Below are positions 1 through 64,000 of a stretch of DNA of 64,000 nucleotides, piece after piece. This DNA comes from an uncultured Latescibacterota bacterium (lineage in GTDB: Bacteria > Latescibacterota > UBA2968). Under the pieces are notes generated by a model. That model was not told the DNA's origin and made no database searches. It saw only the letters and a program-made list of their open reading frames with translations. Made by a program: the position numbers and the translations under genes. Positions within the stretch are counted from its first letter, which is position 1. Each line of letters starts with the position of its first letter. The stretch is taken from contig OY282377.1 of assembly GCA_958295785.1 (NCBI GenBank), forward strand, positions 386,394-450,393. Direction: 5' to 3'.

Positions 1-516
1 CACCGCGCCGGAAAATTGGGATTGGGCAGCGCGGTGATGGCCGGGTTTGCACGGGCCAAGCGGGATATTTTGGGTGTGATAGATGCCGATTTGAGCCACG
101 ACCCCATCGTGTTGCCGCAACTCATTTACGGTTTGCGGGATTGCGATCTGTCCATTGGCAGCCGGTTCGATGCGGAAAGTCACGTTGAAAAATGGGCGTG
201 GTACCGCAAAGTGATTTCGCAAGTCGGGGTGTTTTTCGCGCGGCAATTAACCGGCGTGCAAGACCCCCTGGCGGGCTACTTTTTTCTGCATCGGCGCGTC
301 ATTAAAGACGTGACCCTGACTTCGCCGGGGTACAAAATTTTGCTGGAAATTCTGGTTAAGGGGCATTACGCCTCCCTGTTGGAAGTGCCCTTTGTCTTTC
401 GCAACCGGCAATACAGCAGCAGCAAATTGAACTGGATGGAGTACTATTTGTTTGCCAAACAATTGTTGATCTTCTGCTTTTTGCGGCGAAAAAAGCCCAA
501 AACCCACGTCAAATAG
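1..516 (+). CDS. Family 2 glycosyltransferase, polyprenol-phosphate mannosyltransferase-like (5' end outside window)
   Basis: The reading frame is open from base 1, so the N-terminal nucleotide-binding part is missing. The visible part has LGLGSAVMAGF followed by DADLSHDP, the metal-binding aspartate motif typical of dolichol-phosphate mannose synthase-like GT2 enzymes, and then the acceptor-side half. The protein ends with a basic tail (RRKKPKTHVK) and shows no C-terminal membrane segments, so it is the soluble or peripheral type that loads a sugar onto a polyprenyl phosphate at the cytoplasmic face. The exact sugar cannot be told. The downstream gene has its own promoter, so this is probably the last gene of its operon. 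Confidence 0.8.
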   Translation, partial: HRAGKLGLGSAVMAGFARAKRDILGVIDADLSHDPIVLPQLIYGLRDCDLSIGSRFDAESHVEKWAWYRKVISQVGVFFARQLTGVQDPLAGYFFLHRRVIKDVTLTSPGYKILLEILVKGHYASLLEVPFVFRNRQYSSSKLNWMEYYLFAKQLLIFCFLRRKKPKTHVK

Positions 517-532
517 GTTCGGGTATTTTTGC

Positions 533-561
533 TTGACACAGGGGCAATTGGCCTTTATGTT
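533..561 (+). promoter_or_regulatory. Sigma70-type promoter for the ABC transporter genes
   Basis: TTGACA at 533-538 and TATGTT at 556-561 are separated by exactly 17 bp. The start codon of the permease follows about 44 bp downstream behind a GGAGG ribosome-binding site at 595-599. The match to the housekeeping consensus is good; activity is inferred. Confidence 0.6.
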
Positions 562-604
562 GACCGCGTTTTAGACACTTATTCGATAAATTTTGGAGGC
601 ACTT

Positions 605-1276
605 ATGGCCGATCAGCACGAACTCAAAACCCAAATTACCCTGCCGCTTTCCAAAGCGGTTGAGATCAGTTTTAACAGCGTTAAAATCCGATTTGGCCGG
701 TCTTTAATTACGGTGAGTGGCATTGTGCTCGCCATTGCTTTTTTGATGTCAATTTGGGCGGGCAATGCCATTGTCGAGGGTTTGATTTCTGCCGGCGATC
801 CCAAAATCAATTTGGTGCTGCAACAAAAGGGCGTTGAAATTGATCCCGACAGCACCGCCGCGAGACAGAAACAATCGAAAGATGCGTGGTTGGCGGTGTT
901 GTCCTTGCTCGTGTGTCTGGTGGGGATTGCCAATGCCATGCTGATGTCTGTCACCGAGCGTTTCCGCGAGATCGGCACCATGAAGTGCATGGGCGCGCTG
1001 GACGGGTTTATCATTAAGCTGTTTATTCTCGAATCCACATTTATGGGCATTGCCGGCACAATTATCGGGGTGATCGTCGGGTTTGTATTGACCTCACTGC
1101 TCAACATGTCGAGTTTTGGCGCGATCATTTTTGATCACATTCCCCTGTCCCAAATTCTCGGCGACGGTCTTTGGGCCATTGCAATTGGTTCTGTTTTGTC
1201 CCTGATAGGCGGCATTTTGCCGGCCTATCGCGCCGCCAAGATGGAGCCTGTCGACGCGATGTCTTTGGAAGTTTGA
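605..1276 (+). CDS. ABC transporter permease, FtsX/MacB-like, without the usual periplasmic domain
   Basis: This 223-residue protein has a cytoplasmic N-terminus, one membrane segment at about residues 40-60, a linker of only about 35 residues, and then the three-segment FtsX domain. That domain includes the conserved turn ERFREIGTMKCMGA and the final PAYRAAKMEPVDAM. MacB/LolC-type permeases normally carry about 200 periplasmic residues between the first and second membrane segments; here that domain is essentially absent. The start at 605 is chosen because GGAGG lies 5 bases upstream; a TTG at 593 in the same frame is less likely. It pairs with the ATPase gene that follows. The substrate is unknown, possibly a lipoprotein, peptide or drug. 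Confidence 0.82.
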   Translation: MADQHELKTQITLPLSKAVEISFNSVKIRFGRSLITVSGIVLAIAFLMSIWAGNAIVEGLISAGDPKINLVLQQKGVEIDPDSTAARQKQSKDAWLAVLSLLVCLVGIANAMLMSVTERFREIGTMKCMGALDGFIIKLFILESTFMGIAGTIIGVIVGFVLTSLLNMSSFGAIIFDHIPLSQILGDGLWAIAIGSVLSLIGGILPAYRAAKMEPVDAMSLEV

Positions 1277-1394
1277 AATCGGCTATCAGCGTTCCGCGTT
1301 CAGCCCCCACCGCGCCACCTCCAAAGACGCTTGTTTTGCCGGCCGCTTGGGGGCGTGGGATGGGCGGACCTAACAACTGACCTCGAGGTGTTTT

Positions 1395-2165
1395 ATGGCT
1401 ATGGAAGAAAAAACAGAAACAACTGTAGAGACCGAAGCCGCAACTGTTGTGCGAACTCAGGATGTAAAAAAGGTCTATGTGATGGGCGAAGAGCAGATTC
1501 ACGCGCTCAGGGGCGTGGATCTGGAAGTCACGCAGGGCGAATATTTGTCCATCATGGGCCCTTCTGGCTCGGGGAAGAGCACCCTGTTCAACATGGTGGG
1601 CGGGTTGGACAAGCCGACCGAGGGCAAGGTCTATATCGACGATGTGGATGTCGCCCAACTCGACGCTTATGAACTCGCTTGGTTGCGCTGCCGAAAGATC
1701 GGTTACATTTTTCAGTCCTACAACCTGATTCCCGTGATGACCGCGCTCGAAAATGTCACTTTGCCCATGGTATTTGCCGGGCTGACGAGCGATGAAGCGC
1801 GCGACAAGGGCGTGGAATTGCTGACGCAAGTGGGCCTAGGCGAGCGCGTGATGCACAAGCCCTTCGAGCTTTCGGGCGGGCAACAACAGCGCGTGGCGGT
1901 CGCGCGGGCCTTTGCCAATGATCCGGCGATCATTTTAGCCGACGAACCGACTGGAAACCTCGATTTGAATACCGGGCGCGAGATCATCGAGTTGTTGCGC
2001 CAGATGAACACAGAATCGGGCGTCACCGTGATTTCAGCCACGCACGATCACAAAATGCTGTCCGTATCCGACCGCGTGGTGTGGGTGCGCGATGGCCGCG
2101 TGGATCGCGTGATCGACCGCGATGAGTTGAAAATTGAAGTGGGCACCATTGACGGACATGAATAG
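1395..2165 (+). CDS. ABC transporter ATP-binding protein, LolD/MacB family
   Basis: This 256-residue ATPase has all the expected motifs: Walker A GPSGSGKS (residues 55-62), Q-loop at Q107, signature LSGGQQQR (159-166), and Walker B IILADE (179-184) followed by PTGNLD. The LolD/MacB subfamily is indicated by the IGYIFQSYNLIPVMTALENV segment. A GAGGTG ribosome-binding site precedes the ATG. It would energise the permease encoded 118 bp upstream. Its last 56 coding bases are repeated at 4460-4515, so the 3' end of this gene was the site of a DNA insertion. Confidence 0.9.
   Translation: MAMEEKTETTVETEAATVVRTQDVKKVYVMGEEQIHALRGVDLEVTQGEYLSIMGPSGSGKSTLFNMVGGLDKPTEGKVYIDDVDVAQLDAYELAWLRCRKIGYIFQSYNLIPVMTALENVTLPMVFAGLTSDEARDKGVELLTQVGLGERVMHKPFELSGGQQQRVAVARAFANDPAIILADEPTGNLDLNTGREIIELLRQMNTESGVTVISATHDHKMLSVSDRVVWVRDGRVDRVIDRDELKIEVGTIDGHE
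2100..2155 (+). repeat. Direct repeat, left copy (3' end of ABC ATPase gene)
   Basis: These 56 bases recur without mismatch at 4460-4515, and the similarity continues weakly for about 8 more bases. The two copies bracket the 2.3 kb segment that separates the ABC genes from the trp promoter. Duplication of a gene's 3' end around inserted DNA resembles attL/attR of an integrated element, but no integrase gene remains. Confidence 0.85.
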
Positions 2166-2416
2166 GAGACGCCTCAAGCATTCTCGTATACTGTAGCTCA
2201 GGAGAAATTGCACTGGAAGAAATTCGGAAAATAATAAACAAAGCATCTACCAAGGAACGAGTTACCCTAAATAAAATACTTGGAGCTGAAAACCCTGAAG
2301 AAGCCGACTTTGAGGATATTGAGGATGGATTCTGGTGGAACGCCCAGTCCTTCGGGCGATTTTGGCTGAACCTTTTATCTGACGATCAGCCTTCCTATCG
2401 GCAGATCGTCAAGCAA

Positions 2417-2998
2417 GTGGCGGAAAAGCTCGATATTAGTCAACCCGCACTGACAACCCAAGACCTTGAGATACTGATCGCACAGAAGGTGCTCCGGACG
2501 GTTTGGGAGCAGATGACGCCAGAACAGAGAGTGGAGATGGAAGCCGAGTTGCGACAAATGGCCCAGCAATTTGACAAGGGCGGCGCACTTGCCGCAAGTA
2601 CCAGCATCTTTGCTACCTTGACAGCAGCCAAACTATCGGGATTTGGCGTCTATCTACTCGCTTCTACATCTTTGGGGGCCCTGACAGGGGTGATAGGGGT
2701 TACGCTACCTTTTGCAGTCTATACCACTATGTCGAGTGCCATCGCAGTAATTCTTGGTCCAGTTGGCTGGATTGGTGCGGGCCTGTTCGCAATCTGGAAA
2801 CTTACGGGTGCGAACTATAAGCGCCTAATTCCTGCTGTCCTCTATGTGTCGGTATTAAGGGCACAGCAAGAGCAAAAGCGGCAAGATATGTTAAGGGCAC
2901 AGCAAAAGCAAAAGCGGCAAGATATGTTGAGGATCACAGCAATCATTGGAGTTATCTTGTTGGTTATTTTGGTGGTTTATTTTTTCTTTAATGGATAA
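2417..2998 (+). CDS. YaaW-like (UPF0174 family) protein, 5' end probably lost
   Basis: From the GTG at 2417 this gives 193 residues. The frame is open back to 2165 with no ATG/GTG/TTG, and the upstream translated stretch (GFWWNAQSFGRFWLNLLSDD) still resembles the family, so the gene is probably truncated or fused at its 5' end. Similarity to E. coli YaaW rests on LRTVWEQMTPEQR in the middle and YKRLIPAVLYVSVLRAQQ near the end, recalled from the family rather than searched. A glycine-rich hydrophobic stretch (about residues 75-130), a 13-residue tandem repeat (AQQEQKRQDMLR / AQQKQKRQDMLR) and a final membrane segment follow. The stop codon touches the target duplication of the IS1595-type element. 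Function unknown. Confidence 0.55.
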   Translation: MAEKLDISQPALTTQDLEILIAQKVLRTVWEQMTPEQRVEMEAELRQMAQQFDKGGALAASTSIFATLTAAKLSGFGVYLLASTSLGALTGVIGVTLPFAVYTTMSSAIAVILGPVGWIGAGLFAIWKLTGANYKRLIPAVLYVSVLRAQQEQKRQDMLRAQQKQKRQDMLRITAIIGVILLVILVVYFFFNG

Positions 2999-3084
2999 AA
3001 AATAAGGGAATTATATATTTGCCAACCCTAACCTTTCTTGTTATATTTATCCAAGTTACAAGTTACGAATTAACAAGGGGGTGT

Positions 3085-4026
3085 ATGATGGCAAAGCAGC
3101 TTAGTTTCGTCGCGTTCACACAGAAGTTTGCCACGCCTGAAGCGTGTATTTTGCACCTTAAAAAGATACGCTTTAAGGATGGCGCGTCTTGTCCGCATTG
3201 TGGTAGTATGGGAAAAATCTATCGTCGTTCTGATTTGGCGTATCGGTGCTCGGATTGTGGGCGTAATTTTCATATTATTTATGGAACGATGTTTGGCAAG
3301 TCTAAAATCAAGATGTTGCCTAAATGGTTCGCGGCAATATGGATTGAAACGAACCCCTCAAAAGGTATTTCAAGCGTTCAGTTGGCAAAAATGATCGGTA
3401 CAACGCAAAAGACCGCTTGGTTTATGCTTCAAAGAATACGAAACGCTTTTGGCAACAAAGATGATGATGATGATTTTCTGTCTGGTATCGTTGAAATTGA
3501 TGAAACCTACATCGGTGGCAAAGAAAAGAACAAACATAAATCCAAAAAGTTGAATGCTGGTCGCGGAAGAGTAGGTAAATCGGTTGCTTTCGGAATGCGG
3601 GAAAAAGGTGAAGATGGTGAGGCAATGGCGGTTCATGTACAGGACGCAAAAGGGGCAACATGACACGAGAAGATGTTGAACCGGGTATTGACGGGCGCAA
3701 CTATTCATGCAGACGAGAACCGCGCATACGGCGCATTGAGGGATGATTACGAAGGGGAACAAATCAATCATTCTGCCGACGAATATGAACGCGATGGTGT
3801 CCATACGAACTCCATTGAAAGTTTGTGGGCATTGGTTAAGCGTGTCTATATGGGTATTCATCACCATTGGTCAGACAAACACATGCAAAAGGACCTGAAT
3901 GCTTGCGTGTTTCGCATCAATCGAAAAAAGGGTGATACCTTAAGTCGTGTTGATGAGATGTTGAATAGGGCGATGGGCGCCCGGTTGACTTACAAGCAAC
4001 TTATAGCCAGTGAGGGGGTTGCATGA
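3085..4026 (+). pseudogene. IS1595-family transposase with one in-frame TGA
   Basis: The N-terminal zinc ribbon (CPHC ... CSDC, about residues 38-60) and the ISXO2/IS1595 DDE domain are present: VEIDETYIGG, IHADENRAY and HTNSIESLWALVKRVYMG. Both halves are in the same frame, separated only by a TGA at 3661-3663, so a single CGA-to-TGA-type change would explain the break. The ATG at 3085 or 3088 follows a strong AAGGGGG site. It is probably inactive unless the stop is read through. Confidence 0.85.
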
Positions 4027-4035
4027 ACAACCTTT

Positions 4036-4200
4036 ATGGCACAGGCGGGCGATATGGAAGTCAACGGGAAATCTTATCCACGCATGCAAATGTTATCCGT
4101 TCCTGAAAGACGCGAAGGAAAACGTTTTGAAACGCCAGATGTTAGGGGCAGGCGTGCCGAAAATCAGAGGGCACTTGCATTCAACACCAAAAACCCGTGA
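4036..4200 (+). CDS. Possible small accessory ORF of the IS1595-type element
   Basis: This 54-residue frame lies between the transposase stop and the right inverted repeat. The product is charged, with no recognised motif (it starts MAQAGDMEVNGKSYP). It has no clear ribosome-binding site. IS1595 relatives sometimes carry passenger ORFs at this position, which is the only reason to list it; it could equally be chance. Confidence 0.25.
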   Translation: MAQAGDMEVNGKSYPRMQMLSVPERREGKRFETPDVRGRRAENQRALAFNTKNP

Positions 4201-4253
4201 TTACTTTAACAAGAAGATTTAGGTTGTCAAGTATATAATTCCCAAAAATAAAT

Positions 4254-4430
4254 ACAAAGTTTAAGCCTGAATTTTTTGACAAACAAGTCGATCCTGAAAC
4301 CGGGAATATGCTCTTTTTTCGGCGCGACATGCGCGGCATCCCTGACCGCGTGATCGAGGGAGATGGTTTTACGGTTGAATTTAAGGACGATCAGGTTTAT
4401 GTGCTCGATATCTTTAACGAAAAAAAGTGA
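4254..4430 (+). pseudogene. Remnant of an unidentified small protein gene
   Basis: The frame after the IS1595 target duplication is open without an early start codon and ends FKDDQVYVLDIFNEKK at a TGA. The amino-acid composition looks genuine, but I do not recognise the family. It is probably the 3' remainder of a gene carried in the inserted segment and cut by the insertion sequence. Confidence 0.4.
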
Positions 4431-4459
4431 TGGAACACCTTTTGAAAACCATCCAGACA

Positions 4460-4515
4460 GTGGATCGCGTGATCGACCGCGATGAGTTGAAAATTGAAGT
4501 GGGCACCATTGACGG
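4460..4515 (+). repeat. Direct repeat, right copy (orphan 3' end of ABC ATPase gene)
   Basis: This is an exact copy of 2100-2155, followed by a diverged stop-codon region that runs straight into the trp promoter. It probably marks the original junction between the ABC gene and the trp leader before 2.3 kb was inserted. Confidence 0.85.
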
Positions 4516-4533
4516 GCACGAATAAAATCTCCC

Positions 4534-4562
4534 TTGACAATTTGTTTCGAAATTGGTTATTT
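4534..4562 (+). promoter_or_regulatory. Promoter of the trp operon
   Basis: TTGACA at 4534-4539 and TTATTT at 4557-4562 are spaced by 17 bp, about 25 bp before the leader peptide start. Its position directly ahead of the leader ORF and attenuator supports its role. Confidence 0.65.
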
Positions 4563-4586
4563 TTGGCGCGTTGAAAGGAATTTGAT

Positions 4587-4682
4587 ATGAATACATTTGC
4601 AAACCACTTTTGGTATTTTTGGCGTCAATTTGACGGTCGATATTATTATCGCCGCCCGTCCAAGTGCGTGGTTTGCCCCTAG
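4587..4682 (+). CDS. trpL: trp leader peptide (aromatic-rich, 31 residues)
   Basis: ATG at 4587 follows GAAAGGAA and the frame ends at TAG 4680-4682. The peptide holds Phe-Trp-Tyr-Phe-Trp at residues 8-12 and Tyr-Tyr-Tyr at 19-21. Two Trp codons in five, with Tyr and Phe between them, is what a ribosome-stalling attenuator needs. It lies between the promoter and a terminator hairpin ahead of trpE. The extra Tyr/Phe codons suggest that shortage of any aromatic amino acid could be sensed; this is inference. It is not a homologue I can name by sequence. Confidence 0.72.
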   Translation: MNTFANHFWYFWRQFDGRYYYRRPSKCVVCP

Positions 4683-4715
4683 GTGTTGCGTGGTTTGCAC
4701 GAGAAGACATGATGA

Positions 4716-4753
4716 GGTCGTGGGCAAATAGCTCACGGCCTTTTTTGATTTTT
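4716..4753 (+). terminator. trp attenuator: intrinsic terminator hairpin
   Basis: GGTCGTGGGC (4716-4725) and GCTCACGGCC (4731-4740) form a 10 bp stem with two G-U pairs and a five-base loop, followed by a run of Ts (4741-4753) broken by one GA. TTTGCCC near the leader stop (about 4672-4678) is complementary to GGGCAAA at 4722-4728 inside the hairpin, so it can act as the competing antiterminator. Confidence 0.75.
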
Positions 4754-4782
4754 TACCCACCGATGAACGCGGATGAACACAC

Positions 4783-6255
4783 ATGATTAAACCCGATTTC
4801 AAAACCGTGAAAAAAATGGCCCAAGGTTGCGGTCTCGTTCCCATTTCCAAAGAAATCCTCGCGGATACCGAGACGCCCGTGTCGGCCTACTTGAAAATTC
4901 GCGCTCGGTCATCGCCTTATGCGTTCTTGTTTGAAAGCGTGGTGGGCGGCGAGCAAATTGGGCGATACTCGTTTTTGGGCGTGGACCCGTTTTTGATCTT
5001 CCGGTCACGCGGCACAAAAATTGCCATAGAAAACGCGGCGACTGTGCGAAAATTTGAGGGCGACCCCATCGCGGAATTGCGCGGGTTGTTGCAAAAATAC
5101 CGGTCGCAACACGTCGAGGGCTTTCCCCGATTCACGGGCGGCGCCGTGGGCTATGTGAGCTACGATGCCGTGCGTTTGATCGAGCGCGTTCCCAATACGG
5201 TTGAAGACGATCTGCTTATGGACGATCTGTTGCTGATGTTTTTCGATTCGGTGCTGGCATTTGACAATGTGACCCACAAAGTGCATGTGATGGGCAATGT
5301 GCATACCGCGGGCGATTTGGCGGCGAATTACGCGGAGGCGGTTGAGCGGATCGACGCGCTCATCCAGGCATTGGCGCAGCCGGTCGACGCGGCCATGAAA
5401 CCGGGAACGAGTTCGTGCGCGGTGACATCCAATACGAGCAAAGAGGCGTATATGGATGTGGTGGCGCGTTGCAAGGGCTATATCACTGCGGGCGATATTT
5501 TTCAGGTCGTGCCGTCGCAGCGGTTTGCGATGGAGGTGAGCGTGGATGCGCTGGATATTTATCGGGCGTTGCGAACCGTGAATCCGTCGCCGTATATGTT
5601 TCACGTCGATTTGAAAGACCACCAACTCGTGGGCGCGTCGCCCGAGTTGCTCGTCCGAGTCGAAGACCGGGTGGTGCAGGTGCGACCCATTGCGGGCACG
5701 CGCTGGCGCGGCAAAACAGAGGCCGAGGATCGGGCGCTGGCAAAAGATTTGTTGGCCGATAAAAAAGAGCGCGCCGAGCACATTATGCTGTTGGATTTGG
5801 GGCGCAACGACATCGGGCGCGTGTCCCGCTTCAACACGGTACGCGTGACCGAACAGATGGCGATAGAACGCTATTCGCACGTCATGCACATCGTTTCAAA
5901 TGTGCGCGGCGAGTTGCTGGATGAGGTGGATGCCCTAGACGCGCTTTTTGCCTGCTATCCGGCGGGCACCGTGTCGGGCGCGCCCAAAATTCGGGCGATG
6001 GAGATTATCGACGAGATGGAGACCACGCGCCGAGGCCCGTATGCCGGCGCAGTGGGCTATATCGACTTTGCGGGCAACATGGATACGTGCATCGCCATTC
6101 GCACCATGCTGATCAAAGACGGCAAGGCGTACGTGCAGGCAGGCGGCGGCGTGGTGTTCGATTCGGATCCGGAATGCGAATACCAAGAGACCGTGAACAA
6201 GGCGCGCGCCCTGTTTCGGGCCGTGGAACTGGCAGAGAGAGGAGCATTGGTGTGA
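4783..6255 (+). CDS. trpE: Anthranilate synthase component I
   Basis: This 490-residue chorismate-binding enzyme converts chorismate and ammonia or glutamine to anthranilate together with TrpG. The N-terminal domain contains LFES, the counterpart of the LLES element that binds feedback-inhibiting tryptophan. The catalytic half shows [20 protein letters not shown] and [19 protein letters not shown]. The ATG at 4783 has a weak ribosome-binding site; translation probably depends on the attenuator upstream. Its stop overlaps the trpG start (GTGA), so the two subunits are translationally coupled. Confidence 0.97.
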
Positions 6256-6815
6256 TTCTCGTCATCGACAATTACGATTCCTTCACGTACAACCTCGTGC
6301 AGTATCTCGGGGAACTGGGGGCAACGCTCATCGTGCATCGCAACGATGCCATCTCGCTGGCAGAGATCGCGGAGATCGCGCCCAAAAAGATCGTCATTTC
6401 CCCCGGTCCTTGTACCCCGAATGAAGCGGGCATTTCCATCGCACTGGTGCAGCACTTTGCCGGGCAAATCCCGATCTTGGGCGTTTGCCTGGGGCATCAG
6501 GCCATCGGGCAGGCGTTTGGCGGCGCAGTTGTCGGCGCATCGACCATTATGCACGGGAAGGTGTCACAGATTCACCACGCGGGGCAGTCGATTTTTCGCG
6601 GCCTGCCCAATCCGTTTATCGCCACGCGGTATCACTCCTTGGTGGTCGCACGCGAAAGCCTGCCCGATTGCCTCGCCATTACAGCCGAGACCGCCGACGG
6701 CACGATTATGGGCCTGCGCCACAAAGAATGCGCCGTGGATGGCGTTCAATTTCATCCCGAATCCATTTTGACGGGCGAAGGCAAAAATCTGTTGCAAAAC
6801 TTTCTCGATGCCTGA
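6252..6815 (+). CDS. trpG: Anthranilate synthase component II, glutamine amidotransferase
   Basis: This 187-residue class I amidotransferase supplies ammonia to TrpE. The catalytic triad is visible: Cys in [11 protein letters not shown], and His and Glu in QFHPES near the end. [13 protein letters not shown] at the N-terminus is characteristic of TrpG/PabA. A GTG start at 6252 overlaps the trpE stop by 4 bases. It could also serve a PabB, but the operon position supports a role in tryptophan synthesis. Confidence 0.95.
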
Positions 6816-6831
6816 GCGGAGGACAAAGACC

Positions 6832-7962
6832 ATGCTCAACGCTTTCTTCGTCAGCAATTTCAGACTGTTCAAACACCTCGACCTTCCCCAACTCGGACGA
6901 GTCAATCTCATCGCGGGGAAAAACGGTTCGGGCAAGAGCGCGTTGTTAGAGGCGATCCGCCTATACGCGAGCCATGCCCATCCCAGCGCGTTGGCCGATC
7001 TCGTATTGTCGAGAAAAGAATACTGGTCTCCCAAAACGCATCCCGGTTTTGATGAAGGGGTTTCAGGGCGCGTGCTCAGGCATTTGTTTTGCGGGCATCA
7101 ACTGCCCGAACACAATGGCGAGGGGATTCGGGTTGGCCCGTCCAAAGACGAACATTTCCATCTCACGACAGCGGCTTATGTGCCCTTGGAAGGGGGTTAT
7201 GTCCAAAGGGTGCCGACGCCGCAACCGGTTATGGCAAAGGATGAATCTCTCCTGATAACCCCCCTCACGACACAGGACGTCAAAAAATTACCCGACGATA
7301 TTTTTTTTCGCGACACGTATCTCGTTTTGGAACACAAAGGGCAAACGCACTGGCTGGTGAATTTGGATAAAAATTTGAACGAGCAGACGAGGCCAGTGCG
7401 CGATCAAAGCCCGTTGCGAGTGGTCCGACCCCAATCCGCAGACCCAAATGAGTTGGCCTCTCTGTGGGACAAAACAGTGCTGACGAGTTTGGAAGCCGAG
7501 GTGATCGCCGGGCTACAATTGATTGAGCGCGACATAAAGCGGCTTTCTTTTGTTGACGCAGAAGACTTTCGGATTCCGGTGGTTCAACACCGCGATTCTC
7601 CAGAGCCGCTGTCGCTCCAAAGTTTCGGCGAGGGTGTCCTGCGGTTGTTTGAAATTCTCCTTTCTTTGGCGAATGCGAGAGATGGCATTTTGTTGATCGA
7701 CGAACTGGAAAACGGTCTGCACTATAAAATTCATCCCCGTGTTTGGGACCTTATCTTTCGGCTGTCGCAAAAATTAAATGTGCAAGTTTTTGCGACCACG
7801 CACAGTTGGGATTGTATCCGGGGGTTTGAGACCGCTTGGCGCGAACACGTAGATGCGGGGACATTTATCCGCTTGGATGTGAAAGCGGATAAAGTCAAAG
7901 CAACTTATTACGACCTAGAAACGCTTTCTGGTGCGTTGTGGGTGGGGGTTGAGGTTCGCTAA
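6832..7962 (+). CDS. AAA/ABC-type ATPase (AAA_15/AAA_21, OLD-like) paired with a TOPRIM protein
   Basis: This 376-residue SMC/RecF-like ATPase has Walker A GKNGSGKS (residues 29-36) after the typical opening FRLFKHLDLPQLGRVNLIAGKN. A signature-like SFGEGVLRLFEI precedes Walker B ILLIDELENGLH (286-297) and an ATTHSWD switch-histidine motif. These are family hallmarks of OLD-type and PARIS-type ATPases. The ATG at 6832 is chosen because CGGAGG precedes it; an in-frame ATG at 6808 would overlap trpG. The stop overlaps the next gene's ATG by one base, so the two are coupled. It sits inside the trp operon yet has no known role in tryptophan synthesis; anti-phage defence is the likeliest role. Confidence 0.82.
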   Translation: MLNAFFVSNFRLFKHLDLPQLGRVNLIAGKNGSGKSALLEAIRLYASHAHPSALADLVLSRKEYWSPKTHPGFDEGVSGRVLRHLFCGHQLPEHNGEGIRVGPSKDEHFHLTTAAYVPLEGGYVQRVPTPQPVMAKDESLLITPLTTQDVKKLPDDIFFRDTYLVLEHKGQTHWLVNLDKNLNEQTRPVRDQSPLRVVRPQSADPNELASLWDKTVLTSLEAEVIAGLQLIERDIKRLSFVDAEDFRIPVVQHRDSPEPLSLQSFGEGVLRLFEILLSLANARDGILLIDELENGLHYKIHPRVWDLIFRLSQKLNVQVFATTHSWDCIRGFETAWREHVDAGTFIRLDVKADKVKATYYDLETLSGALWVGVEVR

Positions 7963-8615
7963 TGCCTGTTCAGAATCGAGAACGCATGTTTGATGAGCCG
8001 CGTTTGTTGCTCGTAGAGGGACGAGATGATTTCCATGTGATCTCGGCACTTTGTAAGGTGGGCGGATTACCTGAAAATTTCTCGATCTTTGATTGTGGAT
8101 CAGATGACAATGTATTTGACGCTTTAAGCGCGTTGTTGTTAAAAGCCGAGTCACCTGAAATCATCGGCGTTGTGTTAGACGCAGATGACAATGTCGAAAG
8201 CCGCTGGCAGAGCATTCGGGATAAATTGCAAAATTATCCATACCGCTTACCGGACGCGCCGGATCCCGGGGGCACAATTGTCAAAGCGGTTGAAGATCTG
8301 CCGCGCCTCGGTTTTTGGCTGATGCCGAATAATGTCGATCCGGGGATGTTGGAGGATTTTTGTCGGCAACTGGCACCCGACGATGCGATTGCGTATGCAG
8401 CGCACTGCGTCACGGAAGCGCGAGAAAAATCATTTGCCACGTTTCGAGAGGTGCATCGATCAAAAGCGGAGGTGCATACGTACTTGGCATGGCAAGACGA
8501 ACCCGGCAGGCCCTTGGGGCAATCCATTACCGCACGGGTTTTGCGACCCGATACGGCAATCGCCACGACATTTGCCGATTGGTTGCAGGCATTGTACGGC
8601 GCGATGAGCGCGTGA
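7962..8615 (+). CDS. DUF3226-like TOPRIM-fold protein, partner of the upstream ATPase
   Basis: This 217-residue protein opens with LLLVEGRDD (residues 15-23; the conserved TOPRIM glutamate is E19) and has VLDADDN (71-77), the DxD metal-binding pair of TOPRIM nucleases and primases. I recall this layout from the DUF3226 family, which often follows an AAA ATPase. By analogy with OLD nucleases (ATPase plus TOPRIM in one chain) and PARIS (AriA ATPase plus AriB TOPRIM) it could be the effector nuclease controlled by the ATPase. The coupled start (TAATG) supports a complex. Function in this pair is unproven. Confidence 0.72.
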   Translation: MPVQNRERMFDEPRLLLVEGRDDFHVISALCKVGGLPENFSIFDCGSDDNVFDALSALLLKAESPEIIGVVLDADDNVESRWQSIRDKLQNYPYRLPDAPDPGGTIVKAVEDLPRLGFWLMPNNVDPGMLEDFCRQLAPDDAIAYAAHCVTEAREKSFATFREVHRSKAEVHTYLAWQDEPGRPLGQSITARVLRPDTAIATTFADWLQALYGAMSA

Positions 8616-8625
8616 GGAGATGAGC

Positions 8626-9648
8626 ATGAACATGCAAGAAGCGATAGCAAAAGTGATCGATGGCGATGACCTGCGCCGAGATGAGATGACCGATGTGATG
8701 AATCAGATCATGTCGGGCGAGGCGACAGACGCGCAAATCGGCGCGTTTTTGATCGCGTTGCGAATGAAGGGCGAAAGCGTGGATGAGATCGCAGGCGCCG
8801 CCGCGGTGATGCGCGAAAAGGCCACGCCCATTGCGACAAAGCACGATGTGCTCGTGGATACCTGCGGCACGGGAGGCGATCATTCGGGCACATTCAACAT
8901 TTCGACAACCGCGGCACTTGTCGCGGCCGGCGCGGGCCTGTGCGTTGCCAAACACGGCAATCGCGCGGCAACGAGTCAAAGCGGCAGCGCGGATGTGCTC
9001 ATGGCTTTGGGCGTGAATATCGAGGCATCGCCCGAAACCGTGAGCAGGTGTCTCGACGAGGTGGGCATCGGATTTTTGTTTGCTCCTGCATTGCACGGGG
9101 CGATGAAATACGCCATCGGGCCACGGCGGGAAATTGGCGTGCGAACCATTTTTAACGCGCTGGGGCCATTGACCAATCCGGCGGGCGCGAAGCGGCAGGT
9201 GATCGGCGTGTACAGCGCGGCATTGACCGAAACGCTGGCCGGCGTTTTGGCATCGCTGGGCGCAGAGCGCGCTTATGTCGTTCACGGATCGGACGGTTTG
9301 GATGAAATGACCCTCACAGGTCCGACAAAGGTGAGCGAACTCAAGGACGGGTCCGTATCGACTTATCGCGTTTCCCCGGGTGATTTTGGACTGGGCGAAG
9401 CGCGTGCCGACGCGCTCAAAGGCGGCGATGCCGATAGCAATGCCGCGATTACCCTGTCGGTCTTAAAAGGCGCGGAAGGCCCGGCGCGCGACATCGCGTT
9501 GCTCAACGCCGCCGCCGCCATTGTCGCAGGCGATAAGGCGAGCGATTTGCGCGCGGGCATTCTGATCGCCGCCGAGGCGATTGATTCGGGCAGGGCATTG
9601 GCAAAATTGGAGGCTCTGATCGCGGCGAGCAATCGGCCGGGCGAATAG
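8626..9648 (+). CDS. trpD: Anthranilate phosphoribosyltransferase
   Basis: This 340-residue enzyme joins anthranilate to PRPP. The PRPP-binding motif DTCGTGGDHSGTFNIST and the following AKHGNRAATSQSGSADVL are textbook. The start at 8626 is preferred because GAGGAG ends 7 bases upstream; ATGs at 8620 and 8632 are in the same frame. It lies 10 bp after the TOPRIM gene, so the inserted ATPase pair and trpD would share one transcript. Confidence 0.96.
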   Translation: MNMQEAIAKVIDGDDLRRDEMTDVMNQIMSGEATDAQIGAFLIALRMKGESVDEIAGAAAVMREKATPIATKHDVLVDTCGTGGDHSGTFNISTTAALVAAGAGLCVAKHGNRAATSQSGSADVLMALGVNIEASPETVSRCLDEVGIGFLFAPALHGAMKYAIGPRREIGVRTIFNALGPLTNPAGAKRQVIGVYSAALTETLAGVLASLGAERAYVVHGSDGLDEMTLTGPTKVSELKDGSVSTYRVSPGDFGLGEARADALKGGDADSNAAITLSVLKGAEGPARDIALLNAAAAIVAGDKASDLRAGILIAAEAIDSGRALAKLEALIAASNRPGE

Positions 9649-9700
9649 GCGAACCCCGCCCAAACCCCAAAGACGGATCGCGGATTAAACGGATGACGCG

Positions 9701-9826
9701 GATTGCGCGGATGAAAGGCGAAAGGCAACTGCGGATGACCATAGATTGGGGAGTGCAGATAGGGCTGGGGATGCCGCAGACAGAATGGATGATGCAGATT
9801 GCGCGGATGAAAGGCGAAAGGCAACT
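9701..9826. repeat. Two 30 bp direct repeats in the trpD-trpC gap
   Basis: The 30-mer starting GATTGCGCGGATGAAAGGCG occurs at 9701-9730 and 9797-9826. The spacer holds a related 'GCGGAT' phrase. A palindrome (GGACAGG...CCTGTCC, 9832-9855) follows. No ORF of quality crosses this gap, and with only two copies it is not a CRISPR array. It belongs to the short dispersed repeats common between genes here. Confidence 0.6.
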
Positions 9827-9879
9827 ACGTGGGGACAGGCCCCTGTGCCTGTCCGAACATTCATTGATTCACTGAATTT

Positions 9880-10674
9880 ATGGCAAAAACAATTCTCGAC
9901 AAAATTGTGGCGTATAAACGCGACTTCCTCGCCGAATGCATGGCGCGCACGCCATTTGAAGATATGATGCGGTTGGCCGAAAACGCGCCGCCATCGCGTT
10001 CGCTTTTTGAGGAACTGATGGATGCGGGCGATATCGCGATCATGGCCGAAGTCAAAAAGGCGTCGCCATCTAAGGGCATCATCCGCGCGGATTTTGACGC
10101 GCTGGGCATTGCCAAAATTTATGCGGAAAATGGCGCCGCCGCGCTGTCGGTCTTGACAGACGAGAAATTCTTTGGTGGATCGGCAGATGATTTGACGCGC
10201 ATTTCACATGCTGTTGGTCGCCCCATTTTGCGAAAGGATTTCACGATTGACCCCTATCAGATTTGCGAAGCGCGTGCATTGGGCGCGTCCGCCGTGCTGC
10301 TGATTGTGTCGATTTTAACGCCCGGTGAACTGTCCTCATTTTTGGCGACGAGCCGGGCGTTGGGCCTGGACGCGCTGGTGGAAGTACACGACAAAGAGGA
10401 ATTGACGGTCGCCCTCGACGCGGGCGCGGAAATCATTGGGATCAACAACCGGAATTTGAAAACGTTTGAAACGTCTTTGGACACGACTTACGCGCTGATC
10501 CCCCACATTCCGGATGGCGTGCTGAAGATCAGCGAAAGTGGCATTGACACGCGCGAAGATGTCGCATCGCTCAAAGACGCGGGCGCAGATGCCGTGCTGG
10601 TGGGCGAAAGTTTGATGCGCGCCTCAGATATAGGCGCCAAGTTGCGGGAGCTATTGGGCTATGGTGCGGGCTAA
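9880..10674 (+). CDS. trpC: Indole-3-glycerol-phosphate synthase
   Basis: This 264-residue TIM barrel closes the indole ring from CdRP. Diagnostic pieces are AEVKKASPSKG, ILRKDFTIDPYQI, EVHDKEEL, GINNRNLKTF and SESGIDTREDV. The ATG at 9880 has a poor ribosome-binding site. The last 14 coding bases overlap trpF, so trpC and trpF are separate but coupled genes rather than the enterobacterial fusion. Confidence 0.96.
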   Translation: MAKTILDKIVAYKRDFLAECMARTPFEDMMRLAENAPPSRSLFEELMDAGDIAIMAEVKKASPSKGIIRADFDALGIAKIYAENGAAALSVLTDEKFFGGSADDLTRISHAVGRPILRKDFTIDPYQICEARALGASAVLLIVSILTPGELSSFLATSRALGLDALVEVHDKEELTVALDAGAEIIGINNRNLKTFETSLDTTYALIPHIPDGVLKISESGIDTREDVASLKDAGADAVLVGESLMRASDIGAKLRELLGYGAG

Positions 10675-11269
10675 AATTTGTGGCATTACAAACCGCGAAG
10701 ACGCGCTGTGTGCGGTCGATCACGGCGCAGATGCGTTGGGATTCATTTTTTACAAAAAGAGCCCGCGCTATATCGCGCCCGAAAAAGCCGCGGAAATTGT
10801 GTTTGATTTGCCTCCGTTTGTAACGTCCGTGGGCGTGTTTGTCAATGCCTCCGAGCGGCATGTTGATGTCGCCGTGAAGTTGGCGGGCTTGCGCGCGATT
10901 CAATTGCACGGCGATGAACCCCCCGAAGCGTGTTTGGGACATGCGGTGCCGGTGATTCGCGCGTTGCGCGTGGGAAGCGATTTTGACGCACAGACCATGC
11001 AATCCCATTTGGTCAATACGTTCTTGTTGGATACAGCGCGAGCCGGTTCTTATGGCGGTACGGGCGAGATATTTGACTGGGCAAAGGCGCGGGAAGCCAA
11101 AGCCTATGGTCGCATCATCCTCTCGGGCGGGCTAAATCCGGACAATGTGAGAGAAGCGATTGAACAAGTGGCCCCTTATGCGGTTGATACGAGCAGCGGC
11201 GTAGAGGCCGAACCGGGCAAAAAGGACCCCAAAAAGGTGCGGGATTTTCTGGCACGCGCCAAGGCGTGA
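10661..11269 (+). CDS. trpF: Phosphoribosylanthranilate isomerase
   Basis: This 202-residue TIM barrel isomerises PRA to CdRP, the step between TrpD and TrpC. It opens with AKICGITNREDA (catalytic Cys), has QLHGDEPPE and LDTA in the middle, and LSGGLNPDNV and VDTSSGVEAEPGKKD (catalytic Asp) near the end. The ATG lies inside the trpC coding region. Confidence 0.96.
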   Translation: MVRAKICGITNREDALCAVDHGADALGFIFYKKSPRYIAPEKAAEIVFDLPPFVTSVGVFVNASERHVDVAVKLAGLRAIQLHGDEPPEACLGHAVPVIRALRVGSDFDAQTMQSHLVNTFLLDTARAGSYGGTGEIFDWAKAREAKAYGRIILSGGLNPDNVREAIEQVAPYAVDTSSGVEAEPGKKDPKKVRDFLARAKA

Positions 11270-11404
11270 TCGGGTTCACAGAGCACTGATAACTACGAAA
11301 GACGCGAAAGACGCGAAAAGTAGAATCACTGGGGACTAACCACTCTCCATTGATTTTGGGGTAGGGTGGCCTGACCACTGACCACTGCTTTTAGGGAGAT
11401 AACG

Positions 11405-12670
11405 ATGGATGTGTTAGACGATTTGGCGTTTCGCAACTGTATTTTTCAGATGACAGATGGCCTACGCAGGCGGTTGGCACAAGGCCCCATCACCTTGTAT
11501 TGCGGGTTTGACCCGACCGCGGACAGCCTGCATGTGGGCAATCTGATTCCAATTTTGGGCTTGCGGCGTTTTCAACTGGCCGGGCATCATCCGATTGGGT
11601 TGATCGGCGGCGGCACTGGGTTGATCGGCGATCCGGGTGGCAAGGAAGAGGAGCGTGCGTTGAATACGCCCGAAGTGGTGGCGGCTTATACCGAGCGCCA
11701 GACCGAGCAGTTGGCAAAATTTTTGGATTTTGAGGCCAAATCAAATCCGGCCCGGGTGGTGAGCAATCTCGATTGGCTGTCTGAACTCAAGGCGATTGAA
11801 TTTTTGCGCGATGTGGGCAAGCATTTTTCAATGGGCTACATGCTGGCGAAGGAGTCCGTATCGTCGCGTCTCAAAACCGGGATCTCATTTACCGAATTTA
11901 GTTACATGGTCTTGCAGGCGTATGACTTTGCGGCATTGTACAAACAGTACGGCTGTGAACTTCAGATCGGCGGTAGCGATCAGTGGGGCAATATTACGGC
12001 CGGGATCGAGCTGATTCGGCGGCGGTTGAACAAGCAGGTACACGGCCTGACGTTCCCCTTGTTGCAAAAGGCAGATGGGGCCAAATTCGGCAAGACCGCA
12101 TCTGGCGCTGTGTGGCTGGATGCAAAAAAAACCTCGCCCTATCAGTTCTACCAATACTGGATCAACGCAGATGATCGCGATGTGGTGACGTTTTTGAAGA
12201 TGTTCACCTTTTTGTCGAGAGATGCGATTCTCAATCTGGAGACCGAAGTGCGGGAACGCCCCGAAAAGCGCGAGGCGCAGCGCGTGCTGGCGGAAGAACT
12301 GACCGCGCTGGTACACGACAAGGCGGCGACCACGCGGGCACAGCGAATTTCCAAAGCGTTATTTTACGGCAATTTGCGGGATTTGACAGCGCGAGAGATC
12401 GAGGAAGGGTTTAGCGATGTGCCGTCTAGCCATTTCTCGCATGCGAAGGGTGATACAGAACTATTGATCAATTTGCTCGTGCCTGCTTTTTCATTGTCGA
12501 GACGCCAAGCCCGCGAAGACATCGCAAACGGCGCCATTTATGTCAACGGGCAACGCTGCACCGATACGCTCCGAATTTTAGACCCCGCTGAAAGACTCGC
12601 GGGAAAATATCTCGTCCTACGCCGCGGCAAACGCCGCTACCATCTTCTGCGATGGGGAGGGTACGGATGA
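11405..12670 (+). CDS. tyrS: Tyrosyl-tRNA synthetase
   Basis: This 421-residue class I synthetase has YCGFDPTADSLHVGN (HIGH motif as HVGN, residues 43-46) and KFGKT (KMSKS motif) after QIGGSDQWGNITAG, the tyrosine/ATP pocket. A C-terminal S4 RNA-binding domain covers roughly 355-420. GGGAG precedes the ATG. The 135 bp gap upstream contains no T-box signature, only the dispersed CTGACCACT phrase. It is placed inside the tryptophan cluster, which suggests aromatic amino acid supply and charging are co-expressed. Confidence 0.97.
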   Translation: MDVLDDLAFRNCIFQMTDGLRRRLAQGPITLYCGFDPTADSLHVGNLIPILGLRRFQLAGHHPIGLIGGGTGLIGDPGGKEEERALNTPEVVAAYTERQTEQLAKFLDFEAKSNPARVVSNLDWLSELKAIEFLRDVGKHFSMGYMLAKESVSSRLKTGISFTEFSYMVLQAYDFAALYKQYGCELQIGGSDQWGNITAGIELIRRRLNKQVHGLTFPLLQKADGAKFGKTASGAVWLDAKKTSPYQFYQYWINADDRDVVTFLKMFTFLSRDAILNLETEVRERPEKREAQRVLAEELTALVHDKAATTRAQRISKALFYGNLRDLTAREIEEGFSDVPSSHFSHAKGDTELLINLLVPAFSLSRRQAREDIANGAIYVNGQRCTDTLRILDPAERLAGKYLVLRRGKRRYHLLRWGGYG

Positions 12671-12893
12671 AAACCGTAGGGGCGTAGCAGATGGACAACC
12701 CGCGTAAGCCATTCGTCCGACCGCGCTCCTAAATGTCTGTCCTTCGCATTTTGCATCTTCACCTCGAATAACGTTGTGCAACTTCGACCGAAGTTTATCC
12801 TGTCCGATTTCATCTGCGTCCGTCTGTCGTCCCATTTTGTTTTTCCATCCGCGTTTATCTGTGGTTCCATTTTTTTCAGAAAGGATTTTTCAC

Positions 12894-13871
12894 ATGAAAG
12901 CACCTTGGATTACCTATCGCCCGGAGCTCAAAGTACTCGATTGTACGATCCGCGATGGCGGTCTGATGAACGACCATCATTTTGGCGATGATTTTGTCAA
13001 AGCCGTGTATGAAACCTGCATTGCGGCGGGCGTGGATTACATGGAGATTGGGTACCGAAACTCCAAAGAGATGTTTCCCCCCAAAGAATTTGGCGCGTTC
13101 CGCCACAGCGACGAAGAGGATATTCGCAAAATCACGGGGGATCACGACCCCGAAGCCACGGGCATGAAACTCGCCATTATGGCCGATGCGGGCAAAAGCG
13201 ATTGGGCCAAAGACATTTTGCCGAGCAGCGAAAGCGTGGTCGATATGGTGCGCGTGGCGTGCTATGTCGAACAAATTCCCGAGACCGTTGAAATGGTGTG
13301 CGATGCCCATGAAAAAGGGTATGAAACGAGTTGCAATATCATGGCGATTTCGACTGTGCAAGATGTCGAGATCGATCAGGCATTGGAAGTTTTGATGCAA
13401 ACCCCAGTGGGCACGATCTGCGTTGTGGATAGCTTTGGCGCGCTGTACCGCGAGCAAGTGGATATGCTCGTGCGAAAATATATGGACGCCACCAAAGACA
13501 CGGGCAAAGAGGTGGGCATTCACGCGCACAACAATCAGCAACTGGCCTTTGCCAATACCATCGAAGCCATTATTTTGGGCGCGAACCGAGTGGATGCCAC
13601 TGTGGATGGCTTGGGACGGGGCGCCGGCAATTGCCCCATGGAATTGTTGCTCGGTTTTCTACGCAATCCCAAGTTCAAGATTCGACCTGTCTATAAGCTG
13701 CTGGAAGACCATTTTGTCAAATTGCGCCGGGAAATGACGTGGGGGCCTCTGGTGCCCTACAACATCACCGGTCAGCACAACCAACACCCCCGCGAGGCAA
13801 TGGCCTTGCTCGAGGGCAACAACCGCGATCAGTATCTGGCATTTTACGACCGCGTGGGGGGACATGTTTAG
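12894..13871 (+). CDS. HMGL-like (DRE-TIM metallolyase) aldolase family protein
   Basis: This 325-residue TIM-barrel protein has the metal-binding start LDCTIRDGGLMNDHHFG and HAHNNQQLAFANTIEAI, the family's metal histidines. It resembles 4-hydroxy-2-oxovalerate aldolase and related DmpG/HMGL proteins in length and in VDSFGALYREQV and DATVDGLGRGAGNCPMELL. The true substrate is not deducible. It has no DmpF-like acylating dehydrogenase neighbour, so it is unlikely to belong to an aromatic catabolic meta-pathway. The ATG at 12894 follows AAAGGA; the open frame before it is repeat-derived. Confidence 0.78.
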   Translation: MKAPWITYRPELKVLDCTIRDGGLMNDHHFGDDFVKAVYETCIAAGVDYMEIGYRNSKEMFPPKEFGAFRHSDEEDIRKITGDHDPEATGMKLAIMADAGKSDWAKDILPSSESVVDMVRVACYVEQIPETVEMVCDAHEKGYETSCNIMAISTVQDVEIDQALEVLMQTPVGTICVVDSFGALYREQVDMLVRKYMDATKDTGKEVGIHAHNNQQLAFANTIEAIILGANRVDATVDGLGRGAGNCPMELLLGFLRNPKFKIRPVYKLLEDHFVKLRREMTWGPLVPYNITGQHNQHPREAMALLEGNNRDQYLAFYDRVGGHV

Positions 13872-14071
13872 GGGTTAATCCGCCCAACCCCGGCCCCCGA
13901 GTGGTCAGTGGTCAACCCCCGGCCACCCCAAAATTGAAGGGCAAAGCGAGTGGGCCGGGGGATAGATTTTGACCCCCTAACCCTCCTGAAAGGGGGAATG
14001 AGGATGGGTTCTGCGAGGGATTGCGTGAGGGGTAAGAAGCGCGCCGCTTTGTCATAAAAGAGGAGAACAAA

Positions 14072-14827
14072 ATGATTGCGAATCTCGCTATGGAAAAAGA
14101 TAAATTTCACCTGGCGGCGTTCCGCGATCCATCCGTGGATGCGGTGAACGATAAGGGCGAGACCGACCTGCACCTTGCAGCGCGTCTGAACCTGCCCGGC
14201 CTGACGCTCTCTTTGTTGGATCACGGGGCCAATGTCAATGCGAAGGCCCAATGGGGCATCACACCGCTGCACGTTGCGGCTGAGTACAACGCGCTTGAAA
14301 CGACACTGGTCTTGCTGAACCACGGGGCAGATGTCTGCTCCAACGCGGAATTTAAGGGAACGCCGTTGCATGTTGCGGCAAAGAAAAACGCATGTGAGAT
14401 AGCAGCGTTGCTGTTGAAACGCGGTGTCCATGTCAATGCAAAGGCCAACGATGACAAGACGCCGTTGCACTATGCCGCGTGGCACAACGCGCTTAAAACA
14501 GCAAAGTTGTTGCTCAATCACGGGGCCGATGTCAACGCGAAAGACATAGCTGGCATGACGCCATTGTACTATGCGGCGGTGGTCAATGCCCATGAGATGG
14601 AAGCGTTGTTGCTCAACTATGGGGCCGATGTCAACGCAGAGAACAAATTGGGCGATACGCCCTTGTGCGTTGCGAAAGAGAACAATGCCCACGAGACAGC
14701 AAAGGCATTAGGGCGGATCCGAACGGCCGTCGCTCAGTTTCGCGTGGGCTCTCGGGATATGCCATCCGAAGAGATCGAACGGGTGATTGACGAAGCCAGA
14801 CGAGCGGTAAGGATGAGAAGATCATGA
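14072..14827 (+). CDS. Ankyrin-repeat protein with an antitoxin-like C-terminus
   Basis: This 251-residue protein is mostly six ankyrin repeats of 33 residues (residues about 25-215, e.g. GITPLHVAAEYNALET, DKTPLHYAAWHNALKT). The last 28 residues, RVGSRDMPSEEIERVID..., read like a complete short VapB/RelB-type antitoxin, and the TGA overlaps the ATG of a PIN-toxin gene (ATGA), as in a VapBC operon. The gene therefore looks like an ankyrin gene fused in frame to the antitoxin of a toxin-antitoxin pair. AGGAG precedes the start. No signal peptide. Confidence 0.75.
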   Translation: MIANLAMEKDKFHLAAFRDPSVDAVNDKGETDLHLAARLNLPGLTLSLLDHGANVNAKAQWGITPLHVAAEYNALETTLVLLNHGADVCSNAEFKGTPLHVAAKKNACEIAALLLKRGVHVNAKANDDKTPLHYAAWHNALKTAKLLLNHGADVNAKDIAGMTPLYYAAVVNAHEMEALLLNYGADVNAENKLGDTPLCVAKENNAHETAKALGRIRTAVAQFRVGSRDMPSEEIERVIDEARRAVRMRRS

Positions 14828-15380
14828 TGCGGATCGTTTTGGATACCAATGTAACAATAAGTGCCATCCTGAATCCGCACGGGAGTCCGGGTAATACCAA
14901 ATTGAATAGCTGTTGTCCTAATGTGAGGCAATATGTTGCTAGCAAGCACTCCCCTTGACCTTACGCAGTCATTCAAAGAAGCCATGGCAACAAGGCCATC
15001 CCAAAAGACCATCAGACAAAACCATCACGCACAGCGCGCAAGGCCGTCTCGCAACCCACGTTCATTGGGCAACCCACTTTGCAGGCCAACGCAGGTTGTG
15101 CTACCCGCAAAGCGATTTGCGCTGTGCAAGCCTCTCGGCGCATGAGAGCGGCATTTTTTGCCTACTTTTTTTTGCTGTTAAAAAAAAGTAGGTCGCCGAA
15201 GGCATCGAAGGCAACCCACGCGGAGGCAGAACCAAACGCTTGAGACAAGCAAGGCATGATCTCTACGGAGCGTCTGTTCCTCATTCCTCTCTGATGGGAG
15301 GCAGGATACGGACAACTTGAAAGCAAATTGCTATAAGATACTCGATCAAGTCTTTGATCAGAAAGTATCGCTTTGTCTCT
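14824..15380 (+). pseudogene. PIN-domain toxin (VapC-like), interrupted by a MITE and truncated
   Basis: The gene opens MMRIVLDTNVTISAILNPHG (PIN motif with the first acidic residue in LDTN), stops at the MITE at 14895, and resumes at 15337 as KILDQVFDQKVSLC. Removing the MITE and one TAA target copy restores the frame across SPGKILDQ. The 3' half is missing where a REP-like repeat begins (15389). Not functional. Confidence 0.75.
14895..15333 (+). mobile_element. MITE-like element, copy A (439 bp)
   Basis: The ends TACCAAATTG and CAAATTGCTA are imperfect inverted repeats with further matching TTGTCC blocks inside. The flanks are TAA at 14892-14894 and TAA at 15334-15336, a 3 bp target duplication. 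It is homologous over its length to 58639-59028 (opposite orientation), plus about 50 extra bases. The centre holds a palindrome CCTAC-T8 / A8-GTAGG (about 15159-15192). It encodes no protein; presumably moved in trans. Confidence 0.85.
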
Positions 15381-15388
15381 TGCCTTTT

Positions 15389-15424
15389 CGGGCGAGCACG
15401 GGGGCATCGCCCCTATGTTTCTAT
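15389..15424. repeat. REP-like palindromic repeat, copy 1
   Basis: GGGCGAGCACGGGGGC followed by GCCCCTATGTTTCTAT. The GGGGGC/GCCCC core can fold back. Other copies lie at 53711, 60506, 62891 and 62941. This copy abuts the 3'-truncated PIN gene. Confidence 0.7.
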
Positions 15425-15455
15425 ACCAACGATCCGTCTTCAAGGAGAGCTACGT

Positions 15456-15725
15456 ATGAACCTCCAAAATACAGTCCAACTGGAGTTGACCTTGACGCTC
15501 CCTGCCTCGTTAGCCCGCGAAGCAGAAGTCTATGGGCTACTCACCTCACAGGTGATGGAAGCCTTGCTGAGAACCGAGTTGCAACACCAGCGCGTGTTCC
15601 ATTTGTTTGAAGCGTCTGATCGGCTTGCCGCCTTACCCCTTGCACCGCTTACTGCCGCTGAAATCGAAACGGAAATCGAAGCTGTGCGTGCGGAAAGGCG
15701 TGCCGACCATGCGCGTGGTTGCTGA
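15456..15725 (+). CDS. Putative antitoxin (VapB-like) of a decayed VapBC pair
   Basis: This 89-residue protein begins NLQNTVQLELTLTLPASLAREAEVYGLL and ends in an acidic helix (TAAEIETEIEAVRAER). This composition and the 17 bp overlap with a downstream PIN gene are typical of small antitoxins that pair with PIN nucleases. AAGGAG precedes the ATG. The toxin partner is deleted internally, so this antitoxin is probably orphaned. Confidence 0.6.
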   Translation: MNLQNTVQLELTLTLPASLAREAEVYGLLTSQVMEALLRTELQHQRVFHLFEASDRLAALPLAPLTAAEIETEIEAVRAERRADHARGC

Positions 15726-15913
15726 CACCAATACGGTGATCTCTGGACTTTTCTGGCATGGTGCCCCGCGCCAAGTACTCGTTGCGGCACGCGCCGGGAC
15801 GATTGAGCTTTATACCAGTGCCCCCTGCTCGTATTCCCATTATCACCGCGGCACAATTCACGGCGTCCCTACATGTTGATCCCGATGGAGAAAACGAACA
15901 TGACCACACATGA
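15709..15913 (+). pseudogene. PIN-domain toxin with internal deletion and frameshift
   Basis: It starts MRVVADTNTVISGLFWHGAP, a clear PIN N-terminus, and runs to IELYTSAP. After that only the typical last strand and helix ([13 protein letters not shown]) remain, in another frame. About 70 residues of the middle, including conserved acidic residues, are gone. Its end runs into the trpB start. Confidence 0.7.
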
Positions 15914-17096
15914 CTTGCCCGATGCACGCGGGCATTTTGGGCCTTATGGCGGGCGATATGTGCCCGAAACCCTGATGGCGCTGTTGCAAGACTTGGAGGC
16001 GGCGTATCGGGAGGCCGAGCGCGATCCCGAGTTTTGGGCCGAACTGGATCGCTATTGGCGCGAGTTTGTGGGGCGGCCCACGCCGCTTTATTTTGCCGAG
16101 CGATTGACCGAAGACCTGGGCGGCGCGAAAATTTATCTCAAACGCGAAGACCTCGCCCATACTGGCGCGCATAAAATCAACAACACGATGGGGCAAATTT
16201 TACTCGCCAAGCGCATGGGCAAAACGCGCATCATCGCCGAAACGGGCGCGGGGCAGCACGGCGTGGCAACCGCCACTGTCGCGGCGATGTTCGGGTTGCA
16301 ATGCGAAATCTACATGGGCGTTGAAGACATGGAACGCCAGGCCCTCAACGTGTTTCGCATGCGCCTTTTGGGCGCGCGAGTAACGGGCGTGCATTCGGGC
16401 AGCAAAACCCTGAAAGACGCGATCAACGAAGCCATCCGCGATTGGGTCACCCATGTCGATGATACCTTTTACATTTTCGGATCGGTCTTGGGCCCTCATC
16501 CCTATCCGATGATCGTGCGCGATTTTCAGCGGGTCATTGGCGTTGAGGCGCGCGCGCAAATTTTGGCCCAAGAAGATCGCTTGCCCGATGTGCTCATCGC
16601 GTGCGTGGGCGGGGGCAGCAATTCCATCGGGTTGTTTCACGCATTTTTGGACGATGACGACTTGCAGATGATCGGCGTGGAGGCCGGCGGTCGGGGCATT
16701 GCATCGGGCGAACACGCGGCGCGGTTCAACGGCGGCGAATTGGGCGTGTTGCACGGCGCGCGCATCTACGTGTTGCAAGATGGCGACGGGCAAATCGCGC
16801 TGACGCACTCGGTCTCGGCAGGGCTCGACTATTCGGGCGTGGGGCCAGAGCATTGTTATTTGCGGGATGTGAAACGCACGACCTATACGTATGCCACAGA
16901 CCGGGAAGCCCTGCGTGCCTTTGAGTTGCTCAGTCGCACCGAGGGCATTATCCCCGCGCTGGAAAGTTCACACGCGATAGCCCACGTTTGCAAATTGGCC
17001 CCTACCATGCACCGCGATCAGATTGCGATTGTCAATTTATCTGGGCGCGGCGACAAAGATGTGCAACAAGCAGCGGATTTTTTGCGTGGGCAGTGA
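15900..17096 (+). CDS. trpB: Tryptophan synthase beta chain
   Basis: This 398-residue PLP enzyme condenses indole with serine. It has [16 protein letters not shown] at the start, the PLP lysine K92 in [25 protein letters not shown], and the phosphate loop [10 protein letters not shown]. The ATG at 15900 is preferred over in-frame ATGs at 15873 and 15885 because GGAG lies 10 bases upstream and homologues begin here. The upstream DNA is toxin-gene debris, so its promoter is unclear. Confidence 0.97.
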
Positions 17097-17213
17097 CCCC
17101 GCATCGCCCCTCCTGCACGCTCGTTTTGCCGACTGCTAACCGCTTGGTAGGCGGCGTTGGGCGGGGACTCTCCACTTTCCACTCTCCACTGATTTTTGAT
17201 TTTAAGGACGACC

Positions 17214-18017
17214 ATGACGCGCATTGGAAAACGGTTTGAAGACTTGCAAAGAGCCGGGCAAACGGGCTTTGTCGCGTATATCACGGCGGGCGATCCAGAC
17301 TTAAAAACCACGCATCTCGTGGCGTTGGAACTGACCCGGCAAGGCGTGGATATCCTCGAATTGGGCGTCCCATTTTCCGATCCCTTGGCCGATGGCCCCG
17401 TGATTCAGGAGGCGTCTCAACGCGCGTTGGCCGCAGGCGCGACGCTCGAGGGCGTGTTGTCTTTGGTTGCGGACTTGCGGATGGAAACCGAAATTCCCAT
17501 CGTGCTGTTCACCTATTACAATCCGATTCACCGCTATGGCATCGCGCGGTTTGTCGAACGCGCAGCAGAAGTGGGCATAGATGGCGTGCTCATGCTGGAT
17601 TTGCCTCCCGAAGAGGGCGGCGATTACAAAGCGCGCATGGACGCGCATGGGCTGGATACCGTTTTTCTGATGACCCCCACCACGCGCGATGCGCGCATGG
17701 CGTTGATCGCAGCGCATACCCGTGGGTTTGTCTATTACGTGTCGCGCACAGGCGTAACGGGCGAGCGCGATCATCTGGCCGATGAAATTCAGACCAAGGT
17801 CGCGGCCATACGCCAGCACACGGCGATACCGATTGCCGTTGGGTTTGGGATTTCAAAGCCCGAACACGTATCGGAAATCGCGCGATATGCAGACGCGGTT
17901 GTCGTTGGCAGCGCGATTGTGCGGCGCATCGGCGCGTACCAAAAAGATGCGGCCCTCGTGGGCAAGATCGGCGCGTTTGTCGGGTCTTTAATCGGCCCTT
18001 TGAGAGAAGGTGCATGA
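17214..18017 (+). CDS. trpA: Tryptophan synthase alpha chain
   Basis: This 267-residue TIM barrel cleaves indole-3-glycerol phosphate and passes indole to TrpB. ELGVPFSDPLADGPVIQ carries the catalytic Glu, GVLMLDLPPEE the catalytic Asp, and YYVSRTGVTGERD and VGFGISKPEHV the phosphate site. The start at 17214 follows AAGGAC; an upstream in-frame TTG at 17196 is less likely. A 117 bp repeat-like gap separates it from trpB. Confidence 0.97.
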   Translation: MTRIGKRFEDLQRAGQTGFVAYITAGDPDLKTTHLVALELTRQGVDILELGVPFSDPLADGPVIQEASQRALAAGATLEGVLSLVADLRMETEIPIVLFTYYNPIHRYGIARFVERAAEVGIDGVLMLDLPPEEGGDYKARMDAHGLDTVFLMTPTTRDARMALIAAHTRGFVYYVSRTGVTGERDHLADEIQTKVAAIRQHTAIPIAVGFGISKPEHVSEIARYADAVVVGSAIVRRIGAYQKDAALVGKIGAFVGSLIGPLREGA

Positions 18018-18020
18018 GTT

Positions 18021-18326
18021 ATGGAAAAAGATCTGGATTTTTGGCGCGAGAAAATCGACTCGCTCAATGAACAGATTCTCACGTTGCTCAACGCGCGCGC
18101 CCAATGCGCGTTGGTCGTGGGGCAGATCAAGCGCGATGCGGGCTTGCCCTTGCATGCCCCCGACCGCGAAACCCTGATCCTCAGCCGCATCCGCGCATTG
18201 AATCCCGGGCCCTTGACCGATGAAGCCGCGCAACGCATCTTTCGACAAATCATCGACGAATCCCTGCGCTTAGAGGAAGACCACGCAGATTCCGAGTTGA
18301 AACAAAACAAAACGGAGAACAGATGA
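18021..18326 (+). CDS. Chorismate mutase, AroQ class
   Basis: This 101-residue all-helical protein converts chorismate to prephenate. WREKIDSLNEQILTLLNARAQ, the Arg/Lys of VVGQIKRDAG, PDRETLILSRI and IFRQIIDESLRLEE match the monofunctional AroQ fold. It starts 3 bp after trpA, so the branch to Phe/Tyr is co-transcribed with Trp genes. Its TGA overlaps the ATG of the restriction-modification gene (ATGA). Confidence 0.9.
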   Translation: MEKDLDFWREKIDSLNEQILTLLNARAQCALVVGQIKRDAGLPLHAPDRETLILSRIRALNPGPLTDEAAQRIFRQIIDESLRLEEDHADSELKQNKTENR

Positions 18327-20563
18327 CACGACAATCGGACAGCATCCAAGAGATACTCAAAGACAGCAATTATCGTCTCGACTTGTTCAAAGAACGAGAA
18401 ATTGCCACCCTGCGTAAAAAGGTCTTTCCCAAAACGGTCAGAGGCAGAGCAACCCCGCATGTGAAGTGCATTGTGCGGGACAGGGATGTTCAGCTCAAAC
18501 CCGAAGAAATCGTCCGCCAACTCTATGCGGCGAGGCTTATCGATCAGTACGGCTACCCCCAAAACCGGTTGGACTTTGAATACGCCATCAATTTTGGCAA
18601 AGAAAAGAAACGTGCCGATATCGTCATTCTGGATAAAGACAGGGACGATATCCCCTATATTATTGTTGAGGTCAAAAAGCCCAAACTCACGGATGGCAAA
18701 GACCAACTTCGATCCTATTGCAACGCCACCGGCGCACCGATTGGCGTGTGGACAAATGGCGAGCAAATTTCCCATTACCACCGCAAAGACCCCAATTACT
18801 TTGAAGACATCACCGATATTCCGAACGGGGGCCAAAGCCTTGAAGACATACTCAGCGAACGCTTTACCTTGAAAGACCTGATCATCAGAGACAAGGTCGC
18901 CAATGAGCGAAAATCCCTGAAAGACATCATTTTGGAAATGGAAGACGAAGTGCTGGCAAATGCCGGGGTGGATGTATTTGAGGAGGTTTTCAAGCTCATA
19001 TTCACAAAACTCTACGATGAATTTCAAAGCCAGCAGGACAAAACAGCCATCAACTATGTCGTGCGACAAATGACAAAAACGGCTGTAAATGAACCGAGGC
19101 CGCCGGACTATTTCGATAGACAGGATTACGAATCGCTCAAGAAGGCGGTCGGCACGGTTGACGACGAGGACTTTCGGGTCATGGCGTTTAGGAATACCGG
19201 GCAGACCGATGCGGAACTGAAAGCCAAAATCCAAACCCTGTTCGATCAGGCCAAAAGCCAGTGGCCGGGGGTTTTCTCCCAAGGCGCGACTTTTGAACTT
19301 TCCGACAGCCACTTGTCCGTTTGCGTGTCCAGCTTGCAGGATGTGAAATTGTTCAACTCCAATCTGCTGGTGGTGGATGAAGCCTTTGAATATCTCGTCA
19401 GCAAATCTGCCAAAGGCGAAAAGGGGCAATACTTCACGCCGCGCCATGTCATTGATATGTGCGTGCAGATGCTGAACCCCCAACCCGGTGAATACATGAT
19501 CGACACCGCGTCCGGCAGTTGCGGCTTTCCGGTGCATACCATTTTCAAACTCACAGGCCATTTGTTCAACAACGCGGAGATTAAGCCGGATGAAAAGGAG
19601 AACATCCTAAAAGTGTTCGGCATTGACTTTGACGAAAAAACCGTCCGCGTCGCCCGCACGTTGAACCTGATCGCTGGCGATGGCGAAACCAATGTGCTGC
19701 ATTTGAACGCGCTGGATTTTGAACGCTGGAGCGACAGGGCAGAGAAAGACAGGCAGTGGATCAGAACGTATGGCGATGGCTATGAACGGCTGGAAAAACT
19801 GAGAGCCGAAGAAGGTCAAAACAAGCGGTTTAACTTTGATATTCTGATGGCCAATCCGCCCTTTGCCGGCGACATCAAGGAAAGCCGCCTGCTGCATCAA
19901 TACGAACTCGGGTTTAAGGCAAACGGCAAGGCGCAAAGCAAAGTCGGGCGCGACATTCTGTTTATTGAGCGCAATCTGGACTTTCTAAAACCCGGCGGGC
20001 GCATGGCGATAGTGCTTCCGCAAGGCAGATTTAACAACACAACCGACAAATATATCAGGGCATTTATCGCGGAGCGCGGGCGCATCCTCGCCGTGGTCGG
20101 ATTACACGGCAACACGTTCAAACCGCACACGGGCACCAAAACCAGCGTGTTGTTTGTGCAGAAATGGGACGATAAACTTTGTCCCAAAGTAGAGGACTAC
20201 CCCATCTTTTTTGCCGTGAGCGAAAAGGGAGGTAAAGACAACTCCGGCGATTACGTCTATCTCAAAAATGAGAAGGGACAGGACAAGCTGGACAGAAACG
20301 GCCATCTGATCGTCGATCATGACTTGCACAACCACGACGGTGAACTGCCCGATGGCATCGCCGAAGCCTTTATCGAATGGGCGAAAGGCGAGGGATTGAG
20401 TTTTTGGAGAAATGAAGAATGTGGTTTGGAAACGGATCGCCGCACCGCAGGGCGGAACTTTGTTCGCAACAATCGCAAGCGGGAATTATATGTCGATCCC
20501 GATGCCGATATTTCTCGTCTATGCGATGAAATGAACGACATGGAAATGGAGTTTGCAAAATGA
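18323..20563 (+). CDS. Fused restriction nuclease / N6-adenine DNA methyltransferase (HSDR_N-type + HsdM)
   Basis: In this 746-residue protein the N-terminal 150 residues form a type I HsdR_N-like PD-(D/E)XK nuclease, with D99 in KRADIVI and E116/K118 in VEVKK. A helical linker (about 185-290) leads to an HsdM-like methylase with DTASGSCGFP (AdoMet site, about 393-402) and NPPF (N511-F514, catalytic). There is no helicase domain, so it would cut and methylate like type IIB/BcgI-style fused enzymes, with specificity from the HsdS gene that follows. The ATG overlaps the chorismate mutase stop. The 3' third is duplicated at 27326-28054. The coding sequence looks intact, but its specificity subunit is broken. 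Confidence 0.88.
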   Translation: MTRQSDSIQEILKDSNYRLDLFKEREIATLRKKVFPKTVRGRATPHVKCIVRDRDVQLKPEEIVRQLYAARLIDQYGYPQNRLDFEYAINFGKEKKRADIVILDKDRDDIPYIIVEVKKPKLTDGKDQLRSYCNATGAPIGVWTNGEQISHYHRKDPNYFEDITDIPNGGQSLEDILSERFTLKDLIIRDKVANERKSLKDIILEMEDEVLANAGVDVFEEVFKLIFTKLYDEFQSQQDKTAINYVVRQMTKTAVNEPRPPDYFDRQDYESLKKAVGTVDDEDFRVMAFRNTGQTDAELKAKIQTLFDQAKSQWPGVFSQGATFELSDSHLSVCVSSLQDVKLFNSNLLVVDEAFEYLVSKSAKGEKGQYFTPRHVIDMCVQMLNPQPGEYMIDTASGSCGFPVHTIFKLTGHLFNNAEIKPDEKENILKVFGIDFDEKTVRVARTLNLIAGDGETNVLHLNALDFERWSDRAEKDRQWIRTYGDGYERLEKLRAEEGQNKRFNFDILMANPPFAGDIKESRLLHQYELGFKANGKAQSKVGRDILFIERNLDFLKPGGRMAIVLPQGRFNNTTDKYIRAFIAERGRILAVVGLHGNTFKPHTGTKTSVLFVQKWDDKLCPKVEDYPIFFAVSEKGGKDNSGDYVYLKNEKGQDKLDRNGHLIVDHDLHNHDGELPDGIAEAFIEWAKGEGLSFWRNEECGLETDRRTAGRNFVRNNRKRELYVDPDADISRLCDEMNDMEMEFAK

Positions 20564-20643
20564 TCTATATTGACACGGATGTTTTTATACATGCCTATGT
20601 CGTTAAGGTAGGAATAATGAGAAGGTACTGTCCCTTCAGATAA
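20560..20643 (+). pseudogene. PIN-like gene remnant between hsdM and hsdS
   Basis: 27 codons starting MIYIDTDVFIHAYVV, a typical PIN-domain N-terminus, overlap the hsdM stop (ATGA) and end early at TAA. The rest of the domain is missing. An identical copy lies at 28051-28134. Confidence 0.5.
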
Positions 20644-20653
20644 AGGAATAAGT

Positions 20654-20735
20654 ATGCAAGTCTCCACTGTCTGGTATCAAGACCTCAATCCTGAGTTTAG
20701 GATTGATGCAGAGTACTATCGGAAAGAAGTAATAA
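20654..20735 (+). pseudogene. hsdS: hsdS 5' fragment (specificity subunit), split by the 20 kb insert
   Basis: It starts MQVSTVWYQDLNPEFRIDAE after AAAGGAATA and is cut inside codon 28 by the IS5-type element at 20736. Joining base 20735 to base 41146 gives an uninterrupted frame (EVISRLDILKHHNKDDLG), which identifies the rest of the gene 20 kb away. Confidence 0.85.
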
Positions 20736-21665
20736 GAGTCCCTAACAAAAAGGGTTGACATGGATTTGTGAGAGGCCGATTTTCTTCTCAGCCCAACCCT
20801 TACAACGTCCATGCCCGGCATCTTTACCGGGCGAGGAGGGACAAATGTCCAAACCATGGGTGAGCGATGCACTCTGGGAAAAGGGCCACCCCCTTTTGCC
20901 GGTTCCCAAGCCTGGACGGTTCCGCTTTCCCGGACGTAAGCGCATTGACGACCGCAAGGCGTTGACCGGCATTCTATTCGTCCTGAAGAGCGGCATCCCG
21001 TGGGAGAGGTTGCCCCAAGAGATGGGGTGGGGTTCCGGGATGACCTGCTGGCGTCGTCTGAAGGCATGGCATGACGCCGGCGTGTGGGAGCGGCTTCATC
21101 ATCTGCTGTTGTCCAAACTGCGAGCGGCCGATGGCCTGGCCGGGTCTCGTGCCTGCGTGGACAGCGCCTGCCTGCGTGCGGTAGGCGCTGGGGGAAAACC
21201 CGGCCCCAATCCCACAGACCGCCGCAAGCCCGGGCGTAAGCATCATGTCATGGGATCACCGATGCCAACGGGCTGCCTCTGGCCGCGATTGTGACCGAGG
21301 CGAACCGGCCAGATGTGACGCAATGGTTGCCATGGGTGGACGCCGTGCCTGCGGTCAGAGGCAAACGCGGTCGTCCGCGCCGCAGACCCCAACGGCTGTA
21401 TGCAGACCGTGCCTATGACTCGAGGGCACACCGGAAGGCCCTGCATGCACGCCACATCTGGCCGGTGATCGCCCGACGGGGTGCAGAGCATGGTAGCGGG
21501 TTGGGGGTGTACCGATGGGTCGTTGAGCGGACGCTGGCCTGGCTCCGTCAGTTCCGTAGCCTGCGAGTGCGCGACGAGCGCAGAGCGGACATCCATGAGG
21601 CGTTCCTCTCCATCGGCTGTTCACTCATCTGTTTCAGACGCTTGATTTCTTTATGTTAGGGCTTC
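20736..21665 (+). mobile_element. IS5-family insertion sequence, copy 1
   Basis: 930 bp. The ends GAGTCCCTAACAAAAAG and (reverse) GAAGCCCTAACATAAAG are inverted repeats. The left flank is TAA (20733-20735); the right flank is TTA, so this copy lacks a matching duplication, consistent with a deletion next to its right end. It is inserted in hsdS and abuts the truncated sugar dehydrogenase gene. Confidence 0.88.
20845..21659 (+). pseudogene. IS5-family transposase, frameshifted (copy 1)
   Basis: The first frame (20845-21294) gives the N-terminal DUF4096-type region and DSACLRAVGAGGKPGPNPTDRRKPGRKHH in part. The second frame (to 21659) gives ITDANGLPLA, LYADRAYDSRAHR and RWVVERTLAWLRQF with the catalytic D and E. 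The frame change is near 21250. Some IS5 groups use programmed frameshifting here, but no slippery run is visible, and both copies share the change. Confidence 0.8.
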
Positions 21666-23090
21666 TTACTCGTAACAATCGGCAACCATCTCTATGGACA
21701 GCACCTCATTCCTTCTAACCTGCATATAAGCAAAGTCGTTCGCATTGAAATCGAAACGGGAGAATCGGAGATATTTGCCACCGGTATTCGCAACGCACAA
21801 GGGCTGGCGCGGGATGCGGAAGGCAACCTCTGGGCGACGGATCACGGGCGGCAAGGCGGGGACGAACTGAACCTGGTACGGGAGGGAGCCGATTATGGCT
21901 GGCCGCTGGTCTCTTATGGCATTGGCTACGGCGGTGTCGCTCTCCGGCTAGTCGAAGACGAGGCGGTGGGCCGGCACGACGGCTTCCTGCGGCCGGCGTT
22001 CGCATGGGTCCCAGGCCCAGCCGTTTCCGCCATCGCCGTCAACGACGAGGAGCATCTTCCCTTGTGGAAAGACGACCTGCTGGTTGTTTCGCTGGTCGGT
22101 CAATCCCTCTTCCGAGTCCGCCGCTACGGGACGGACGTGCAGTATGTCGAAAGGATCGAACTCGGCTATCGGATACGAGACATTACGGTTATGCCGGACG
22201 GACGCATAGCCCTGCTGCGCGATGGGGGGTGGGTCTATTTTCTGAGCCGTTCCGCGAGGTACTGCAATGAAGAAGCGCGGAAACAGCGCAATGTGTACTC
22301 AGTCAACTGCGATTCCATCGCCGCATCGCCAGCCCTGGACTCACCGGGCGCGGGAGACTCGGGGCCGGCAGTTCCGCCCTTACGCGGAAATCTGGGGAGA
22401 TACACGGCGGCCGGCGCTCAGTTATTCGGCCAGCACTGCCGCAACTGTCACAACCTGAACGCCGAGCAGCACAGCACCGGGCCTCACGGCGTCGGGCCGC
22501 ACCTGTTTGGCGTCATCGGGCGGCGAGCGGGCGAGGTCGGAGGCTACCGATTTTCGGCTGCGTTCGATTCGCTGGACGTCGTCTGGACGCAGGACCACAT
22601 CACGCAGTTTCTCACCGACCCGGAGCAGTTCACTCCAGGCACGTCCATGTCGTCGCATGGCATTGGCGAAGCGGAAGCCCGCGCCATAGCCAACTACATC
22701 AGCACCCTCAACGACCTGGAGGAGGTGGTCAGAAATCGCGAACCGGCAGTCCGCTCCGACTTTGACGTATATCTCAGCGAAAACATGCTGGTCTATGCCA
22801 GGGAGCCGTGCGCCCGCGCCGACACGGAGGCGATGTTCTTTCTGCACGTCCTCCCCATCAACCCAAATGACCTCCCAGACCATCGCAAGCAGTACGGCTT
22901 TGACAACCTGGACTTCGATTTCGAGGGGCACGGCATAAGAATTGCCGGGAGATGTATGGCGACGGTGGCTCTCCCGGGGTATGACATTATCCGCATCAGG
23001 ACCGGCCAGTACACCATCGGTAAGGGCTGGATCTGGGGAGGAAGCTTCGATGTTGCCGAGCCGGCGGATGAGGGGAAAGCCGCACCGTGA
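21666..23090 (+). pseudogene. Glucose/sorbosone dehydrogenase-like + cytochrome c + shared C-terminal domain, 5' truncated (unit 1)
   Basis: The frame is open from the IS5 edge with no start. Order: the end of a PQQ-type sugar dehydrogenase propeller (ATGIRNAQGLARD, ATDHGRQGGDELNLVREGADYGWPL), then a class I cytochrome c with haem site CRNCH (near 22435) and a late methionine, then the shared FDVYL domain (about 22749-22990). The final tail (IWGGSFDVAEPADEGKAAP) matches the tail of the glycosyltransferase at 31504, not that of its own paralogue at 29562. The propeller frame is intact here where the other copy is frameshifted. Confidence 0.78.
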
Positions 23091-23139
23091 ATGGCGGGGG
23101 CGAAACAGCGCTGATGGTTTGCACCACATCAGGGACATG

Positions 23140-23366
23140 GACATGAACATGAACAAGAAGATGACCACGCCGAATGCCGCCGCGCCGATGGGTCGCTGGC
23201 GCGTCCTGGCCTACGGGGCCAGGTTAGCCGTGTACATGCTCGCCCGCTTCGATCTCGTCAACCTGATCCACGACGTGATCGAAAGACGACGCCTTCTACT
23301 ACTTCCAGCCAATCCCCGTCCCGAATATGCGCCACGAAATGCGCCATTACGTCCAAACGACCTTTA
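23140..23366 (+). pseudogene. Degenerate GT-C glycosyltransferase N-terminal remnant
   Basis: The stretch between the dehydrogenase and the arylsulfotransferase-like gene (23091-23438) contains no intact gene. Its DNA resembles the first membrane segment of the glycosyltransferase at 31640-31745 (WRVLAYGARLAVYMLARFDLVNLI) before drifting out of frame. A near-identical remnant lies at 33910-34128. Confidence 0.5.
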
Positions 23367-23438
23367 ACCCCTAACCACTGCTTCTATGGTTGCTTTTCAC
23401 CTCTCCCGTTTCATCCCCTTTATCCAATGGAGGAACCC

Positions 23439-25256
23439 ATGAAATACCGTCTCTTCTTTCAAAAATTCCCCCTTCGTGCATATCCGTGCCTAATACGGCC
23501 TATCGTCTTGTGTGGCATAGCGGTAGCTTCACTGCTAGCCTGTAGCACAATGAAGCCGAGCGAAAAGTCAATGCCACGTCCAACAGTGGTGCCAACAGTC
23601 GGGTTGCTTCTGAACGAGCCGGAGGCATTTGTCGGCTATACTTTATTTTCTAAACGCTACAGCAAGACGATTTACCTGATTGATAATCAGGGGCGGGAGG
23701 TGCACCGGTGGGAGTTGGCTGATAAGACCCAGTCCGCCAGGTTGCTTGAGAATGGAAATCTGCTGGTTTTTTCCTCACAAGGCGAGCACCCCCCTGTGAG
23801 GGAAGTTGACCGGCACGGGAACGCCGTTTGGGAATGCACTCAGGCGCGTCTGCATCATGACTTCCTTAAAATGCCCAACGGGAACGTGCTACTGCTGTCC
23901 CGGCAACGTAAAACGCCGGAGGAGGCCATCGCCGCCGGCGCCGACCCGGACTTCATCGACACGGATGGCTTGGTGGTGCCGCATATTATTGAAGTCAACC
24001 CCACCGGGCCGGCAAACTGCGAAATCGTCTGGGAATGGTCGGCGTGGGATCATCTGATACAAGACTTTGACTCGAGCAAGGCGAACCATGGGGTCGTGGC
24101 AGAGCATCCAGAGTTGATCGACATCAACTTTCGCCTTTCCAGCACGCACTCGGAGGAGAGGAACTGGGCACATAGCAATGGAATGGACTACAACCCGGAG
24201 TTGGACCAGATCATCCTGTCGGCGCGCTATTTCAGCGAAGTGTGGATTATCGACCACAGCACCACTAGGGCAGAGGCGTCCAGCCACAGCGGCGGAAGGT
24301 CCGGCAAGGGGGGCGATCTGCTGTACCGCTGGGGCAACCCCCGCAGCTATCGCGCCGGAACTCCCGACGATCAGCAACTCTTCTGGCAGCATAATCCCCA
24401 ATGGATCGCCCCTGGCCTGCCGGGTGCCGGAAACATCCTCATTTTCAACAATGGCCACGAGTTCGGAGATTTCTCGCGTGGCTATTCGTCGGTGGACGAG
24501 ATTGCTCCGCCGGTGGACGGGGCCAACTATCGGCTAAATCCGCACTCCGCCTACGCGCCGGCAGAACCTGCATGGGTCTACACTGCCGCAACGCCCAGCG
24601 ACTTCTTCGCAAAATATATCTCAGGAGCGCAACGGCTTCCCAACGGAAACACGTTGATTTGCGACGGTGTCCACGGCACGCTTTTCGAGGTCACGCCGGC
24701 TGGGAAAACCGTGTGGAAATATGTCAACCCTTCGACCGCCAAGGGCCCTCTGATTCAAGGCGAGTCGGTGCCGTTGGAACAACAGGGTGATCCGGTCAAT
24801 CGGTTGTACCGCGCTTACCGGTATGCACCGGACTACCCGGGTCTGCAAGGGCTGGATTTGACCCCGGGTGATCGGATCGAGGTAATGTCAATCAGCGATT
24901 ATCTGATTCGTCTGACGGGTGGCAGCCCGCCGGTCATCCGATCCGATTGGGATGTGTATCTCGTCGGGAACAGTCTCATCTACAAAAAGGAGCCGTGCAT
25001 CCCGGAGGACGCTGAACCAACATTCTTCCTCCACCTGGACCCGGTTGACATGAACGACCTCCCCATCCATCGCAAGCAGTACGGCTTCGACAACCTCGAC
25101 TTTGCTTTCGGGGATCACCGTTCTCCCATCGGGGGAGAAGTCTGCGTAGCGATACGGGAGTTGCCTGGTTACAGCATCGCCGCGATCCGCACCGGGCAGT
25201 ACGTGCGCGTGGACAGCGGTATTGAAAACCTCTGGAGTGGAGAGATACGCCGATAA
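23439..25256 (+). CDS. Arylsulfotransferase-like (ASST) lipoprotein with shared C-terminal domain (unit 1)
   Basis: 605 residues. The N-terminal signal peptide ends in SLLACS, a lipobox, so the protein is probably an exported lipoprotein. The body is a six-bladed propeller of the Arylsulfotran family: repeated blades such as IYLIDNQGREVHRWEL and HHDFLKMPNGNVLLLSRQ, histidines in HDF and HSN, and RLPNGNTLICDGVHGTLFEV. The last about 100 residues form the shared domain (24932-25256), with a tail identical to that of the glycosyltransferase at 38243. GGAGG precedes the ATG. The substrate is unknown; family members move sulfate between phenolic compounds, but many 'Arylsulfotran_2' proteins are uncharacterised. 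Confidence 0.78.
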   Translation: MKYRLFFQKFPLRAYPCLIRPIVLCGIAVASLLACSTMKPSEKSMPRPTVVPTVGLLLNEPEAFVGYTLFSKRYSKTIYLIDNQGREVHRWELADKTQSARLLENGNLLVFSSQGEHPPVREVDRHGNAVWECTQARLHHDFLKMPNGNVLLLSRQRKTPEEAIAAGADPDFIDTDGLVVPHIIEVNPTGPANCEIVWEWSAWDHLIQDFDSSKANHGVVAEHPELIDINFRLSSTHSEERNWAHSNGMDYNPELDQIILSARYFSEVWIIDHSTTRAEASSHSGGRSGKGGDLLYRWGNPRSYRAGTPDDQQLFWQHNPQWIAPGLPGAGNILIFNNGHEFGDFSRGYSSVDEIAPPVDGANYRLNPHSAYAPAEPAWVYTAATPSDFFAKYISGAQRLPNGNTLICDGVHGTLFEVTPAGKTVWKYVNPSTAKGPLIQGESVPLEQQGDPVNRLYRAYRYAPDYPGLQGLDLTPGDRIEVMSISDYLIRLTGGSPPVIRSDWDVYLVGNSLIYKKEPCIPEDAEPTFFLHLDPVDMNDLPIHRKQYGFDNLDFAFGDHRSPIGGEVCVAIRELPGYSIAAIRTGQYVRVDSGIENLWSGEIRR

Positions 25257-25266
25257 GGAGAATAAT

Positions 25267-25773
25267 ATGAGCGATACTGCTGACCTCGGCCGGGGAGTGC
25301 AAGGGGAACCCTCTCGCAAGAAAAGTGTCCGGTTCCCTGCTTGGACAACAGGCAGGCGGCCCGATCGCTTCACCCTGCTCCTCGCCGCCCTTGCAGTGCT
25401 GGGCGCCGTACTCATCCTGGCGCGGCAGGTCACCTATGGGGTGGGGTTGCACGGGGATTGGGTCACCTATATTTCTGTGGCCCGAAGTCTGCTGGCGGGA
25501 GAAGGCTTCGTTCAAATTCACGGTTGGCCCTATCTGCACTGGCCGCCGCTGTATCCGATGCTGCTCGCCGCGGCCAGCCTCTTTGCGTTTGACCCCTACG
25601 ACGTCGCCGGGCCGTTGAATGCCGTCGTCTTCGGCCTGACTCTATTCGTCGCCGGTCAATACTTGCGGCGGCATGTGCAACACCCTTTCCTGGTTATTTG
25701 GGCTTGTCTCGCCCTCATGCTGGCAATCCCCTTGACCCGGGTGGCCTCTCACGCAATTTCCGAGGCGCCCTAA
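25267..25773 (+). pseudogene. GT-C glycosyltransferase (PMT/ArnT-like), N-terminal third only
   Basis: 168 residues: a proline-rich lead, a membrane segment (LLAALAVLGAVLILARQ), then the DWVTYISVARSLLAGEGFV loop with the acidic residue typical of GT-C enzymes, and further membrane segments. It ends at SHAISEAP because the hsdS target triplet TAA supplies the stop codon. Normal family length is 450-800 residues, so it is a truncated remnant at the cargo's right edge. Confidence 0.72.
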
Positions 25774-26234
25774 GCCGCCTAGATATATTAAAGCACCACA
25801 ACAAAGACGATTTAGGTAATTTGACCAATTTTGTTATAGGGCCATTTGGTTCTACTGTAACGGCCGATCAATATATAGCTGAATCTCAACATAGATATAT
25901 AAGAAATAAGGATATAGGAGACTTCCGTATTGCGGATAATGAACCCGCACTAATACCAAAGAACGTGTACGATTCTTTGCCAAAGTTTCATATTCAAGAG
26001 AATGATTTGTTGATTACAGTTGTCGGCACTCTTGGCAAAGTTGCTATCGCAACCCATAAGGATACTAAGTTGATTTTTAGTTGTAAGAGTACAATCATTA
26101 GAACAAGAGGGATTAACCCATTCTATATTTTGGCATACCTCAATTCCAATACTGGAAAACTATTTTCACTGAGAGGAAAGAGAGGCGCGATTCAAGAAGG
26201 GCTGAACTTGACCGATCTAAAAGAGATACAAGTG
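25774..26234 (+). pseudogene. hsdS: hsdS middle fragment (unit 1)
   Basis: It encodes SRLDILKHHNKDDLGNLTN through NLTDLKEIQV, a target-recognition domain of a type I specificity subunit (GPFGSTVTADQY, NDLLITVVGTLGKVAI). It is cut at 26235 by IS701 copy 1. The same stretch with its continuation is found at 41146-42457. Confidence 0.82.
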
Positions 26235-27325
26235 TAGGACTTACGCATGCTGAGTTAAAAAAGGGTGCAATTCCGTAAAATTTATCACTTTGAGGAGGTG
26301 TCAATGCGCCAACCGACGCGTTTGGATTACTGTCAGTATCTGCTTAGCAGTCCCCTCAACTATACCCTGACCCATTTCGCCGACCATAGCGGAGGGTTCA
26401 GTCATGATATGATCAACCGCTATCTCGCCGGTGAGCGTATCCCCCCCGCTTGGTGTGGGAACACGTCAAAGCCCCCATCGCGTTGACGCCCAAAGGCGAT
26501 GTGATCTTTGATGACCCGGTTTTAGACAAGCGACACGCACGCAAGATCGCGTGAGTGCGTCGTCAATATAGCGGCAACGCCCAAGGCGTCATCAATGGCA
26601 TTGGGGTGGTCACATGTGTCTATGTCAATCCGCAACAGGATCGGTTCTGGCTGATTGACTATCGGATTTATGACCCGCAAGGCGATGGCAAAACCAAATG
26701 GGATCCTCTCAAGGACATGCGCTCTGCGTTGGTCTATCAGAAGGGCCTCCCTTTTACCGGGGTCTTGATGGACAGTGGGTATGCGACCAAAACAGTCATG
26801 CGACACAGAGAGCAGATGCAAAAAACCTATTCTTGTCCCCTCAAGACGAACCGGCGCGTGGACGAGTAGGCAGGCACAATCCCCTACCAGCGCGTAGATA
26901 GCTTAACTTGGACTCAAGCGCAACGCAAACAAGGCAAGCGAATTAAAATCAGAGGGTTTCCCAAAGACCACAAAGTGAAATGATTCCGGGTGGCGTCTTC
27001 TGATAGACGCACGGCGTATGTCGTGACCAACGACCATGCTCAAAACGATTCTTCAGGGGTACAACAGGTGTGTCACAGGCGATGGAAAATTGAGCCATTT
27101 CACCGCGAAGTCAAACAGGTGACCGGGCTTGAAAAATGTCAATGTCGGTTGGCACGCATGGTACGAAATCATATTGGGTGTGCGATGTTCGTTTGGATTC
27201 GACTCGCGCAGGTGGCCTATCAAACAGGACAAACCATTTATCAAGTCAAATACCGGGGGGTGGCTGACTTCTTGAGACAACAACTCAAAGTACCTCATAT
27301 TCCAATGGAGATTGCGTAAGTCCTA
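26235..27325 (+). mobile_element. IS701-like insertion sequence, copy 1 (at a rearrangement join)
   Basis: 1,091 bp with ends TAGGACTTACGCA and the inverse. The left flank is hsdS and the right flank is hsdM coding sequence, with no shared target duplication, so this copy marks the join of a tandem duplication rather than a simple insertion. Confidence 0.88.
26304..27319 (+). pseudogene. IS701-like transposase, heavily mutated (copy 1)
   Basis: It starts MRQPTRLDYCQYLLSSPLN and ends PHIPMEIA. It carries a frameshift near 26450, a TGA after ARKIA (about 26552) and the TAG after TNRRVDE that all three copies share. The DDE-fold segment VIFDDPVLDKRHARK and the C-terminal QRWKIEPFHREVKQ-type region are recognisable. 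Confidence 0.82.
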
Positions 27326-28054
27326 TTTGATATTCTGATGGCCAATCCGCCCTTTGCCGGCGACATCAAGGAAAGCCGCCTGCTGCATCAATACGAACTC
27401 GGGTTTAAGGCAAACGGCAAGGCGCAAAGCAAAGTCGGGCGCGACATTCTGTTTATTGAGCGCAATCTGGACTTTCTAAAACCCGGCGGGCGCATGGCGA
27501 TAGTGCTTCCGCAAGGCAGATTTAACAACACAACCGACAAATATATCAGGGCATTTATCGCGGAGCGCGGGCGCATCCTCGCCGTGGTCGGATTACACGG
27601 CAACACGTTCAAACCGCACACGGGCACCAAAACCAGCGTGTTGTTTGTGCAGAAATGGGACGATAAACTTTGTCCCAAAGTAGAGGACTACCCCATCTTT
27701 TTTGCCGTGAGCGAAAAGGGAGGTAAAGACAACTCCGGCGATTACGTCTATCTCAAAAATGAGAAGGGACAGGACAAGCTGGACAGAAACGGCCATCTGA
27801 TCGTCGATCATGACTTGCACAACCACGACGGTGAACTGCCCGATGGCATCGCCGAAGCCTTTATCGAATGGGCGAAAGGCGAGGGATTGAGTTTTTGGAG
27901 AAATGAAGAATGTGGTTTGGAAACGGATCGCCGCACCGCAGGGCGGAACTTTGTTCGCAACAATCGCAAGCGGGAATTATATGTCGATCCCGATGCCGAT
28001 ATTTCTCGTCTATGCGATGAAATGAACGACATGGAAATGGAGTTTGCAAAATGA
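27326..28054 (+). pseudogene. Duplicated 3' third of the hsdM-like gene
   Basis: It begins FDILMANPPFAGD, the catalytic NPPF motif of the methylase, exactly at the IS701 edge and matches 19835-20563 to the stop. It has no start and lacks the AdoMet site, so it is non-functional. Confidence 0.9.
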
Positions 28055-28134
28055 TCTATATTGACACGGATGTTTTTATACATGCCTATGTCGTTAAGGT
28101 AGGAATAATGAGAAGGTACTGTCCCTTCAGATAA
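28051..28134 (+). pseudogene. PIN-like gene remnant, second copy
   Basis: Same 27-codon frame as at 20560-20643, again overlapping the hsdM stop. Confidence 0.45.
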
Positions 28135-28144
28135 AGGAATAAGT

Positions 28145-28226
28145 ATGCAAGTCTCCACTGTCTGGTATCAAGACCTCAATCCTGAGTTTAGGATTGATGC
28201 AGAGTACTATCGGAAAGAAGTAATAA
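28145..28226 (+). pseudogene. hsdS: hsdS 5' fragment, second copy
   Basis: Same 82 bases as 20654-20735, again cut at TAA by an IS5-type element. This is the copy physically in line with the hsdS remainder at 41146. Confidence 0.8.
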
Positions 28227-29156
28227 GAGTCCCTAACAAAAAGGGTTGACATGGATTTGTGAGAGGCCGATTTTCTTCTCAGCCCAACCCTTACAACGTC
28301 CATGCCCGGCATCTTTACCGGGCGAGGAGGGACAAATGTCCAAACCATGGGTGAGCGATGCACTCTGGGAAAAGGGCCACCCCCTTTTGCCGGTTCCCAA
28401 GCCTGGACGGTTCCGCTTTCCCGGACGTAAGCGCATTGACGACCGCAAGGCGTTGACCGGCATTCTATTCGTCCTGAAGAGCGGCATCCCGTGGGAGAGG
28501 TTGCCCCAAGAGATGGGGTGGGGTTCCGGGATGACCTGCTGGCGTCGTCTGAAGGCATGGCATGACGCCGGCGTGTGGGAGCGGCTTCATCATCTGCTGT
28601 TGTCCAAACTGCGAGCGGCCGATGGCCTGGCCGGGTCTCGTGCCTGCGTGGACAGCGCCTGCCTGCGTGCGGTAGGCGCTGGGGGAAAACCCGGCCCCAA
28701 TCCCACAGACCGCCGCAAGCCCGGGCGTAAGCATCATGTCATGGGATCACCGATGCCAACGGGCTGCCTCTGGCCGCGATTGTGACCGAGGCGAACCGGC
28801 CAGATGTGACGCAATGGTTGCCATGGGTGGACGCCGTGCCTGCGGTCAGAGGCAAACGCGGTCGTCCGCGCCGCAGACCCCAACGGCTGTATGCAGACCG
28901 TGCCTATGACTCGAGGGCACACCGGAAGGCCCTGCATGCACGCCACATCTGGCCGGTGATCGCCCGACGGGGTGCAGAGCATGGTAGCGGGTTGGGTGTG
29001 TACCGGTGGGTCGCTGAGCGGACGCTGGCCTGGCTCCGGCAGTTCGGCAGACTGCGAGTGCGCGACGAGCGCAGAGCGGACATCCATGAGGCGTTCCTCT
29101 CCATCGGCTGTTCTCTCATCTGTTTCAGACGCTTGATTTCTTTATGTTAGGGCTTC
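28227..29156 (+). mobile_element. IS5-family insertion sequence, copy 2
   Basis: Same 930 bp element as at 20736. Here both flanks are TAA (28224-28226 and 29157-29159), a 3 bp duplication, so this copy looks like the original insertion and copy 1 the rearranged one. Confidence 0.88.
28336..29150 (+). pseudogene. IS5-family transposase, frameshifted (copy 2)
   Basis: Same two-frame structure as at 20845-21659. Differences from copy 1 lie in the C-terminal region (RWVAERTLAWLRQFGRL here). Confidence 0.8.
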
Positions 29157-29157
29157 T

Positions 29158-29478
29158 AAGTACATTCGGCAAGAAAATCGGCTGAAAGCTTATGGGTCAA
29201 TGCTCGTCTTATGTCGCTTGGCTACGGTATGCAAAGATGCGAAAGACCTTTTGGGATCAAAAAAGTATAAGTTTTGGCTCGTCGTTAGCGGCATAAATAT
29301 GACAGATGCCGAGGAGTTTGAGGCCAAAAGAATTTTTGATAATCTGAAAGACCATTTATACAGCGACCTGAAAAGCGTCTTAGGAAAAGAAATGGTAGAT
29401 GATGTCGAAATCGTACCCTCCCATGTATTTGTCGGCAAATTGCCAACGCAGGCGCCATTTTACCAAATGACGCTCTGA
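29158..29478 (+). pseudogene. C-terminal fragment of an unidentified protein
   Basis: Open from the IS5 edge: KYIRQENRLKAYGSMLVLC onward, ending APFYQMTL. It has a balanced soluble composition (KYKFWLVVSGINMTDAEEFEAKR). I do not recognise it. It is absent from unit 1. The stretch 29479-29561 shows nothing further. Confidence 0.4.
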
Positions 29479-29561
29479 AACCGTCGAATAGGGCGAGAGG
29501 TTTAAGCGAATTTGGGGCAATAATCTCGGGGTCTATATGTATCAAAAAAATGGAGCATGTC

Positions 29562-31514
29562 ATGCTGGAGACAACAAGTTATTGGAGGAAATCCGCTTTG
29601 AACAGTATCAGAACATTGTGCCATAGAACGTGGCACGGCTTTCGGCCCGTGTTCCGGCTAATCGCGCTCGCCCTATTTGGAGTTCTCGCAGCCGCCTGCT
29701 CTGAGGACCCAGCGCTGACGGAGACGGAGGGGCCGGTTCTCACCACTCATCTGTACGCGCTGGAGAGCGAGTCCGTCAGACTCGAAAGTTTCGACGGAAG
29801 CGGCGGGGCCATTGAAAGCATAGGTGAGGACCTGCTTGTCGTTACGCCGAAGGGAAGGTTTGCCCTGGTCTTCCCGGACACTTCTGCTGAAAGAGATTGA
29901 GGAAGGGTACATACTATTTGCTACCCATCACTATTTCACCGGAGAATGTGTCCGGTTCAGGTTGTCATCCACGACGCTGGTTCGGGAAGGACAGAGGTTG
30001 ACAGTCCTGCCGGATTGGAGAACGATATTCGATGCGGAGCCATGTTTGGAACAACTTGATGGATGGCAGAATGCAGGCGGGAAGATGCTGACGGATGGAG
30101 AAGAACACTTACTCGTAACAATCGGCAACCATAAATATGGACAGCGCCTCATTCCTTCTAACCTGCATATAAGCAAACTCGTTCGCATTGAAATCGAAAC
30201 GGGAGAATCGGAGATATTTGCCACCGGTATTCGCAACGCACAAGGGCTGGCGCGGGACTCGGAAGGCAACCTCTGGGCGACGGATCACGGGCGGCAAGGG
30301 GGGACGAACTGAACCTGGTACGGGAGGGAGCCGATTATGGCTGGCCGCTGGTCTCTTATGGCATTGACTACGGCGGTGTCGCTCTCCGGCTGGTTGAAGA
30401 CGAGATGGTGGGCCGGCACGACGGCTCCCTGCGGCCGGCGTTCGCATGGGTCCCAAGCATAGCCGTTTCCGCCATCGCCGTCAACGACGAGGAGCATCTT
30501 CCCTTGTGGAAAGACGACCTGCTGGTTGCTTCGCTGGCCGGTCAATCCCTCTTCCGAGTCCGCCGCTACGGGACGGACGTGCAGTATGTCGAAAGGATCG
30601 AACTCGGCTATCGGATACGAGACATTACGGTTATGCCGGACGGACGCATAGCCCTGCTGCGCGATGGAGGGTGGGTCTATTTTCTGAGCCGTTCCGCGAG
30701 GTACTGCAATGAAGAAGCGCGGAAACAGCGCAATGTGTACTCAGTCAACTGCGATTCCATCGCCGCATCGCCAGCCCTGGACTCACCGGGCGCGGGAGAC
30801 TCGGGGCCGGCAGTTCCGCCCTTACGCGGAAATCTGGGGAGATACACGGCGGCCGGCGCTCAGCTATTCGGCCAGCACTGCCGCAACTGTCACAACCTGA
30901 ACGCCGAGCAGCACAGCACCGGGCCTCACGGCGCCGGGCCGCACCTGTTTGGCGTCATCGGGCGGCGAGCGGGCGAGGTCGGAGGCTACCGATTTTCGGC
31001 TGCGTTCAATTCGCTGGACGTCGTCTGGACGCAGGAACGCATCAAGCAGTTTCTCACTGACCCGGAGCAGTTCGCTCCAGGCACGTCCATGGCGTCGTCT
31101 GGCATTGGCGAAGCGGAAGCCCGCGCCATAGCCAACTACATCAGCACCCTCAACGACCTGGAGGAGGTGGTCAGAAATCGCGAACCGGCAGTCCGCTCCG
31201 ACTTTGACGTATATCTCAGCGAAAACATGCTGGTCTATGCCAGGGAGCCGTGCGCCCGCGCCGACACGGAGGCGATGTTCTTTCTGCACGTCCTCCCCAT
31301 CAACCCAAATGACCTCCCAGACCATCGCAAGCAGTACGGCTTTGACAACCTGGACTTCGATTTCGAGGGGCACGGCATGAGAATTGCCGGGAGATGTATG
31401 GCGACGGTGGCTCTCCCGGGGTATGACATTATCCGCATCAGGACCGGCCAGTACGTGCGCGTGGACAGCGATTTCGATAACCTCTGGGCAACGGAAATCC
31501 ACTATGAACAGTAA
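29562..31514 (+). pseudogene. Sorbosone-dehydrogenase-like / cytochrome c lipoprotein gene with two frameshifts (unit 2)
   Basis: The 5' part encodes a lipoprotein signal (LFGVLAAACSED). The frame changes near 29890 and again near 30295, where one base is missing compared with unit 1 (GGDELN becomes GGTN-stop). The remainder is intact: end of propeller, cytochrome c with CRNCH (near 30880), and the shared domain from 31188. The tail RTGQYVRVDSDFDNLW differs from that of unit 1. Read together, the ancestral protein was about 640 residues, periplasmic and membrane-anchored, oxidising a sugar or alcohol and passing electrons to its own haem. Confidence 0.75.
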
Positions 31515-33858
31515 TGGGAACGACCTACAAGGCTTCGCACTAAACAATCTGTGGCGCGCCCTGATTGTGCTCTATCAGAACATAAGTACGGGGGCCTTGC
31601 CTCCCCGGCTACGCAACGCGCTGTTCGCCCTGTTCATCGGGGGCGTCCTGGCCTACGGGACCGCGTTCGCCTGGTACATGCTCGCCCGCTTCGATCTCAT
31701 CAACCTTATCTCCAACACGCACGATGACGCCTTCTACTACTTCCAGATCGCCCGCAACCTGGCCGAGGGGAAGTTCTCGACCTTCGATGGCGGCATCACG
31801 CGCACCAACGGATACCACCCCCTCTGGCTGTTTCTGATCACGCCGTTCTATTGGGTATTCGACAAGGAAGCCGCGCTGTTCGGCATCAAGGCGTTCGAGA
31901 TCATGCTCGTTGCCGGCGGCGTAGCCCTCGTCGCCGCAGCCGCCCGGCTGGCGCGCATGCCCTATATTCTGCTGTTCGCCGCGCTGCCGATGCTCTACGA
32001 CATCCCCATGTTGATTGCAGGAATGGAAGCAGCAGCGGCGCTGTTCATGCTGGGCCTGTTCATTCTGACCGCCTGCCTCTTTGCGCGAAGCCCGGTGCGG
32101 TGGCAGTGGCCGTTGGCCGCGGTCACCTTCGCCCTGCCTTGGGTGCGCTTGGAGTACATCGCTATATCGTTGGCGGCGACTGCCGCGCTGTGTCTGATTG
32201 AGTGGTCGTGGCAGGAACGAGCGCCTAGCGCGTCACTCGGAGAGCGGGCTCGTTCCGCGCGCTCCGTGAAGGCGGTCGTCCCGTTTCTCGCCGCCGGTGC
32301 AGGCATCCTGGTGTATTTCGCCTACAACTGGCTCGTGTTCGGCGGCATCGTGCCGGTGAGTGGCGCGACCAAGCAGGCCCGGTCGCAGGTCAAGTGGGAG
32401 CAGGAAGGTGGATACAGCTTGGTGCAGAACTTTCGGGACATATTGCAGATTCCTGTCTTTGACTACGAGTTGCTGGTTGCGCTGGAGGTTTGCGCCTATT
32501 TGCTGCTGGTCTGGTGGTTCGCCCGCCGCTCCCGAAGTCGGCAGGACTTACTGCTGTTGGCCTTTCTGGTGGGCGTGTTCAGTTTGGCGGCCGGCCATCT
32601 GGCCAAATTCGCACAGACTGTTTTCACGATTCACCCTTCCTTGGGGCCTTGGCCTTGGTATTTTGTCCCGGCGTACCTGATGATGGTGCTGATTGTTCCC
32701 GTACGATGTTACGTCGCCATTTACTTCATTCGCCGGTTCATCGGGTCGAAGTCGCAGCATGTGACCAACATCCTGAGTTTGGGCATCGTCCTTACGGGCG
32801 CGGCCTTCCTGTTTATCAAGGCCGATTTTGCCGAGCCATTTCAGCGTGTTGAAGCGATTAGTGTCTCAACCAGAACTGACGACAAGTGGATTAAAGCCGT
32901 TTCTTACAACGAATGGACTGAAGCTGTTTATGGGGGTACGCAGCTTATGAATCGCGTACTTCCCGAGGACAGCGTGGTCGGGTCGTGGGAGGCCGGCGTC
33001 ATCGGGTACTTCTCGCGCTTTCCAGTGGTGAACTTGGATGGCCTAGTCAACTCCTACGACTATTTCCACGCGAGATACGCTAGAGACGGATATGCTCCTC
33101 TCTATCGAGAATTCGGGATAACTCATTTTGCCGCACTTAAGCACTTTGAAGGTTCACCACTAAATATCCTCAATAGATGGGAACTCCGACTATGGCCCAT
33201 CGGTCTGCCGGCAGATGAAAATGCCGTCGCCAAGACTTGGGAGAGGATTGAACCCCACTTCGACCATCAGTCGGATAGCATCGGGCTGATCGTGGACGGC
33301 CGGCTGGCGCTGGCGTTCGTCAGGAATTGTGCGCCGAACGAGTTGGTAGTGTTGTCTTGGGTTGGCCTAGGAGAGGAAACGGTCGCCAACGACTGGACGC
33401 AAACTGGGCCGTGCGTGGACGCGCTCGTGCTGCCCCGCAATGCGCGCCCACCGGTCAGTGTAGAAACAACGGATGCCCCTCTGGGCGATCATCTGGCAAG
33501 ACTGCTCGGAGACAGCCCGCCGGTAATCCGCTCCGATTGGGATGTGTATCTCGTCGAGAATAGTCTCATCTACAAGAAGGAGCAATGCACCCCGGAGGAC
33601 GTTGAACCAACATTCTTCCTTCACCTGGACCCGGTTGACATGAACGACCTCCCCATCTATCGCAAGCAGTACGGTTTCGACAACCTGGACTTCGCTTTCA
33701 GGGACCACATTGAGGGAAGAGTCTGCGTAGCGAGGCGGGCACTGCCTGATTACGCCATCGCCGTGATCCGCACCGGCCAGTTCACCGGCGAGGGCCTGAT
33801 CTGGGAGGGCAGTTTCGATGTTGTCGATCCGGCGGATGCCGGGAAAGCCGCGCAATGA
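31504..33858 (+). CDS. GT-C membrane glycosyltransferase with shared C-terminal domain
   Basis: 784 residues. About ten membrane segments fill residues 40-460, beginning after a short cytoplasmic lead. The THDDAFYYFQIARNLAEGKF loop (acidic pair after the first membrane segment) and TRTNGYHPLWLFLITPFYW match PMT/GT-C enzymes that use lipid-linked sugars on the outer face of the membrane. A soluble domain (about 460-670, WEAGVIGYFSRFPVVNLDGLVN) follows, then the shared domain (33520-33858). The ATG overlaps the preceding dehydrogenase stop by 11 bases. The family has not been characterised biochemically, to my knowledge. Confidence 0.75.
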   Translation: MNSNGNDLQGFALNNLWRALIVLYQNISTGALPPRLRNALFALFIGGVLAYGTAFAWYMLARFDLINLISNTHDDAFYYFQIARNLAEGKFSTFDGGITRTNGYHPLWLFLITPFYWVFDKEAALFGIKAFEIMLVAGGVALVAAAARLARMPYILLFAALPMLYDIPMLIAGMEAAAALFMLGLFILTACLFARSPVRWQWPLAAVTFALPWVRLEYIAISLAATAALCLIEWSWQERAPSASLGERARSARSVKAVVPFLAAGAGILVYFAYNWLVFGGIVPVSGATKQARSQVKWEQEGGYSLVQNFRDILQIPVFDYELLVALEVCAYLLLVWWFARRSRSRQDLLLLAFLVGVFSLAAGHLAKFAQTVFTIHPSLGPWPWYFVPAYLMMVLIVPVRCYVAIYFIRRFIGSKSQHVTNILSLGIVLTGAAFLFIKADFAEPFQRVEAISVSTRTDDKWIKAVSYNEWTEAVYGGTQLMNRVLPEDSVVGSWEAGVIGYFSRFPVVNLDGLVNSYDYFHARYARDGYAPLYREFGITHFAALKHFEGSPLNILNRWELRLWPIGLPADENAVAKTWERIEPHFDHQSDSIGLIVDGRLALAFVRNCAPNELVVLSWVGLGEETVANDWTQTGPCVDALVLPRNARPPVSVETTDAPLGDHLARLLGDSPPVIRSDWDVYLVENSLIYKKEQCTPEDVEPTFFLHLDPVDMNDLPIYRKQYGFDNLDFAFRDHIEGRVCVARRALPDYAIAVIRTGQFTGEGLIWEGSFDVVDPADAGKAAQ

Positions 33859-33909
33859 ACGGCGGGGCGAAACAGCGCTGATGGTTTGCACCACATCAGG
33901 GACATGGAC

Positions 33910-34128
33910 ATGAACAAGAAGATGACCACGCCGGATGCCGCCGCGCCGATGGGTCGCTGGCGCGTCCTGGCCTACGGGGCCAGGTTAGCCGTGTACATGC
34001 TCGCCCGCTTCGATCTCGTCAACCTGATCCACGAAGTGATCGAAAGACGACGCCTGCTACTACTTCCAGCCAATCCCCGTCCCGAATATGCGCCACGAAA
34101 TGCGCCATTACGTCCAAATGACCTTTAA
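33910..34128 (+). pseudogene. Degenerate GT-C N-terminal remnant, second copy
   Basis: Counterpart of 23140-23366, almost identical. The stretch 33859-34199 otherwise contains only a ribosome-binding site (GGAGG) for the next gene. Confidence 0.5.
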
Positions 34129-34412
34129 CCCCTAACCACTGCTTCTATGGTTGCTTTTCACCTCTCCCGTTTCATCCCCTTTATCCAATGGAGGAACCCA
34201 TGAAATACCGTCTCTTCTTTCAAAAATTCCCCCTTCGTGGATATCCGTGCCTAATACGGCCTATCGTCTTGTGTGGCATAGCGGTAGCTTCACTGCTAGC
34301 CTGTAGCACGGTGAAGCCGAGCGAAAAGTCAATGCCACGTCCAACAGTGGTGCCAACAGTCGGGTTGCTTCTGAACGAGCCGGAGGCATTTGATGGCTAT
34401 ACTTTACTTAAT

Positions 34413-35504
34413 TAGGACTTACGCAATCACCATTGGAATATGAGGTGCTTTGAGTTGTTGTCTCAAGAAGTCAGCCATCCCCCGGTATTTGACTTGATAA
34501 ATGGTTTGTCCTGTTTGATAGGCCACCTGCGCGAGTCGAATCCAAACGAACATCGCACACCCAATATGATTTCGTACCATGCGTGCCAACCGACATTGAC
34601 ACTTTTCAAGCCCGGTCACTTGTTTGACTTCGCGGTGAAATGGCTCAATTTTCCATCGCCTGTGACACACCTGTTGTACCCCTGAAGAATCGTTTTGAGC
34701 ATGGTCGTTCGTTACGACATACGCCGTGCGTCTATCAGAAGACGCCACCCGGAATAATTTCACTTTGTGGTCTTTGGGAAACCCTCTGATTTTAATTGAC
34801 TTGCCTTGTTTGCGTTGCGCTTGAGTCCAAGTTAAGCTATCTACGCGCTGGTAGGGGATTGTGCCTGCCTACTCGTCCACGCGCCGGTTCGTCTTGAGGG
34901 GACAATAATAGGTTTTTTGTATCTGCTCTATGTGTCGCATGACCGTTTTAGTCGCATACCCACTGTCCATCAAGACCCCGGTAAAAGGAAGGCTCTTCTG
35001 ATAGACCAACGCAGAGAGCATGTCCTTGAGATGATCCAATTTGGTTTTGCCATCGCCTTGCGGGTCATAAATCCGATAGTCAATCAGCCAGAACCGATCC
35101 TCTTGCGGATTGACATAGACACATGTGACCACCCCAATGCCGTTGATGACGCCTTGGGCGTTGCCGCTATATTGACGGCGCACTCACGCGATCTTGCGTG
35201 CGTGTCGCTTGTCTAAAACCGGGTCATCAAAGATCACATAGCCTTCAGGCGTCAACGCGATGTGGTCTTTGACGTGTTCCCACACCAAGCGGGGCGGGAT
35301 ACGCTCACCGGCGAGATAGCGGTTGATCATATCATGACTGAACCCTTCGCTATGGTCGGCGAAAGGGGTCAGGGTATCGTTGAGGGGACTGCTAAGCAGA
35401 TACTGACAGTAATCCAAACGCGTCGGGTGGCGCATTGATACCTCCTCAAAGTGATAAATTTTACGGAATTGCACCCTTTTTTAACTCAGCATGCGTAAGT
35501 CCTA
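34413..35504 (-). mobile_element. IS701-like insertion sequence, copy 2 (reverse orientation)
   Basis: 1,092 bp, ends TAGGACTTACGCA...TGCGTAAGTCCTA. The flanks CTTAAT at 34407-34412 and 35505-35510 form a 6 bp target duplication. It is inserted in the arylsulfotransferase-like gene. Confidence 0.92.
34419..35435 (-). pseudogene. IS701-like transposase with two in-frame stops (copy 2)
   Basis: It starts MRHPTRLDYCQYLLSSPLND, has a TGA after ARKIA and the shared TAG after TNRRVDE, and ends PHIPMVIA. Despite the stops, the element has a clean target duplication, so it was probably moved by a transposase supplied in trans. Confidence 0.85.
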
Positions 35505-37186
35505 CTTAATAAACGCCGCAGCAAGACGATTTACCTGATTGATAATCAGGGGCGGGAGGTGCACCGGTGGGAACTGGAGGTTAAGACCCTGTTCGCCAAG
35601 TTGCTGGAGAATGGAAATCTGCTGACTCTCGACCGTCGACACCCGGACTCCGCCCCGGGGCCCAGTGTGTGGGAAGTTGACCGGAACGGGGACACCCTTT
35701 GGGAATGCACTCAGGGCATTCCGCACCATGACTTCCACCATGACTTCCTTAAAATGCCCAACGGGAACGTGCTGCTGCTGTCCCGGCAACGTAAAACGCC
35801 GGAGGAGGCCATCGCCGCCGGCGCCAACCCGGAATTCATCGGCGATAAGGGCTTGCTGGCGCCGCATATTGTTGAAGCCCGAATTACCGGGCCGGCAAGC
35901 TACGAAATCGTTTGGGAATGGTCGGCGTGGGATCATCTGATTCAAGACTTTGATTCGAGCAAGGCCAATTACGGGGTGGTGGCCGAGCATCCGGAGTTGA
36001 TTGACCTTAACTTCCGTCTTTCCGAGGTAGCCGGCTGGAGGGACCCGTCGGACTGGATGCACAGCAATGGAATCGACTATAACCCGGAATTGGACCAGAT
36101 TATGCTGTCGGCTCGTCATTTCAGCGAAGTGTGGATTATCGACCACAGTACCACCCGGGCAGAAGCGGCCGGCCCCAGCGGCGGAAAGAGCGGCAAGGGG
36201 GGCGGCCTGCTGTACCGCTGGGGCAACCCGCGGGCCTATCGCGCCGGGACGCCCGCTGACCAGCAACTCTTCTGGCCGCATAACCCGCAATGGATCGCCC
36301 CCGGCCGGCCGGGCGCCGGCAACATCCTCATTTTCAACAATGGCGTCGAGTTCACGGATTTCCGGCGCGGTTATTCGTCGGTAGATGAGATTGCTCCGCC
36401 GGTGGACGGGGCCAATTACCGGCTGAATCCCGGCCTGGCTTATGCGCCGGCAGAACCCGTATGGACTTATACCGCCCCAACACCCAGCGACTTTTACGCC
36501 CCTGTTATCTCAGGGGCGCAACGGTTGCCCAACGGAAACACGCTGATTTGCGATGGGGTGCATGGTACGCTTTTCGAGGTCACGCGGGCCGGCAAAACGG
36601 TTTGGAAGTACGTCAACCCGATGACCAGCAACGGCCCTTTGCGTCAAGGCCAGGCGGTGCCGACGGAACAACCAAGCAGTGGTAGAGAAATACTGGCTAA
36701 TCAGGTGTACCGGGCTTATCGGTATGCGCCGGACTACCCGGGTCTGCAAGGGCTGGATTTGACCCCGGGTGATCGGATCGAGGCAATGTCAATCAGCGAT
36801 TATCTGATTCATCTGACGGGTGACAACCCGCTGGTCATCCGCTCAGACTGGGATGTGTATCTCGTCGAGAATACTCTCATCTACAAGAAGGAGCCGTGCA
36901 TCCCGGAGGACGCTGAACCAAGGTTCTTCCTCCACCTGGACCCGGTTGACAGGAACGACCTCCCCATCTATCGCAAGCAGTACGGCTTCGACAACCTCGA
37001 CTTTGCTTTCAGGTACCACGGCCTCATCGAGGGAAGAGCCTGCGTAGCGATACGGGAGTTGCCTGATTACGCCATCGCCGCGATCCGCACCGGTCAGTTC
37101 ACCGGCGAAGGCAGGGTCTGGGAGGGCAACTTCACCTACAACTCTCTGTCCGATAAATCGGAGGCACTACACATGGAGGATCCCCA

Positions 37187-38176
37187 ATGAAGGAGAATGC
37201 CCTCCGAAACGCGCGAGTCATTCTGCTACATTTGCCGTGGTTGGCGCTGCTGGGATGGTTCTCCTCTGTCGCGTGGTTCCTGTGCGACGACGCGTTCATC
37301 AGCTTCCGCTACGTCCGTAACCTGCTCAAAGGCCACGGCCTGGTGTTCAACCCCGGCGAATATGTCGAGGGCTATTCCAATTTCCTGTGGGTGCTGGAAC
37401 TGGTCGCCATCTGGTGGGCGCTGGACGTGGCCCCGGAGGACGCGGCGCCGTGGCTGTCGGTCGCCTTTACCGCCGGCACCATCGCCGCGATGATGTGGTG
37501 GATCGCACGTCTGCCGTTGCTGTGCCACCGGGGGCTGGTCGCATGGATGACTCAGGGCCTCGTGTGCGCCAGTGCCACCTTCGCGGTGTGGACGTCCGGC
37601 GGCGGACTGGAGACGCGGCAGTTCACCTTCTTCATCGTCCTGGCCGTGGTGTGCCTGAGCCTTTACAGAGACAGCCGCCGGGGCCTGCTGGTGGCGTCGT
37701 TGAGCCTGGCGGCTGCCGCCTTGACGCGGCCCGAAGGCCCGCTGTTGGCGGCGTTGTGCTTCGGTTGGTTCGTCATCCAGCGGATGGCGGACACCGGGCG
37801 TCTCAATCCGGACTGGCGGCGGTTGATCTGTTTGGCAGCGCCCTTTGTCATCCTAGTCGGCGCCCATTTCCTGTGGCGATACTCCTATTACGGCGAATGG
37901 CTGCCCAACACCTATTACGCCAAGCATGTGCGGCCGTGGTATGAGTCGGGTTTTCGCTACCTGTGGTCGGCGGTGCTGGAGACCGGGCTGTATCTGCTGA
38001 TCCCCTTGGCCGCAGTCGCCATGCGGAATCGCTGGCGAGCATCCCAGGACGGGATATGGGCGCTGGCGCTACTCCTGGTCGGCGTCCACATGGCCTATGT
38101 GATGCGGATCGGCGGCGACCATTTCGAGTACCGTCCGCTGGACTTCTACTGGTCGCTACTATTGACATCTGCATGA
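37187..38176 (+). CDS. GT-C type membrane protein, C-terminally truncated
   Basis: 329 residues with about eight membrane segments. CDDAFISFRYVRNLLKGHGLVF and GEYVEGYSNFLWVL, and the late RIGGDHFEYRPLDFYW, are hallmarks of a ZomB-like GT-C family whose members usually run past 550 residues. Here the frame ends just after YWSLLL, so the C-terminal soluble half (and any shared domain) is missing. The ATG overlaps the arylsulfotransferase-like stop (ATGA). Confidence 0.7.
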   Translation: MKENALRNARVILLHLPWLALLGWFSSVAWFLCDDAFISFRYVRNLLKGHGLVFNPGEYVEGYSNFLWVLELVAIWWALDVAPEDAAPWLSVAFTAGTIAAMMWWIARLPLLCHRGLVAWMTQGLVCASATFAVWTSGGGLETRQFTFFIVLAVVCLSLYRDSRRGLLVASLSLAAAALTRPEGPLLAALCFGWFVIQRMADTGRLNPDWRRLICLAAPFVILVGAHFLWRYSYYGEWLPNTYYAKHVRPWYESGFRYLWSAVLETGLYLLIPLAAVAMRNRWRASQDGIWALALLLVGVHMAYVMRIGGDHFEYRPLDFYWSLLLTSA

Positions 38177-38242
38177 CCAAGAGCAGACATTCTCAGAAGC
38201 GTTGTTCGGGAGTGTCTTCGGCATCATTTAGGCCATCAAAAA

Positions 38243-40627
38243 ATGGGGGGATACTTGAGGGTTCGAGCACTATTGGGGATGTTTGGCTTCCGCGCGTCCC
38301 AAGTTCCACATCCGGTTTGGGCCCTCGTCGTATGCGCGGTCTTCACCGCGGTGGGTGTCGCTGTCCTCGACGACTACGGCGTATCGTGGGACGAGTTTCG
38401 TCAGCGCGAAATTGCACTGGAGACGATCAGTTACGTTCTCGGCCAAGACGACGAGCTTATGAGAAATAATCTTAGGAGAGATCACCTTAAGTTTTACGGC
38501 ACGGCATTCGAGTTGCCGCTCTTGATTGTCGAGCGCGTCCTGGGACTGCAAGACGACACCCGCGCCATCTTACTTAGCCGCCACATCCTGACCCACCTGT
38601 TCTTCATAGCGAGTGGATTCTTCTGCTATTTGCTGATACACCGGCTGTTCGGCAGTACGGTCATCGCGCTGTTCGCTATGTTGCTGTTCCTGCTGCATCC
38701 TCGACTGTACGCTGAATCCTTCGTCAACACCAAAGACCTGCCCCTGGTCGCTATGTTTATGGTTGCCCTGTTCCTGACTCACCGGGCTTTCAGCAAAGAT
38801 ACCGTGGGTGCGTTCCTGCTGTGCGGCCTGGCCGTCGGCATTCTCATCAACATTCGCATCTTGGGCGTGGTCTTGTTCGCCGCCGTGCCTGCCGTACGCG
38901 CTCTGGACTTGCTCTTTGACTCTGGGGGAGTGGGTAGAAAACACGCATTAATCACCGGCAGCGTGTTCGCCCTGGCCGCAATGTTCGCCCTTTACGCTAC
39001 CCTTCCCTACCTCTGGGCTAACCCCATCGAGCGCACAGTCGAGATGTTCGTCACGCTGTCCCGTCATCCGGTCGCGTTCCCCATACTGTTCCAAGGCGAG
39101 TTGATAATGGGAAACGATCTGCCGCCTCATTACATCCCAACTTGGGTCGCCATTACGACCCCGCCCGTCGCGCTCCTGCTGGGCGTTGCCGGAATAATCG
39201 CCATCATCCGTCGCGGCTGGGCCAGTCCCCGAGACATGCTGCGCCACGGCAACCTGAAATTTGGCTTCCTGCTAATCGGCTGCCTGATTATGACCTTCAT
39301 CGCAGTCGTCGTGGTTACTCCCACAATGCGCAGCGGATGGCGAGTGACGTACTTCCTCTACGCGCCGTTTTGCGTGCTGGCAGCGTTCGGGCTGCCTTGT
39401 CTGGCCTCTGTCTCGGGGCGTACAGTCGTCCGCGCGGTGGCCTACACCTTCGTGGGAGTGGGTATTCTCATCGTTGTCCTGCAAATGGTTCGGATTCATC
39501 CCTATCAGCAAGTATACTTCAATTTCTTGGTGGACCGGGAAACGCCTGGACTCCTCGGCGGCCAATATCCGCTGGAATACTGGGGGACTTCTTACCTGGA
39601 CGGTCTGCGCTATCTGACGGAGACGTATCCGGACTCACATATACATGTGTGGGGTAGTTTTACAGGGCAATACCTTCGGAATCGTGCGTTTCTTCCAGAG
39701 TCAGCCCGGCAGAAAATAGTGATCAAAGGCGAAGGAGAGACCATCGGTGATTTCTACATCACCAACCACTTTAACATCTCCACTCACAGAAGTAAGGAAG
39801 CTGTATTTGCTCCTATCGTCCACCGCCGCGAGGTGTACAACAACCCGATCCTGAGCGTTGCCGTCCTTAACCTGTCGGCAGTGGACGATACCACCGCCGA
39901 CGCCTACCGGCAAATCTACCGGGATGCGGTGACCGGTTCCCCGGTGGCCAGCGGCAGTGGCTTTGACGTGTACCACAACGAATCGGAAAAAACGCTGACT
40001 TACGTCAACGAATCCTGTGAACCCAAGGACGTATTCAACCGTTTCGTGCTTTCCCTGATTCCGTTTGACGCGAACAATTTACCGGTATATGTCAAGCAGA
40101 AGGGCGGGAATCAGCGCAATCTGTATTTCGACTTTGGCGAGAAGGGTGTAAAGTTTGACGGAAAATGCTTAATGGTCTTTCAGCTCCCTGAGTACCCCAT
40201 CTTCCAGATTAGTATAGGTCATCGGCTCGGCGGCCAGTACCATTCTTGGGGAAACCTCATCGAATTGAGAGAGATGGAAAGAATAATCGAAAATGCCGGC
40301 GATCCGGTTATCCGCGGGAAATTTGACGTGTATCTGGGGGAAAACCTTTTGATTTACTCCAGGGAGCCGTGCGCCCCAGCGGATATTTCGGACAAATTCT
40401 TTTTACACTTGATTCCCGCCGACCAGGATGACCTGCCGGACAACCGCCAGCAGTACGAGTTTGACAACCTGGACTTTAACTTCGCCGAAGCCGGCGGAAT
40501 AGCCGAGGGCAAGTGCATCGCGCGGGTTGTCTTGCCGGACTATCCCATCACCCGAATCCGCACCGGCCAGTACGTGCGCGTGGACAGCGGTTTTGAAAAC
40601 CTCTGGAGTGGAGAGATACGCCGATAA
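38243..40627 (+). CDS. GT-C membrane glycosyltransferase with two tandem copies of the shared C-terminal domain
   Basis: 794 residues: membrane segments from about residue 25 to 430, with DDYGVSWDEFRQREIALETI (acidic GT-C loop) and HPRLYAESFVNTKDLPLVAMF. A soluble linker (about 430-560) follows. Domain copy 1 (39957-40270, diverged, ending in a different SIGHRLGGQY version) precedes domain copy 2 (40309-40627, FDVYLGENLLIYSREPCAP to RTGQY). The tail is the same as in the arylsulfotransferase-like protein of unit 1. The start at 38243 is uncertain; a later ATG at 38279 is possible. Confidence 0.72.
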   Translation: MGGYLRVRALLGMFGFRASQVPHPVWALVVCAVFTAVGVAVLDDYGVSWDEFRQREIALETISYVLGQDDELMRNNLRRDHLKFYGTAFELPLLIVERVLGLQDDTRAILLSRHILTHLFFIASGFFCYLLIHRLFGSTVIALFAMLLFLLHPRLYAESFVNTKDLPLVAMFMVALFLTHRAFSKDTVGAFLLCGLAVGILINIRILGVVLFAAVPAVRALDLLFDSGGVGRKHALITGSVFALAAMFALYATLPYLWANPIERTVEMFVTLSRHPVAFPILFQGELIMGNDLPPHYIPTWVAITTPPVALLLGVAGIIAIIRRGWASPRDMLRHGNLKFGFLLIGCLIMTFIAVVVVTPTMRSGWRVTYFLYAPFCVLAAFGLPCLASVSGRTVVRAVAYTFVGVGILIVVLQMVRIHPYQQVYFNFLVDRETPGLLGGQYPLEYWGTSYLDGLRYLTETYPDSHIHVWGSFTGQYLRNRAFLPESARQKIVIKGEGETIGDFYITNHFNISTHRSKEAVFAPIVHRREVYNNPILSVAVLNLSAVDDTTADAYRQIYRDAVTGSPVASGSGFDVYHNESEKTLTYVNESCEPKDVFNRFVLSLIPFDANNLPVYVKQKGGNQRNLYFDFGEKGVKFDGKCLMVFQLPEYPIFQISIGHRLGGQYHSWGNLIELREMERIIENAGDPVIRGKFDVYLGENLLIYSREPCAPADISDKFFLHLIPADQDDLPDNRQQYEFDNLDFNFAEAGGIAEGKCIARVVLPDYPITRIRTGQYVRVDSGFENLWSGEIRR

Positions 40628-41606
40628 GGAGAATAATATGAGCGATACTGCTGACCTCGGCCGGGGAGTGCAAGGGGAACCCTCTCACAAGAAAAGTGTC
40701 CGGTTCCCTGCTTGGGCGGCAGACAGGCGACCAGATCGCTTCACCCTGGCTCCTCGCCGCCCTTGCAGTGCTGGGCGCCGTACTCATCCTGGCGCGGCAG
40801 GTCACCTATGGGGTGGGGTTGAGCGGGGATTGGGTCACCTATATTTCTGTGGCCCGAAGTCTGCTGGCGGGAGAGGGCTTCGTTCAAATTCACGGTTGGC
40901 CCTATCTGCACTGGCCGTCGCTGTATCCGATGCTGCTCGCCGCGGCCAGCCTCTTTGCGTTCGACCCCTACGACGTCGCCGGGCCGTTGAATGCCGTCGT
41001 CTTCGGCCTGACTCTATTCGTCGCCGGTCAATACTTGCGGCGGCATGTGCAACACCCTTTCCTGGTTATTTGGGCTTGTCTCGCCCTCATGCTGGCAATC
41101 CCCTTGACCCGGGTGGCCTCTCACGCAATTTCCGAGGCGCCCTAAGCCGCCTAGATATATTAAAGCACCACAACAAAGACGATTTAGGTAATTTGACCAA
41201 TTTTGTTATAGGGCCATTTGGTTCTACTGTAACGGCCGATCAATATATAGCTGAATCTCAACATAGATATATAAGAAATAAGGATATAGGAGACTTCCGT
41301 ATTGCGGATAATGAACCCGCACTAATACCAAAGAACGTGTACGATTCTTTGCCAAAGTTTCATATTCAAGAGAATGATTTGTTGATTACAGTTGTCGGCA
41401 CTCTTGGCAAAGTTGCTATCGCAACCCATAAGGATACTAAGTTGATTTTTAGTTGTAAGAGTACAATCATTAGAACAAGAGGGATTAACCCATTCTATAT
41501 TTTGGCATACCTCAATTCCAATACTGGAAAACTATTTTCACTGAGAGGAAAGAGAGGCGCGATTCAAGAAGGGCTGAACTTGACCGATCTAAAAGAGATA
41601 CAAGTG
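40568..41606 (+). repeat. 1.04 kb duplicated segment, copy 2
   Basis: Second copy of 25197-26234, continuing here into the rest of hsdS. Confidence 0.9.
40638..41145 (+). pseudogene. GT-C glycosyltransferase N-terminal third, frameshifted copy
   Basis: Same truncated gene as at 25267-25773 but with one extra base near 40750 (CTGGCTC against CTGCTC), so the two halves are in different frames. It ends at the hsdS TAA triplet. Confidence 0.75.
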
Positions 41607-42457
41607 TTCATTCCATCCAATAGCTTTCAACTAACAATTGAAAAGGCAATAAAAAGAGCTTTTGATGATATTGATGCGTCAAAAACGCTATTTACCCAAG
41701 CCCAAACCCTCCTCCTCTCTGAACTCGGCCTCGCCGACTATCAGCCCAAACATCGCCTGACCTTTGTCAGAAACTACTCCGACACCCAGCGAGCCGACCG
41801 CATTGATGCTGAATACTTCCAGCCGAAATACGAGGAGATCGTCTGCGCCATCAAAAACTATCCCGGCGGATGGAATACGCTGGGGTAGCTCACTTAAAAG
41901 ACAATAATTTCAAACCAGAACATAAAACAGAGTACAGATACATCGAACTTGCCAATATCGCAGGCAACGGAGAAATAACCGACTGCATGACAACGCAAGG
42001 CCAAGATTTGCCGAGCCGAGCGAGACGCAAGATGTCAACGGGAGATGTGATTGTTTCATCCATAGAAGGTTCATTGGATAGCATCGCCAAAATAAATAAA
42101 GAATATGATGAAGCCCTTTGTTCTACTGGTTTCCATGTGATCAAATCGAAGGTGTTTAATTCCGAAACGCTACTCGTGCTGATGAAAAGCATGGTCGGGC
42201 AGTTGCAACTCAAGAAAGGGTGTAGTGGTACCATTTTGACTGCCATCAACAAAGATAAATTTGCTCAGGTCGTCTTACCGATAATTAAAAAGAAAAAACA
42301 GGCGTGAATCCAGCAACAAGTGACCGAGTCCTTCAATTTGCGGAAGCGATCTAAACACTTGCTCGAATGCGCCAAGCGAGCGGTGGAAATGGCAATTGAA
42401 CAGGACGAACAAACCGCGATTGACTGGTTGGAAAATGAAAGGAGTTGTAACAAATGA
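41146..42457 (+). pseudogene. hsdS: hsdS remainder: frameshift and in-frame stop
   Basis: Joined to the 5' fragment it encodes a two-TRD specificity subunit: TRD1 (NLTNFVIGPFGSTVTADQY), conserved helix (KAIKRAFDDIDASKTLFTQAQTLLLSELGL), TRD2 (DNNFKPEHKTEYRYIELANI ...) and a final helix. A +1 shift lies near 41880 and a TGA at 42305-42307 interrupts KKKKQA-IQQQV. The stop at 42455-42457 overlaps the next gene's ATG. The specificity subunit is therefore dead even without the 20 kb insert. Confidence 0.85.
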
Positions 42458-42558
42458 TCACTGATATTTACTCAAAACGGCAAAAACGGTTACGCGGTGA
42501 ATTTCCCGATGTGTACCAGTATGAAGATATACCCAATGAGTTGCGTAACCAGATTATC

Positions 42559-43650
42559 TAGGACTTACGCATGCTGAGTTAAAAAAGGGTGCAATTCCGT
42601 AAAATTTATCACTTTGAGGAGGTGTCAATGGACCGACCGACGCGTTTGGATTACTGTCAGTATCTGCTTAGCAGTCCCCTCAACGATACCCTGACCCATT
42701 TCGCCGACCATAGCGAAGGGTTCAGTCATGATATGATCAACCGCTATCTCGCCGGTGATCGTATCCCTCCCCGCTTGGTGTGGGAACACGTCAAAGACCA
42801 CATCGCGTTGACGCCCAAAGGCTATGTGATCTTTGATGACACGGTTTTAGACAAGCGACACGCACGCAAGATCGCGTTAGTGCGCCGTCAATATAGCGGC
42901 AACGCCCAAGGCGTCATCAACGGCATCGGGGTGGTCACATGTGTCTATGTCAATCCGCAACAGGATCGATTCTGGTTGATTGACTATCGGATTTATGACC
43001 CGCAAGGCGATGGCAAAACCAAATTGGATCCTCTCAAGGACATGCTCTCTGGGTTGGTCTATCAGAAGCGCCTTCCTTTTACCGGGGTCTTGATGGACAG
43101 TTGGTATGCGACTAAAACGGTCATGCTACACATAGAGCAGATGCAAAAAACCTATTACTGTCCCCTCAAGACGAACCGGCGCGTGGACGAGTAGGCAGGC
43201 ACAATCCCCTACCAGCGCGTAGATAGCTTAACTTGGACGAAAGCGCAACGCAAACAAGGCAAGTCAATTAAAATCAGAGGGTTCCCCAAAGACCACAAAG
43301 TGAAATTATTCCGGGTGGCGTCTGCTGCCAGACGCACGGCGTATGTCGTGACTAACGACCATGCTCAAAACGATTCTTCAGGGGTACAACAGGTGTGTCA
43401 CCAAAGATGGAAAATTGAGCCCTTTCACCGCGAAGTCAAACAGGTGACCGGGCTTGAAAAGTGTCAATGTCGGTTGGCACGCATGGTACGAAATCATATT
43501 GGGTGTGCGATGTTCGTTTGGATTCGACTCGCGCAGGTGGCCTATCAAACAGGACAAACCATTTATCAAGTCAAATACCGGGGGGTGGCTGACTTCTTGA
43601 GACAACAACTCAAAGCACCTCATATTCCAATGGTGATTGCGTAAGTCCTA
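42559..43650 (+). mobile_element. IS701-like insertion sequence, copy 3
   Basis: 1,092 bp, ends TAGGACTTACGCA and inverse, target duplication TTATC at 42554-42558 and 43651-43655. It is the least mutated of the three copies. Confidence 0.93.
42628..43644 (+). pseudogene. IS701-like transposase with a single in-frame TAG (copy 3)
   Basis: MDRPTRLDYCQYLLSSPLND to TNRRVDE, then TAG (43192-43194), then AGTIPYQRVDSLTW to PHIPMVIA in the same frame; 338 codons in all. VIFDDTVLDKRHARKIALVRRQYSGN and the later WKIEPFHREVKQ region mark the DDE fold. GAGGAGGTG precedes the ATG. The TAG is the only visible defect. Confidence 0.85.
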
Positions 43651-44552
43651 TTATCTTTATTTTTTTAGATAACTTTGAAGATCAGTTTTCACAGATATTT
43701 ATTGATGTTCATAAAAAATTGTGCCGTGAGTATGGATGGGAGGAATTGTGCCGTGAGTATGGATGGAAGAAGAGATTGTCGTGGGATGAGAAAATTGGGT
43801 ATGATTCAATGGCAGGAAAACAGCGGCGAGAAGAATTGAGACAGGAAAAAGAATTGAGACAGTTTTTTGCTTCAGAAAAAAAAACAGAAAGGGTAATTGA
43901 TGTCATTGAACTTTTATTTCTATATATAGAACAATACAAAGCTGATAGGAATAAGGCAAAAAAAGTAAATGGAGCAATTAAGGAATTAAATATTCGTTTC
44001 CGCGAGCATGGCGTGGGGTATCAATATGAATCGGGTCAAATCATAAAGGTTGATTCGCAGTATGTTCATTCTGAGGTGGTGCGTCCTGTATTGAATTTGC
44101 TTTCCGACCCGATGTATCAAGGTGCAAATGCGGAATTTCTGAAAGCCCATGATCATTACCGAAAAGGCGACTATGAATCGTGCATAATCGAATGTTCTAA
44201 GGCTTTTGAAAGTGTCCTCAAAATTATTTGCGATCATAGAAGGTGGGGATACAACCCAAAAGACACTGCGAAATCTTTACTTGAGATTGTGTATGGCAAA
44301 GGATTACTCCCAACACACACAAAGTCATTTTTTAGTGGCGTGAGAAGCGGGTTAGAGCACGGCGTTCCTGTTATTCGCAACAAATACGCAGCGCATGGAC
44401 AAGGAAACCAGAAAAAGTCTGTGCCGGATTATATGGCTGAAAACATGCTAAATCTTACTGCGTCAAGTATCTTACTTTTGGTAAAAACAAATAAAGCTGT
44501 GGCATAAAAATTTTGGCACACCGTACACTTCCCCTAACAAAAGGACACCACC

Positions 44553-45578
44553 ATGAGTTTCACGCGCATTCAGCCCATTCCCAGCACTGAGGAAATCAAG
44601 GCGCGGTTGCCCCTGCCCGATGATTTGAAGGCCATCAAAGCGGGGCGAGACGCGGAGATTCGGGCGATTTTTGAGCGCGAGAGCGATAAGTTCTTGCTGA
44701 TCATCGGCCCGTGCTCGGCGCACAATGTCGATGCGGTGTGCGAATACGTCAACCGCTTGGCGCGATTGCAAGATCAGGTGCGGGACAAACTGGTGCTCGT
44801 ACCGAGAATTTACACCAACAAACCGCGCACCACCGGCGAGGGCTACAAGGGCATGGCCCATCAGCCGGATCCCAAAGGGACGCCCGATATGGTCATAGGG
44901 ATCAAGACCATTCGGCAAATGCAGATTCGCGCGTTCCACGAGTCGCACTTAACCGCAGCCGATGAGATGCTCTACCCCTCCAATTTGCCGTACTTGGAAG
45001 ATTTGCTGAGTTATATTGCCGTGGGCGCGCGGTCCGTTGAAAATCAGAACCACCGCCTGACCATCAGCGGTGTGGATGTGCCCGCGGGCATGAAAAATCC
45101 AACGGGTGGGGATTTGGATGTGATGTTCAACGCCATTTACGCGGCGCAAATCCCGCATGTGTTTTTCTACAACGGCTGGGAAGTCGGCACGTCTGGCAAC
45201 CCGCTGACGCACGCGGTTCTGCGCGGGATGGCGTATCAAGGGCGTAGCATGCCCAATTATCACTACGAGGATTTGATCCGCATTGCCGAACACTATCTCG
45301 CGCGCAACTTGGACAATCCAACGCTCATTGTGGATACCAACCACAACAATTCCAACAAGATATTCTCGGAACAGCCGCGCATTGGCCTCGAGGTGATGCG
45401 TAGCCGGCAGCATTCCGCGCTCCTCCGCAACACAGTGCGCGGGTTGATGGTCGAAAGCTATTTGCAAGAAGGGTCGCAAAAAGCCGACGAAGGCATATTT
45501 GGCAAATCGATCACGGATCCGTGCTTGGGATGGAAAGATACAGAAGTCTTTGTGAAGGAATTGGCAGAGGTGGCTTAG
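44553..45578 (+). CDS. aroG: 3-deoxy-7-phosphoheptulonate (DAHP) synthase, class I
   Basis: This 341-residue enzyme condenses PEP and erythrose 4-phosphate, the first step to chorismate. FLLIIGPCSAHN, VPRIYTNKPRTTGEGYKG, GARSVENQNHR and DTNHNNSNK match the AroF/G/H type (AroI-alpha). Which aromatic amino acid inhibits it cannot be read from sequence, so the symbol is by class only. It lies just downstream of the defence island and begins the second block of aromatic genes. Confidence 0.94.
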   Translation: MSFTRIQPIPSTEEIKARLPLPDDLKAIKAGRDAEIRAIFERESDKFLLIIGPCSAHNVDAVCEYVNRLARLQDQVRDKLVLVPRIYTNKPRTTGEGYKGMAHQPDPKGTPDMVIGIKTIRQMQIRAFHESHLTAADEMLYPSNLPYLEDLLSYIAVGARSVENQNHRLTISGVDVPAGMKNPTGGDLDVMFNAIYAAQIPHVFFYNGWEVGTSGNPLTHAVLRGMAYQGRSMPNYHYEDLIRIAEHYLARNLDNPTLIVDTNHNNSNKIFSEQPRIGLEVMRSRQHSALLRNTVRGLMVESYLQEGSQKADEGIFGKSITDPCLGWKDTEVFVKELAEVA

Positions 45579-45683
45579 CGGCAAAAACCATCCGCATAAG
45601 AACGCAGATGAGAAGCGCGAGTACAACCTCCAATGCCGCGTCCCTCTGTGCCTTTGGATCTGAACGCAATATAGAATGACAAC

Positions 45684-45904
45684 ATGAATCAAAGAGAAGT
45701 CTTATTTGACAAAGCCCAGCGAAATCCAAATGGATTGCAATTTAGAGCGTTTGAACGCCTCATGCGTCAATGCGGATGGACGCAGCATGGTACTCGCCCG
45801 GCGGGTATCGGCTTATTGTTCAACCCAATCGCGCCATGGCCAAGGGCTACCAAGTTCGACAATTTCTCAGACAATATCATCAGGAGACAGAAAATGAAAA
45901 ATAA
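45684..45904 (+). pseudogene. hicA: HicA-like toxin, frameshifted
   Basis: The first frame gives LFDKAQRNPNGLQFRAFERLMRQCGW; after a shift near 45785 another frame gives YRLIVQPNRAMAKGYQVRQFLRQ. Together they match the HicA variant ending in 'KGYQVRQFL'. The central SGSHHxY segment with the catalytic histidine is lost or altered. It overlaps hicB by 11 bases. Confidence 0.65.
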
Positions 45905-46136
45905 TACTCAGGACGACTTCAATGGATTCACGGTCGAGATGTTCCCCGATGAGGATGGCGATTATCTCGTGCATTTTGCAGAGTTCCCCAATGTCTCGGC
46001 TTTCGGCCCGACACCCGGCGAGGCGTTGGTTGAATTGAAAGCAGCATGGGAATTGATGAAAGAATGTTACCGCGAGGACGGCGATCCCATTCCAAAACCG
46101 AACAGGATACCCGAGATTGAAAAATTTGCAGGATAA
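45894..46136 (+). CDS. hicB: HicB-family antitoxin
   Basis: 80 residues with the HicB fold signature: FNGFTVEMFPDEDGDYLVHFAEFPNVSAFG then TPGEALVELKAAWELMKECY. AGGAG precedes the ATG. It normally neutralises HicA and represses the operon. Because hicA is broken it may be a free antitoxin. Confidence 0.82.
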   Translation: MKNNTQDDFNGFTVEMFPDEDGDYLVHFAEFPNVSAFGPTPGEALVELKAAWELMKECYREDGDPIPKPNRIPEIEKFAG

Positions 46137-46164
46137 ACGCAGATGAAGAGCGAGCGGAGAATCA

Positions 46165-46338
46165 ATGGATGTATTGGCTAAAAAATTAGACGCGAAATTG
46201 CGCGAATGGGAACCGAATGCCGTCGGGCGAGTTGCGGAAATCATCGATCTCGCAGCCCGTGATGCGTTAGATATTGTGCAATCGCGTTCCGTAGAACAGG
46301 ATGTTTTGGATCTGCTCGATGAATCCACAACCCGATGA
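46165..46338 (+). CDS. Small putative antitoxin-like protein
   Basis: 57 residues, MDVLAKKLDAKLREWEPNAV to LDLLDESTTR, rich in short helices. GCGGAG precedes the ATG, and the stop overlaps the tyrA start (ATGA), which argues that it is translated. Similar short proteins are often found with toxins, but no toxin is adjacent here. Confidence 0.5.
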   Translation: MDVLAKKLDAKLREWEPNAVGRVAEIIDLAARDALDIVQSRSVEQDVLDLLDESTTR

Positions 46339-47459
46339 GATTGGCTATTATGAACGATCCTCCATTTCAAAATGCGACGATTGCCATTGTGGGCGTGGGG
46401 TTGATCGGTGGGTCGCTGGGGTTGGCATTTAAGCGCCTGGGCATTGGGCGCGAGATCATAGGCATCAGCCGCGCCGAAACCCTAACAGAGGCCCGCGCGC
46501 TCAACGCGATTGACACGGGCTGTGAATACGCCGCGATGGACCGCGGCATCAAACGGGCCGACCTGGTGTTTTTGTGTTCGCCCATTTCGCGCATTTTGGC
46601 GCAACTGCCCGCGGTCATGCGCGCGGCATCGCCGGGGGGCATTGTCACAGACGTGGGCAGCACCAAGGGCGCGATAGTCGCATGTGCAGAACGCGCATCG
46701 CGCAAAGGCGTGCATTTTGTGGGCGGGCACCCCATGGCCGGGTCGGAAAAGAGTGGCGTGGGCGCGAGCGATCCCTTTTTGTTTGAAAACGCGCTGTATG
46801 TCCTCACGCCAGCGAGCGGTGTGCCCAACGATATTGTCGATGCGCTCGGCGCGCTGGTGCAAAATCTCGGCGCGCGCGTGATGTGCATGGACGCCGAGAC
46901 GCACGACCGGGTCGCGGCAGCCGTGAGCCATTTGCCGCAACTGATGGCGACCGCCCTCGTCGGCTTGGTGGGCAGGCGCAACGAAGCGGATGGCCTCTCC
47001 TTGCAAATGGCCGCGGGTGGGTTCCGGGATTTGACGCGCATTGCGTCTAGCCCTTATGCCATGTGGCGCGACATCTGCGCGACCAATGCCGGCCCCATTC
47101 GAGAGGTGATCGATGCGTATCTCGCCGCGCTTGCGGCCCTGCGCGAAAAGGTCGATAGTGAAACACTCGCAGAAAATTTCGACTATGCCAACCGGATTCG
47201 CGGGGGCATTCCCAAAGATTCCAAAGGGTTCTTGCATCCGCTTTGCGAAATTTTGCTCGTGGCAGAGGACAAGCCCGGGGTGATCGCCGACGTGGCGTCT
47301 CGCCTGTCTGCCGAGGGGATCAACATCGAAGATATCGAAGTGCTAAAAGTCCGCGAGGGCGAAGGCGGGACCATTCGGATGGGGTTTGGTCGAGTGGCAG
47401 ATGCCGAGCGATGCGTGGCTATTTTGCGCGATGCGGGCTATCAGGCGCGGTTGCGTTAG
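46335..47459 (+). CDS. tyrA: Prephenate dehydrogenase with C-terminal ACT domain
   Basis: 374 residues from 46335; an ATG at 46350 is also possible. The Rossmann motif VGVGLIGGSLGLAFKRLG (residues about 18-35), GGHPMAGSEKSGV (active-site His) and AAVSHLPQLMAT are those of NAD(P)-dependent TyrA. Residues about 300-374 form an ACT domain (KPGVIADVASRLSAEGINIEDIEV) for feedback control, probably by tyrosine. With the AroQ mutase at 18021 it gives prephenate to 4-hydroxyphenylpyruvate. Confidence 0.94.
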   Translation: MRLAIMNDPPFQNATIAIVGVGLIGGSLGLAFKRLGIGREIIGISRAETLTEARALNAIDTGCEYAAMDRGIKRADLVFLCSPISRILAQLPAVMRAASPGGIVTDVGSTKGAIVACAERASRKGVHFVGGHPMAGSEKSGVGASDPFLFENALYVLTPASGVPNDIVDALGALVQNLGARVMCMDAETHDRVAAAVSHLPQLMATALVGLVGRRNEADGLSLQMAAGGFRDLTRIASSPYAMWRDICATNAGPIREVIDAYLAALAALREKVDSETLAENFDYANRIRGGIPKDSKGFLHPLCEILLVAEDKPGVIADVASRLSAEGINIEDIEVLKVREGEGGTIRMGFGRVADAERCVAILRDAGYQARLR

Positions 47460-47475
47460 GCGATGGGAGAGCGGT

Positions 47476-48120
47476 ATGTATGTGGTCAAAGAAGCGCGTG
47501 GGCTCGTCGGCGAATGCGATGTGCCGGAGGATCCGGATACCGCGCTGTATTTGCTCGGCACTGCGGCGATGTTGCCGCGTTCAAACTTGACGCTTCACGG
47601 CATCTGCGACGGGTGGAAAACCCGCCGCGCACTGGACTTGTTGCGCCGAATAAACGCCCAACTGGACATTCGCGTGACGCGCTCAAAATCCAAAATTCGC
47701 ACGGTCAACGTCAAAGGCTCTGAACTGCGGCGCACGCGCATGGGCGGCGAACAAACCGCGCTGTTTATACAAGAAGTGCCGTTCCTCGCCGCATTGGGCA
47801 CGCAGGCCGCGGGTGAAACCGTGATCCGCGATGCCGAGCGGTTGCGCCATGGCGCGTTCGACCGCCTGTCATTGGTCATTCAAAATTTGCGTCAGATGGG
47901 CGCGCGAGTCGGCGAAATGCCCGACGGTCTGGTCGTTCAAGGGCCTGTGCGGCTTCAGGGAACAGAGGTCAATGCCGGCGGCGACGCGCGCACGGGACTG
48001 GCCTTTGCCCTCTCGGGACTCGCCGCCGAGGGCGAAACGCGCGTGCTCAATCCGGGCGACATGTGTCGAGAATTTGCCGAGTTATTTGCCCGTTTGTCAA
48101 CCCTTGTCAAAAAGAGGTGA
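47476..48120 (+). CDS. Half-length, degenerate EPSP synthase-like protein
   Basis: 214 residues that align with only the second half of AroA (normal length about 430): GECDVPEDPDTALYLLGTAAMLP, VPFLAALGTQAAGETVIRDAERLRHGAFDRL and VNAGGDARTGLAFALSGLAA. Key EPSP synthase residues are changed: DEIP is QEVP (catalytic Asp lost), the LRxKExDR motif is LRHGAFDR, and GDHRxAM is GDARTGL. No N-terminal domain is encoded nearby. It could be a regulatory or structural relic; catalysis looks impossible. GGGAG precedes the ATG, 16 bp after tyrA. Confidence 0.78.
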   Translation: MYVVKEARGLVGECDVPEDPDTALYLLGTAAMLPRSNLTLHGICDGWKTRRALDLLRRINAQLDIRVTRSKSKIRTVNVKGSELRRTRMGGEQTALFIQEVPFLAALGTQAAGETVIRDAERLRHGAFDRLSLVIQNLRQMGARVGEMPDGLVVQGPVRLQGTEVNAGGDARTGLAFALSGLAAEGETRVLNPGDMCREFAELFARLSTLVKKR

Positions 48121-48124
48121 GATC

Positions 48125-48286
48125 ATGAAAATCCTGTTCAAACTCGCGTTGTTTGCGATTGTGCTCATCATGGGCGGCGTGGCGTTTATCCGCTACACGT
48201 ACAACTGCTCGTGGAAAGAGAGTTTTGACATCGCAGACGAATTTGTCGATGATTTGCTGGGCGGCGGGAGGAAGGGTGAGAAGTGA
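48125..48286 (+). CDS. Small single-pass membrane protein
   Basis: 53 residues: MKILFKLALFAIVLIMGGVAF forms one N-terminal membrane segment, followed by an acidic tail with DDLLGGG. GAGGTGAGATC lies just upstream, 4 bp after the aroA-like stop, so it is very likely translated. Function unknown. Confidence 0.55.
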   Translation: MKILFKLALFAIVLIMGGVAFIRYTYNCSWKESFDIADEFVDDLLGGGRKGEK

Positions 48287-48389
48287 GATGGAAGGTTAGC
48301 CACAACAGGCACAAAATGCGGCTGATTGCTGACTGCTTGGGACTGATGGGCGGGGACTGACCACTGACCACTAACCACTGACCACTACC

Positions 48390-49262
48390 ATGAACATTCG
48401 CGCAACAAGCCGAGTACTGGGCGTGATTGGCGACCCGGTGGCGCATTCGTTTTCGCCCGATATGCACAATGCCGCTATCGCCGCATTGGATGTGGACTAT
48501 TGCTATGTGGCGTTCCATGTGTTGCCCGACCGCATAGCCGAGGCGATCCATGGGATGCGCGGGTTGAATATCCGCGGACTGAATGTGACCATTCCGCACA
48601 AGTTGGCGGTGATGGAACACCTGGATCGCATTTCAGAAGAAGCGTCGGCCGTGGGCGCGGTCAATACCATTTCGCATGAAGATGGGGCCTTGGTGGGATA
48701 CAATACCGATGTGTATGGCATCTTGACGGCCTTGCGCGAGATCGCGGGGCTCAAAACACTGCCCGCGCAATGCGTGGTGCTCGGCGCGGGGGGTGCGGCG
48801 CGTGCCGTGACGTACGCGCTGGGCATGCAGGACGCGGTGCAACGAGTGACCCTTTTGAATCGCACGGTAGCGCGGGCCGAGGCTCTGGCAGGGGATATGG
48901 AAAAAATCACCGGGAAGACAATCGCTGTGGGGCCGCTGGATGCCGAGACGCAGCGCAGATCATTCGCCGATGCGGGCGCGGTTGTGAATACCACCTCTTT
49001 GGGCATGTATCCCAAGGTCAATGCCTCGCCCCTTGTCGATGTGCGCGCAGTGCATCCGGGGTTGGTGCTTTGCGATACCGTGTTCAACCCATTGGAAACG
49101 CAGTTGATGCGCGCGTTCAAATCGGTCGGCGCGCCGGCCTTTGGCGGGTTGGATATGCTGGTCTTTCAAGGGGCGCGGTCCTTTGCGATCTGGACGGGTG
49201 TCGAACCGCCCACGGATGTGATGAAAAACGCGGTTGTCAAACGGGTGCGCCGTGAAGCATAA
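48390..49262 (+). CDS. aroE: Shikimate dehydrogenase
   Basis: This 290-residue enzyme reduces 3-dehydroshikimate. GDPVAHSFSPDMHNAAI (shikimate site), LNVTIPHKLAVM (catalytic Lys/Asp region), GAVNTI, GYNTDVYG and the NADPH loop VLGAGGAARAVTYAL are all present. The ATG follows a repeat-like CTGACCACT stretch with no strong ribosome-binding site. It overlaps menG by 11 bases. Confidence 0.95.
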   Translation: MNIRATSRVLGVIGDPVAHSFSPDMHNAAIAALDVDYCYVAFHVLPDRIAEAIHGMRGLNIRGLNVTIPHKLAVMEHLDRISEEASAVGAVNTISHEDGALVGYNTDVYGILTALREIAGLKTLPAQCVVLGAGGAARAVTYALGMQDAVQRVTLLNRTVARAEALAGDMEKITGKTIAVGPLDAETQRRSFADAGAVVNTTSLGMYPKVNASPLVDVRAVHPGLVLCDTVFNPLETQLMRAFKSVGAPAFGGLDMLVFQGARSFAIWTGVEPPTDVMKNAVVKRVRREA

Positions 49263-49998
49263 GACGCAAAACGAGAGACTCGCGCGCGAGGTGTTGACAG
49301 ACCGAGAAGCCAAGCGCGCATTTGTGCGGCAGATGTTCGACCGCATTGCCGACAGATACGACTTGCTCAACCATCTCTTGAGCATGGGCATCGATATTTT
49401 GTGGCGCAAAAAGGCCATTGACCAGTTGCAACCCGCGCCGCGCTGGCGCATTTTGGACTTGGCCACGGGCACGGGCGATTTGGGGTTTGAAGCGGGCAAA
49501 CGCGGGGGCGATATTCAGGTGATCGGCGCGGATCTCTCGTTGCCGATGTTGCGCCGAGGCGAAAAAAAGAATGCGTCGCAAACAAATCCAGTCGCTTTTT
49601 TGTGTGGGGATGGCGAGTGCCTGCCCTTTGCCGATGGCGCGTTTGACGGGTTGACGATTGGATTTGGCATTCGCAACATGGCGTCGTTGGATGCCGCGCT
49701 CGGGGAGATGTGCCGCGTGCTCAAGCCGGGTGGGCGCGTGGCTGTGCTGGAGTTTTCAAGGCCGCGTACCCCTGGGTTTCGCGGGGTGTACAATTTTTAT
49801 TTCGAGCGCGTCTTGCCCCGCATTGGACATCTAATTTCCCGCGACCCCAATGCGTACCGATATTTGTACGAGTCTGTGATGCGCTTTCCCGAAGGCGGCG
49901 ATTTCTGTCGGTATATGGCCGATGCGGGCTTTGTCGATGTGCAGACGATTCGGCTGACCTTTGGGATCGCAACCCTCTATTTGGCGTCGAAACCCTAA
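49252..49998 (+). CDS. menG: Demethylmenaquinone/ubiquinone C-methyltransferase (UbiE/MenG family)
   Basis: 248 residues from GTG 49252; an upstream ATG at 49234 is possible. FVRQMFDRIADRYDLLNHLLSMG is the UbiE N-terminus; ILDLATGTGDLGFEAGK is the AdoMet site; IGFGIRNMASLDAALGEM and EFSRPRTPGFRGVYNFYFERVLP are family-specific. It methylates the quinone ring in the last steps of menaquinone or ubiquinone synthesis, a pathway that branches from chorismate, so its place beside aroE makes sense. Confidence 0.92.
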   Translation: MKHKTQNERLAREVLTDREAKRAFVRQMFDRIADRYDLLNHLLSMGIDILWRKKAIDQLQPAPRWRILDLATGTGDLGFEAGKRGGDIQVIGADLSLPMLRRGEKKNASQTNPVAFLCGDGECLPFADGAFDGLTIGFGIRNMASLDAALGEMCRVLKPGGRVAVLEFSRPRTPGFRGVYNFYFERVLPRIGHLISRDPNAYRYLYESVMRFPEGGDFCRYMADAGFVDVQTIRLTFGIATLYLASKP

Positions 49999-49999
49999 T

Positions 50000-50458
50000 A
50001 TGTCTTTGTTTTTGATACAGGCTGTTTTGATTCTCGCGCCCCTATTATTGGGCGCGTCTATTGTGGCCTATTGGCGGTTGCGACGCCATGTGTCCCACGC
50101 ACAAGCGCCCGTTGTGATTTTTTTGCAAAAACGCTGGCAGGTGCTGTTGATTGTGACGGGCGGCATTGTGTTGTTTCGCGGGGCCGCGATTTCAGAGGGT
50201 CTCGTGCCGCAATTATTTGGCTTTTTGCTTTCCCTCGAATTTTTTTACGTCGCTTATGCGACAATCCGCGTCACAATGAGCACGCGCGGCCTGCTGGTGG
50301 GCACGCGCTACATGCCATGGCAGCGGTTTTCGGGCTATGTGTGGCTGACAGAGCGCGATTTGGAACTCGTCTCCCAACGCAAGCGATACCGGTTGCGCGT
50401 GCCCGCACAAGTAAAAGCCGATGTGCAGAAAGTTTTGGATCTGGATATTTTAAAATAA
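50000..50458 (+). CDS. Small membrane protein of unknown function (DUF5673-like)
   Basis: 152 residues. Three hydrophobic segments (about 5-25, 45-65 and 68-88) are followed by a compact domain (YMPWQRFSGYVWLTERDLEL) resembling a PH-like or DUF5673 output region. The start is one base after the menG stop (TAATATG), so it is co-transcribed. No function is recognised. Confidence 0.65.
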   Translation: MSLFLIQAVLILAPLLLGASIVAYWRLRRHVSHAQAPVVIFLQKRWQVLLIVTGGIVLFRGAAISEGLVPQLFGFLLSLEFFYVAYATIRVTMSTRGLLVGTRYMPWQRFSGYVWLTERDLELVSQRKRYRLRVPAQVKADVQKVLDLDILK

Positions 50459-50483
50459 ATGCCTCTGGCAGGAGAGAGGGCTT

Positions 50484-52190
50484 ATGATCAATCCCTTTGT
50501 CGAAGAAATCGCATTGCAGGTGTCACACGCGACCAATATGCCCGCCGATGAGGTGAGGGCACTGCTCGAAACGCCGCCGAGGCCCGAAATGGGGGATCGC
50601 GCCCTGCCGTGTTTTGCGCTGGCAAAAACCCTTCGCAAAGCCCCCCATCTCATCGCCCGAGAACTGGCTGCACAGATGGCGACGGGAGGGCGCATTTCAG
50701 AGGTGCGTCCCACAGGTCCCTATCTCAATTTTTTTCTGTCAAAAACCCATCTCATTGCCGAAACCCTCTGGGCAATTCTCGATCAGGGTGCAGAGTATGG
50801 GCGCGGCGATGAAGGCGTTGGCAAGACCGTTGTGATCGATTTTTCGCACCCCAACATCGCCAAGCCCTTTGGCATTCACCACTTGCGATCCACCGTGATC
50901 GGCAACGCGCTCCGCAATATTTACCGCGCATTGGGCTACAAAGTCGTGGGCGTGAATCACTTGGGCGATTGGGGGGCGCAATTTGCCAAGCTCATTTTGG
51001 CGTGGAATTACTGGGGCGAGGGCGAGTTGACTGCGGATATTACCATTCAGAAATTGTTGGAACTCTACGTCCGCATTCACGAGGAAATCGAAGACAAGCC
51101 CGAATTGGAACGCGAAGCCCGCGCGTGGTTTCGCCGCCTCGAAGCCGGGGATGAAGAAGCCGTGCGGATGTGGCGCGTGTGCGTGGAGGCGAGTTTTAAG
51201 GAATTTGACCGGGTGTACAAGATGCTGGACATTGGGTTTGAGTCCATCGCGGGCGAGAGTTTTTATCAGGACAAGATGCCTGCGGTTTTGGCGCAGTTGC
51301 GGGAACAGGGCTTGTTGACCCAAAGCGAAGGCGCGAGTATTGTGGATTTGGAAGCGTGGGACATGCCCCCGTTTATCGCATTGCGAAGCGACGACGCGAC
51401 CCTTTACGGCACGCGCGATTTGGCCGCGCTGATGTATCGGTGGAAAACTTATCGCTTTGAAAAACTGCTCTACGTGGTGGATGTCGCGCAATCGCTCCAT
51501 TTTCGGCAGTTGTTTCAGGTGTTGGAATTGATGAAATGCGATTGGCGCGAAAAATGCGTTCACGTACAATTTGGGCGCCTGCGATTCAAAGATGGCGGCG
51601 GGGCATCCACGCGCAGGGGCAACGTGATTTTTTTGGAAGACGTATTGCACCGGGCGATTGAACTGACGCGACAGATCATGGCCGATAAAAATCCCGATTT
51701 GCCAAACCGCGAGCAGATCGCCCGGGATGTGGGCATCGGCGCGATTATTTTTGCGGACCTGGATTCCAAGCGCGTGCGCGACATCGCGTTCGATTGGGAC
51801 GAGGTGCTCAATTTCAATGGCGAAACCGGGCCTTATGTGCAATATACCCACGCGCGGTATTGCAGCGTGTTGCGCCGCTATGCCGGCCCTTTGCCCCCGC
51901 GGGATGTGAATTTTGAGTTGTTGAATGAAACAGAGGCCGTTGAGGTCGTCAAATGCCTCGCGCGCTTTCCCGATCAGATTCAAAAGGCTGCGGACGAATA
52001 CGAACCGGCTGCGATAACCGCGCTGATGGTCGAATTGTGTGTGGTCGCCAATCGGTTTTACAACGCCCACCAAGTCCTTTCCGGTCGCGCGGATTTGACC
52101 GCGGCCCGCGTCGCGCTGGTCTATGCGATCAAAACCGTGCTGGCCTCGGGTCTCGCGCTGTTGGGGATGAAGGCGCCAGAGCAGATGTGA
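50484..52190 (+). CDS. argS: Arginyl-tRNA synthetase
   Basis: 568-residue class I synthetase. An N-terminal Add-1 domain (about 1-110) is followed by the HIGH-type motif in DFSHPNIAKPFGIHHLRS, the GDWGAQFAKLI motif, and a DALR anticodon domain at the end (YTHARYCSVLRR, FYNAHQVL). GGAGAG precedes the ATG. KMSKS appears as a relaxed STRRGN motif, as in many ArgRS. Confidence 0.97.
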   Translation: MINPFVEEIALQVSHATNMPADEVRALLETPPRPEMGDRALPCFALAKTLRKAPHLIARELAAQMATGGRISEVRPTGPYLNFFLSKTHLIAETLWAILDQGAEYGRGDEGVGKTVVIDFSHPNIAKPFGIHHLRSTVIGNALRNIYRALGYKVVGVNHLGDWGAQFAKLILAWNYWGEGELTADITIQKLLELYVRIHEEIEDKPELEREARAWFRRLEAGDEEAVRMWRVCVEASFKEFDRVYKMLDIGFESIAGESFYQDKMPAVLAQLREQGLLTQSEGASIVDLEAWDMPPFIALRSDDATLYGTRDLAALMYRWKTYRFEKLLYVVDVAQSLHFRQLFQVLELMKCDWREKCVHVQFGRLRFKDGGGASTRRGNVIFLEDVLHRAIELTRQIMADKNPDLPNREQIARDVGIGAIIFADLDSKRVRDIAFDWDEVLNFNGETGPYVQYTHARYCSVLRRYAGPLPPRDVNFELLNETEAVEVVKCLARFPDQIQKAADEYEPAAITALMVELCVVANRFYNAHQVLSGRADLTAARVALVYAIKTVLASGLALLGMKAPEQM

Positions 52191-52209
52191 CGTTTTGTGC
52201 GAGGGTACT

Positions 52210-52779
52210 GTGTTCGATTTTCCCGACAAACCCATCTTTCTCACGGGCTTTATGGCCACTGGGAAAACCAAAGTTGGGCGCATTTTGGCCGCGCGCTTGC
52301 AGCGGGCCTTTGTCGATACCGATGACTGGGTGGTCAATGCCGCGGGAAAAACCATTCCGGAAATTTTCGCGCAAGACGGCGAAGCCGCGTTTCGCCAATG
52401 GGAGCACCGAGCGATCCGCAAGGCATCGCAGATGGGCCGCGTGATCGTCTCTTTGGGCGGCGGCGCCATCGCGCAACCGCGAAATTGGGACGCGATTCGC
52501 AATGCCGGCATCTGTCTGTGCCTTCGCGCTTCTGTCCACACGATTTTTGAACGGGTCAGGCGCAAGCGCGACAAAAGACCCTTGCTGACCGGATTGGATG
52601 ACGAGGGATTAAAAAAGAAAATTGAAAAGATGCTATTAGACCGCGAACCGTTTTACGCCTGCGCCGATGCGTTTGTAACATCGACCGATGACCGCACGCC
52701 CGAAGACACGGCGGCGATGGCACTCAGAGCATTACAGCGCGTTTTTGCATCCGCAGATGAAATGAATTGCGCGGATTGA
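52210..52779 (+). CDS. aroK: Shikimate kinase
   Basis: 189 residues from GTG 52210, which GAGGG precedes; a TTG at 52195 is possible. The P-loop GFMATGKTKVG (residues 13-23), DTDDWV (shikimate-binding Asp), FRQWEHRAI and VSLGGGAI (shikimate site), and RKRDKRPLL (lid) are classical. It phosphorylates shikimate at the 3-OH, between AroE and AroA. Confidence 0.94.
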   Translation: MFDFPDKPIFLTGFMATGKTKVGRILAARLQRAFVDTDDWVVNAAGKTIPEIFAQDGEAAFRQWEHRAIRKASQMGRVIVSLGGGAIAQPRNWDAIRNAGICLCLRASVHTIFERVRRKRDKRPLLTGLDDEGLKKKIEKMLLDREPFYACADAFVTSTDDRTPEDTAAMALRALQRVFASADEMNCAD

Positions 52780-52887
52780 GCGGATGAAATCCCGTCAGAA
52801 TCGGGATAAACTTCTGCGAAGTTGTACACCGTTATTCGGGATTAAAGGATTAGGGGTAGCGACGAGCACAAAGAAAGGCGAGAATCT

Positions 52888-53172
52888 ATGAAGACGAGCA
52901 ACGACAACGCGATGGGGGTCATCAAAACCATCGAGGCATCGGAGTTCAAGGCCAAGTGTCTGAAGTTCCTAGATGAGATTGCTGAAACAGGAGGCGATAT
53001 TATCATCACAAAAAAAGGGCATCCGGTTTCAAGGCTCGGGCCGTATTGGGAAAAACCAAAGACGCTTTGGGGCATTGACCGCGGAAAATTTGAGATACTC
53101 GGTGACATCATTGAGCCGATTGACGTGGAATGGGAAGCCGAAACCGACAAACCTCGGGGCGATGCCAAGTGA
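52888..53172 (+). CDS. Phd/YefM-family antitoxin
   Basis: 94 residues: KTIEASEFKAKCLKFLDEIAETGGDIIITKKGHPVSRLGP is the Phd/YefM DNA-binding fold. AAAGGCGAG precedes the start. The TGA overlaps the GTG start of a PIN-toxin remnant (GTGA), so this is the antitoxin of a broken toxin-antitoxin pair. Confidence 0.82.
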   Translation: MKTSNDNAMGVIKTIEASEFKAKCLKFLDEIAETGGDIIITKKGHPVSRLGPYWEKPKTLWGIDRGKFEILGDIIEPIDVEWEAETDKPRGDAK

Positions 53173-53223
53173 TTCTACTCGACACGCATGTCCTGCTGTG
53201 GCTCAGATTGGGCGATTCGCGAT
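53169..53223 (+). pseudogene. PIN-domain toxin (VapC-like), only the first about 18 codons left
   Basis: It starts ILLDTHVLLWLRLGDSR from a GTG overlapping the antitoxin stop; the typical continuation is absent and unrelated sequence follows. Third decayed PIN toxin among the aromatic genes. Confidence 0.6.
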
Positions 53224-53277
53224 GGCGACATCTTTACGACAAAATCCTGATTCAGACAAGGAAAGGAGCGCGTCACC

Positions 53278-53547
53278 ATGCCATATACCGATTATACGCC
53301 CGGGGAAGTCGCATCGCGGGGCGAGAAAATTTACGGGCAACGAATACGCGACAATATCGCGGCGGAGCATCGGGGCAAGTTTGTGGTTATAGACATCGAA
53401 ACCGGAGAATACGAAATCCACTCGGACGATTTGGTCGCCACGAAACGCCTGCTCGTCAAGCATCCCAATGCGGTCGTTTACGGTCTGCGAATCGGATTTT
53501 CCGCCGCGTACCGAATCGGCAAAAATTTCTCCGTGAAAATGCGATGA
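53278..53547 (+). CDS. Small conserved protein, partner of an aspartic-protease-like gene
   Basis: 89 residues: YTPGEVASRGEKIYGQRIRD, then KFVVIDIETGEYEIHSDDLVATKRLL. I recall this pattern as a short protein regularly encoded just before a clan AA (retropepsin-like) protease. AAGGAG precedes the ATG and the stop overlaps the next start. It may be antitoxin-like, by organisation only. Confidence 0.55.
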   Translation: MPYTDYTPGEVASRGEKIYGQRIRDNIAAEHRGKFVVIDIETGEYEIHSDDLVATKRLLVKHPNAVVYGLRIGFSAAYRIGKNFSVKMR

Positions 53548-53789
53548 TGAATGGAAAAGTGACATTCAATCGAGAAGCTATCATCGAATTGAAAATGATT
53601 GGCTCAAATCGAGAACAAAAAACGGTTGAGGCAACCATTGATACGGGCTTCAATGGGTATCTGACCCTATCGAGCGATACAAAGCGAGTAATCCGCCTTG
53701 TATCTCGCATTTTTGGGCGGGCACGGGGGCCGCGCCCCTACGTTTCTATCCTCGCATCTTTATCCGCGTTCATCAGTGGTTGTTTTTGA
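53544..53789 (+). pseudogene. Clan AA aspartic protease-like gene, 3' truncated by a REP-like repeat
   Basis: MMNGKVTFNREAIIELKMIG then ATIDTGFNGYLTLS, the retropepsin-type DTG active-site loop. After about 50 residues the frame runs into the REP-like repeat at 53711, and the rest of the fold (normally 110-130 residues) is lost. Confidence 0.6.
53711..53749. repeat. REP-like palindromic repeat, copy 2
   Basis: TTTTGGGCGGGCACGGGGGC then CGCGCCCCTACGTTTCTATC, followed by TCGCATCTTTATCCGCG, an extension also seen (reversed) at 62920-62945. It abuts the truncated protease-like gene. Confidence 0.72.
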
Positions 53790-53805
53790 GAGATTGGAAA
53801 TTGCA

Positions 53806-54903
53806 ATGGAGACTGTGACTGTGCAGTTGGATGCGCGGAGTTACGACATTTTGATCGGGCGCGATTGCTTGCGCGATTTGGGGCATCTGTACGCGGAACG
53901 CGGGTTGGGAAAGACCGCGGCCATTGTCACCAACCCCACGGTTGCCGCGCACCATCTCAAACCCGTTCGGCAGAGTCTTGCGTGTGCTGGCGTGAAGGTC
54001 ACAGTCATCACCGTGCCCGATGGCGAGCAATACAAAACGCTCGAAACAGCCGCCCAGATCTACGGCGACCTGATCGCGGCGGGGCTGGATCGCCAAGCCT
54101 GTATCATTGCACTCGGCGGCGGCGTGGTCGGCGACATGGCCGGGTTTGTCGCGGCAACGTATTTGCGGGGGATCGATTTTGTGCAAGTGCCCACAACGCT
54201 CGAAGCGCAGGTCGATGCGAGTGTGGGGGGCAAAACCGCGGTGGATCACGCCTTGGGCAAAAACATGATCGGCGCGTTTCACCAGCCCAAATTGGTATTG
54301 ATAGACACGGCCACGCTCGAGACTTTGCCCAAACGCGATATACGCGCCGGAATGGCCGAGGTGATCAAACACGGCATCATCCGCGATCCCGGGTTGGTGG
54401 CATTCTTGGAAGACCATATCGAGGGCGCGGCAACCCTGAGTCTGCCTGCGGGGCAGATCAACTGGCTGATCGCGCGACAGTGTCGCATCAAAGCCGATGT
54501 GGTGGCCGCCGATGAAACCGAGAAGGGCCTGCGCGAAATTTTGAATTACGGGCACACAGTAGGGCACGCCTTGGAGGTGGTGACGCAGTACGCGCATTAC
54601 AAACACGGCGAGGCCATCGGTTTGGGGATGACCGCGGCCGGACATATCGCCGTGCAAAAGGGGATGTGGTCGCAGGAGGAATTTGATCGGCAAACCGCGC
54701 TGATCGCGCGCTTGGGCATGCCCGAATGCGTCCCGGATTTGCAGGTCGATGAGGTGTTGGCGCGGATGGCGAGCGACAAAAAAGCGCGGGGCGGCGTCAT
54801 CCGCTTTGTGTTGCCCGAGCGGATCGGAAAAATCGCGCCGCGAGACGATGTGACGCGCGCGGAAATCGCATCGGGGATTCGGTACATACAGGCGTTGGGA
54901 TAG
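53806..54903 (+). CDS. aroB: 3-Dehydroquinate synthase
   Basis: This 365-residue, NAD- and metal-dependent enzyme forms the carbocycle from DAHP. PDGEQYKTLETA, ALGGGVVGDMAGFVAATYLRG, VPTTLEAQVDASVGGKTAVDH and LNYGHTVGHALE (metal His) are diagnostic. The ATG at 53806 is supported by family length; the longer frame upstream is repeat DNA. It lies 9 bp before purF. Confidence 0.96.
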   Translation: METVTVQLDARSYDILIGRDCLRDLGHLYAERGLGKTAAIVTNPTVAAHHLKPVRQSLACAGVKVTVITVPDGEQYKTLETAAQIYGDLIAAGLDRQACIIALGGGVVGDMAGFVAATYLRGIDFVQVPTTLEAQVDASVGGKTAVDHALGKNMIGAFHQPKLVLIDTATLETLPKRDIRAGMAEVIKHGIIRDPGLVAFLEDHIEGAATLSLPAGQINWLIARQCRIKADVVAADETEKGLREILNYGHTVGHALEVVTQYAHYKHGEAIGLGMTAAGHIAVQKGMWSQEEFDRQTALIARLGMPECVPDLQVDEVLARMASDKKARGGVIRFVLPERIGKIAPRDDVTRAEIASGIRYIQALG

Positions 54904-54912
54904 GAGATTCTC

Positions 54913-56463
54913 ATGGGCGAAGACATTGGTCACGAATGCGGGGTGGCGGCCCTGTACTGGCTTGGGCCAAACGGCGAATCGGATGCAGGGGATTTTGAAA
55001 ACGTGGCGGCGCTCATGCCCGGCATGTTGCTCGACCTGCAAAACAGGGGGCAACTCGCCGCGGGCTATTGCGCGTACCAGCCCGGCCGCGATCACATCTT
55101 GCACACGTTCAAAGCCCTGGGCGGCGTCACCGAAGCTTTTCGCATGTCGCATCCCGGCAAACACCAATCCATCCTCAACGAGTACGCCGGGACCGCGGCT
55201 ATCGGGCATACGCGCTATGCCACCAGCGGCGAAGACGACGTGCGCTACGCCCAGCCCTTTGAGCGGCAGCACGGGCGGATCTGGAAATGGTTTGGCCTGG
55301 CGTTCAATGGCAACCTCGCCAACTACACGCAGTTGCGCGAACGCCTGTTGTCCAAACGCGGGTATCACTTCACCCTCAACACGGATACCGAAATCATCAT
55401 GCACACCCTGGCCTATCGGTTGCGCGGGGAACATCCCCCGGCCTTGGACGCTGTGATGCGCTCGATTTCCAGGGATTTTGACGGCGCGTACAACATCGCA
55501 TTTCTCGACGCGCTGGGCCGCATGTTCGTCTCGCGCGATCCCTTGGGCGTGCATCCCATGTGCTGGGGCATCAAGGGCAGGCTCTTTGCCGCGGCGAATG
55601 AATCGACCGCGCTCACCAACTTGGGCTTTGGTGACATCGACTGGCTCGAACCCGGGGAAATGGTGATCATCGAAAACGGCAGGCATCGCGTTGCGCGGTA
55701 CACAGAGGCGAAGAAGAAATCCCGCTGCTTTTTCGAGTGGGTCTATTTTTCCAATGTCGCCAGTGAAATCGACGGACTCAGCGTGTATGCGTCGCGCGCG
55801 CAGGCCGGGCGCATCTTGGCGGAAAAGGAGACGCAGAAAATCGACGATCAATGCGTGGTCGTCCCCGTGCCCGACACGGCCAAAGCCGCAGCCGATGCGT
55901 ATGCCCACCACCTGAACATGCCCTGTATGGAAGGCGTGATCCGCAACCGGTATGTGGGGCGCACCTTCATCCAGCCCAAAACCACGCGCATGCAGAGCGC
56001 GAAAAACAAATACACGCCCTTGGCCTCTGTCTTGTCGGGCAAGCGCGTTTTCATGGTGGAGGATTCCATCGTGCGCTCCCTCACGCTTCGCACGTTGGTG
56101 CATCAAGTGCGCGACATCGGCGGGGCGACCGAAGTGCATGTGCGCGTGGCGTGTCCGCCCATTGTGGCGCCGTGTTTTTACGGCATTGACATGACGACCT
56201 TGAAGGAACTTTTCGCGCCCGAGCACATGCCCGCGCGCTATCGGGGCATCCCCAGCGACCACACGTTTAAAAAAATGGCTATCGAACTCCATGTCGATAG
56301 CCTGAAATACCTCTCTGTGCCCGATTTAGGCCCCAGCATTGGGTGCGATACGACGACCCTTTGCACGGGATGCGTCACGGGCAAATATCCCACCTCTTGG
56401 GGCAATCGCCTGCTGCGCGCGGCCCGCAAAAACCCCGAAACGGTTGACCGCCTCTACGGCTGA
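54913..56463 (+). CDS. purF: Amidophosphoribosyltransferase
   Basis: This 516-residue Ntn-type glutamine amidotransferase makes phosphoribosylamine, the first step of purine synthesis. The nucleophile is C9 in GHECGVAALYW, requiring N-terminal processing of eight residues. IGHTRYATSGE, NGNLANY and the PRPP loop VFMVEDSIVRSLTLR are present, and several cysteines near the C-terminus (GCDTTTLCTGC) may hold an Fe-S cluster as in Bacillus-type enzymes. PRPP use links it to trpD. It converges on, and overlaps by 10 bases, the permease gene. Confidence 0.94.
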   Translation: MGEDIGHECGVAALYWLGPNGESDAGDFENVAALMPGMLLDLQNRGQLAAGYCAYQPGRDHILHTFKALGGVTEAFRMSHPGKHQSILNEYAGTAAIGHTRYATSGEDDVRYAQPFERQHGRIWKWFGLAFNGNLANYTQLRERLLSKRGYHFTLNTDTEIIMHTLAYRLRGEHPPALDAVMRSISRDFDGAYNIAFLDALGRMFVSRDPLGVHPMCWGIKGRLFAAANESTALTNLGFGDIDWLEPGEMVIIENGRHRVARYTEAKKKSRCFFEWVYFSNVASEIDGLSVYASRAQAGRILAEKETQKIDDQCVVVPVPDTAKAAADAYAHHLNMPCMEGVIRNRYVGRTFIQPKTTRMQSAKNKYTPLASVLSGKRVFMVEDSIVRSLTLRTLVHQVRDIGGATEVHVRVACPPIVAPCFYGIDMTTLKELFAPEHMPARYRGIPSDHTFKKMAIELHVDSLKYLSVPDLGPSIGCDTTTLCTGCVTGKYPTSWGNRLLRAARKNPETVDRLYG

Positions 56464-58625
56464 TCGCCTCGCCCGCCAAATCGCGCTTCGAGAACGCGCA
56501 AGCCCTCGCTGTTTCCCAAAATCGTCAACCGATCACCGGCTTGCAACACGGTATCGCCGCGCGGCACCACCACGCGCCCCGCACGGCGCAACATCGCCAC
56601 GAGACACCCTTTTGGAAAATCCGTCTCGCGCAATGCGCGACCAATCAGGAATGTAGCCGCGCCTTCGGGATGCAATGTCAACAACAAAAAATCCTCATCG
56701 CGCAACAGGGCTTCTTTCAATTTAAGTTCATTTGTGGCCTGCAAAAAGCGAACAAATGTATCCATATCGCGGGGCAATACAATTTCTTTTAATTCAAATT
56801 CATTGGTGGCGGCCTGCCATTCTTGCAAAAAAGTTTCATCGTCTGCGCGCTGCGCAATTTGCGCCAAAATCCGCAAATGCAGCGAGGGATCGCCTTCTGG
56901 ACTGAACAAAAAGAAGATCGCGGTCAACTGCGTCTCCACCTCGTGTTCGGTCAATGGGTCTGTGAACTGGATGTGGATGCCCGGCAGGGATCGCACCAAC
57001 ACCATTTCGCAGTGTTCGATCCCATCAATTCTCAAATGGGGCAAGCCCACGCCGTGCGTCACAGGCGTCGAGCCAATGTGCGTGCGCGCCAGCAATTGCG
57101 TTTCGATTTCATCTGCGGTATGCGGCACGCGCGCCGATAGCCATTCCGAGACCTGCCGCACGACATCCTCAAATTCCGCGGGGCTGTCCAGGTCGATAAC
57201 CAAACTGCGCGCCACGATCTCATCAAAAGGGTCTTCATCGCGCAAGCCCTTCTCCTTCAAAATGCCCCGCAACTCGACATCCAGCCCGCGGTCCTGCTTT
57301 TGCCCCCAGCGTCCAAACATGTGATAAATTGCGCCATCCCGCTCGACCTTGTTTCGGGCGAATTTGAAGTACCACAGCGAGCCCAGCGCGAGAAGCCCGG
57401 CGGAAAACAGGGATGGCAACCAGCCCATTTCGACGATCAGCACGCAGGAAGCCACCACGCCGAACAACTGCATCCACGGGTACAGGGGCGAACGATACCC
57501 CGAATCGTAGGACGCCAACCCGCTTTCGCGCATGACAATCACGGCCAGACACACCAGCGCGAACATCAAGAGTTGAAACGCGCTCGCCAGCTTGGCAATT
57601 TTGGTGGGATCGAGAAAAACGAGAATCAAAACTATCGCGCCCATCGTCGCCAACACGCCGTAAACCGGGGATGCCTTGGCATTCAAGTGCTGAAAAAATC
57701 TCGGCATCATGTGGTCGCGGCTCATCGCCAGCGGATAGCGAGACGCCGACAACATCCCGGCATTGGCAACAGACGTGAAGGCCAGCAACGCGGCCACAGA
57801 GATGATCGCCGCGCCCCAGTCGCCCAACGCGGCTTTGGCCGCCGACGCCGCGGGCGTCAAATCGCCCTTTAGTTGCTCGAGCGGCAAAACCCCGACCATC
57901 ACGCCCGTGCCCAACGCATAGACCAGCACCGCGGTGATCAGCGAGAAAATCACCCCCAAGGGCAAATTGCGCTCGGGCTGTTTGACTTCCTCGGACAAAC
58001 TCGCAACCGTTGTCACGCCCACATAACTGATATAGACCAGCCCTGCGGTGGATAAAATGGTCTCGCCATCCACCTCGAACATCGCGGTCAACCGCGCCAT
58101 CTCGACATTTGGCAGGCCCGTGCCGATAAAACCACTCAGAATGACCAACAAGCCCAGCACCAACCCCATCTGAAACCCGCCGCTTTTCTCTGCGCCCAAC
58201 AAATTCAACGCCCCCAGTGCGATTGCAATGCCCACCGCCACGGGAATCATGGGCAACTCGGGCACGTAAAGCGCGATATACGCCCCCATGCCCACGAGCG
58301 CGAACGAGACTTTTAATATCAGTGCCAACCAGGTGCCAACGCCTCCCAGCGTCCCCATCCAAGGCCCCATGGATCGATCCAAAAAGTAATATATCCCGCC
58401 CGCCCGCGGCATGGCCGTTGCCAATTCGACAATGCTAAACATCGCCGGCACGAGCGGAATGGCGGCCACGACATAGGCCAACACAATGGCGGCCCCGGCC
58501 TGTTCGGCAGCCAACCCCGGCAACAAAAAGAATCCCGCGCTCAAGGTCGTGCCCGTTGCGATGGCATAAACCCCGAGCAAGCCGATTTCTCGTTTGAGTT
58601 TTGCTTTGGTCATTTTTTCAGCCAT
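56454..58625 (-). CDS. APC-family permease with EIIA-like and RCK_C regulatory domains
   Basis: 723 residues. Residues 1-430 are a 12-segment APC amino-acid/polyamine-type transporter (GVYAIATGTTLSAGFFLLPGLAAEQAG, PRAGGIYYFLDRSMGPW). Residues about 480-640 resemble a PTS EIIA type 2 domain with a candidate phospho-His in GVGLPHLRIDG. The last about 75 (FLIGRALRETDFPKGCLVAMLRR, PRGDTVLQAGDRLTILG) form a TrkA-C/RCK_C ligand-binding domain. AAGGAG precedes the start. Before MITE copy B arrived, this gene began about 11 bases after the stop of the upstream gene, so the two formed an operon. Substrate unknown. Confidence 0.85.
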   Translation of the reverse strand: MAEKMTKAKLKREIGLLGVYAIATGTTLSAGFFLLPGLAAEQAGAAIVLAYVVAAIPLVPAMFSIVELATAMPRAGGIYYFLDRSMGPWMGTLGGVGTWLALILKVSFALVGMGAYIALYVPELPMIPVAVGIAIALGALNLLGAEKSGGFQMGLVLGLLVILSGFIGTGLPNVEMARLTAMFEVDGETILSTAGLVYISYVGVTTVASLSEEVKQPERNLPLGVIFSLITAVLVYALGTGVMVGVLPLEQLKGDLTPAASAAKAALGDWGAAIISVAALLAFTSVANAGMLSASRYPLAMSRDHMMPRFFQHLNAKASPVYGVLATMGAIVLILVFLDPTKIAKLASAFQLLMFALVCLAVIVMRESGLASYDSGYRSPLYPWMQLFGVVASCVLIVEMGWLPSLFSAGLLALGSLWYFKFARNKVERDGAIYHMFGRWGQKQDRGLDVELRGILKEKGLRDEDPFDEIVARSLVIDLDSPAEFEDVVRQVSEWLSARVPHTADEIETQLLARTHIGSTPVTHGVGLPHLRIDGIEHCEMVLVRSLPGIHIQFTDPLTEHEVETQLTAIFFLFSPEGDPSLHLRILAQIAQRADDETFLQEWQAATNEFELKEIVLPRDMDTFVRFLQATNELKLKEALLRDEDFLLLTLHPEGAATFLIGRALRETDFPKGCLVAMLRRAGRVVVPRGDTVLQAGDRLTILGNSEGLRVLEARFGGRGDQP

Positions 58626-58638
58626 TGGATGCTCCTTA

Positions 58639-59028
58639 TACCAATTTGCTTTTAAGTTGTCCGTATCCTGCCTCCGCGTGGGTTGCCTTTGATGCCTTCG
58701 GCGACCCACTTTTTTTTGACAGCAAAAAAAAGTAGGCGAGCGGGGTACAACTGCCCAGCAGTTCAAAAATGCCGCTCTCAAACGCCGAGGGGCTGGCACA
58801 GCGCAAATCGCTTTGCGGGTCGCACAACATGCGTTGGCCTGCGAGGTGGGGTGCAAGAGGGAGGTGGGTTGCGAGACGGCCTTGCGCGCTGTGCGCGATG
58901 GCTTTATCGGAGGGTCTTTTGTGATGGTCTGGTTGCAATGGCTTCTTTGAATGACTGCGTAAGGTCAAGGGGATCGCTTGCTGGCAACATAGCGCATCAC
59001 ATGAGGACAACAGCAATTCAATTTGGTA
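58639..59028 (-). mobile_element. MITE-like element, copy B (390 bp)
   Basis: The ends TACCAATTTG and CAATTTGGTA are inverted repeats, flanked by TTA at 58636-58638 and TTA at 59029-59031. It is homologous in reverse to 14895-15333, including the central palindrome (CCCAC-T8 / A8-GTAGG, about 58706-58736). No ORF. It separates the permease from the gene upstream. Confidence 0.87.
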
Positions 59029-60279
59029 TTACCTCTCCCCTTTTTCCACCTCAACCCGAACCGCTCGGGCTTCTGGCGTAAACGCGACAAAAGTGACATC
59101 GCCCTCTCGATAAAATGTGCCATCTTCAAATGCGGATCGCGTCAGCGCGTGTGCAATGGGTTTGCCATTTACTGTTATGCCTGCGACCGTCACATCGCGC
59201 AATCGCAGCGTGAACGCCGGCACTTGCACGGGCAAATCGAGTGCGATGGCCCGTCCATCTATCGAGACATCGGCCATCTCGCGTGCGATGGCGTAGTTGG
59301 TGATCTCGCTGCACTTGCGCCAGCGCGACCACTCGCCATGGGGGTCGCGTTCTGCGAGCCGGCGCACAATGGTCTGAAACGCCCGAAACCCGCGCCGATC
59401 ATCATTGTGCAAGCCGTAAAATCCCTGCCAATGGCTGATCATCACGCCCGGATCGCCCGCGTCGATCACCTCGGGCAACCGCCCGCCCTGAAGGTCGGAT
59501 GTGATGTAATAATCGACATTCACCTCGCCATAGCCAGTCCACGATCCAGTTTTGTCACCCGTGGCGGCGATCACCTCGCCCATGGCCTCGCCGCGGTCGG
59601 GTTTGGGATACCACACCGGACAATCCACCGGCCCATTGGCCGATACCCGCTTGAACAAATAGGGCGTTGGGTTGCCCGTCACTCGGCGCACGGCATTTTC
59701 CGCGCACTTGGCGTAAAAATCAATGGGATTGCCAAACCCGCCCGGACTCGTCACGCCGGCAGGGGTCAACCCCACATTGTGCAAAATCTCGCACGCCAGC
59801 GCGATGTAATCCGTCACGCGCTCTTCTTCGTCGGTCGGCAGATTATTCCACCCGTGTTGCTCCCACAAATTCGGATCGATGGGTTGCAGGGTTTCCAGAT
59901 CCACCACAAAAGTATGCGTGATCATCTCCGGCGTGATGTCGTAGTTCGGCATGATCAATTCCCTGCACATTGCCAGCCACTGCTCTTGTTGCGTGCGCGA
60001 AAACATCGGCAGCCCGTGATCGATACGCCCAAGCGCGGCCGGGCACGGCACCACGCTGAATTTGCCTTTGACGTCATTCTCCAGACAAAACGCCGCAAAT
60101 TCGCGCGTGAACGACTCGGGATGCACCACGGGTACATCTTCCCAGCGATACGCTGTTCCATCCACCACTTGGCGGTCGCGCATCCAGAAATAATTCAAAT
60201 TGACCAGCACGGTCGAATCGTCAAAAATAATCGACAGCGGCACGCGGTCAAGGGCGTGTTTGTTGATCTCAACTTTCAT
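59029..60279 (-). CDS. Uncharacterised protein, possibly polysaccharide-deacetylase-like
   Basis: 416 residues, no signal peptide. SIIFDDSTVLVNLNYFW near the start and FSVVPCPAALGRIDHG, ITHTFVVDLETLQP and GVTSPGGFGNPIDF suggest a deacetylase-like (NodB-superfamily) beta/alpha barrel with a late beta-rich domain (about 330-416). I do not recognise a named family. Its stop codon TAA is the right target triplet of MITE copy B; without the MITE it would be directly followed by the permease gene. Confidence 0.6.
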   Translation of the reverse strand: MKVEINKHALDRVPLSIIFDDSTVLVNLNYFWMRDRQVVDGTAYRWEDVPVVHPESFTREFAAFCLENDVKGKFSVVPCPAALGRIDHGLPMFSRTQQEQWLAMCRELIMPNYDITPEMITHTFVVDLETLQPIDPNLWEQHGWNNLPTDEEERVTDYIALACEILHNVGLTPAGVTSPGGFGNPIDFYAKCAENAVRRVTGNPTPYLFKRVSANGPVDCPVWYPKPDRGEAMGEVIAATGDKTGSWTGYGEVNVDYYITSDLQGGRLPEVIDAGDPGVMISHWQGFYGLHNDDRRGFRAFQTIVRRLAERDPHGEWSRWRKCSEITNYAIAREMADVSIDGRAIALDLPVQVPAFTLRLRDVTVAGITVNGKPIAHALTRSAFEDGTFYREGDVTFVAFTPEARAVRVEVEKGER

Positions 60280-60673
60280 GCAAAACTCCTTGGTCAGCGG
60301 TCAGCGGTAAATCCATCCATCGCTTGGGGCGGATGGGTGGAGGCTGAAAGCTGATTGCTTTTCGCTTTTCGCGGCTCCCGCCTTGAAGATACCACAATTT
60401 TACACCGCTTACAAACCCCAATCAAAAAGATAAGACGCAATTTTGTATTTTATGCCTCAACAGGCGGGCACAAGGACCGCTCATTTGCCTTTTGCTTTTT
60501 GTATCTTTGGGCGAGCACGGGGGCGTCGCCCCTACACACTGCTCGCTTTTTGTGGCAAAGCCCGCTTCTTGTATCGCCAACAATAATCATTGTTGCAAGA
60601 AAAAAATGATCGCGCTATCTTCTCACGCCTTCCGTCTCACGCCTTCTGTCTCACGTCTCACAGGAGAGTCACC
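60280..60673. other. Gene-free spacer with dispersed repeats
   Basis: Between divergent genes (60279 and 60674). It contains GGTCAGCGGTCAGCGGTAA, a REP-like repeat (60506-60535) and low-complexity CTCACGCCTTC repeats (60616-60660) just before the next ribosome-binding site. No credible ORF or obvious promoter pair was found, although both neighbouring genes must start here. Confidence 0.5.
60506..60535. repeat. REP-like palindromic repeat, copy 3
   Basis: TTTGGGCGAGCACGGGGGC then GTCGCCCCTAC, the same core as at 15389 and 53711. Confidence 0.7.
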
Positions 60674-61720
60674 ATGGCAGCAGAAACGTATGCAGGTGCA
60701 GTTTGGGACGCGGAAAACCCGCGCATGCACATTGGCACACAGCGTTTTTCCACATCGGATGAACACCTCGAATTTCTCGCTCGGTGTGGGGTTACAAACA
60801 TGGCGATCAACGACGCCCGAGAAATCACGCCGGATCCGAGCAGCGGTTGGACCGTGGAAGAACTCGTGGCCAAAAAGGAAAAAGCCGCAAAACACGGCAT
60901 TGCCGTGGAGATGGTCGCCTTGCCCGTGCAACACCTCAATGTCGATGGCGGCTTTGTGCCCGAGTTTATGCGCGGCAACGTGAAAGCCGGGGAAAGGGAA
61001 ATCGAAATCGCCTGCGAGATGGTGCGCGCCGCCGCAGATGCGGGCATCCCCGCGCTGAAGTATTTTCTCTGCGAAATGGAGAACCAACGCACGGAGAGCG
61101 TCCCGCTCGGGCGCGGGGATGTGCGCTATTCCACTTGGGATTTGTCCAAAGCAGACGCCGATACTCCGCGCTACGCCGAGCCTGTCACAGCGGAACAGAA
61201 TTGGGAACGCATCACCTTTTTTTTGGAGCGCGTGATTCCGGTTGCCACCGAGTGCAAGGTGCGAATGGCCTGCCACCCGTGCGACCCGTGGTTGCCGCCC
61301 GGGTACAAGTGCGTTGATCGCGTGCTCGGGGGGTACGATGGGTTCAAGCATTTTATCGACATTTGCCCAAGCCCGTACCATGGCTTGAACCTGTGCTTGG
61401 GTTGCATGGCGGAAAGCGTTGTGGATCCGCGCAACGAGGTCGCGGATATCATTCGCTATTTTGGCGAGCGCAAGAAAATTCACCTCATCCACTTTCGCAA
61501 CATCACGGGCGGGCGCGACAAATTTCAGGAAGTCTATCCCGACGAAGGCGATATGAACATGTTCGTCCTCATGCGCGCGCTCAAAGAAGTGGGCTATCCG
61601 CACATGGTCATCCCCGACCACGCGCCAGGCCACGACGCGCCCGGGCATTTTGAACAGGCATTCGCCTTTCAATTCGGCTTCATCAAAGCCCTGCTTCAGG
61701 CGGTTGAGGTCGAGAATTAG
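60674..61720 (+). CDS. Mannonate dehydratase-like protein (UxuA family)
   Basis: 348-residue TIM barrel. RMACHPCDPWLP (metal Cys/His), SPYHGLNLCLGCMAESV, KKIHLIHFRNITGG and DEGDMNMFVLMRALKEVGYPHMVIPDHAPGHD match UxuA metal ligands and order. It would dehydrate D-mannonate to KDG in glucuronate breakdown, though divergent family members may act on other sugar acids. CAGGAGAG precedes the ATG. No other uronate genes are adjacent. Confidence 0.78.
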   Translation: MAAETYAGAVWDAENPRMHIGTQRFSTSDEHLEFLARCGVTNMAINDAREITPDPSSGWTVEELVAKKEKAAKHGIAVEMVALPVQHLNVDGGFVPEFMRGNVKAGEREIEIACEMVRAAADAGIPALKYFLCEMENQRTESVPLGRGDVRYSTWDLSKADADTPRYAEPVTAEQNWERITFFLERVIPVATECKVRMACHPCDPWLPPGYKCVDRVLGGYDGFKHFIDICPSPYHGLNLCLGCMAESVVDPRNEVADIIRYFGERKKIHLIHFRNITGGRDKFQEVYPDEGDMNMFVLMRALKEVGYPHMVIPDHAPGHDAPGHFEQAFAFQFGFIKALLQAVEVEN

Positions 61721-61847
61721 CACGGTTACATATTGCGATGCCTATTGGTATAAGACCTAGTTTTTGTTTTTGAACGCATTCTCGTTGACTGTATTGCCCA
61801 AGGGGATGGGCACTTTCCCGAACGGGTGGTTATTGAGGCGATCTCCT

Positions 61848-62855
61848 ATGAACTATTCAATTCAAGACATCAGAGCGGCATTGGGAACATGTAGCCGATT
61901 GTCGCTGGCGGATTTGCCCACGCCCTTGACCGAGTGTGCGCGGTTGGCAAAAACCTTGGGCGGGCCGCGTCTGTTGGTCAAGCGCGAAGATCAAACCGGC
62001 TTGGCATTTGGGGGCAACAAGGTGCGCGAGTTTGAATATTCAGTCGCGCCTGCCGTGGAGGAAGGCTACGATGTGCTGTTGCACGGCGCGGCATCGCAGT
62101 CGAATCAATCGCGGTTGACCGCAGCGGTTGCGGCCAAATTGGGCATGAAGGCGGTGATGGTCGGGCGCAAAGACGAGTATGCAACCCCCGTAAATGGCAA
62201 TTTATTGCTCGCGCATCTGTTCGGCGCGACCGTGCATTTGATCGAGCGCGAAAAGGAAAAAGAAGCCATCCTTGCAAACTTAAAAGCAGAGGGGCACAGG
62301 GTCTATAACACGAGCTCGGACGGTTATTACTACCGCAGCGTCTCGTATGTGGATGGGTTTTTGGAATTGTGGGAGCAGGTGCAGGCATTGGATGTACAAC
62401 CCGATGCGATCTATGTCTGCGCGGGCGTGCATACGCATACCGGGCTCGTGGTTGGCGCGAAAGCATTGGGCGTTGATGTGCGGATTATCGGCATCAGCCC
62501 AAGCCCACAGGACGATGCAAAAAAAAATGTGCAACTCGCGGACGTGGCAAATGAAGTGTGCAAAATTCTGGAGTTGGATTTGCATTTTACAGCGTGCGAT
62601 TTTGAGAGCTACGGCGCGTACGCAGGCCCGGCGTACGGCGTGCTGACGCCCCAAGCGCGAGAAGCCGTCTTGCTCGCCGCACAAACCGAAGGGCTGTTGC
62701 TCGATCCGGTTTATGCGGGCAAAACATTTGGCGCGCTGATCGATCACATCCGCACGGGGTGGTATGCCGAGGATCAAACCGCGATCTTCGTGCATACGGG
62801 TGGCACGCCTGCATTGTTTGCTTATGGGGATGAATTGATGGCCGGTGACCCGTGA
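61848..62855 (+). CDS. D-cysteine desulfhydrase / ACC deaminase family PLP enzyme
   Basis: 335-residue fold-type II PLP enzyme. LVKREDQTGLAFGGNKVRE carries the PLP lysine (K58), GAASQSNQSRLTAAVAAKLG binds the carboxylate, and CAGVHTHTGLVVGAKALG forms the phosphate loop. Members deaminate D-cysteine or ACC, or act as racemases; the substrate is not decided by sequence. The ATG at 61848 has GAGG upstream. The gap before it (61721-61847) contains a lone MITE-end-like sequence, ATTGGTATAAG. Confidence 0.82.
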   Translation: MNYSIQDIRAALGTCSRLSLADLPTPLTECARLAKTLGGPRLLVKREDQTGLAFGGNKVREFEYSVAPAVEEGYDVLLHGAASQSNQSRLTAAVAAKLGMKAVMVGRKDEYATPVNGNLLLAHLFGATVHLIEREKEKEAILANLKAEGHRVYNTSSDGYYYRSVSYVDGFLELWEQVQALDVQPDAIYVCAGVHTHTGLVVGAKALGVDVRIIGISPSPQDDAKKNVQLADVANEVCKILELDLHFTACDFESYGAYAGPAYGVLTPQAREAVLLAAQTEGLLLDPVYAGKTFGALIDHIRTGWYAEDQTAIFVHTGGTPALFAYGDELMAGDP

Positions 62856-62890
62856 CCGCCTAGCCATCCCAAAATCGCGGCATGAGACTG

Positions 62891-62971
62891 TAGGGGCGGT
62901 GCCCCCGTGCTCGCCCGAAAATACAAGATGCGAGGATAGAAACGTAGGGGCGGTGCCCCCGTGCCCGGAAA
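62891..62971. repeat. REP-like palindromic repeats, copies 4 and 5 in tandem
   Basis: Two copies in reverse orientation: TAGGGGCGGTGCCCCCGTGC at 62891-62910 and again at 62945-62964, joined by AAGATGCGAGGATAGAAACG. The joiner is the same extension found beside copy 2. Confidence 0.75.
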
Positions 62972-62976
62972 AAAAT

Positions 62977-63012
62977 AGCCGCCGAGGCTTGGCCCTCAGC
63001 GGCTGTTCTTTT
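62977..63012. terminator. Bidirectional intrinsic terminator
   Basis: AGCCGCCGAGG (62977-62987) pairs with CCTCAGCGGCT (62994-63004) with one mismatch. A run of As lies just before it and TTCTTTT just after, so it can terminate the convergent transcripts of the PLP enzyme (+) and the aldolase (-). Confidence 0.68.
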
Positions 63013-63034
63013 ACCACTCGTCGCGTGACGCCGA

Positions 63035-63823
63035 TCACGCGCCTTCGACGGCTTTTCTCAGCGCGTCGCCATTGTTTCGCCACCAGGAATGCAGGATTGA
63101 AATATCGACCCCGATATTGAAATGCCGCACGCCCATATCGAGATATTCCTTTGCCTCGTCGGACGACATGATCTCTGCGCGGGGGGGAACGCCCATGCTC
63201 AGCGCGGTCTTGAAAACCTCATTCCGCGCATCCGACACGCCCGGATCATTGCGCTGCCCCGCCTTGCCAACGCTCATTGAATAATCCGAAGGCCCCCACT
63301 GCACCATATCCACGCCCGGAACCGAGAGAATCGCTTCCAAATTTTCCACCGCCTCCTTTTTTTCGATCATCAACACGACAACCGTTTCCCGCATGGCCTT
63401 TACGTAATCGGCGCCACCGCCATAGCCCATATACGTGTTGCGCCGCGTGTACACGCTGTAAAGACCGCCATCTTCGGGCGTATCTGGCAGGGTCACGCGC
63501 ACACAGGTTCTGGCGTCTTCTTCCGTGCGGCAATCGGTGAACAAAATGCTTCCAAACCCGGACCCAATCGCCCGTTGCGCCAAATAGTACTGATGGCTGC
63601 GGTCGATCTTAAACATCATGCCCATGTTGTACAACTCGGCCGCGCGGCACAGATTGTCGAGATCGTAGAGGTCAAACGTGCCGTATTCGCCGACGTATTC
63701 GACATAGTCGTAAAGCCCCGTATGCCCAATCGCTTCCACAATCGCCGGCCAACTCGAGTGAATGCGCGTGCCAATGGTCGGTTCGCCCGCATCCAATTTT
63801 TCTCGAATGATGTTGGGTTTCAC
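63035..63823 (-). CDS. HpcH/HpaI-type aldolase
   Basis: 262 residues of the class II pyruvate aldolase / citrate lyase beta-like barrel. It opens REKLDAGEPTIGTRIHSSWP (active-site Arg), and has YDYVEYVGEYGTFDL, VVVLMIEKKEAVENLEAIL (metal Glu) and VDMVQWGPSDYSMSVG (metal Asp). It cleaves or forms 4-hydroxy-2-oxo acids; the physiological substrate is unknown. It starts with GTG, overlapping the upstream aldo/keto reductase stop by four bases, so both belong to one operon. Confidence 0.86.
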   Translation of the reverse strand: MKPNIIREKLDAGEPTIGTRIHSSWPAIVEAIGHTGLYDYVEYVGEYGTFDLYDLDNLCRAAELYNMGMMFKIDRSHQYYLAQRAIGSGFGSILFTDCRTEEDARTCVRVTLPDTPEDGGLYSVYTRRNTYMGYGGGADYVKAMRETVVVLMIEKKEAVENLEAILSVPGVDMVQWGPSDYSMSVGKAGQRNDPGVSDARNEVFKTALSMGVPPRAEIMSSDEAKEYLDMGVRHFNIGVDISILHSWWRNNGDALRKAVEGA

Positions 63824-64000
63824 AATGCACTCCTTTGGTTTGAGGGTGATGTTCCAAACAATGTCTGAAAAGCCCGCTTTGTGTTGTGCAACACGTCTTC
63901 GGGCAGTGTTTTGCCATCCGAAATTTTCACATTATCCGCCAGATGATCCGCGTTGGTCGATCCCACGATGGCCGTACACACCTCCGGATGAGACAGCGCG
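63820..64000 (-). CDS. Aldo/keto reductase, C-terminal end (5' part outside window)
   Basis: 60 codons: ALSHPEVCTAIVGSTNADHL is the cofactor-phosphate loop near the end of aldo/keto reductases, followed by the final helix. The rest of the gene lies beyond base 64000. Together with the overlapping aldolase it suggests a small sugar-acid catabolic operon. Confidence 0.75.
   Translation of the reverse strand, partial: ALSHPEVCTAIVGSTNADHLADNVKISDGKTLPEDVLHNTKRAFQTLFGTSPSNQRSAL

Follow-up and report, generated by a model that had tools for sequence, protein, structure and literature searches.

A recurrent C-terminal domain of unrelated extracytoplasmic enzymes, amplified in genomes of several phyla and putatively exchanged in an apparently sponge-living community

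Unrelated extracytoplasmic enzymes encoded in a 64,000-nucleotide stretch of DNA from an uncultured Latescibacterota bacterium (the window) end in copies of one domain that is missed by two annotation libraries, and comparison at the DNA level shows that this domain has been swapped between carriers and that carrier genes have crossed phyla. We give an even chance to the reading that it docks enzymes to a common extracytoplasmic partner, probably a glycan acceptor, and has been exchanged among phyla within a sponge community.

The seven copies of one C-terminal domain reported in a preliminary description of the window were confirmed at their positions, all on the + strand, and form a single alignable family of approximately 100 residues with 27 invariant columns. 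The five kinds of gene product to which they had been assigned reduce to six open reading frames (ORFs) of three kinds: sugar dehydrogenase (GSDH)/cytochrome c, arylsulfotransferase (ASST) and GT-C glycosyltransferase. Both of the GT-C copies given at 39957 and 40309 are present, and a single ORF (38243-40627) holds them in tandem.

All carriers in the window are encoded on the + strand. GSDH1 (21966-23090; Pfam) is a fragment without its 5' part, comprising the C-terminal part of a sugar dehydrogenase, a cytochrome c and the first domain copy (22761-23087), which runs to the ORF end; it is adjoined by IS4/5-family transposase ORFs (20755-21656, + strand; Pfam), and ORFs matching these recur at 28246-29147. 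ASST1 (23427-25256) is open throughout, matches PF05935 at 6.5e-27, has an N-terminus that looks lipoprotein-like by eye and ends in the second copy (24948-25253). GSDH2 (29544-31514; Pfam), a sugar dehydrogenase with cytochrome c and the third copy (31203-31511), is split over frames 3/1/3. The polytopic GT-C-like protein GTC1 (31504-33858, the start being our reading) has 10 predicted transmembrane segments, no Pfam match and an uninterrupted frame that ends in the fourth copy (33538-33855). ASST2 (35499-37190; arylsulfotransferase-like by Pfam) carries the fifth copy (36849-37178) at its C-terminus, and its first 75 residues lie separately at 34188-34412. It is followed by a GT-C gene of the AftB-like subfamily (37187-38173) that is cut short at its 3' end and is missing the domain: it stops at residue 329, before the domain, and its full-length kin have 690 residues. 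The last carrier, GTC2 (38243-40627), is a PMT_2-type GT-C protein (PF13231 at 5.3e-8), open throughout, with a divergent sixth copy (39962-40291) in tandem with the C-terminal seventh (40322-40624). Since three of the six carriers (GSDH1, GSDH2 and ASST2) are broken, not every domain copy can be working. A search of the window with Rfam identified no RNA element.

The domain had been described as belonging to no recognised named family, and database searches bear this out. None of the seven copies matched any Pfam model, fn3 included, even at E <= 10; the NCBIfam scan gave a single match (E 0.058) far under its cut-off; and PDB chain sequences gave no match. Full-text searches of open-licence PMC papers, one of them for the motif YGFDNLDF, listed no paper with this domain named in its title or the opening of its abstract. 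Structure prediction from 68 sequences yielded a confident beta-sandwich (mean pLDDT 95.4, pTM 0.85) with a conserved polar and aromatic loop at model residues 41-63. The domain has two cysteines, both of which are kept in 63 of the 68 aligned copies, and it probably holds one disulfide, formed outside the cytoplasm. Its closest structural neighbours belong to the FN3/Ig-like group, with a top Z of 7.0 and an rmsd of 3.1 over 81 aligned residues in VIA-align and a best Foldseek E of 6.9e-3. The resemblance to FN3/Ig-like accessory domains, beta-sandwich neighbours in both programs, is weak (Z below 8); the lack of a Pfam match for the seven copies at E 10, the two conserved cysteines and the long conserved loop set the present domain apart.

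A profile built from the seven copies picked up all of them again, together with additional copies at other places in the genome (30 rows at E <= 1), and a wider profile identified 28 stretches at E <= 1e-5 in this genome (G000), two of them from one gene and 7 within the window. Matches were also found in 21 named metagenome-assembled genomes (MAGs), whose titles refer to Latescibacteria, Gammaproteobacteria, Binatia, Entotheonella, Chloroflexota, Acidobacteriota and Nitrospirota groups and which hold 7 to 63 domain stretches each; because these MAGs were chosen by having a match to one peptide pattern, the result is copy number and 21 of 21 is no frequency. A local duplication artefact, raised in the preliminary description as something that would undo its claim, is ruled out by these copies across the genome and in other genomes, including those of other phyla. 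Among other relatives searched, 4 of 1,535 genomes were multi-copy, and a genome of the same genus (98% 16S identity, one contig) had zero copies; in the searches of relatives and distant kin where the best 12-16 candidates were scored per genome, copy numbers are lower bounds and misses are possible. An assembly artefact is also unlikely: no copy of the domain occurs in G008 or G037, relatives assembled as single contigs, and the copies differ in sequence between genomes.

Across genomes the domain is attached to nine carrier clusters, as defined by single linkage, of which the GT-C-like clusters 0, 3, 4, 5 and 8 may be far kin. Clustering covered 87 of 90 carrier genes, the N-terminal parts of three being under 80 residues, and for loci L031-L068 the scan took 63 chosen carriers rather than every matching ORF. 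Most carriers are GT-C-like membrane proteins; the others are arylsulfotransferases, sugar dehydrogenases, SGNH hydrolases and an unnamed 7-TM family. At least four transmembrane segments are predicted in 63 of the 87 clustered carriers, and PMT_2-type GTC2, AftB-like, PMT and Agl23-like carriers all show several predicted segments followed by the domain. The GT-C assignment of several groups rests on weak profile matches, transmembrane counts and motifs seen by eye; full-length kin of one subfamily, for example, match the AftB model at E 9.4e-7 and 27 bits, versus a cut-off of 1050 in NCBIfam. The structure model of a full-length GT-C carrier has a pLDDT of 45.7, too low to place the domain relative to an active site. 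Up to four tandem domain copies occur per protein (L155, L156). Distant low-copy relatives are found on GT-C-like proteins, in one of which (L122) the domain lies between predicted membrane parts, and inside GSDH-cytochrome c proteins, between the two enzyme parts.

This architecture bears on how the domain might act. A C-terminal location on unrelated extracytoplasmic proteins and an Ig-like fold would suit a sorting or anchoring signal resembling the C-terminal domains of type IX secretion, an explanation we regard as very unlikely. The type IX domain is a single signal at the extreme C-terminus of secreted proteins, whereas the domain described here occurs in up to four tandem copies and internally in distant relatives, and its polytopic carriers need no such sorting. 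Type IX secretion is also not known from several of the phyla concerned, which likewise counts against a sorting signal.

On the docking reading, the beta-sandwich module would fold on the extracytoplasmic side as the C-terminal part, single or in tandem, of proteins that lie in the periplasm or membrane. Most of these carriers are of types that make or modify glycans of the cell surface, namely GT-C-like glycosyltransferases, arylsulfotransferases, sugar dehydrogenases and SGNH hydrolases. The tandem copies, the two cysteines and the periplasmic or membrane carriers fit the extracytoplasmic interaction module that the preliminary description had envisaged; docking, attachment or carbohydrate binding would be its putative roles, and a glycan ligand and a benefit in the sponge are likewise inferred. 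We know of no action of GSDH and ASST on the acceptors of GT-C enzymes, which counts against docking to a glycan acceptor. By analogy with EmbC, a mycobacterial GT-C enzyme with a C-terminal carbohydrate-binding module (PMC3044687), the module would most likely dock its carriers to one shared partner, probably their glycan acceptor. As in EmbC, a hydrophilic C-terminal domain follows the membrane part of a GT-C glycosyltransferase, with glycan binding putative here. Unlike the EmbC module, the domain has no match among PDB chains, is also found on ASST, GSDH, SGNH hydrolase and 7-TM proteins, occurs in tandem and reaches 63 stretches per genome.

Domain exchange between carriers is indicated by DNA identity. 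At least 85% identity was observed for 298 domain pairs, 46 of which (22 of them GT-C-like versus ASST) are borne by carriers that fall into separate clusters and have no BLASTP similarity to each other, and the best cross-carrier pair is 96.9% identical. Such near-identical domains on unrelated carriers show that the domain has been swapped. Within the window, the ASST1 tail and the DNA following it (25185-26235, + strand) match the sequence that begins at 40556, where GTC2 ends, with 98.6% identity over 1052 nt: at the IRTGQ codons, the ASST1 body passes into the 3' end of a different carrier. Ends of shared DNA cluster at the borders of the domain (23-50 per 1000 positions sampled, versus 0.8-11 in other bins), which indicates modularity rather than single crossovers, as BLAST ends mark the limits of homology, each pair was counted in both directions and tandem copies inflate the counts. 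Site-specific recombination at the TGQ codons was considered in view of the junctions in the window but is not claimed: the ends are spread, from some 20 nt ahead of TGQ to 160 nt or more beyond it and throughout the 100 nt preceding the domain start, a pattern expected of homology edges.

Exchange of this kind would also be seen if the domain were a neutral passenger, that is, an ordinary C-terminal structural domain of one carrier lineage spread via DNA homology in mobile glycan-gene arrays. The DNA-level swapping, the tandem copies and the broken genes and insertion elements in the window all fit this explanation, as does a median dN/dS close to that of the carriers (0.40 versus 0.47, from mutually dependent pairs), which places the domain under no special constraint. 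The same ratio nevertheless shows purifying selection on the domain, and the highly conserved loop and the nine carrier clusters would be difficult to account for if the carriers had no partner in common; we consider a neutral passenger unlikely. Recombination of the domain's coding DNA between carriers would generate new combinations of enzyme and module.

Transfer between phyla was assessed in the 15 of 24 genomes for which 16S was found. The window shares DNA 92.7% identical over 2,316 nt with Entotheonella L056 (16S 76%) and 91.6% identical over 2,239 nt with Pseudomonadales L058 (16S 75%); similarly, locus L151 of G000 and Bryobacterales L038 are 91.2% identical over 1,988 nt (16S 78%). 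Carrier genes up to 93% identical between genomes with 16S identities of 75-78% show lateral movement across phyla. Carrier trees also mix phyla, with 8 label changes versus the least possible 5 and 10 versus 4; in the trees and the DNA comparison G000 loci were labelled Latescibacteria by inference from a class shared with G046 (16S 84% identical), which has the same matches as G068 (OY282352). Carriers of the Chloroflexota MAGs are 68-77% identical to those of other phyla, and for this reason we do not claim recent transfer for them. The highest identity across labels, 95.3%, links MAGs titled Binatia and Gammaproteobacteria (L031, L032) and stands outside this proof since the labels are record titles, as they are for all genomes without 16S (both Binatia, Nitrospirales, Vicinamibacterales, the Gammaproteobacteria-titled G065, G075, G079 and G082, and Dehalococcoidia G084).

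The multi-copy genomes appear to come from sponges, judging from one record of the accession series given in print as a sponge metagenome and from the kinds of taxa, and gene arrays with the module have probably passed across phyla in this community. A sponge home, the FN3/Ig-like structural neighbours and a report that sponge symbionts show enrichment and lateral transfer of FN3 and cadherin genes (PMC8163846) also speak for adhesion, in which the FN3-like domain would attach to the sponge matrix or to neighbouring symbionts, with the enzymes serving only to place it at the cell surface. We judge adhesion unlikely, as carriers with at least four predicted transmembrane segments offer a poor adhesin site in outer-membrane bacteria, and the placement of distant relatives between membrane parts or between GSDH and cytochrome c argues against it. 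The domain resembles the FN3, cadherin and eukaryote-like repeat genes of that report in being surface-related and moved between lineages in sponge communities; it differs from them in its many copies per genome and its shuffling between families of enzymes, and it is not named in the portions of PMC8163846 consulted.

An extension of the docking reading, to which we attach a low probability, is that a single docking module is common to symbionts from many phyla within the same sponge, its ligand being a glycan matrix that they share. Each member could then make use of an enzyme obtained from a different phylum, and module swapping would diversify the glycans at the cell surface, with phagocytes of the host or phages exerting the pressure. 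Gene surveys have already documented lateral transfer among sponge symbionts; the present case is one concrete, unnamed module, amplified and shuffled among nine carrier clusters. It can serve as a marker and makes it possible to test what members of such a community share at their surfaces.

Searches of phages gave no match, and none of 11 pattern matches in IMG/VR was a relative. Plasmids gave one weak match, to a Bernardetia protein annotated as OstA-like (E 2e-3, 32%).

The seven domain copies claimed in the preliminary description are all present in the window and form a single family, with 27 invariant columns in their alignment. They sit in six ORFs of three kinds, not five: two sugar dehydrogenase (GSDH)/cytochrome c, two arylsulfotransferase-like (ASST) and two GT-C-like ORFs, the last of which holds two tandem copies. 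No named family was identified, in line with the preliminary description: no Pfam model matched any of the seven copies at E <= 10, the one NCBIfam match (E 0.058) lay far below the model cut-off, and the best E among PDB sequences was 0.41.

An AlphaFold2 model built from 68 sequences (window and named loci) is beta-rich (mean pLDDT 95.4, pTM 0.85), and its Foldseek neighbours are, weakly, FN3 and Ig domains (best E 6.9e-3). Because the best VIA-align Z of 7.0 (rmsd 3.1 over 81 residues) is under the tool's advised trust level, we call the domain weakly FN3/Ig-like on the basis of this model and not a member of either group. Model residues 41-63, a loop centred on P-x-D-x-x-DLP-x-x-R-x-Q-Y-x-F-D-N-L-D-F, show the highest conservation. 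A cysteine pair is kept in 63 of the 68 aligned copies, with both residues replaced in three and a single one in two; this pattern is as expected of a disulfide, and would hence place the domain outside the cytoplasm.

Confinement to this locus as a duplication artefact would have refuted the preliminary description, but the domain also occurs elsewhere. In the 5.66-Mb single-contig genome that holds the window there are 28 domain stretches at E <= 1e-5, and searching named genomes for a single peptide pattern gave 38 loci in 21 records, all metagenome-assembled genomes (MAGs) with accessions OY282xxx or CATQH, with 7 to 63 stretches per genome among these pattern-selected MAGs. Their titles name Binatia, Gammaproteobacteria, Pseudomonadales, Entotheonella, Latescibacteria, Caldilineaceae, Dehalococcoidia, Bryobacterales, Vicinamibacterales and Nitrospirales. 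Among relatives, counted without the centre genomes, the domain occurs in 1 of 63 genomes from the phylum of the window's genome (G046, which shares all its matches with OY282352 from the set of 21) and in 13 of 45 Caldilineaceae (just one or two distant copies each). When the best 12-16 candidates per genome were scored, it was found in 1 of 292 genomes from the order of a Pseudomonadales MAG (a weak match), in 3 of 342 Dehalococcoidia (at least 14 copies each), in 3 of 395 from the phylum of the Bryobacterales MAG (1-3 distant copies) and in none of 394 from the phylum of the Nitrospirales MAG. None of four relatives from the phylum of the Entotheonella MAG had it. Over all relatives pooled, the multi-copy state is seen in 4 of 1,535 and a distant low-copy form in 17. 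No copy was detected in a one-contig genome of the same genus as the window's genome (G008, 16S identity 98%), nor in the other nine genomes of that genus. The Nitrospirales MAG carries two head-to-tail copies of a ~7.2-kb block in which three genes bear the domain (L164, 942-15440).

For 15 of 24 genomes a 16S rRNA was recovered, with identities of 73-79% from phylum to phylum. Among these genomes, 260 DNA segments of 1,500 nt or more are shared across phyla at 68-93% identity. In the closest of them the window matches an Entotheonella locus (L056) at 92.7% over 2,316 nt (16S 76%) and a Pseudomonadales locus (L058) at 91.6% over 2,239 nt (16S 75%); another locus of the window's genome (L151) matches Bryobacterales L038 at 91.2% over 1,988 nt (16S 78%), and a longer segment joins Latescibacteria L035 and Pseudomonadales L036 (88.8% over 4,300 nt, 16S 78%). 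Recent transfer is not claimed for the Chloroflexota MAGs, because their segments in common with other phyla are just 68-77% identical. Phyla are mixed in the trees of two GT-C carrier families, with 8 label changes against a minimum of 5 (19 rows) and 10 against 4 (22 rows), although in both the labels cluster beyond what shuffling usually gives (1 of 200 shuffles as low in each) and the Caldilineaceae rows group in a single clade. The AftB-like GT-C proteins are 79-86% identical across six record labels. Given the cross-phylum DNA identity, the mixed but clustered trees and the identity of these proteins, sequence comparison shows transfer between phyla together with expansion within genomes.

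Together, the window and 20 further regions (21 stretches) yielded 90 carrier genes with 106 domain copies of at least ~85 residues. Nine BLASTP clusters take in 87 carriers, of which 63 have four or more predicted transmembrane (TM) segments. Two subfamilies represent the largest cluster; one matches AftB weakly (NCBIfam E 9.4e-7), and the second, without a match, is named GT-C-like on linkage and motifs. The representatives also include PMT, PMT_2 and Agl23-like proteins, GSDH with cytochrome c, ASST, SGNH/GDSL-like hydrolases and an unnamed 7-TM family. Pfam searches of 63 carriers from the named MAGs gave PMT (9), PMT_2 (6), ASST (6), GSDH (4) and cytochrome c (2), the remainder having single matches or none. 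The recognised enzyme types work outside the cytoplasm. One unnamed family (L163 9695-11083 and kin), with proteins ~460 residues long and 6-8 TM segments predicted in each, bears the domain in 18 genes; the one member scanned had neither a Pfam nor an NCBIfam match.

The domain has been swapped between unrelated carriers. Among 298 domain pairs with DNA identity of at least 85% over at least 240 nt, 46 (24 within and 22 between genomes) join carriers of different clusters without BLASTP similarity, 22 of them linking the large GT-C-like cluster with ASST. The closest such pair, a 7-TM and a GT-C-like protein of a Caldilineaceae MAG, is 96.9% identical over 259 nt. The ends of shared segments concentrate in two places, immediately ahead of the domain and within its 3' tail. 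A rival reading takes the domain for a passenger of recombination. Purifying selection on the domain is seen in a median dN/dS of 0.40 across 1,498 domain pairs (0.5% of pairs above 1); the median across 150 carrier pairs is 0.47.

Genomes with distant relatives of the domain have one to three of them each. The domain is internal in the nine Caldilineaceae genomes examined (L113-L121), between the first and last parts of a ~700-residue protein; in all five of these that were scanned, Pfam places GSDH before it and cytochrome c after it. Elsewhere it follows a PMT_2-like part (L183, match below cut-off), forms the end of a membrane protein that no Pfam model matches (L185) or lies between membrane segments of another (L122). 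The internal positions count against the rival proposal that the domain is a sorting signal. On the simplest reading of its origin, the domain is of old standing as an extracytoplasmic accessory of envelope enzymes and was amplified and exchanged in one kind of community.

The environment of OY282360 is given as 'Sponge metagenome' (PMC12239599), and OY282387-OY282418 belong to a moth (PMC11513577); because the OY282 series is mixed, we infer that the MAGs and the window's genome each come from a sponge. Several MAG taxa correspond to ones reported for Petrosia ficiformis and other sponges (PMC12648040), and FN3, cadherin and other surface genes are reported to be laterally transferred among sponge symbionts (PMC8163846). 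Host adhesion through the domain is a rival to a docking role. While the anatomy, spread, swapping and selection of the domain are observed, its docking, ligand and benefit are things we infer. By analogy with the EmbC C-terminal domain, we favour a docking module: the domain would bring its carriers to one common extracytoplasmic partner, probably the glycan acceptor. In EmbC, substituting conserved tryptophans inhibited glycan extension and differentially abrogated acceptor binding (PMC3044687).

Exchange is visible in the window itself. ASST1 and ASST2 are 84% identical over 911 nt as far as the IRTGQ codons, beyond which the ASST1 tail and the DNA following it continue for 1,052 nt that are 98.6% identical to DNA at and after the end of GTC2, the last GT-C-like carrier; the two GSDH genes likewise agree at 98.6% over 912 nt as far as these codons and diverge beyond them. 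Three carriers are broken: GSDH1 lacks its 5' part, GSDH2 is split over three frames and ASST2 is split in two places. An additional GT-C gene (37187-38173) ends ahead of its domain, so the window shows an array in rearrangement and partial decay. Its genes are interspersed with transposases (IS4/5-type and DDE) and fragments of a type I restriction system. Part of the 3' portion of a type I restriction-type methylase gene (18323-20560) recurs in a matching copy at 27338-28051, and the same IS4/5-type ORFs follow at both sites, so the island grew by segmental duplication. A GT-C-like gene start is also present in two copies (25414-25764 and 40786-41136; 37-38% identical to a kin protein), the second running on into a restriction specificity-subunit-like piece (match below cut-off). 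Adjoining the array and restriction pieces is a phage-defence-like gene (43719-44504) in which Pfam identifies AbiJ N-terminal domain 4 and DUF7014.

Follow-up and report, generated by a model that had tools for sequence, protein, structure and literature searches.

An EPSP synthase homologue with a lost active site, reduced to a single domain, is kept under purifying selection in the tyrA-aroE operon of Latescibacterota

EPSP synthase (EPSPS, AroA) is the target of glyphosate and a textbook two-lobed enzyme. The window, a stretch of 64,000 nucleotides from an uncultured Latescibacterota bacterium, carries between tyrA and aroE a gene for an EPSPS homologue of about half the usual size, and this raises the question of what the gene encodes and why it has been kept. 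Its frame runs through 214 codons without interruption, and its start codon lies 16 nt after the stop codon of tyrA, the two being separate ORFs (Table 1). The preliminary description of this DNA had reported an intact frame of 214 residues with a good ribosome-binding site, placed in a tyrA-aroE operon, and both points hold: a GGGAGAG motif precedes the open frame, tyrA is immediately upstream and aroE downstream. The Pfam model EPSP_synthase (PF00275) matches the protein at 4e-27 over profile positions 225-414, and the NCBIfam model TIGR01356 (aroA) matches it with an E value of 1.3e-27. Thus, considering the open frame, the ribosome-binding site and the two profile matches together, the ORF is not a product of chance. 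The TIGR01356 score is 96.7 bits, far below the equivalog cut-off of 287.25 bits. The best sequence match in the PDB is 3rmt (2e-27), and the nearest named records are one labelled 'Candidatus Latescibacterota' (L038, 78%) and one from a bin labelled Gemmatimonadota (L037, 79%).

Table 1. Features of the operon and of the EPSPS homologue, in window coordinates.
Feature	Coordinates	Strand	Evidence
DAHP synthase, aroF/G/H type	44553..45578	+	TIGR00034 over cut-off
tyrA, prephenate dehydrogenase, C-terminal ACT domain	46335..47459	+	Profile matches
Gap between tyrA and pseudo-aroA, containing the GGGAGAG ribosome-binding site	47460..47475	+	Direct sequence
One-lobed EPSPS pseudoenzyme, domain 1 only, 214 aa	47476..48120	+	ORF, profile, alignment, AlphaFold2, fold match
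Codons 1-14, N-terminal strand of the full-length protein (E. coli AroA 4-16)	47476..47517	+	Alignments
Codons 15-19 (DVPED), in-frame junction of the domain 2 excision	47518..47532	+	Alignments
53-aa microprotein, single TM	48125..48286	+	ORF at the 3' side of pseudo-AroA; TM by eye
aroE, shikimate dehydrogenase	48390..49262	+	TIGR00507 over cut-off
ubiE/menG-like methyltransferase, conserved downstream neighbour	49234..49998	+	By eye from sequence; synteny

Two further genes lie nearby on the same strand. A gene with AbiJ_NTD4 and DUF7014 domains, of the abortive-infection type (window 43719-44507), directly precedes the gene for DAHP synthase, and an ORF between aroF and tyrA (45684-46136) is HicB-like by eye, with no Pfam match at 0.001. 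In the congener G008, aroF and tyrA abut.

Domain 1 of EPSPS consists of residues 1 to about 20 plus residues from about 241 to 427. The preliminary description had stated that only the second half of AroA is encoded. This was right as regards a half-size EPSPS homologue, but it missed that the N-terminal strand is kept, so that an entire structural domain is encoded. Indeed, residues 1-14 align with E. coli AroA 4-16 and with the N-terminus of the full-length relatives, the strand VVKEARGLVGEC corresponding to VSQEARGLKGEC in the full-length protein of G014. After this strand the protein rejoins its relatives at the (V/L)PGDP motif that opens the second part, leaving a gap of about 210 residues in the alignment with the G014 protein. 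In E. coli numbering the junction falls at 16|238 in the genus of the window (g1) and at 21|241 in G021, a genome of family f3 that also carries the short form, and the excised part corresponds to about residues 17/21 to 238/241. Considering the limits of domain 1, it follows that the cut which took out domain 2 fell at the hinge.

The AlphaFold2 model of the 214-aa protein is a single confident domain (pLDDT 94, pTM 0.90), comparable in quality to that of the two-lobed G014 protein (pLDDT 93.5, pTM 0.92). A Foldseek search against the PDB matched it to one EPSPS domain, with a TM score of 0.82 by query and about 0.41 by target. The arrangement of EPSP synthase, two lobes, each built of three repeat units, with the active site between them, is absent, domain 2 being missing. 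According to its predicted structure, the protein is a complete, self-contained EPSPS domain 1.

The catalytic residues were then compared in E. coli numbering. The window's copy carries the changes D313Q, K340G, E341A, H385A and K411R, while K22, R27 and R124 have gone along with domain 2; R344 and R386 are still Arg. The earlier reading of an EPSP synthase lacking catalytic residues, with its motifs altered at catalytic positions, is therefore borne out for D313, K340, E341 and H385, with R344 and R386 unchanged. Throughout g1, D313, K340 and H385 are lost and R344 is kept. The operonic copies are dead across the whole class: K22 is replaced by L, P, R, A and others, R27 and R124 are lost in most, K340 is G in most, and H385 has become A, P, S and others. 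Since the full-length orthologues of related genera have lost the same catalytic sites, the loss of catalysis is not peculiar to the one-lobed form. Compared with EPSP synthase AroA (TIGR01356/PF00275), the 214-aa protein shares the sequence family, the domain 1 fold and the ancestral locus beside aroE; it differs in lacking domain 2, in having lost D313, K340, E341 and H385, and in its low family score. With an intact ORF, lost catalytic residues and a lineage of catalytic ancestry, it qualifies, as far as its sequence goes, as an EPSPS-derived pseudoenzyme.

A half protein could also be one part of a split enzyme, and a partner half encoded elsewhere in the genome had indeed been suggested. 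Engineered split EPSPS with inteins has been used in plants, as reported in PMC4051838. However, when the complete chromosome (a single contig of 5.66 Mb) was searched with a profile of the family as well as with PF00275 and TIGR01356, no free domain 2 was found, and only two EPSPS-superfamily proteins came up besides pseudo-AroA, namely a distal AroA and MurA. The distal AroA (C1:3438274-3439560), the full gene that the preliminary description had proposed to look for, has an intact active site, as have the distal AroA proteins across the class. With domain 1 stripped of its catalytic residues and a whole catalytic AroA present, a split EPSP synthase is refuted within the range of homology searches, and we give it practically no chance.

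In family f4, matches at 40-46% identity over residues 102-210, considered as extra AroA paralogues, are MurA. The distal catalytic AroA of the f4 genera G030, G031, G036, G026, G039 and G024 scores differently, and that of G030 is very divergent from the rest of the class. These differences suggest that the working enzyme was replaced a second time, with the dead copy staying in place.

Orthologues of the pseudoenzyme were found throughout the class, between tyrA and aroE, in 45 of 47 genomes, the two without it being incomplete genomes of f4. The one-lobed form is present in 11/11 species of g1 (76-80% identity), which answers the question of orthologues in relatives, and also in G021; in families f1, f2 and f4, the remaining genera carry the two-lobed form. 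An equally dead copy stands in the same gene order in family f6, which belongs to another class, so that the operon position is conserved in the class and f6. In the basal families f5, f8 and f9 the AroA of this lineage is catalytic and a second AroA was not found; in f5 and f9 the native catalytic gene adjoins aroE.

In a tree based on domain 1, all dead copies form one clade (support 97/94), and the distal AroA falls in a separate clade together with E. coli AroA. A broader tree including Zixibacteriota kept the clade of dead copies with weaker support (84/90). A single origin of the one-lobed form was rejected (log-likelihood lower by 53.9, p-AU 0.002); the g1 and f3 lineages cannot be united, and domain 2 was thus lost twice. 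Because full-length dead forms occur in other genera of the class, catalysis died first and domain 2 was lost later. The order of events is consequently clear: the active site was lost class-wide, and then domain 2 was lost independently in g1 and f3. A full-length form in close relatives had been named as a finding that would speak against a kept half. Such a form does exist in G013 and G014, but it is equally dead. The 214-aa protein is thus the trimmed end of an old line of pseudoenzymes, not a recent relic.

The strength of selection was assessed by pairwise NG86 comparisons within the genus. Median dN/dS was 0.138 for the half gene, 0.136 for aroE, 0.116 for distal aroA and 0.093 for tyrA, values with which a few neutral sites remain compatible. 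A codon bootstrap of the half gave 0.158 (95% 0.107-0.223). The proposal that selection has kept a non-catalytic AroA half is upheld by these data: the half is maintained by purifying selection, and orthologues in all 11 species with a median near 0.14 are the opposite of an orphan gene evolving neutrally. The full-length dead copies are constrained too (dN/dS 0.12-0.36). Where two-domain dead copies were measured, domain 1 was usually under tighter constraint than domain 2 (0.21 vs 0.36 in g6, 0.19 vs 0.33 in g14), the short form of g13 showing 0.25 vs 0.21. As the loss of domain 2 was tolerated twice, the kept function resides in domain 1.

These values bear on two explanations in which the protein itself would have no role. 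The gene could be a decaying relic, a pseudogene-in-waiting that happens to be open, as the loss of catalytic residues and of one domain, and of the whole gene in one f6 genome, might indicate. Yet the frame is open in 11/11 congeners, the gene persists in 45/47 class genomes, the predicted fold is well packed, and the bootstrap upper bound of 0.22 is well below 1, which refutes neutral decay and makes a relic very improbable. Alternatively, the ORF could be kept only as a spacer coupling translation of tyrA to that of the microprotein and aroE, for which the short gaps and 4-nt overlaps on its downstream side might speak. Selection acts, however, on the amino-acid sequence and not on the frame alone, and an EPSPS fold would not be preserved in a mere spacer, so this explanation is hardly credible either.

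Two other explanations would place the function in the old substrate cleft. In the dead copies, conservation of active-site columns is 0.50, vs 0.59 in other columns; in catalytic AroA it is 0.96, vs 0.66-0.68 elsewhere. Constraint on the protein together with poorly conserved active-site columns means that selection keeps a protein whose cleft no longer matters. The preliminary description had proposed a sensor binding shikimate-3-phosphate or PEP in the remaining half-site, and the arginines still present (R344 in all g1 copies, R386 in the window's copy) would fit it. The column values turn against this idea, as do the loss of D313, K340 and H385 throughout g1 and of E341 in the window's copy, the variation of position 386 (R/H/L) even within g1, the C at position 344 of the nearest full-length relatives, and the missing other half of the cleft; we regard a ligand sensor as improbable. 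A new enzymatic activity in the cleft would agree with the two lobes kept in the full-length form of most genera; however, conservation is lower in the columns of the cleft than in the others, and the one-lobed forms without a cleft are equally constrained, making it highly unlikely.

We infer that the protein is best understood as a non-catalytic one that partners or regulates enzymes of the aromatic pathway. More specifically, the protein is probably (at about 0.6) a pseudoenzyme derived from the native AroA, trimmed of domain 2 in two lineages and acting as a non-catalytic partner of a neighbouring enzyme of the pathway. A native AroA beside aroE would have been inherited within a tyrA-X-aroE operon, in a cell having a second, unrelated AroA of the E. 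coli-like lineage at a distal locus. The operonic copy was then inactivated in an ancestor of the class and f6, a loss that the gain of the second AroA presumably permitted. Most genera kept the dead copy in its two-lobed form; in two lineages domain 2 was deleted right at the hinge, and a self-contained domain 1 is left. What remains may work as a scaffold or an allosteric subunit of a neighbouring enzyme, most plausibly TyrA, or else AroE, and may contact it by the outer or helical face of domain 1, not by the substrate cleft. TyrA is the candidate that we favour on two grounds: its gene is the next one upstream, and fusions of TyrA with EPSPS have arisen on more than one occasion in other bacteria.

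Natural fusions of this kind exist (NF011381; PMC1173090). The bifunctional TyrA-AroA proteins of NF011381/PRK14806 have the association of TyrA and AroA in common with the Latescibacterota operon, in which, in contrast, the genes are separate and the AroA part is dead. Open frames of 650-830 aa at some loci were considered as TyrA-pseudoAroA fusions and discarded: the high-GC pseudo-aroA frame stays open through tyrA, and tyrA lies in another frame.

A close precedent comes from Pseudomonas syringae, in a 2005 paper by Song et al. There, about 200 residues are deleted in the N-terminal EPSPS region of a TyrA-EPSPS fusion, a stand-alone EPSPS was laterally acquired, and the authors suggested that the truncated remnant might become a new regulatory domain (PMC1173090, in which EPSPS goes by the name AroF; Table 5 gives an N-terminal truncation and a later passage a C-terminal one). 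Both cases lack about 200 residues of the N-terminal region and have a foreign EPSPS elsewhere, the distal AroA of Latescibacterota lying in a different clade. The P. syringae remnant is fused to TyrA, apparently recent and limited to one species, whereas the Latescibacterota protein is stand-alone, was inactivated class-wide before the deletion, underwent the deletion twice and is under demonstrated purifying selection. It is an independent, older and unfused version of that precedent, and the 2005 suggestion becomes directly testable. The succession of steps can be followed here: in a lineage possessing a second AroA the native active site is lost, and a whole lobe then goes cleanly, twice, while selection continues. 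As to how such a protein might work, an analogy is offered by HisZ, a paralogue of histidyl-tRNA synthetase without catalytic activity, which serves ATP-phosphoribosyltransferase as its regulatory subunit (PMC10795190). There, an amino-acid pathway has retained an inactive paralogue in a regulatory role; the fold of HisZ is unrelated, and its partner and regulation are demonstrated, whereas those of the Latescibacterota protein are inferred. In a full-text search of an open-access collection, "EPSP synthase" and "pseudoenzyme" did not occur together in any paper; none that names an EPSPS pseudoenzyme came up, and nothing of relevance was found there on Latescibacterota in combination with shikimate.

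The microprotein gene directly follows (pseudo)AroA in 45/45 loci examined in the class and f6, a count that includes G059, where it was recognised in the raw translation. Its length is nearly fixed at 46-53 aa (63-67 aa in f6), with one transmembrane-like stretch by eye and the conserved tail SW[KR]ES..IA[DE].F; its ribosome-binding site is almost always good, and its start often overlaps the pseudo-aroA stop by 4 nt (ATGA). It matches no Pfam or NCBIfam family, and is present, normally in single copy, in 51/64 genomes of the phylum; a search of 132 Zixibacteriota genomes, with no positive control there, did not find it. A strict tie to the pseudoenzyme was rejected, since G056 and f8 carry the microprotein without it: in f8 it lies in an unrelated gene context, away from the pseudoenzyme, and G056 (f6, 97% complete) has tyrA-microprotein-aroE with no AroA copy between, so that the pseudoenzyme is dispensable there.

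The constant position, near-fixed length and conserved tail of the microprotein would suit a membrane tether, in which the pseudoenzyme binds this single-TM protein and brings TyrA or AroE to the membrane. The same G056 and f8 loci show that the link is not obligatory, and a tether seems unlikely. As a tentative and rather doubtful extension of the partner reading, tyrA, the EPSPS pseudoenzyme, the 46-53-aa microprotein and aroE could form an ancient phylum-specific module in which the dead domain, as a dedicated scaffold or allosteric subunit, would bring TyrA and AroE together, possibly at the membrane. If so, EPSPS domain 1 would be an independently useful non-catalytic module, an idea in line with the three or more further origins of dead EPSPS in Zixibacteriota, beside argS. 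At the f3 locus of G021 (L189 6377-7657), an open frame of about 320 aa, phosphotransferase-like by eye, lies between tyrA and the one-lobed pseudo-AroA.

In Zixibacteriota (L237-L248), EPSPS homologues with lost active sites stand directly downstream of argS in most of such loci fetched. The tree places at least three independent inactivations there, and several of these genomes have a catalytic AroA elsewhere. Judged by their residues, dead but intact EPSPS proteins are a recurrent outcome. Their position beside argS and not tyrA makes it less likely that the fold in general serves TyrA specifically. It would be a mistake to annotate AroA-like matches of these phyla as EPSP synthase or to predict glyphosate sensitivity from them. 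In one Zixibacteriota genome (L040 3236-4606), the only AroA found carries K22R, R27Q and R386L, yet it scores above the AroA cut-off.
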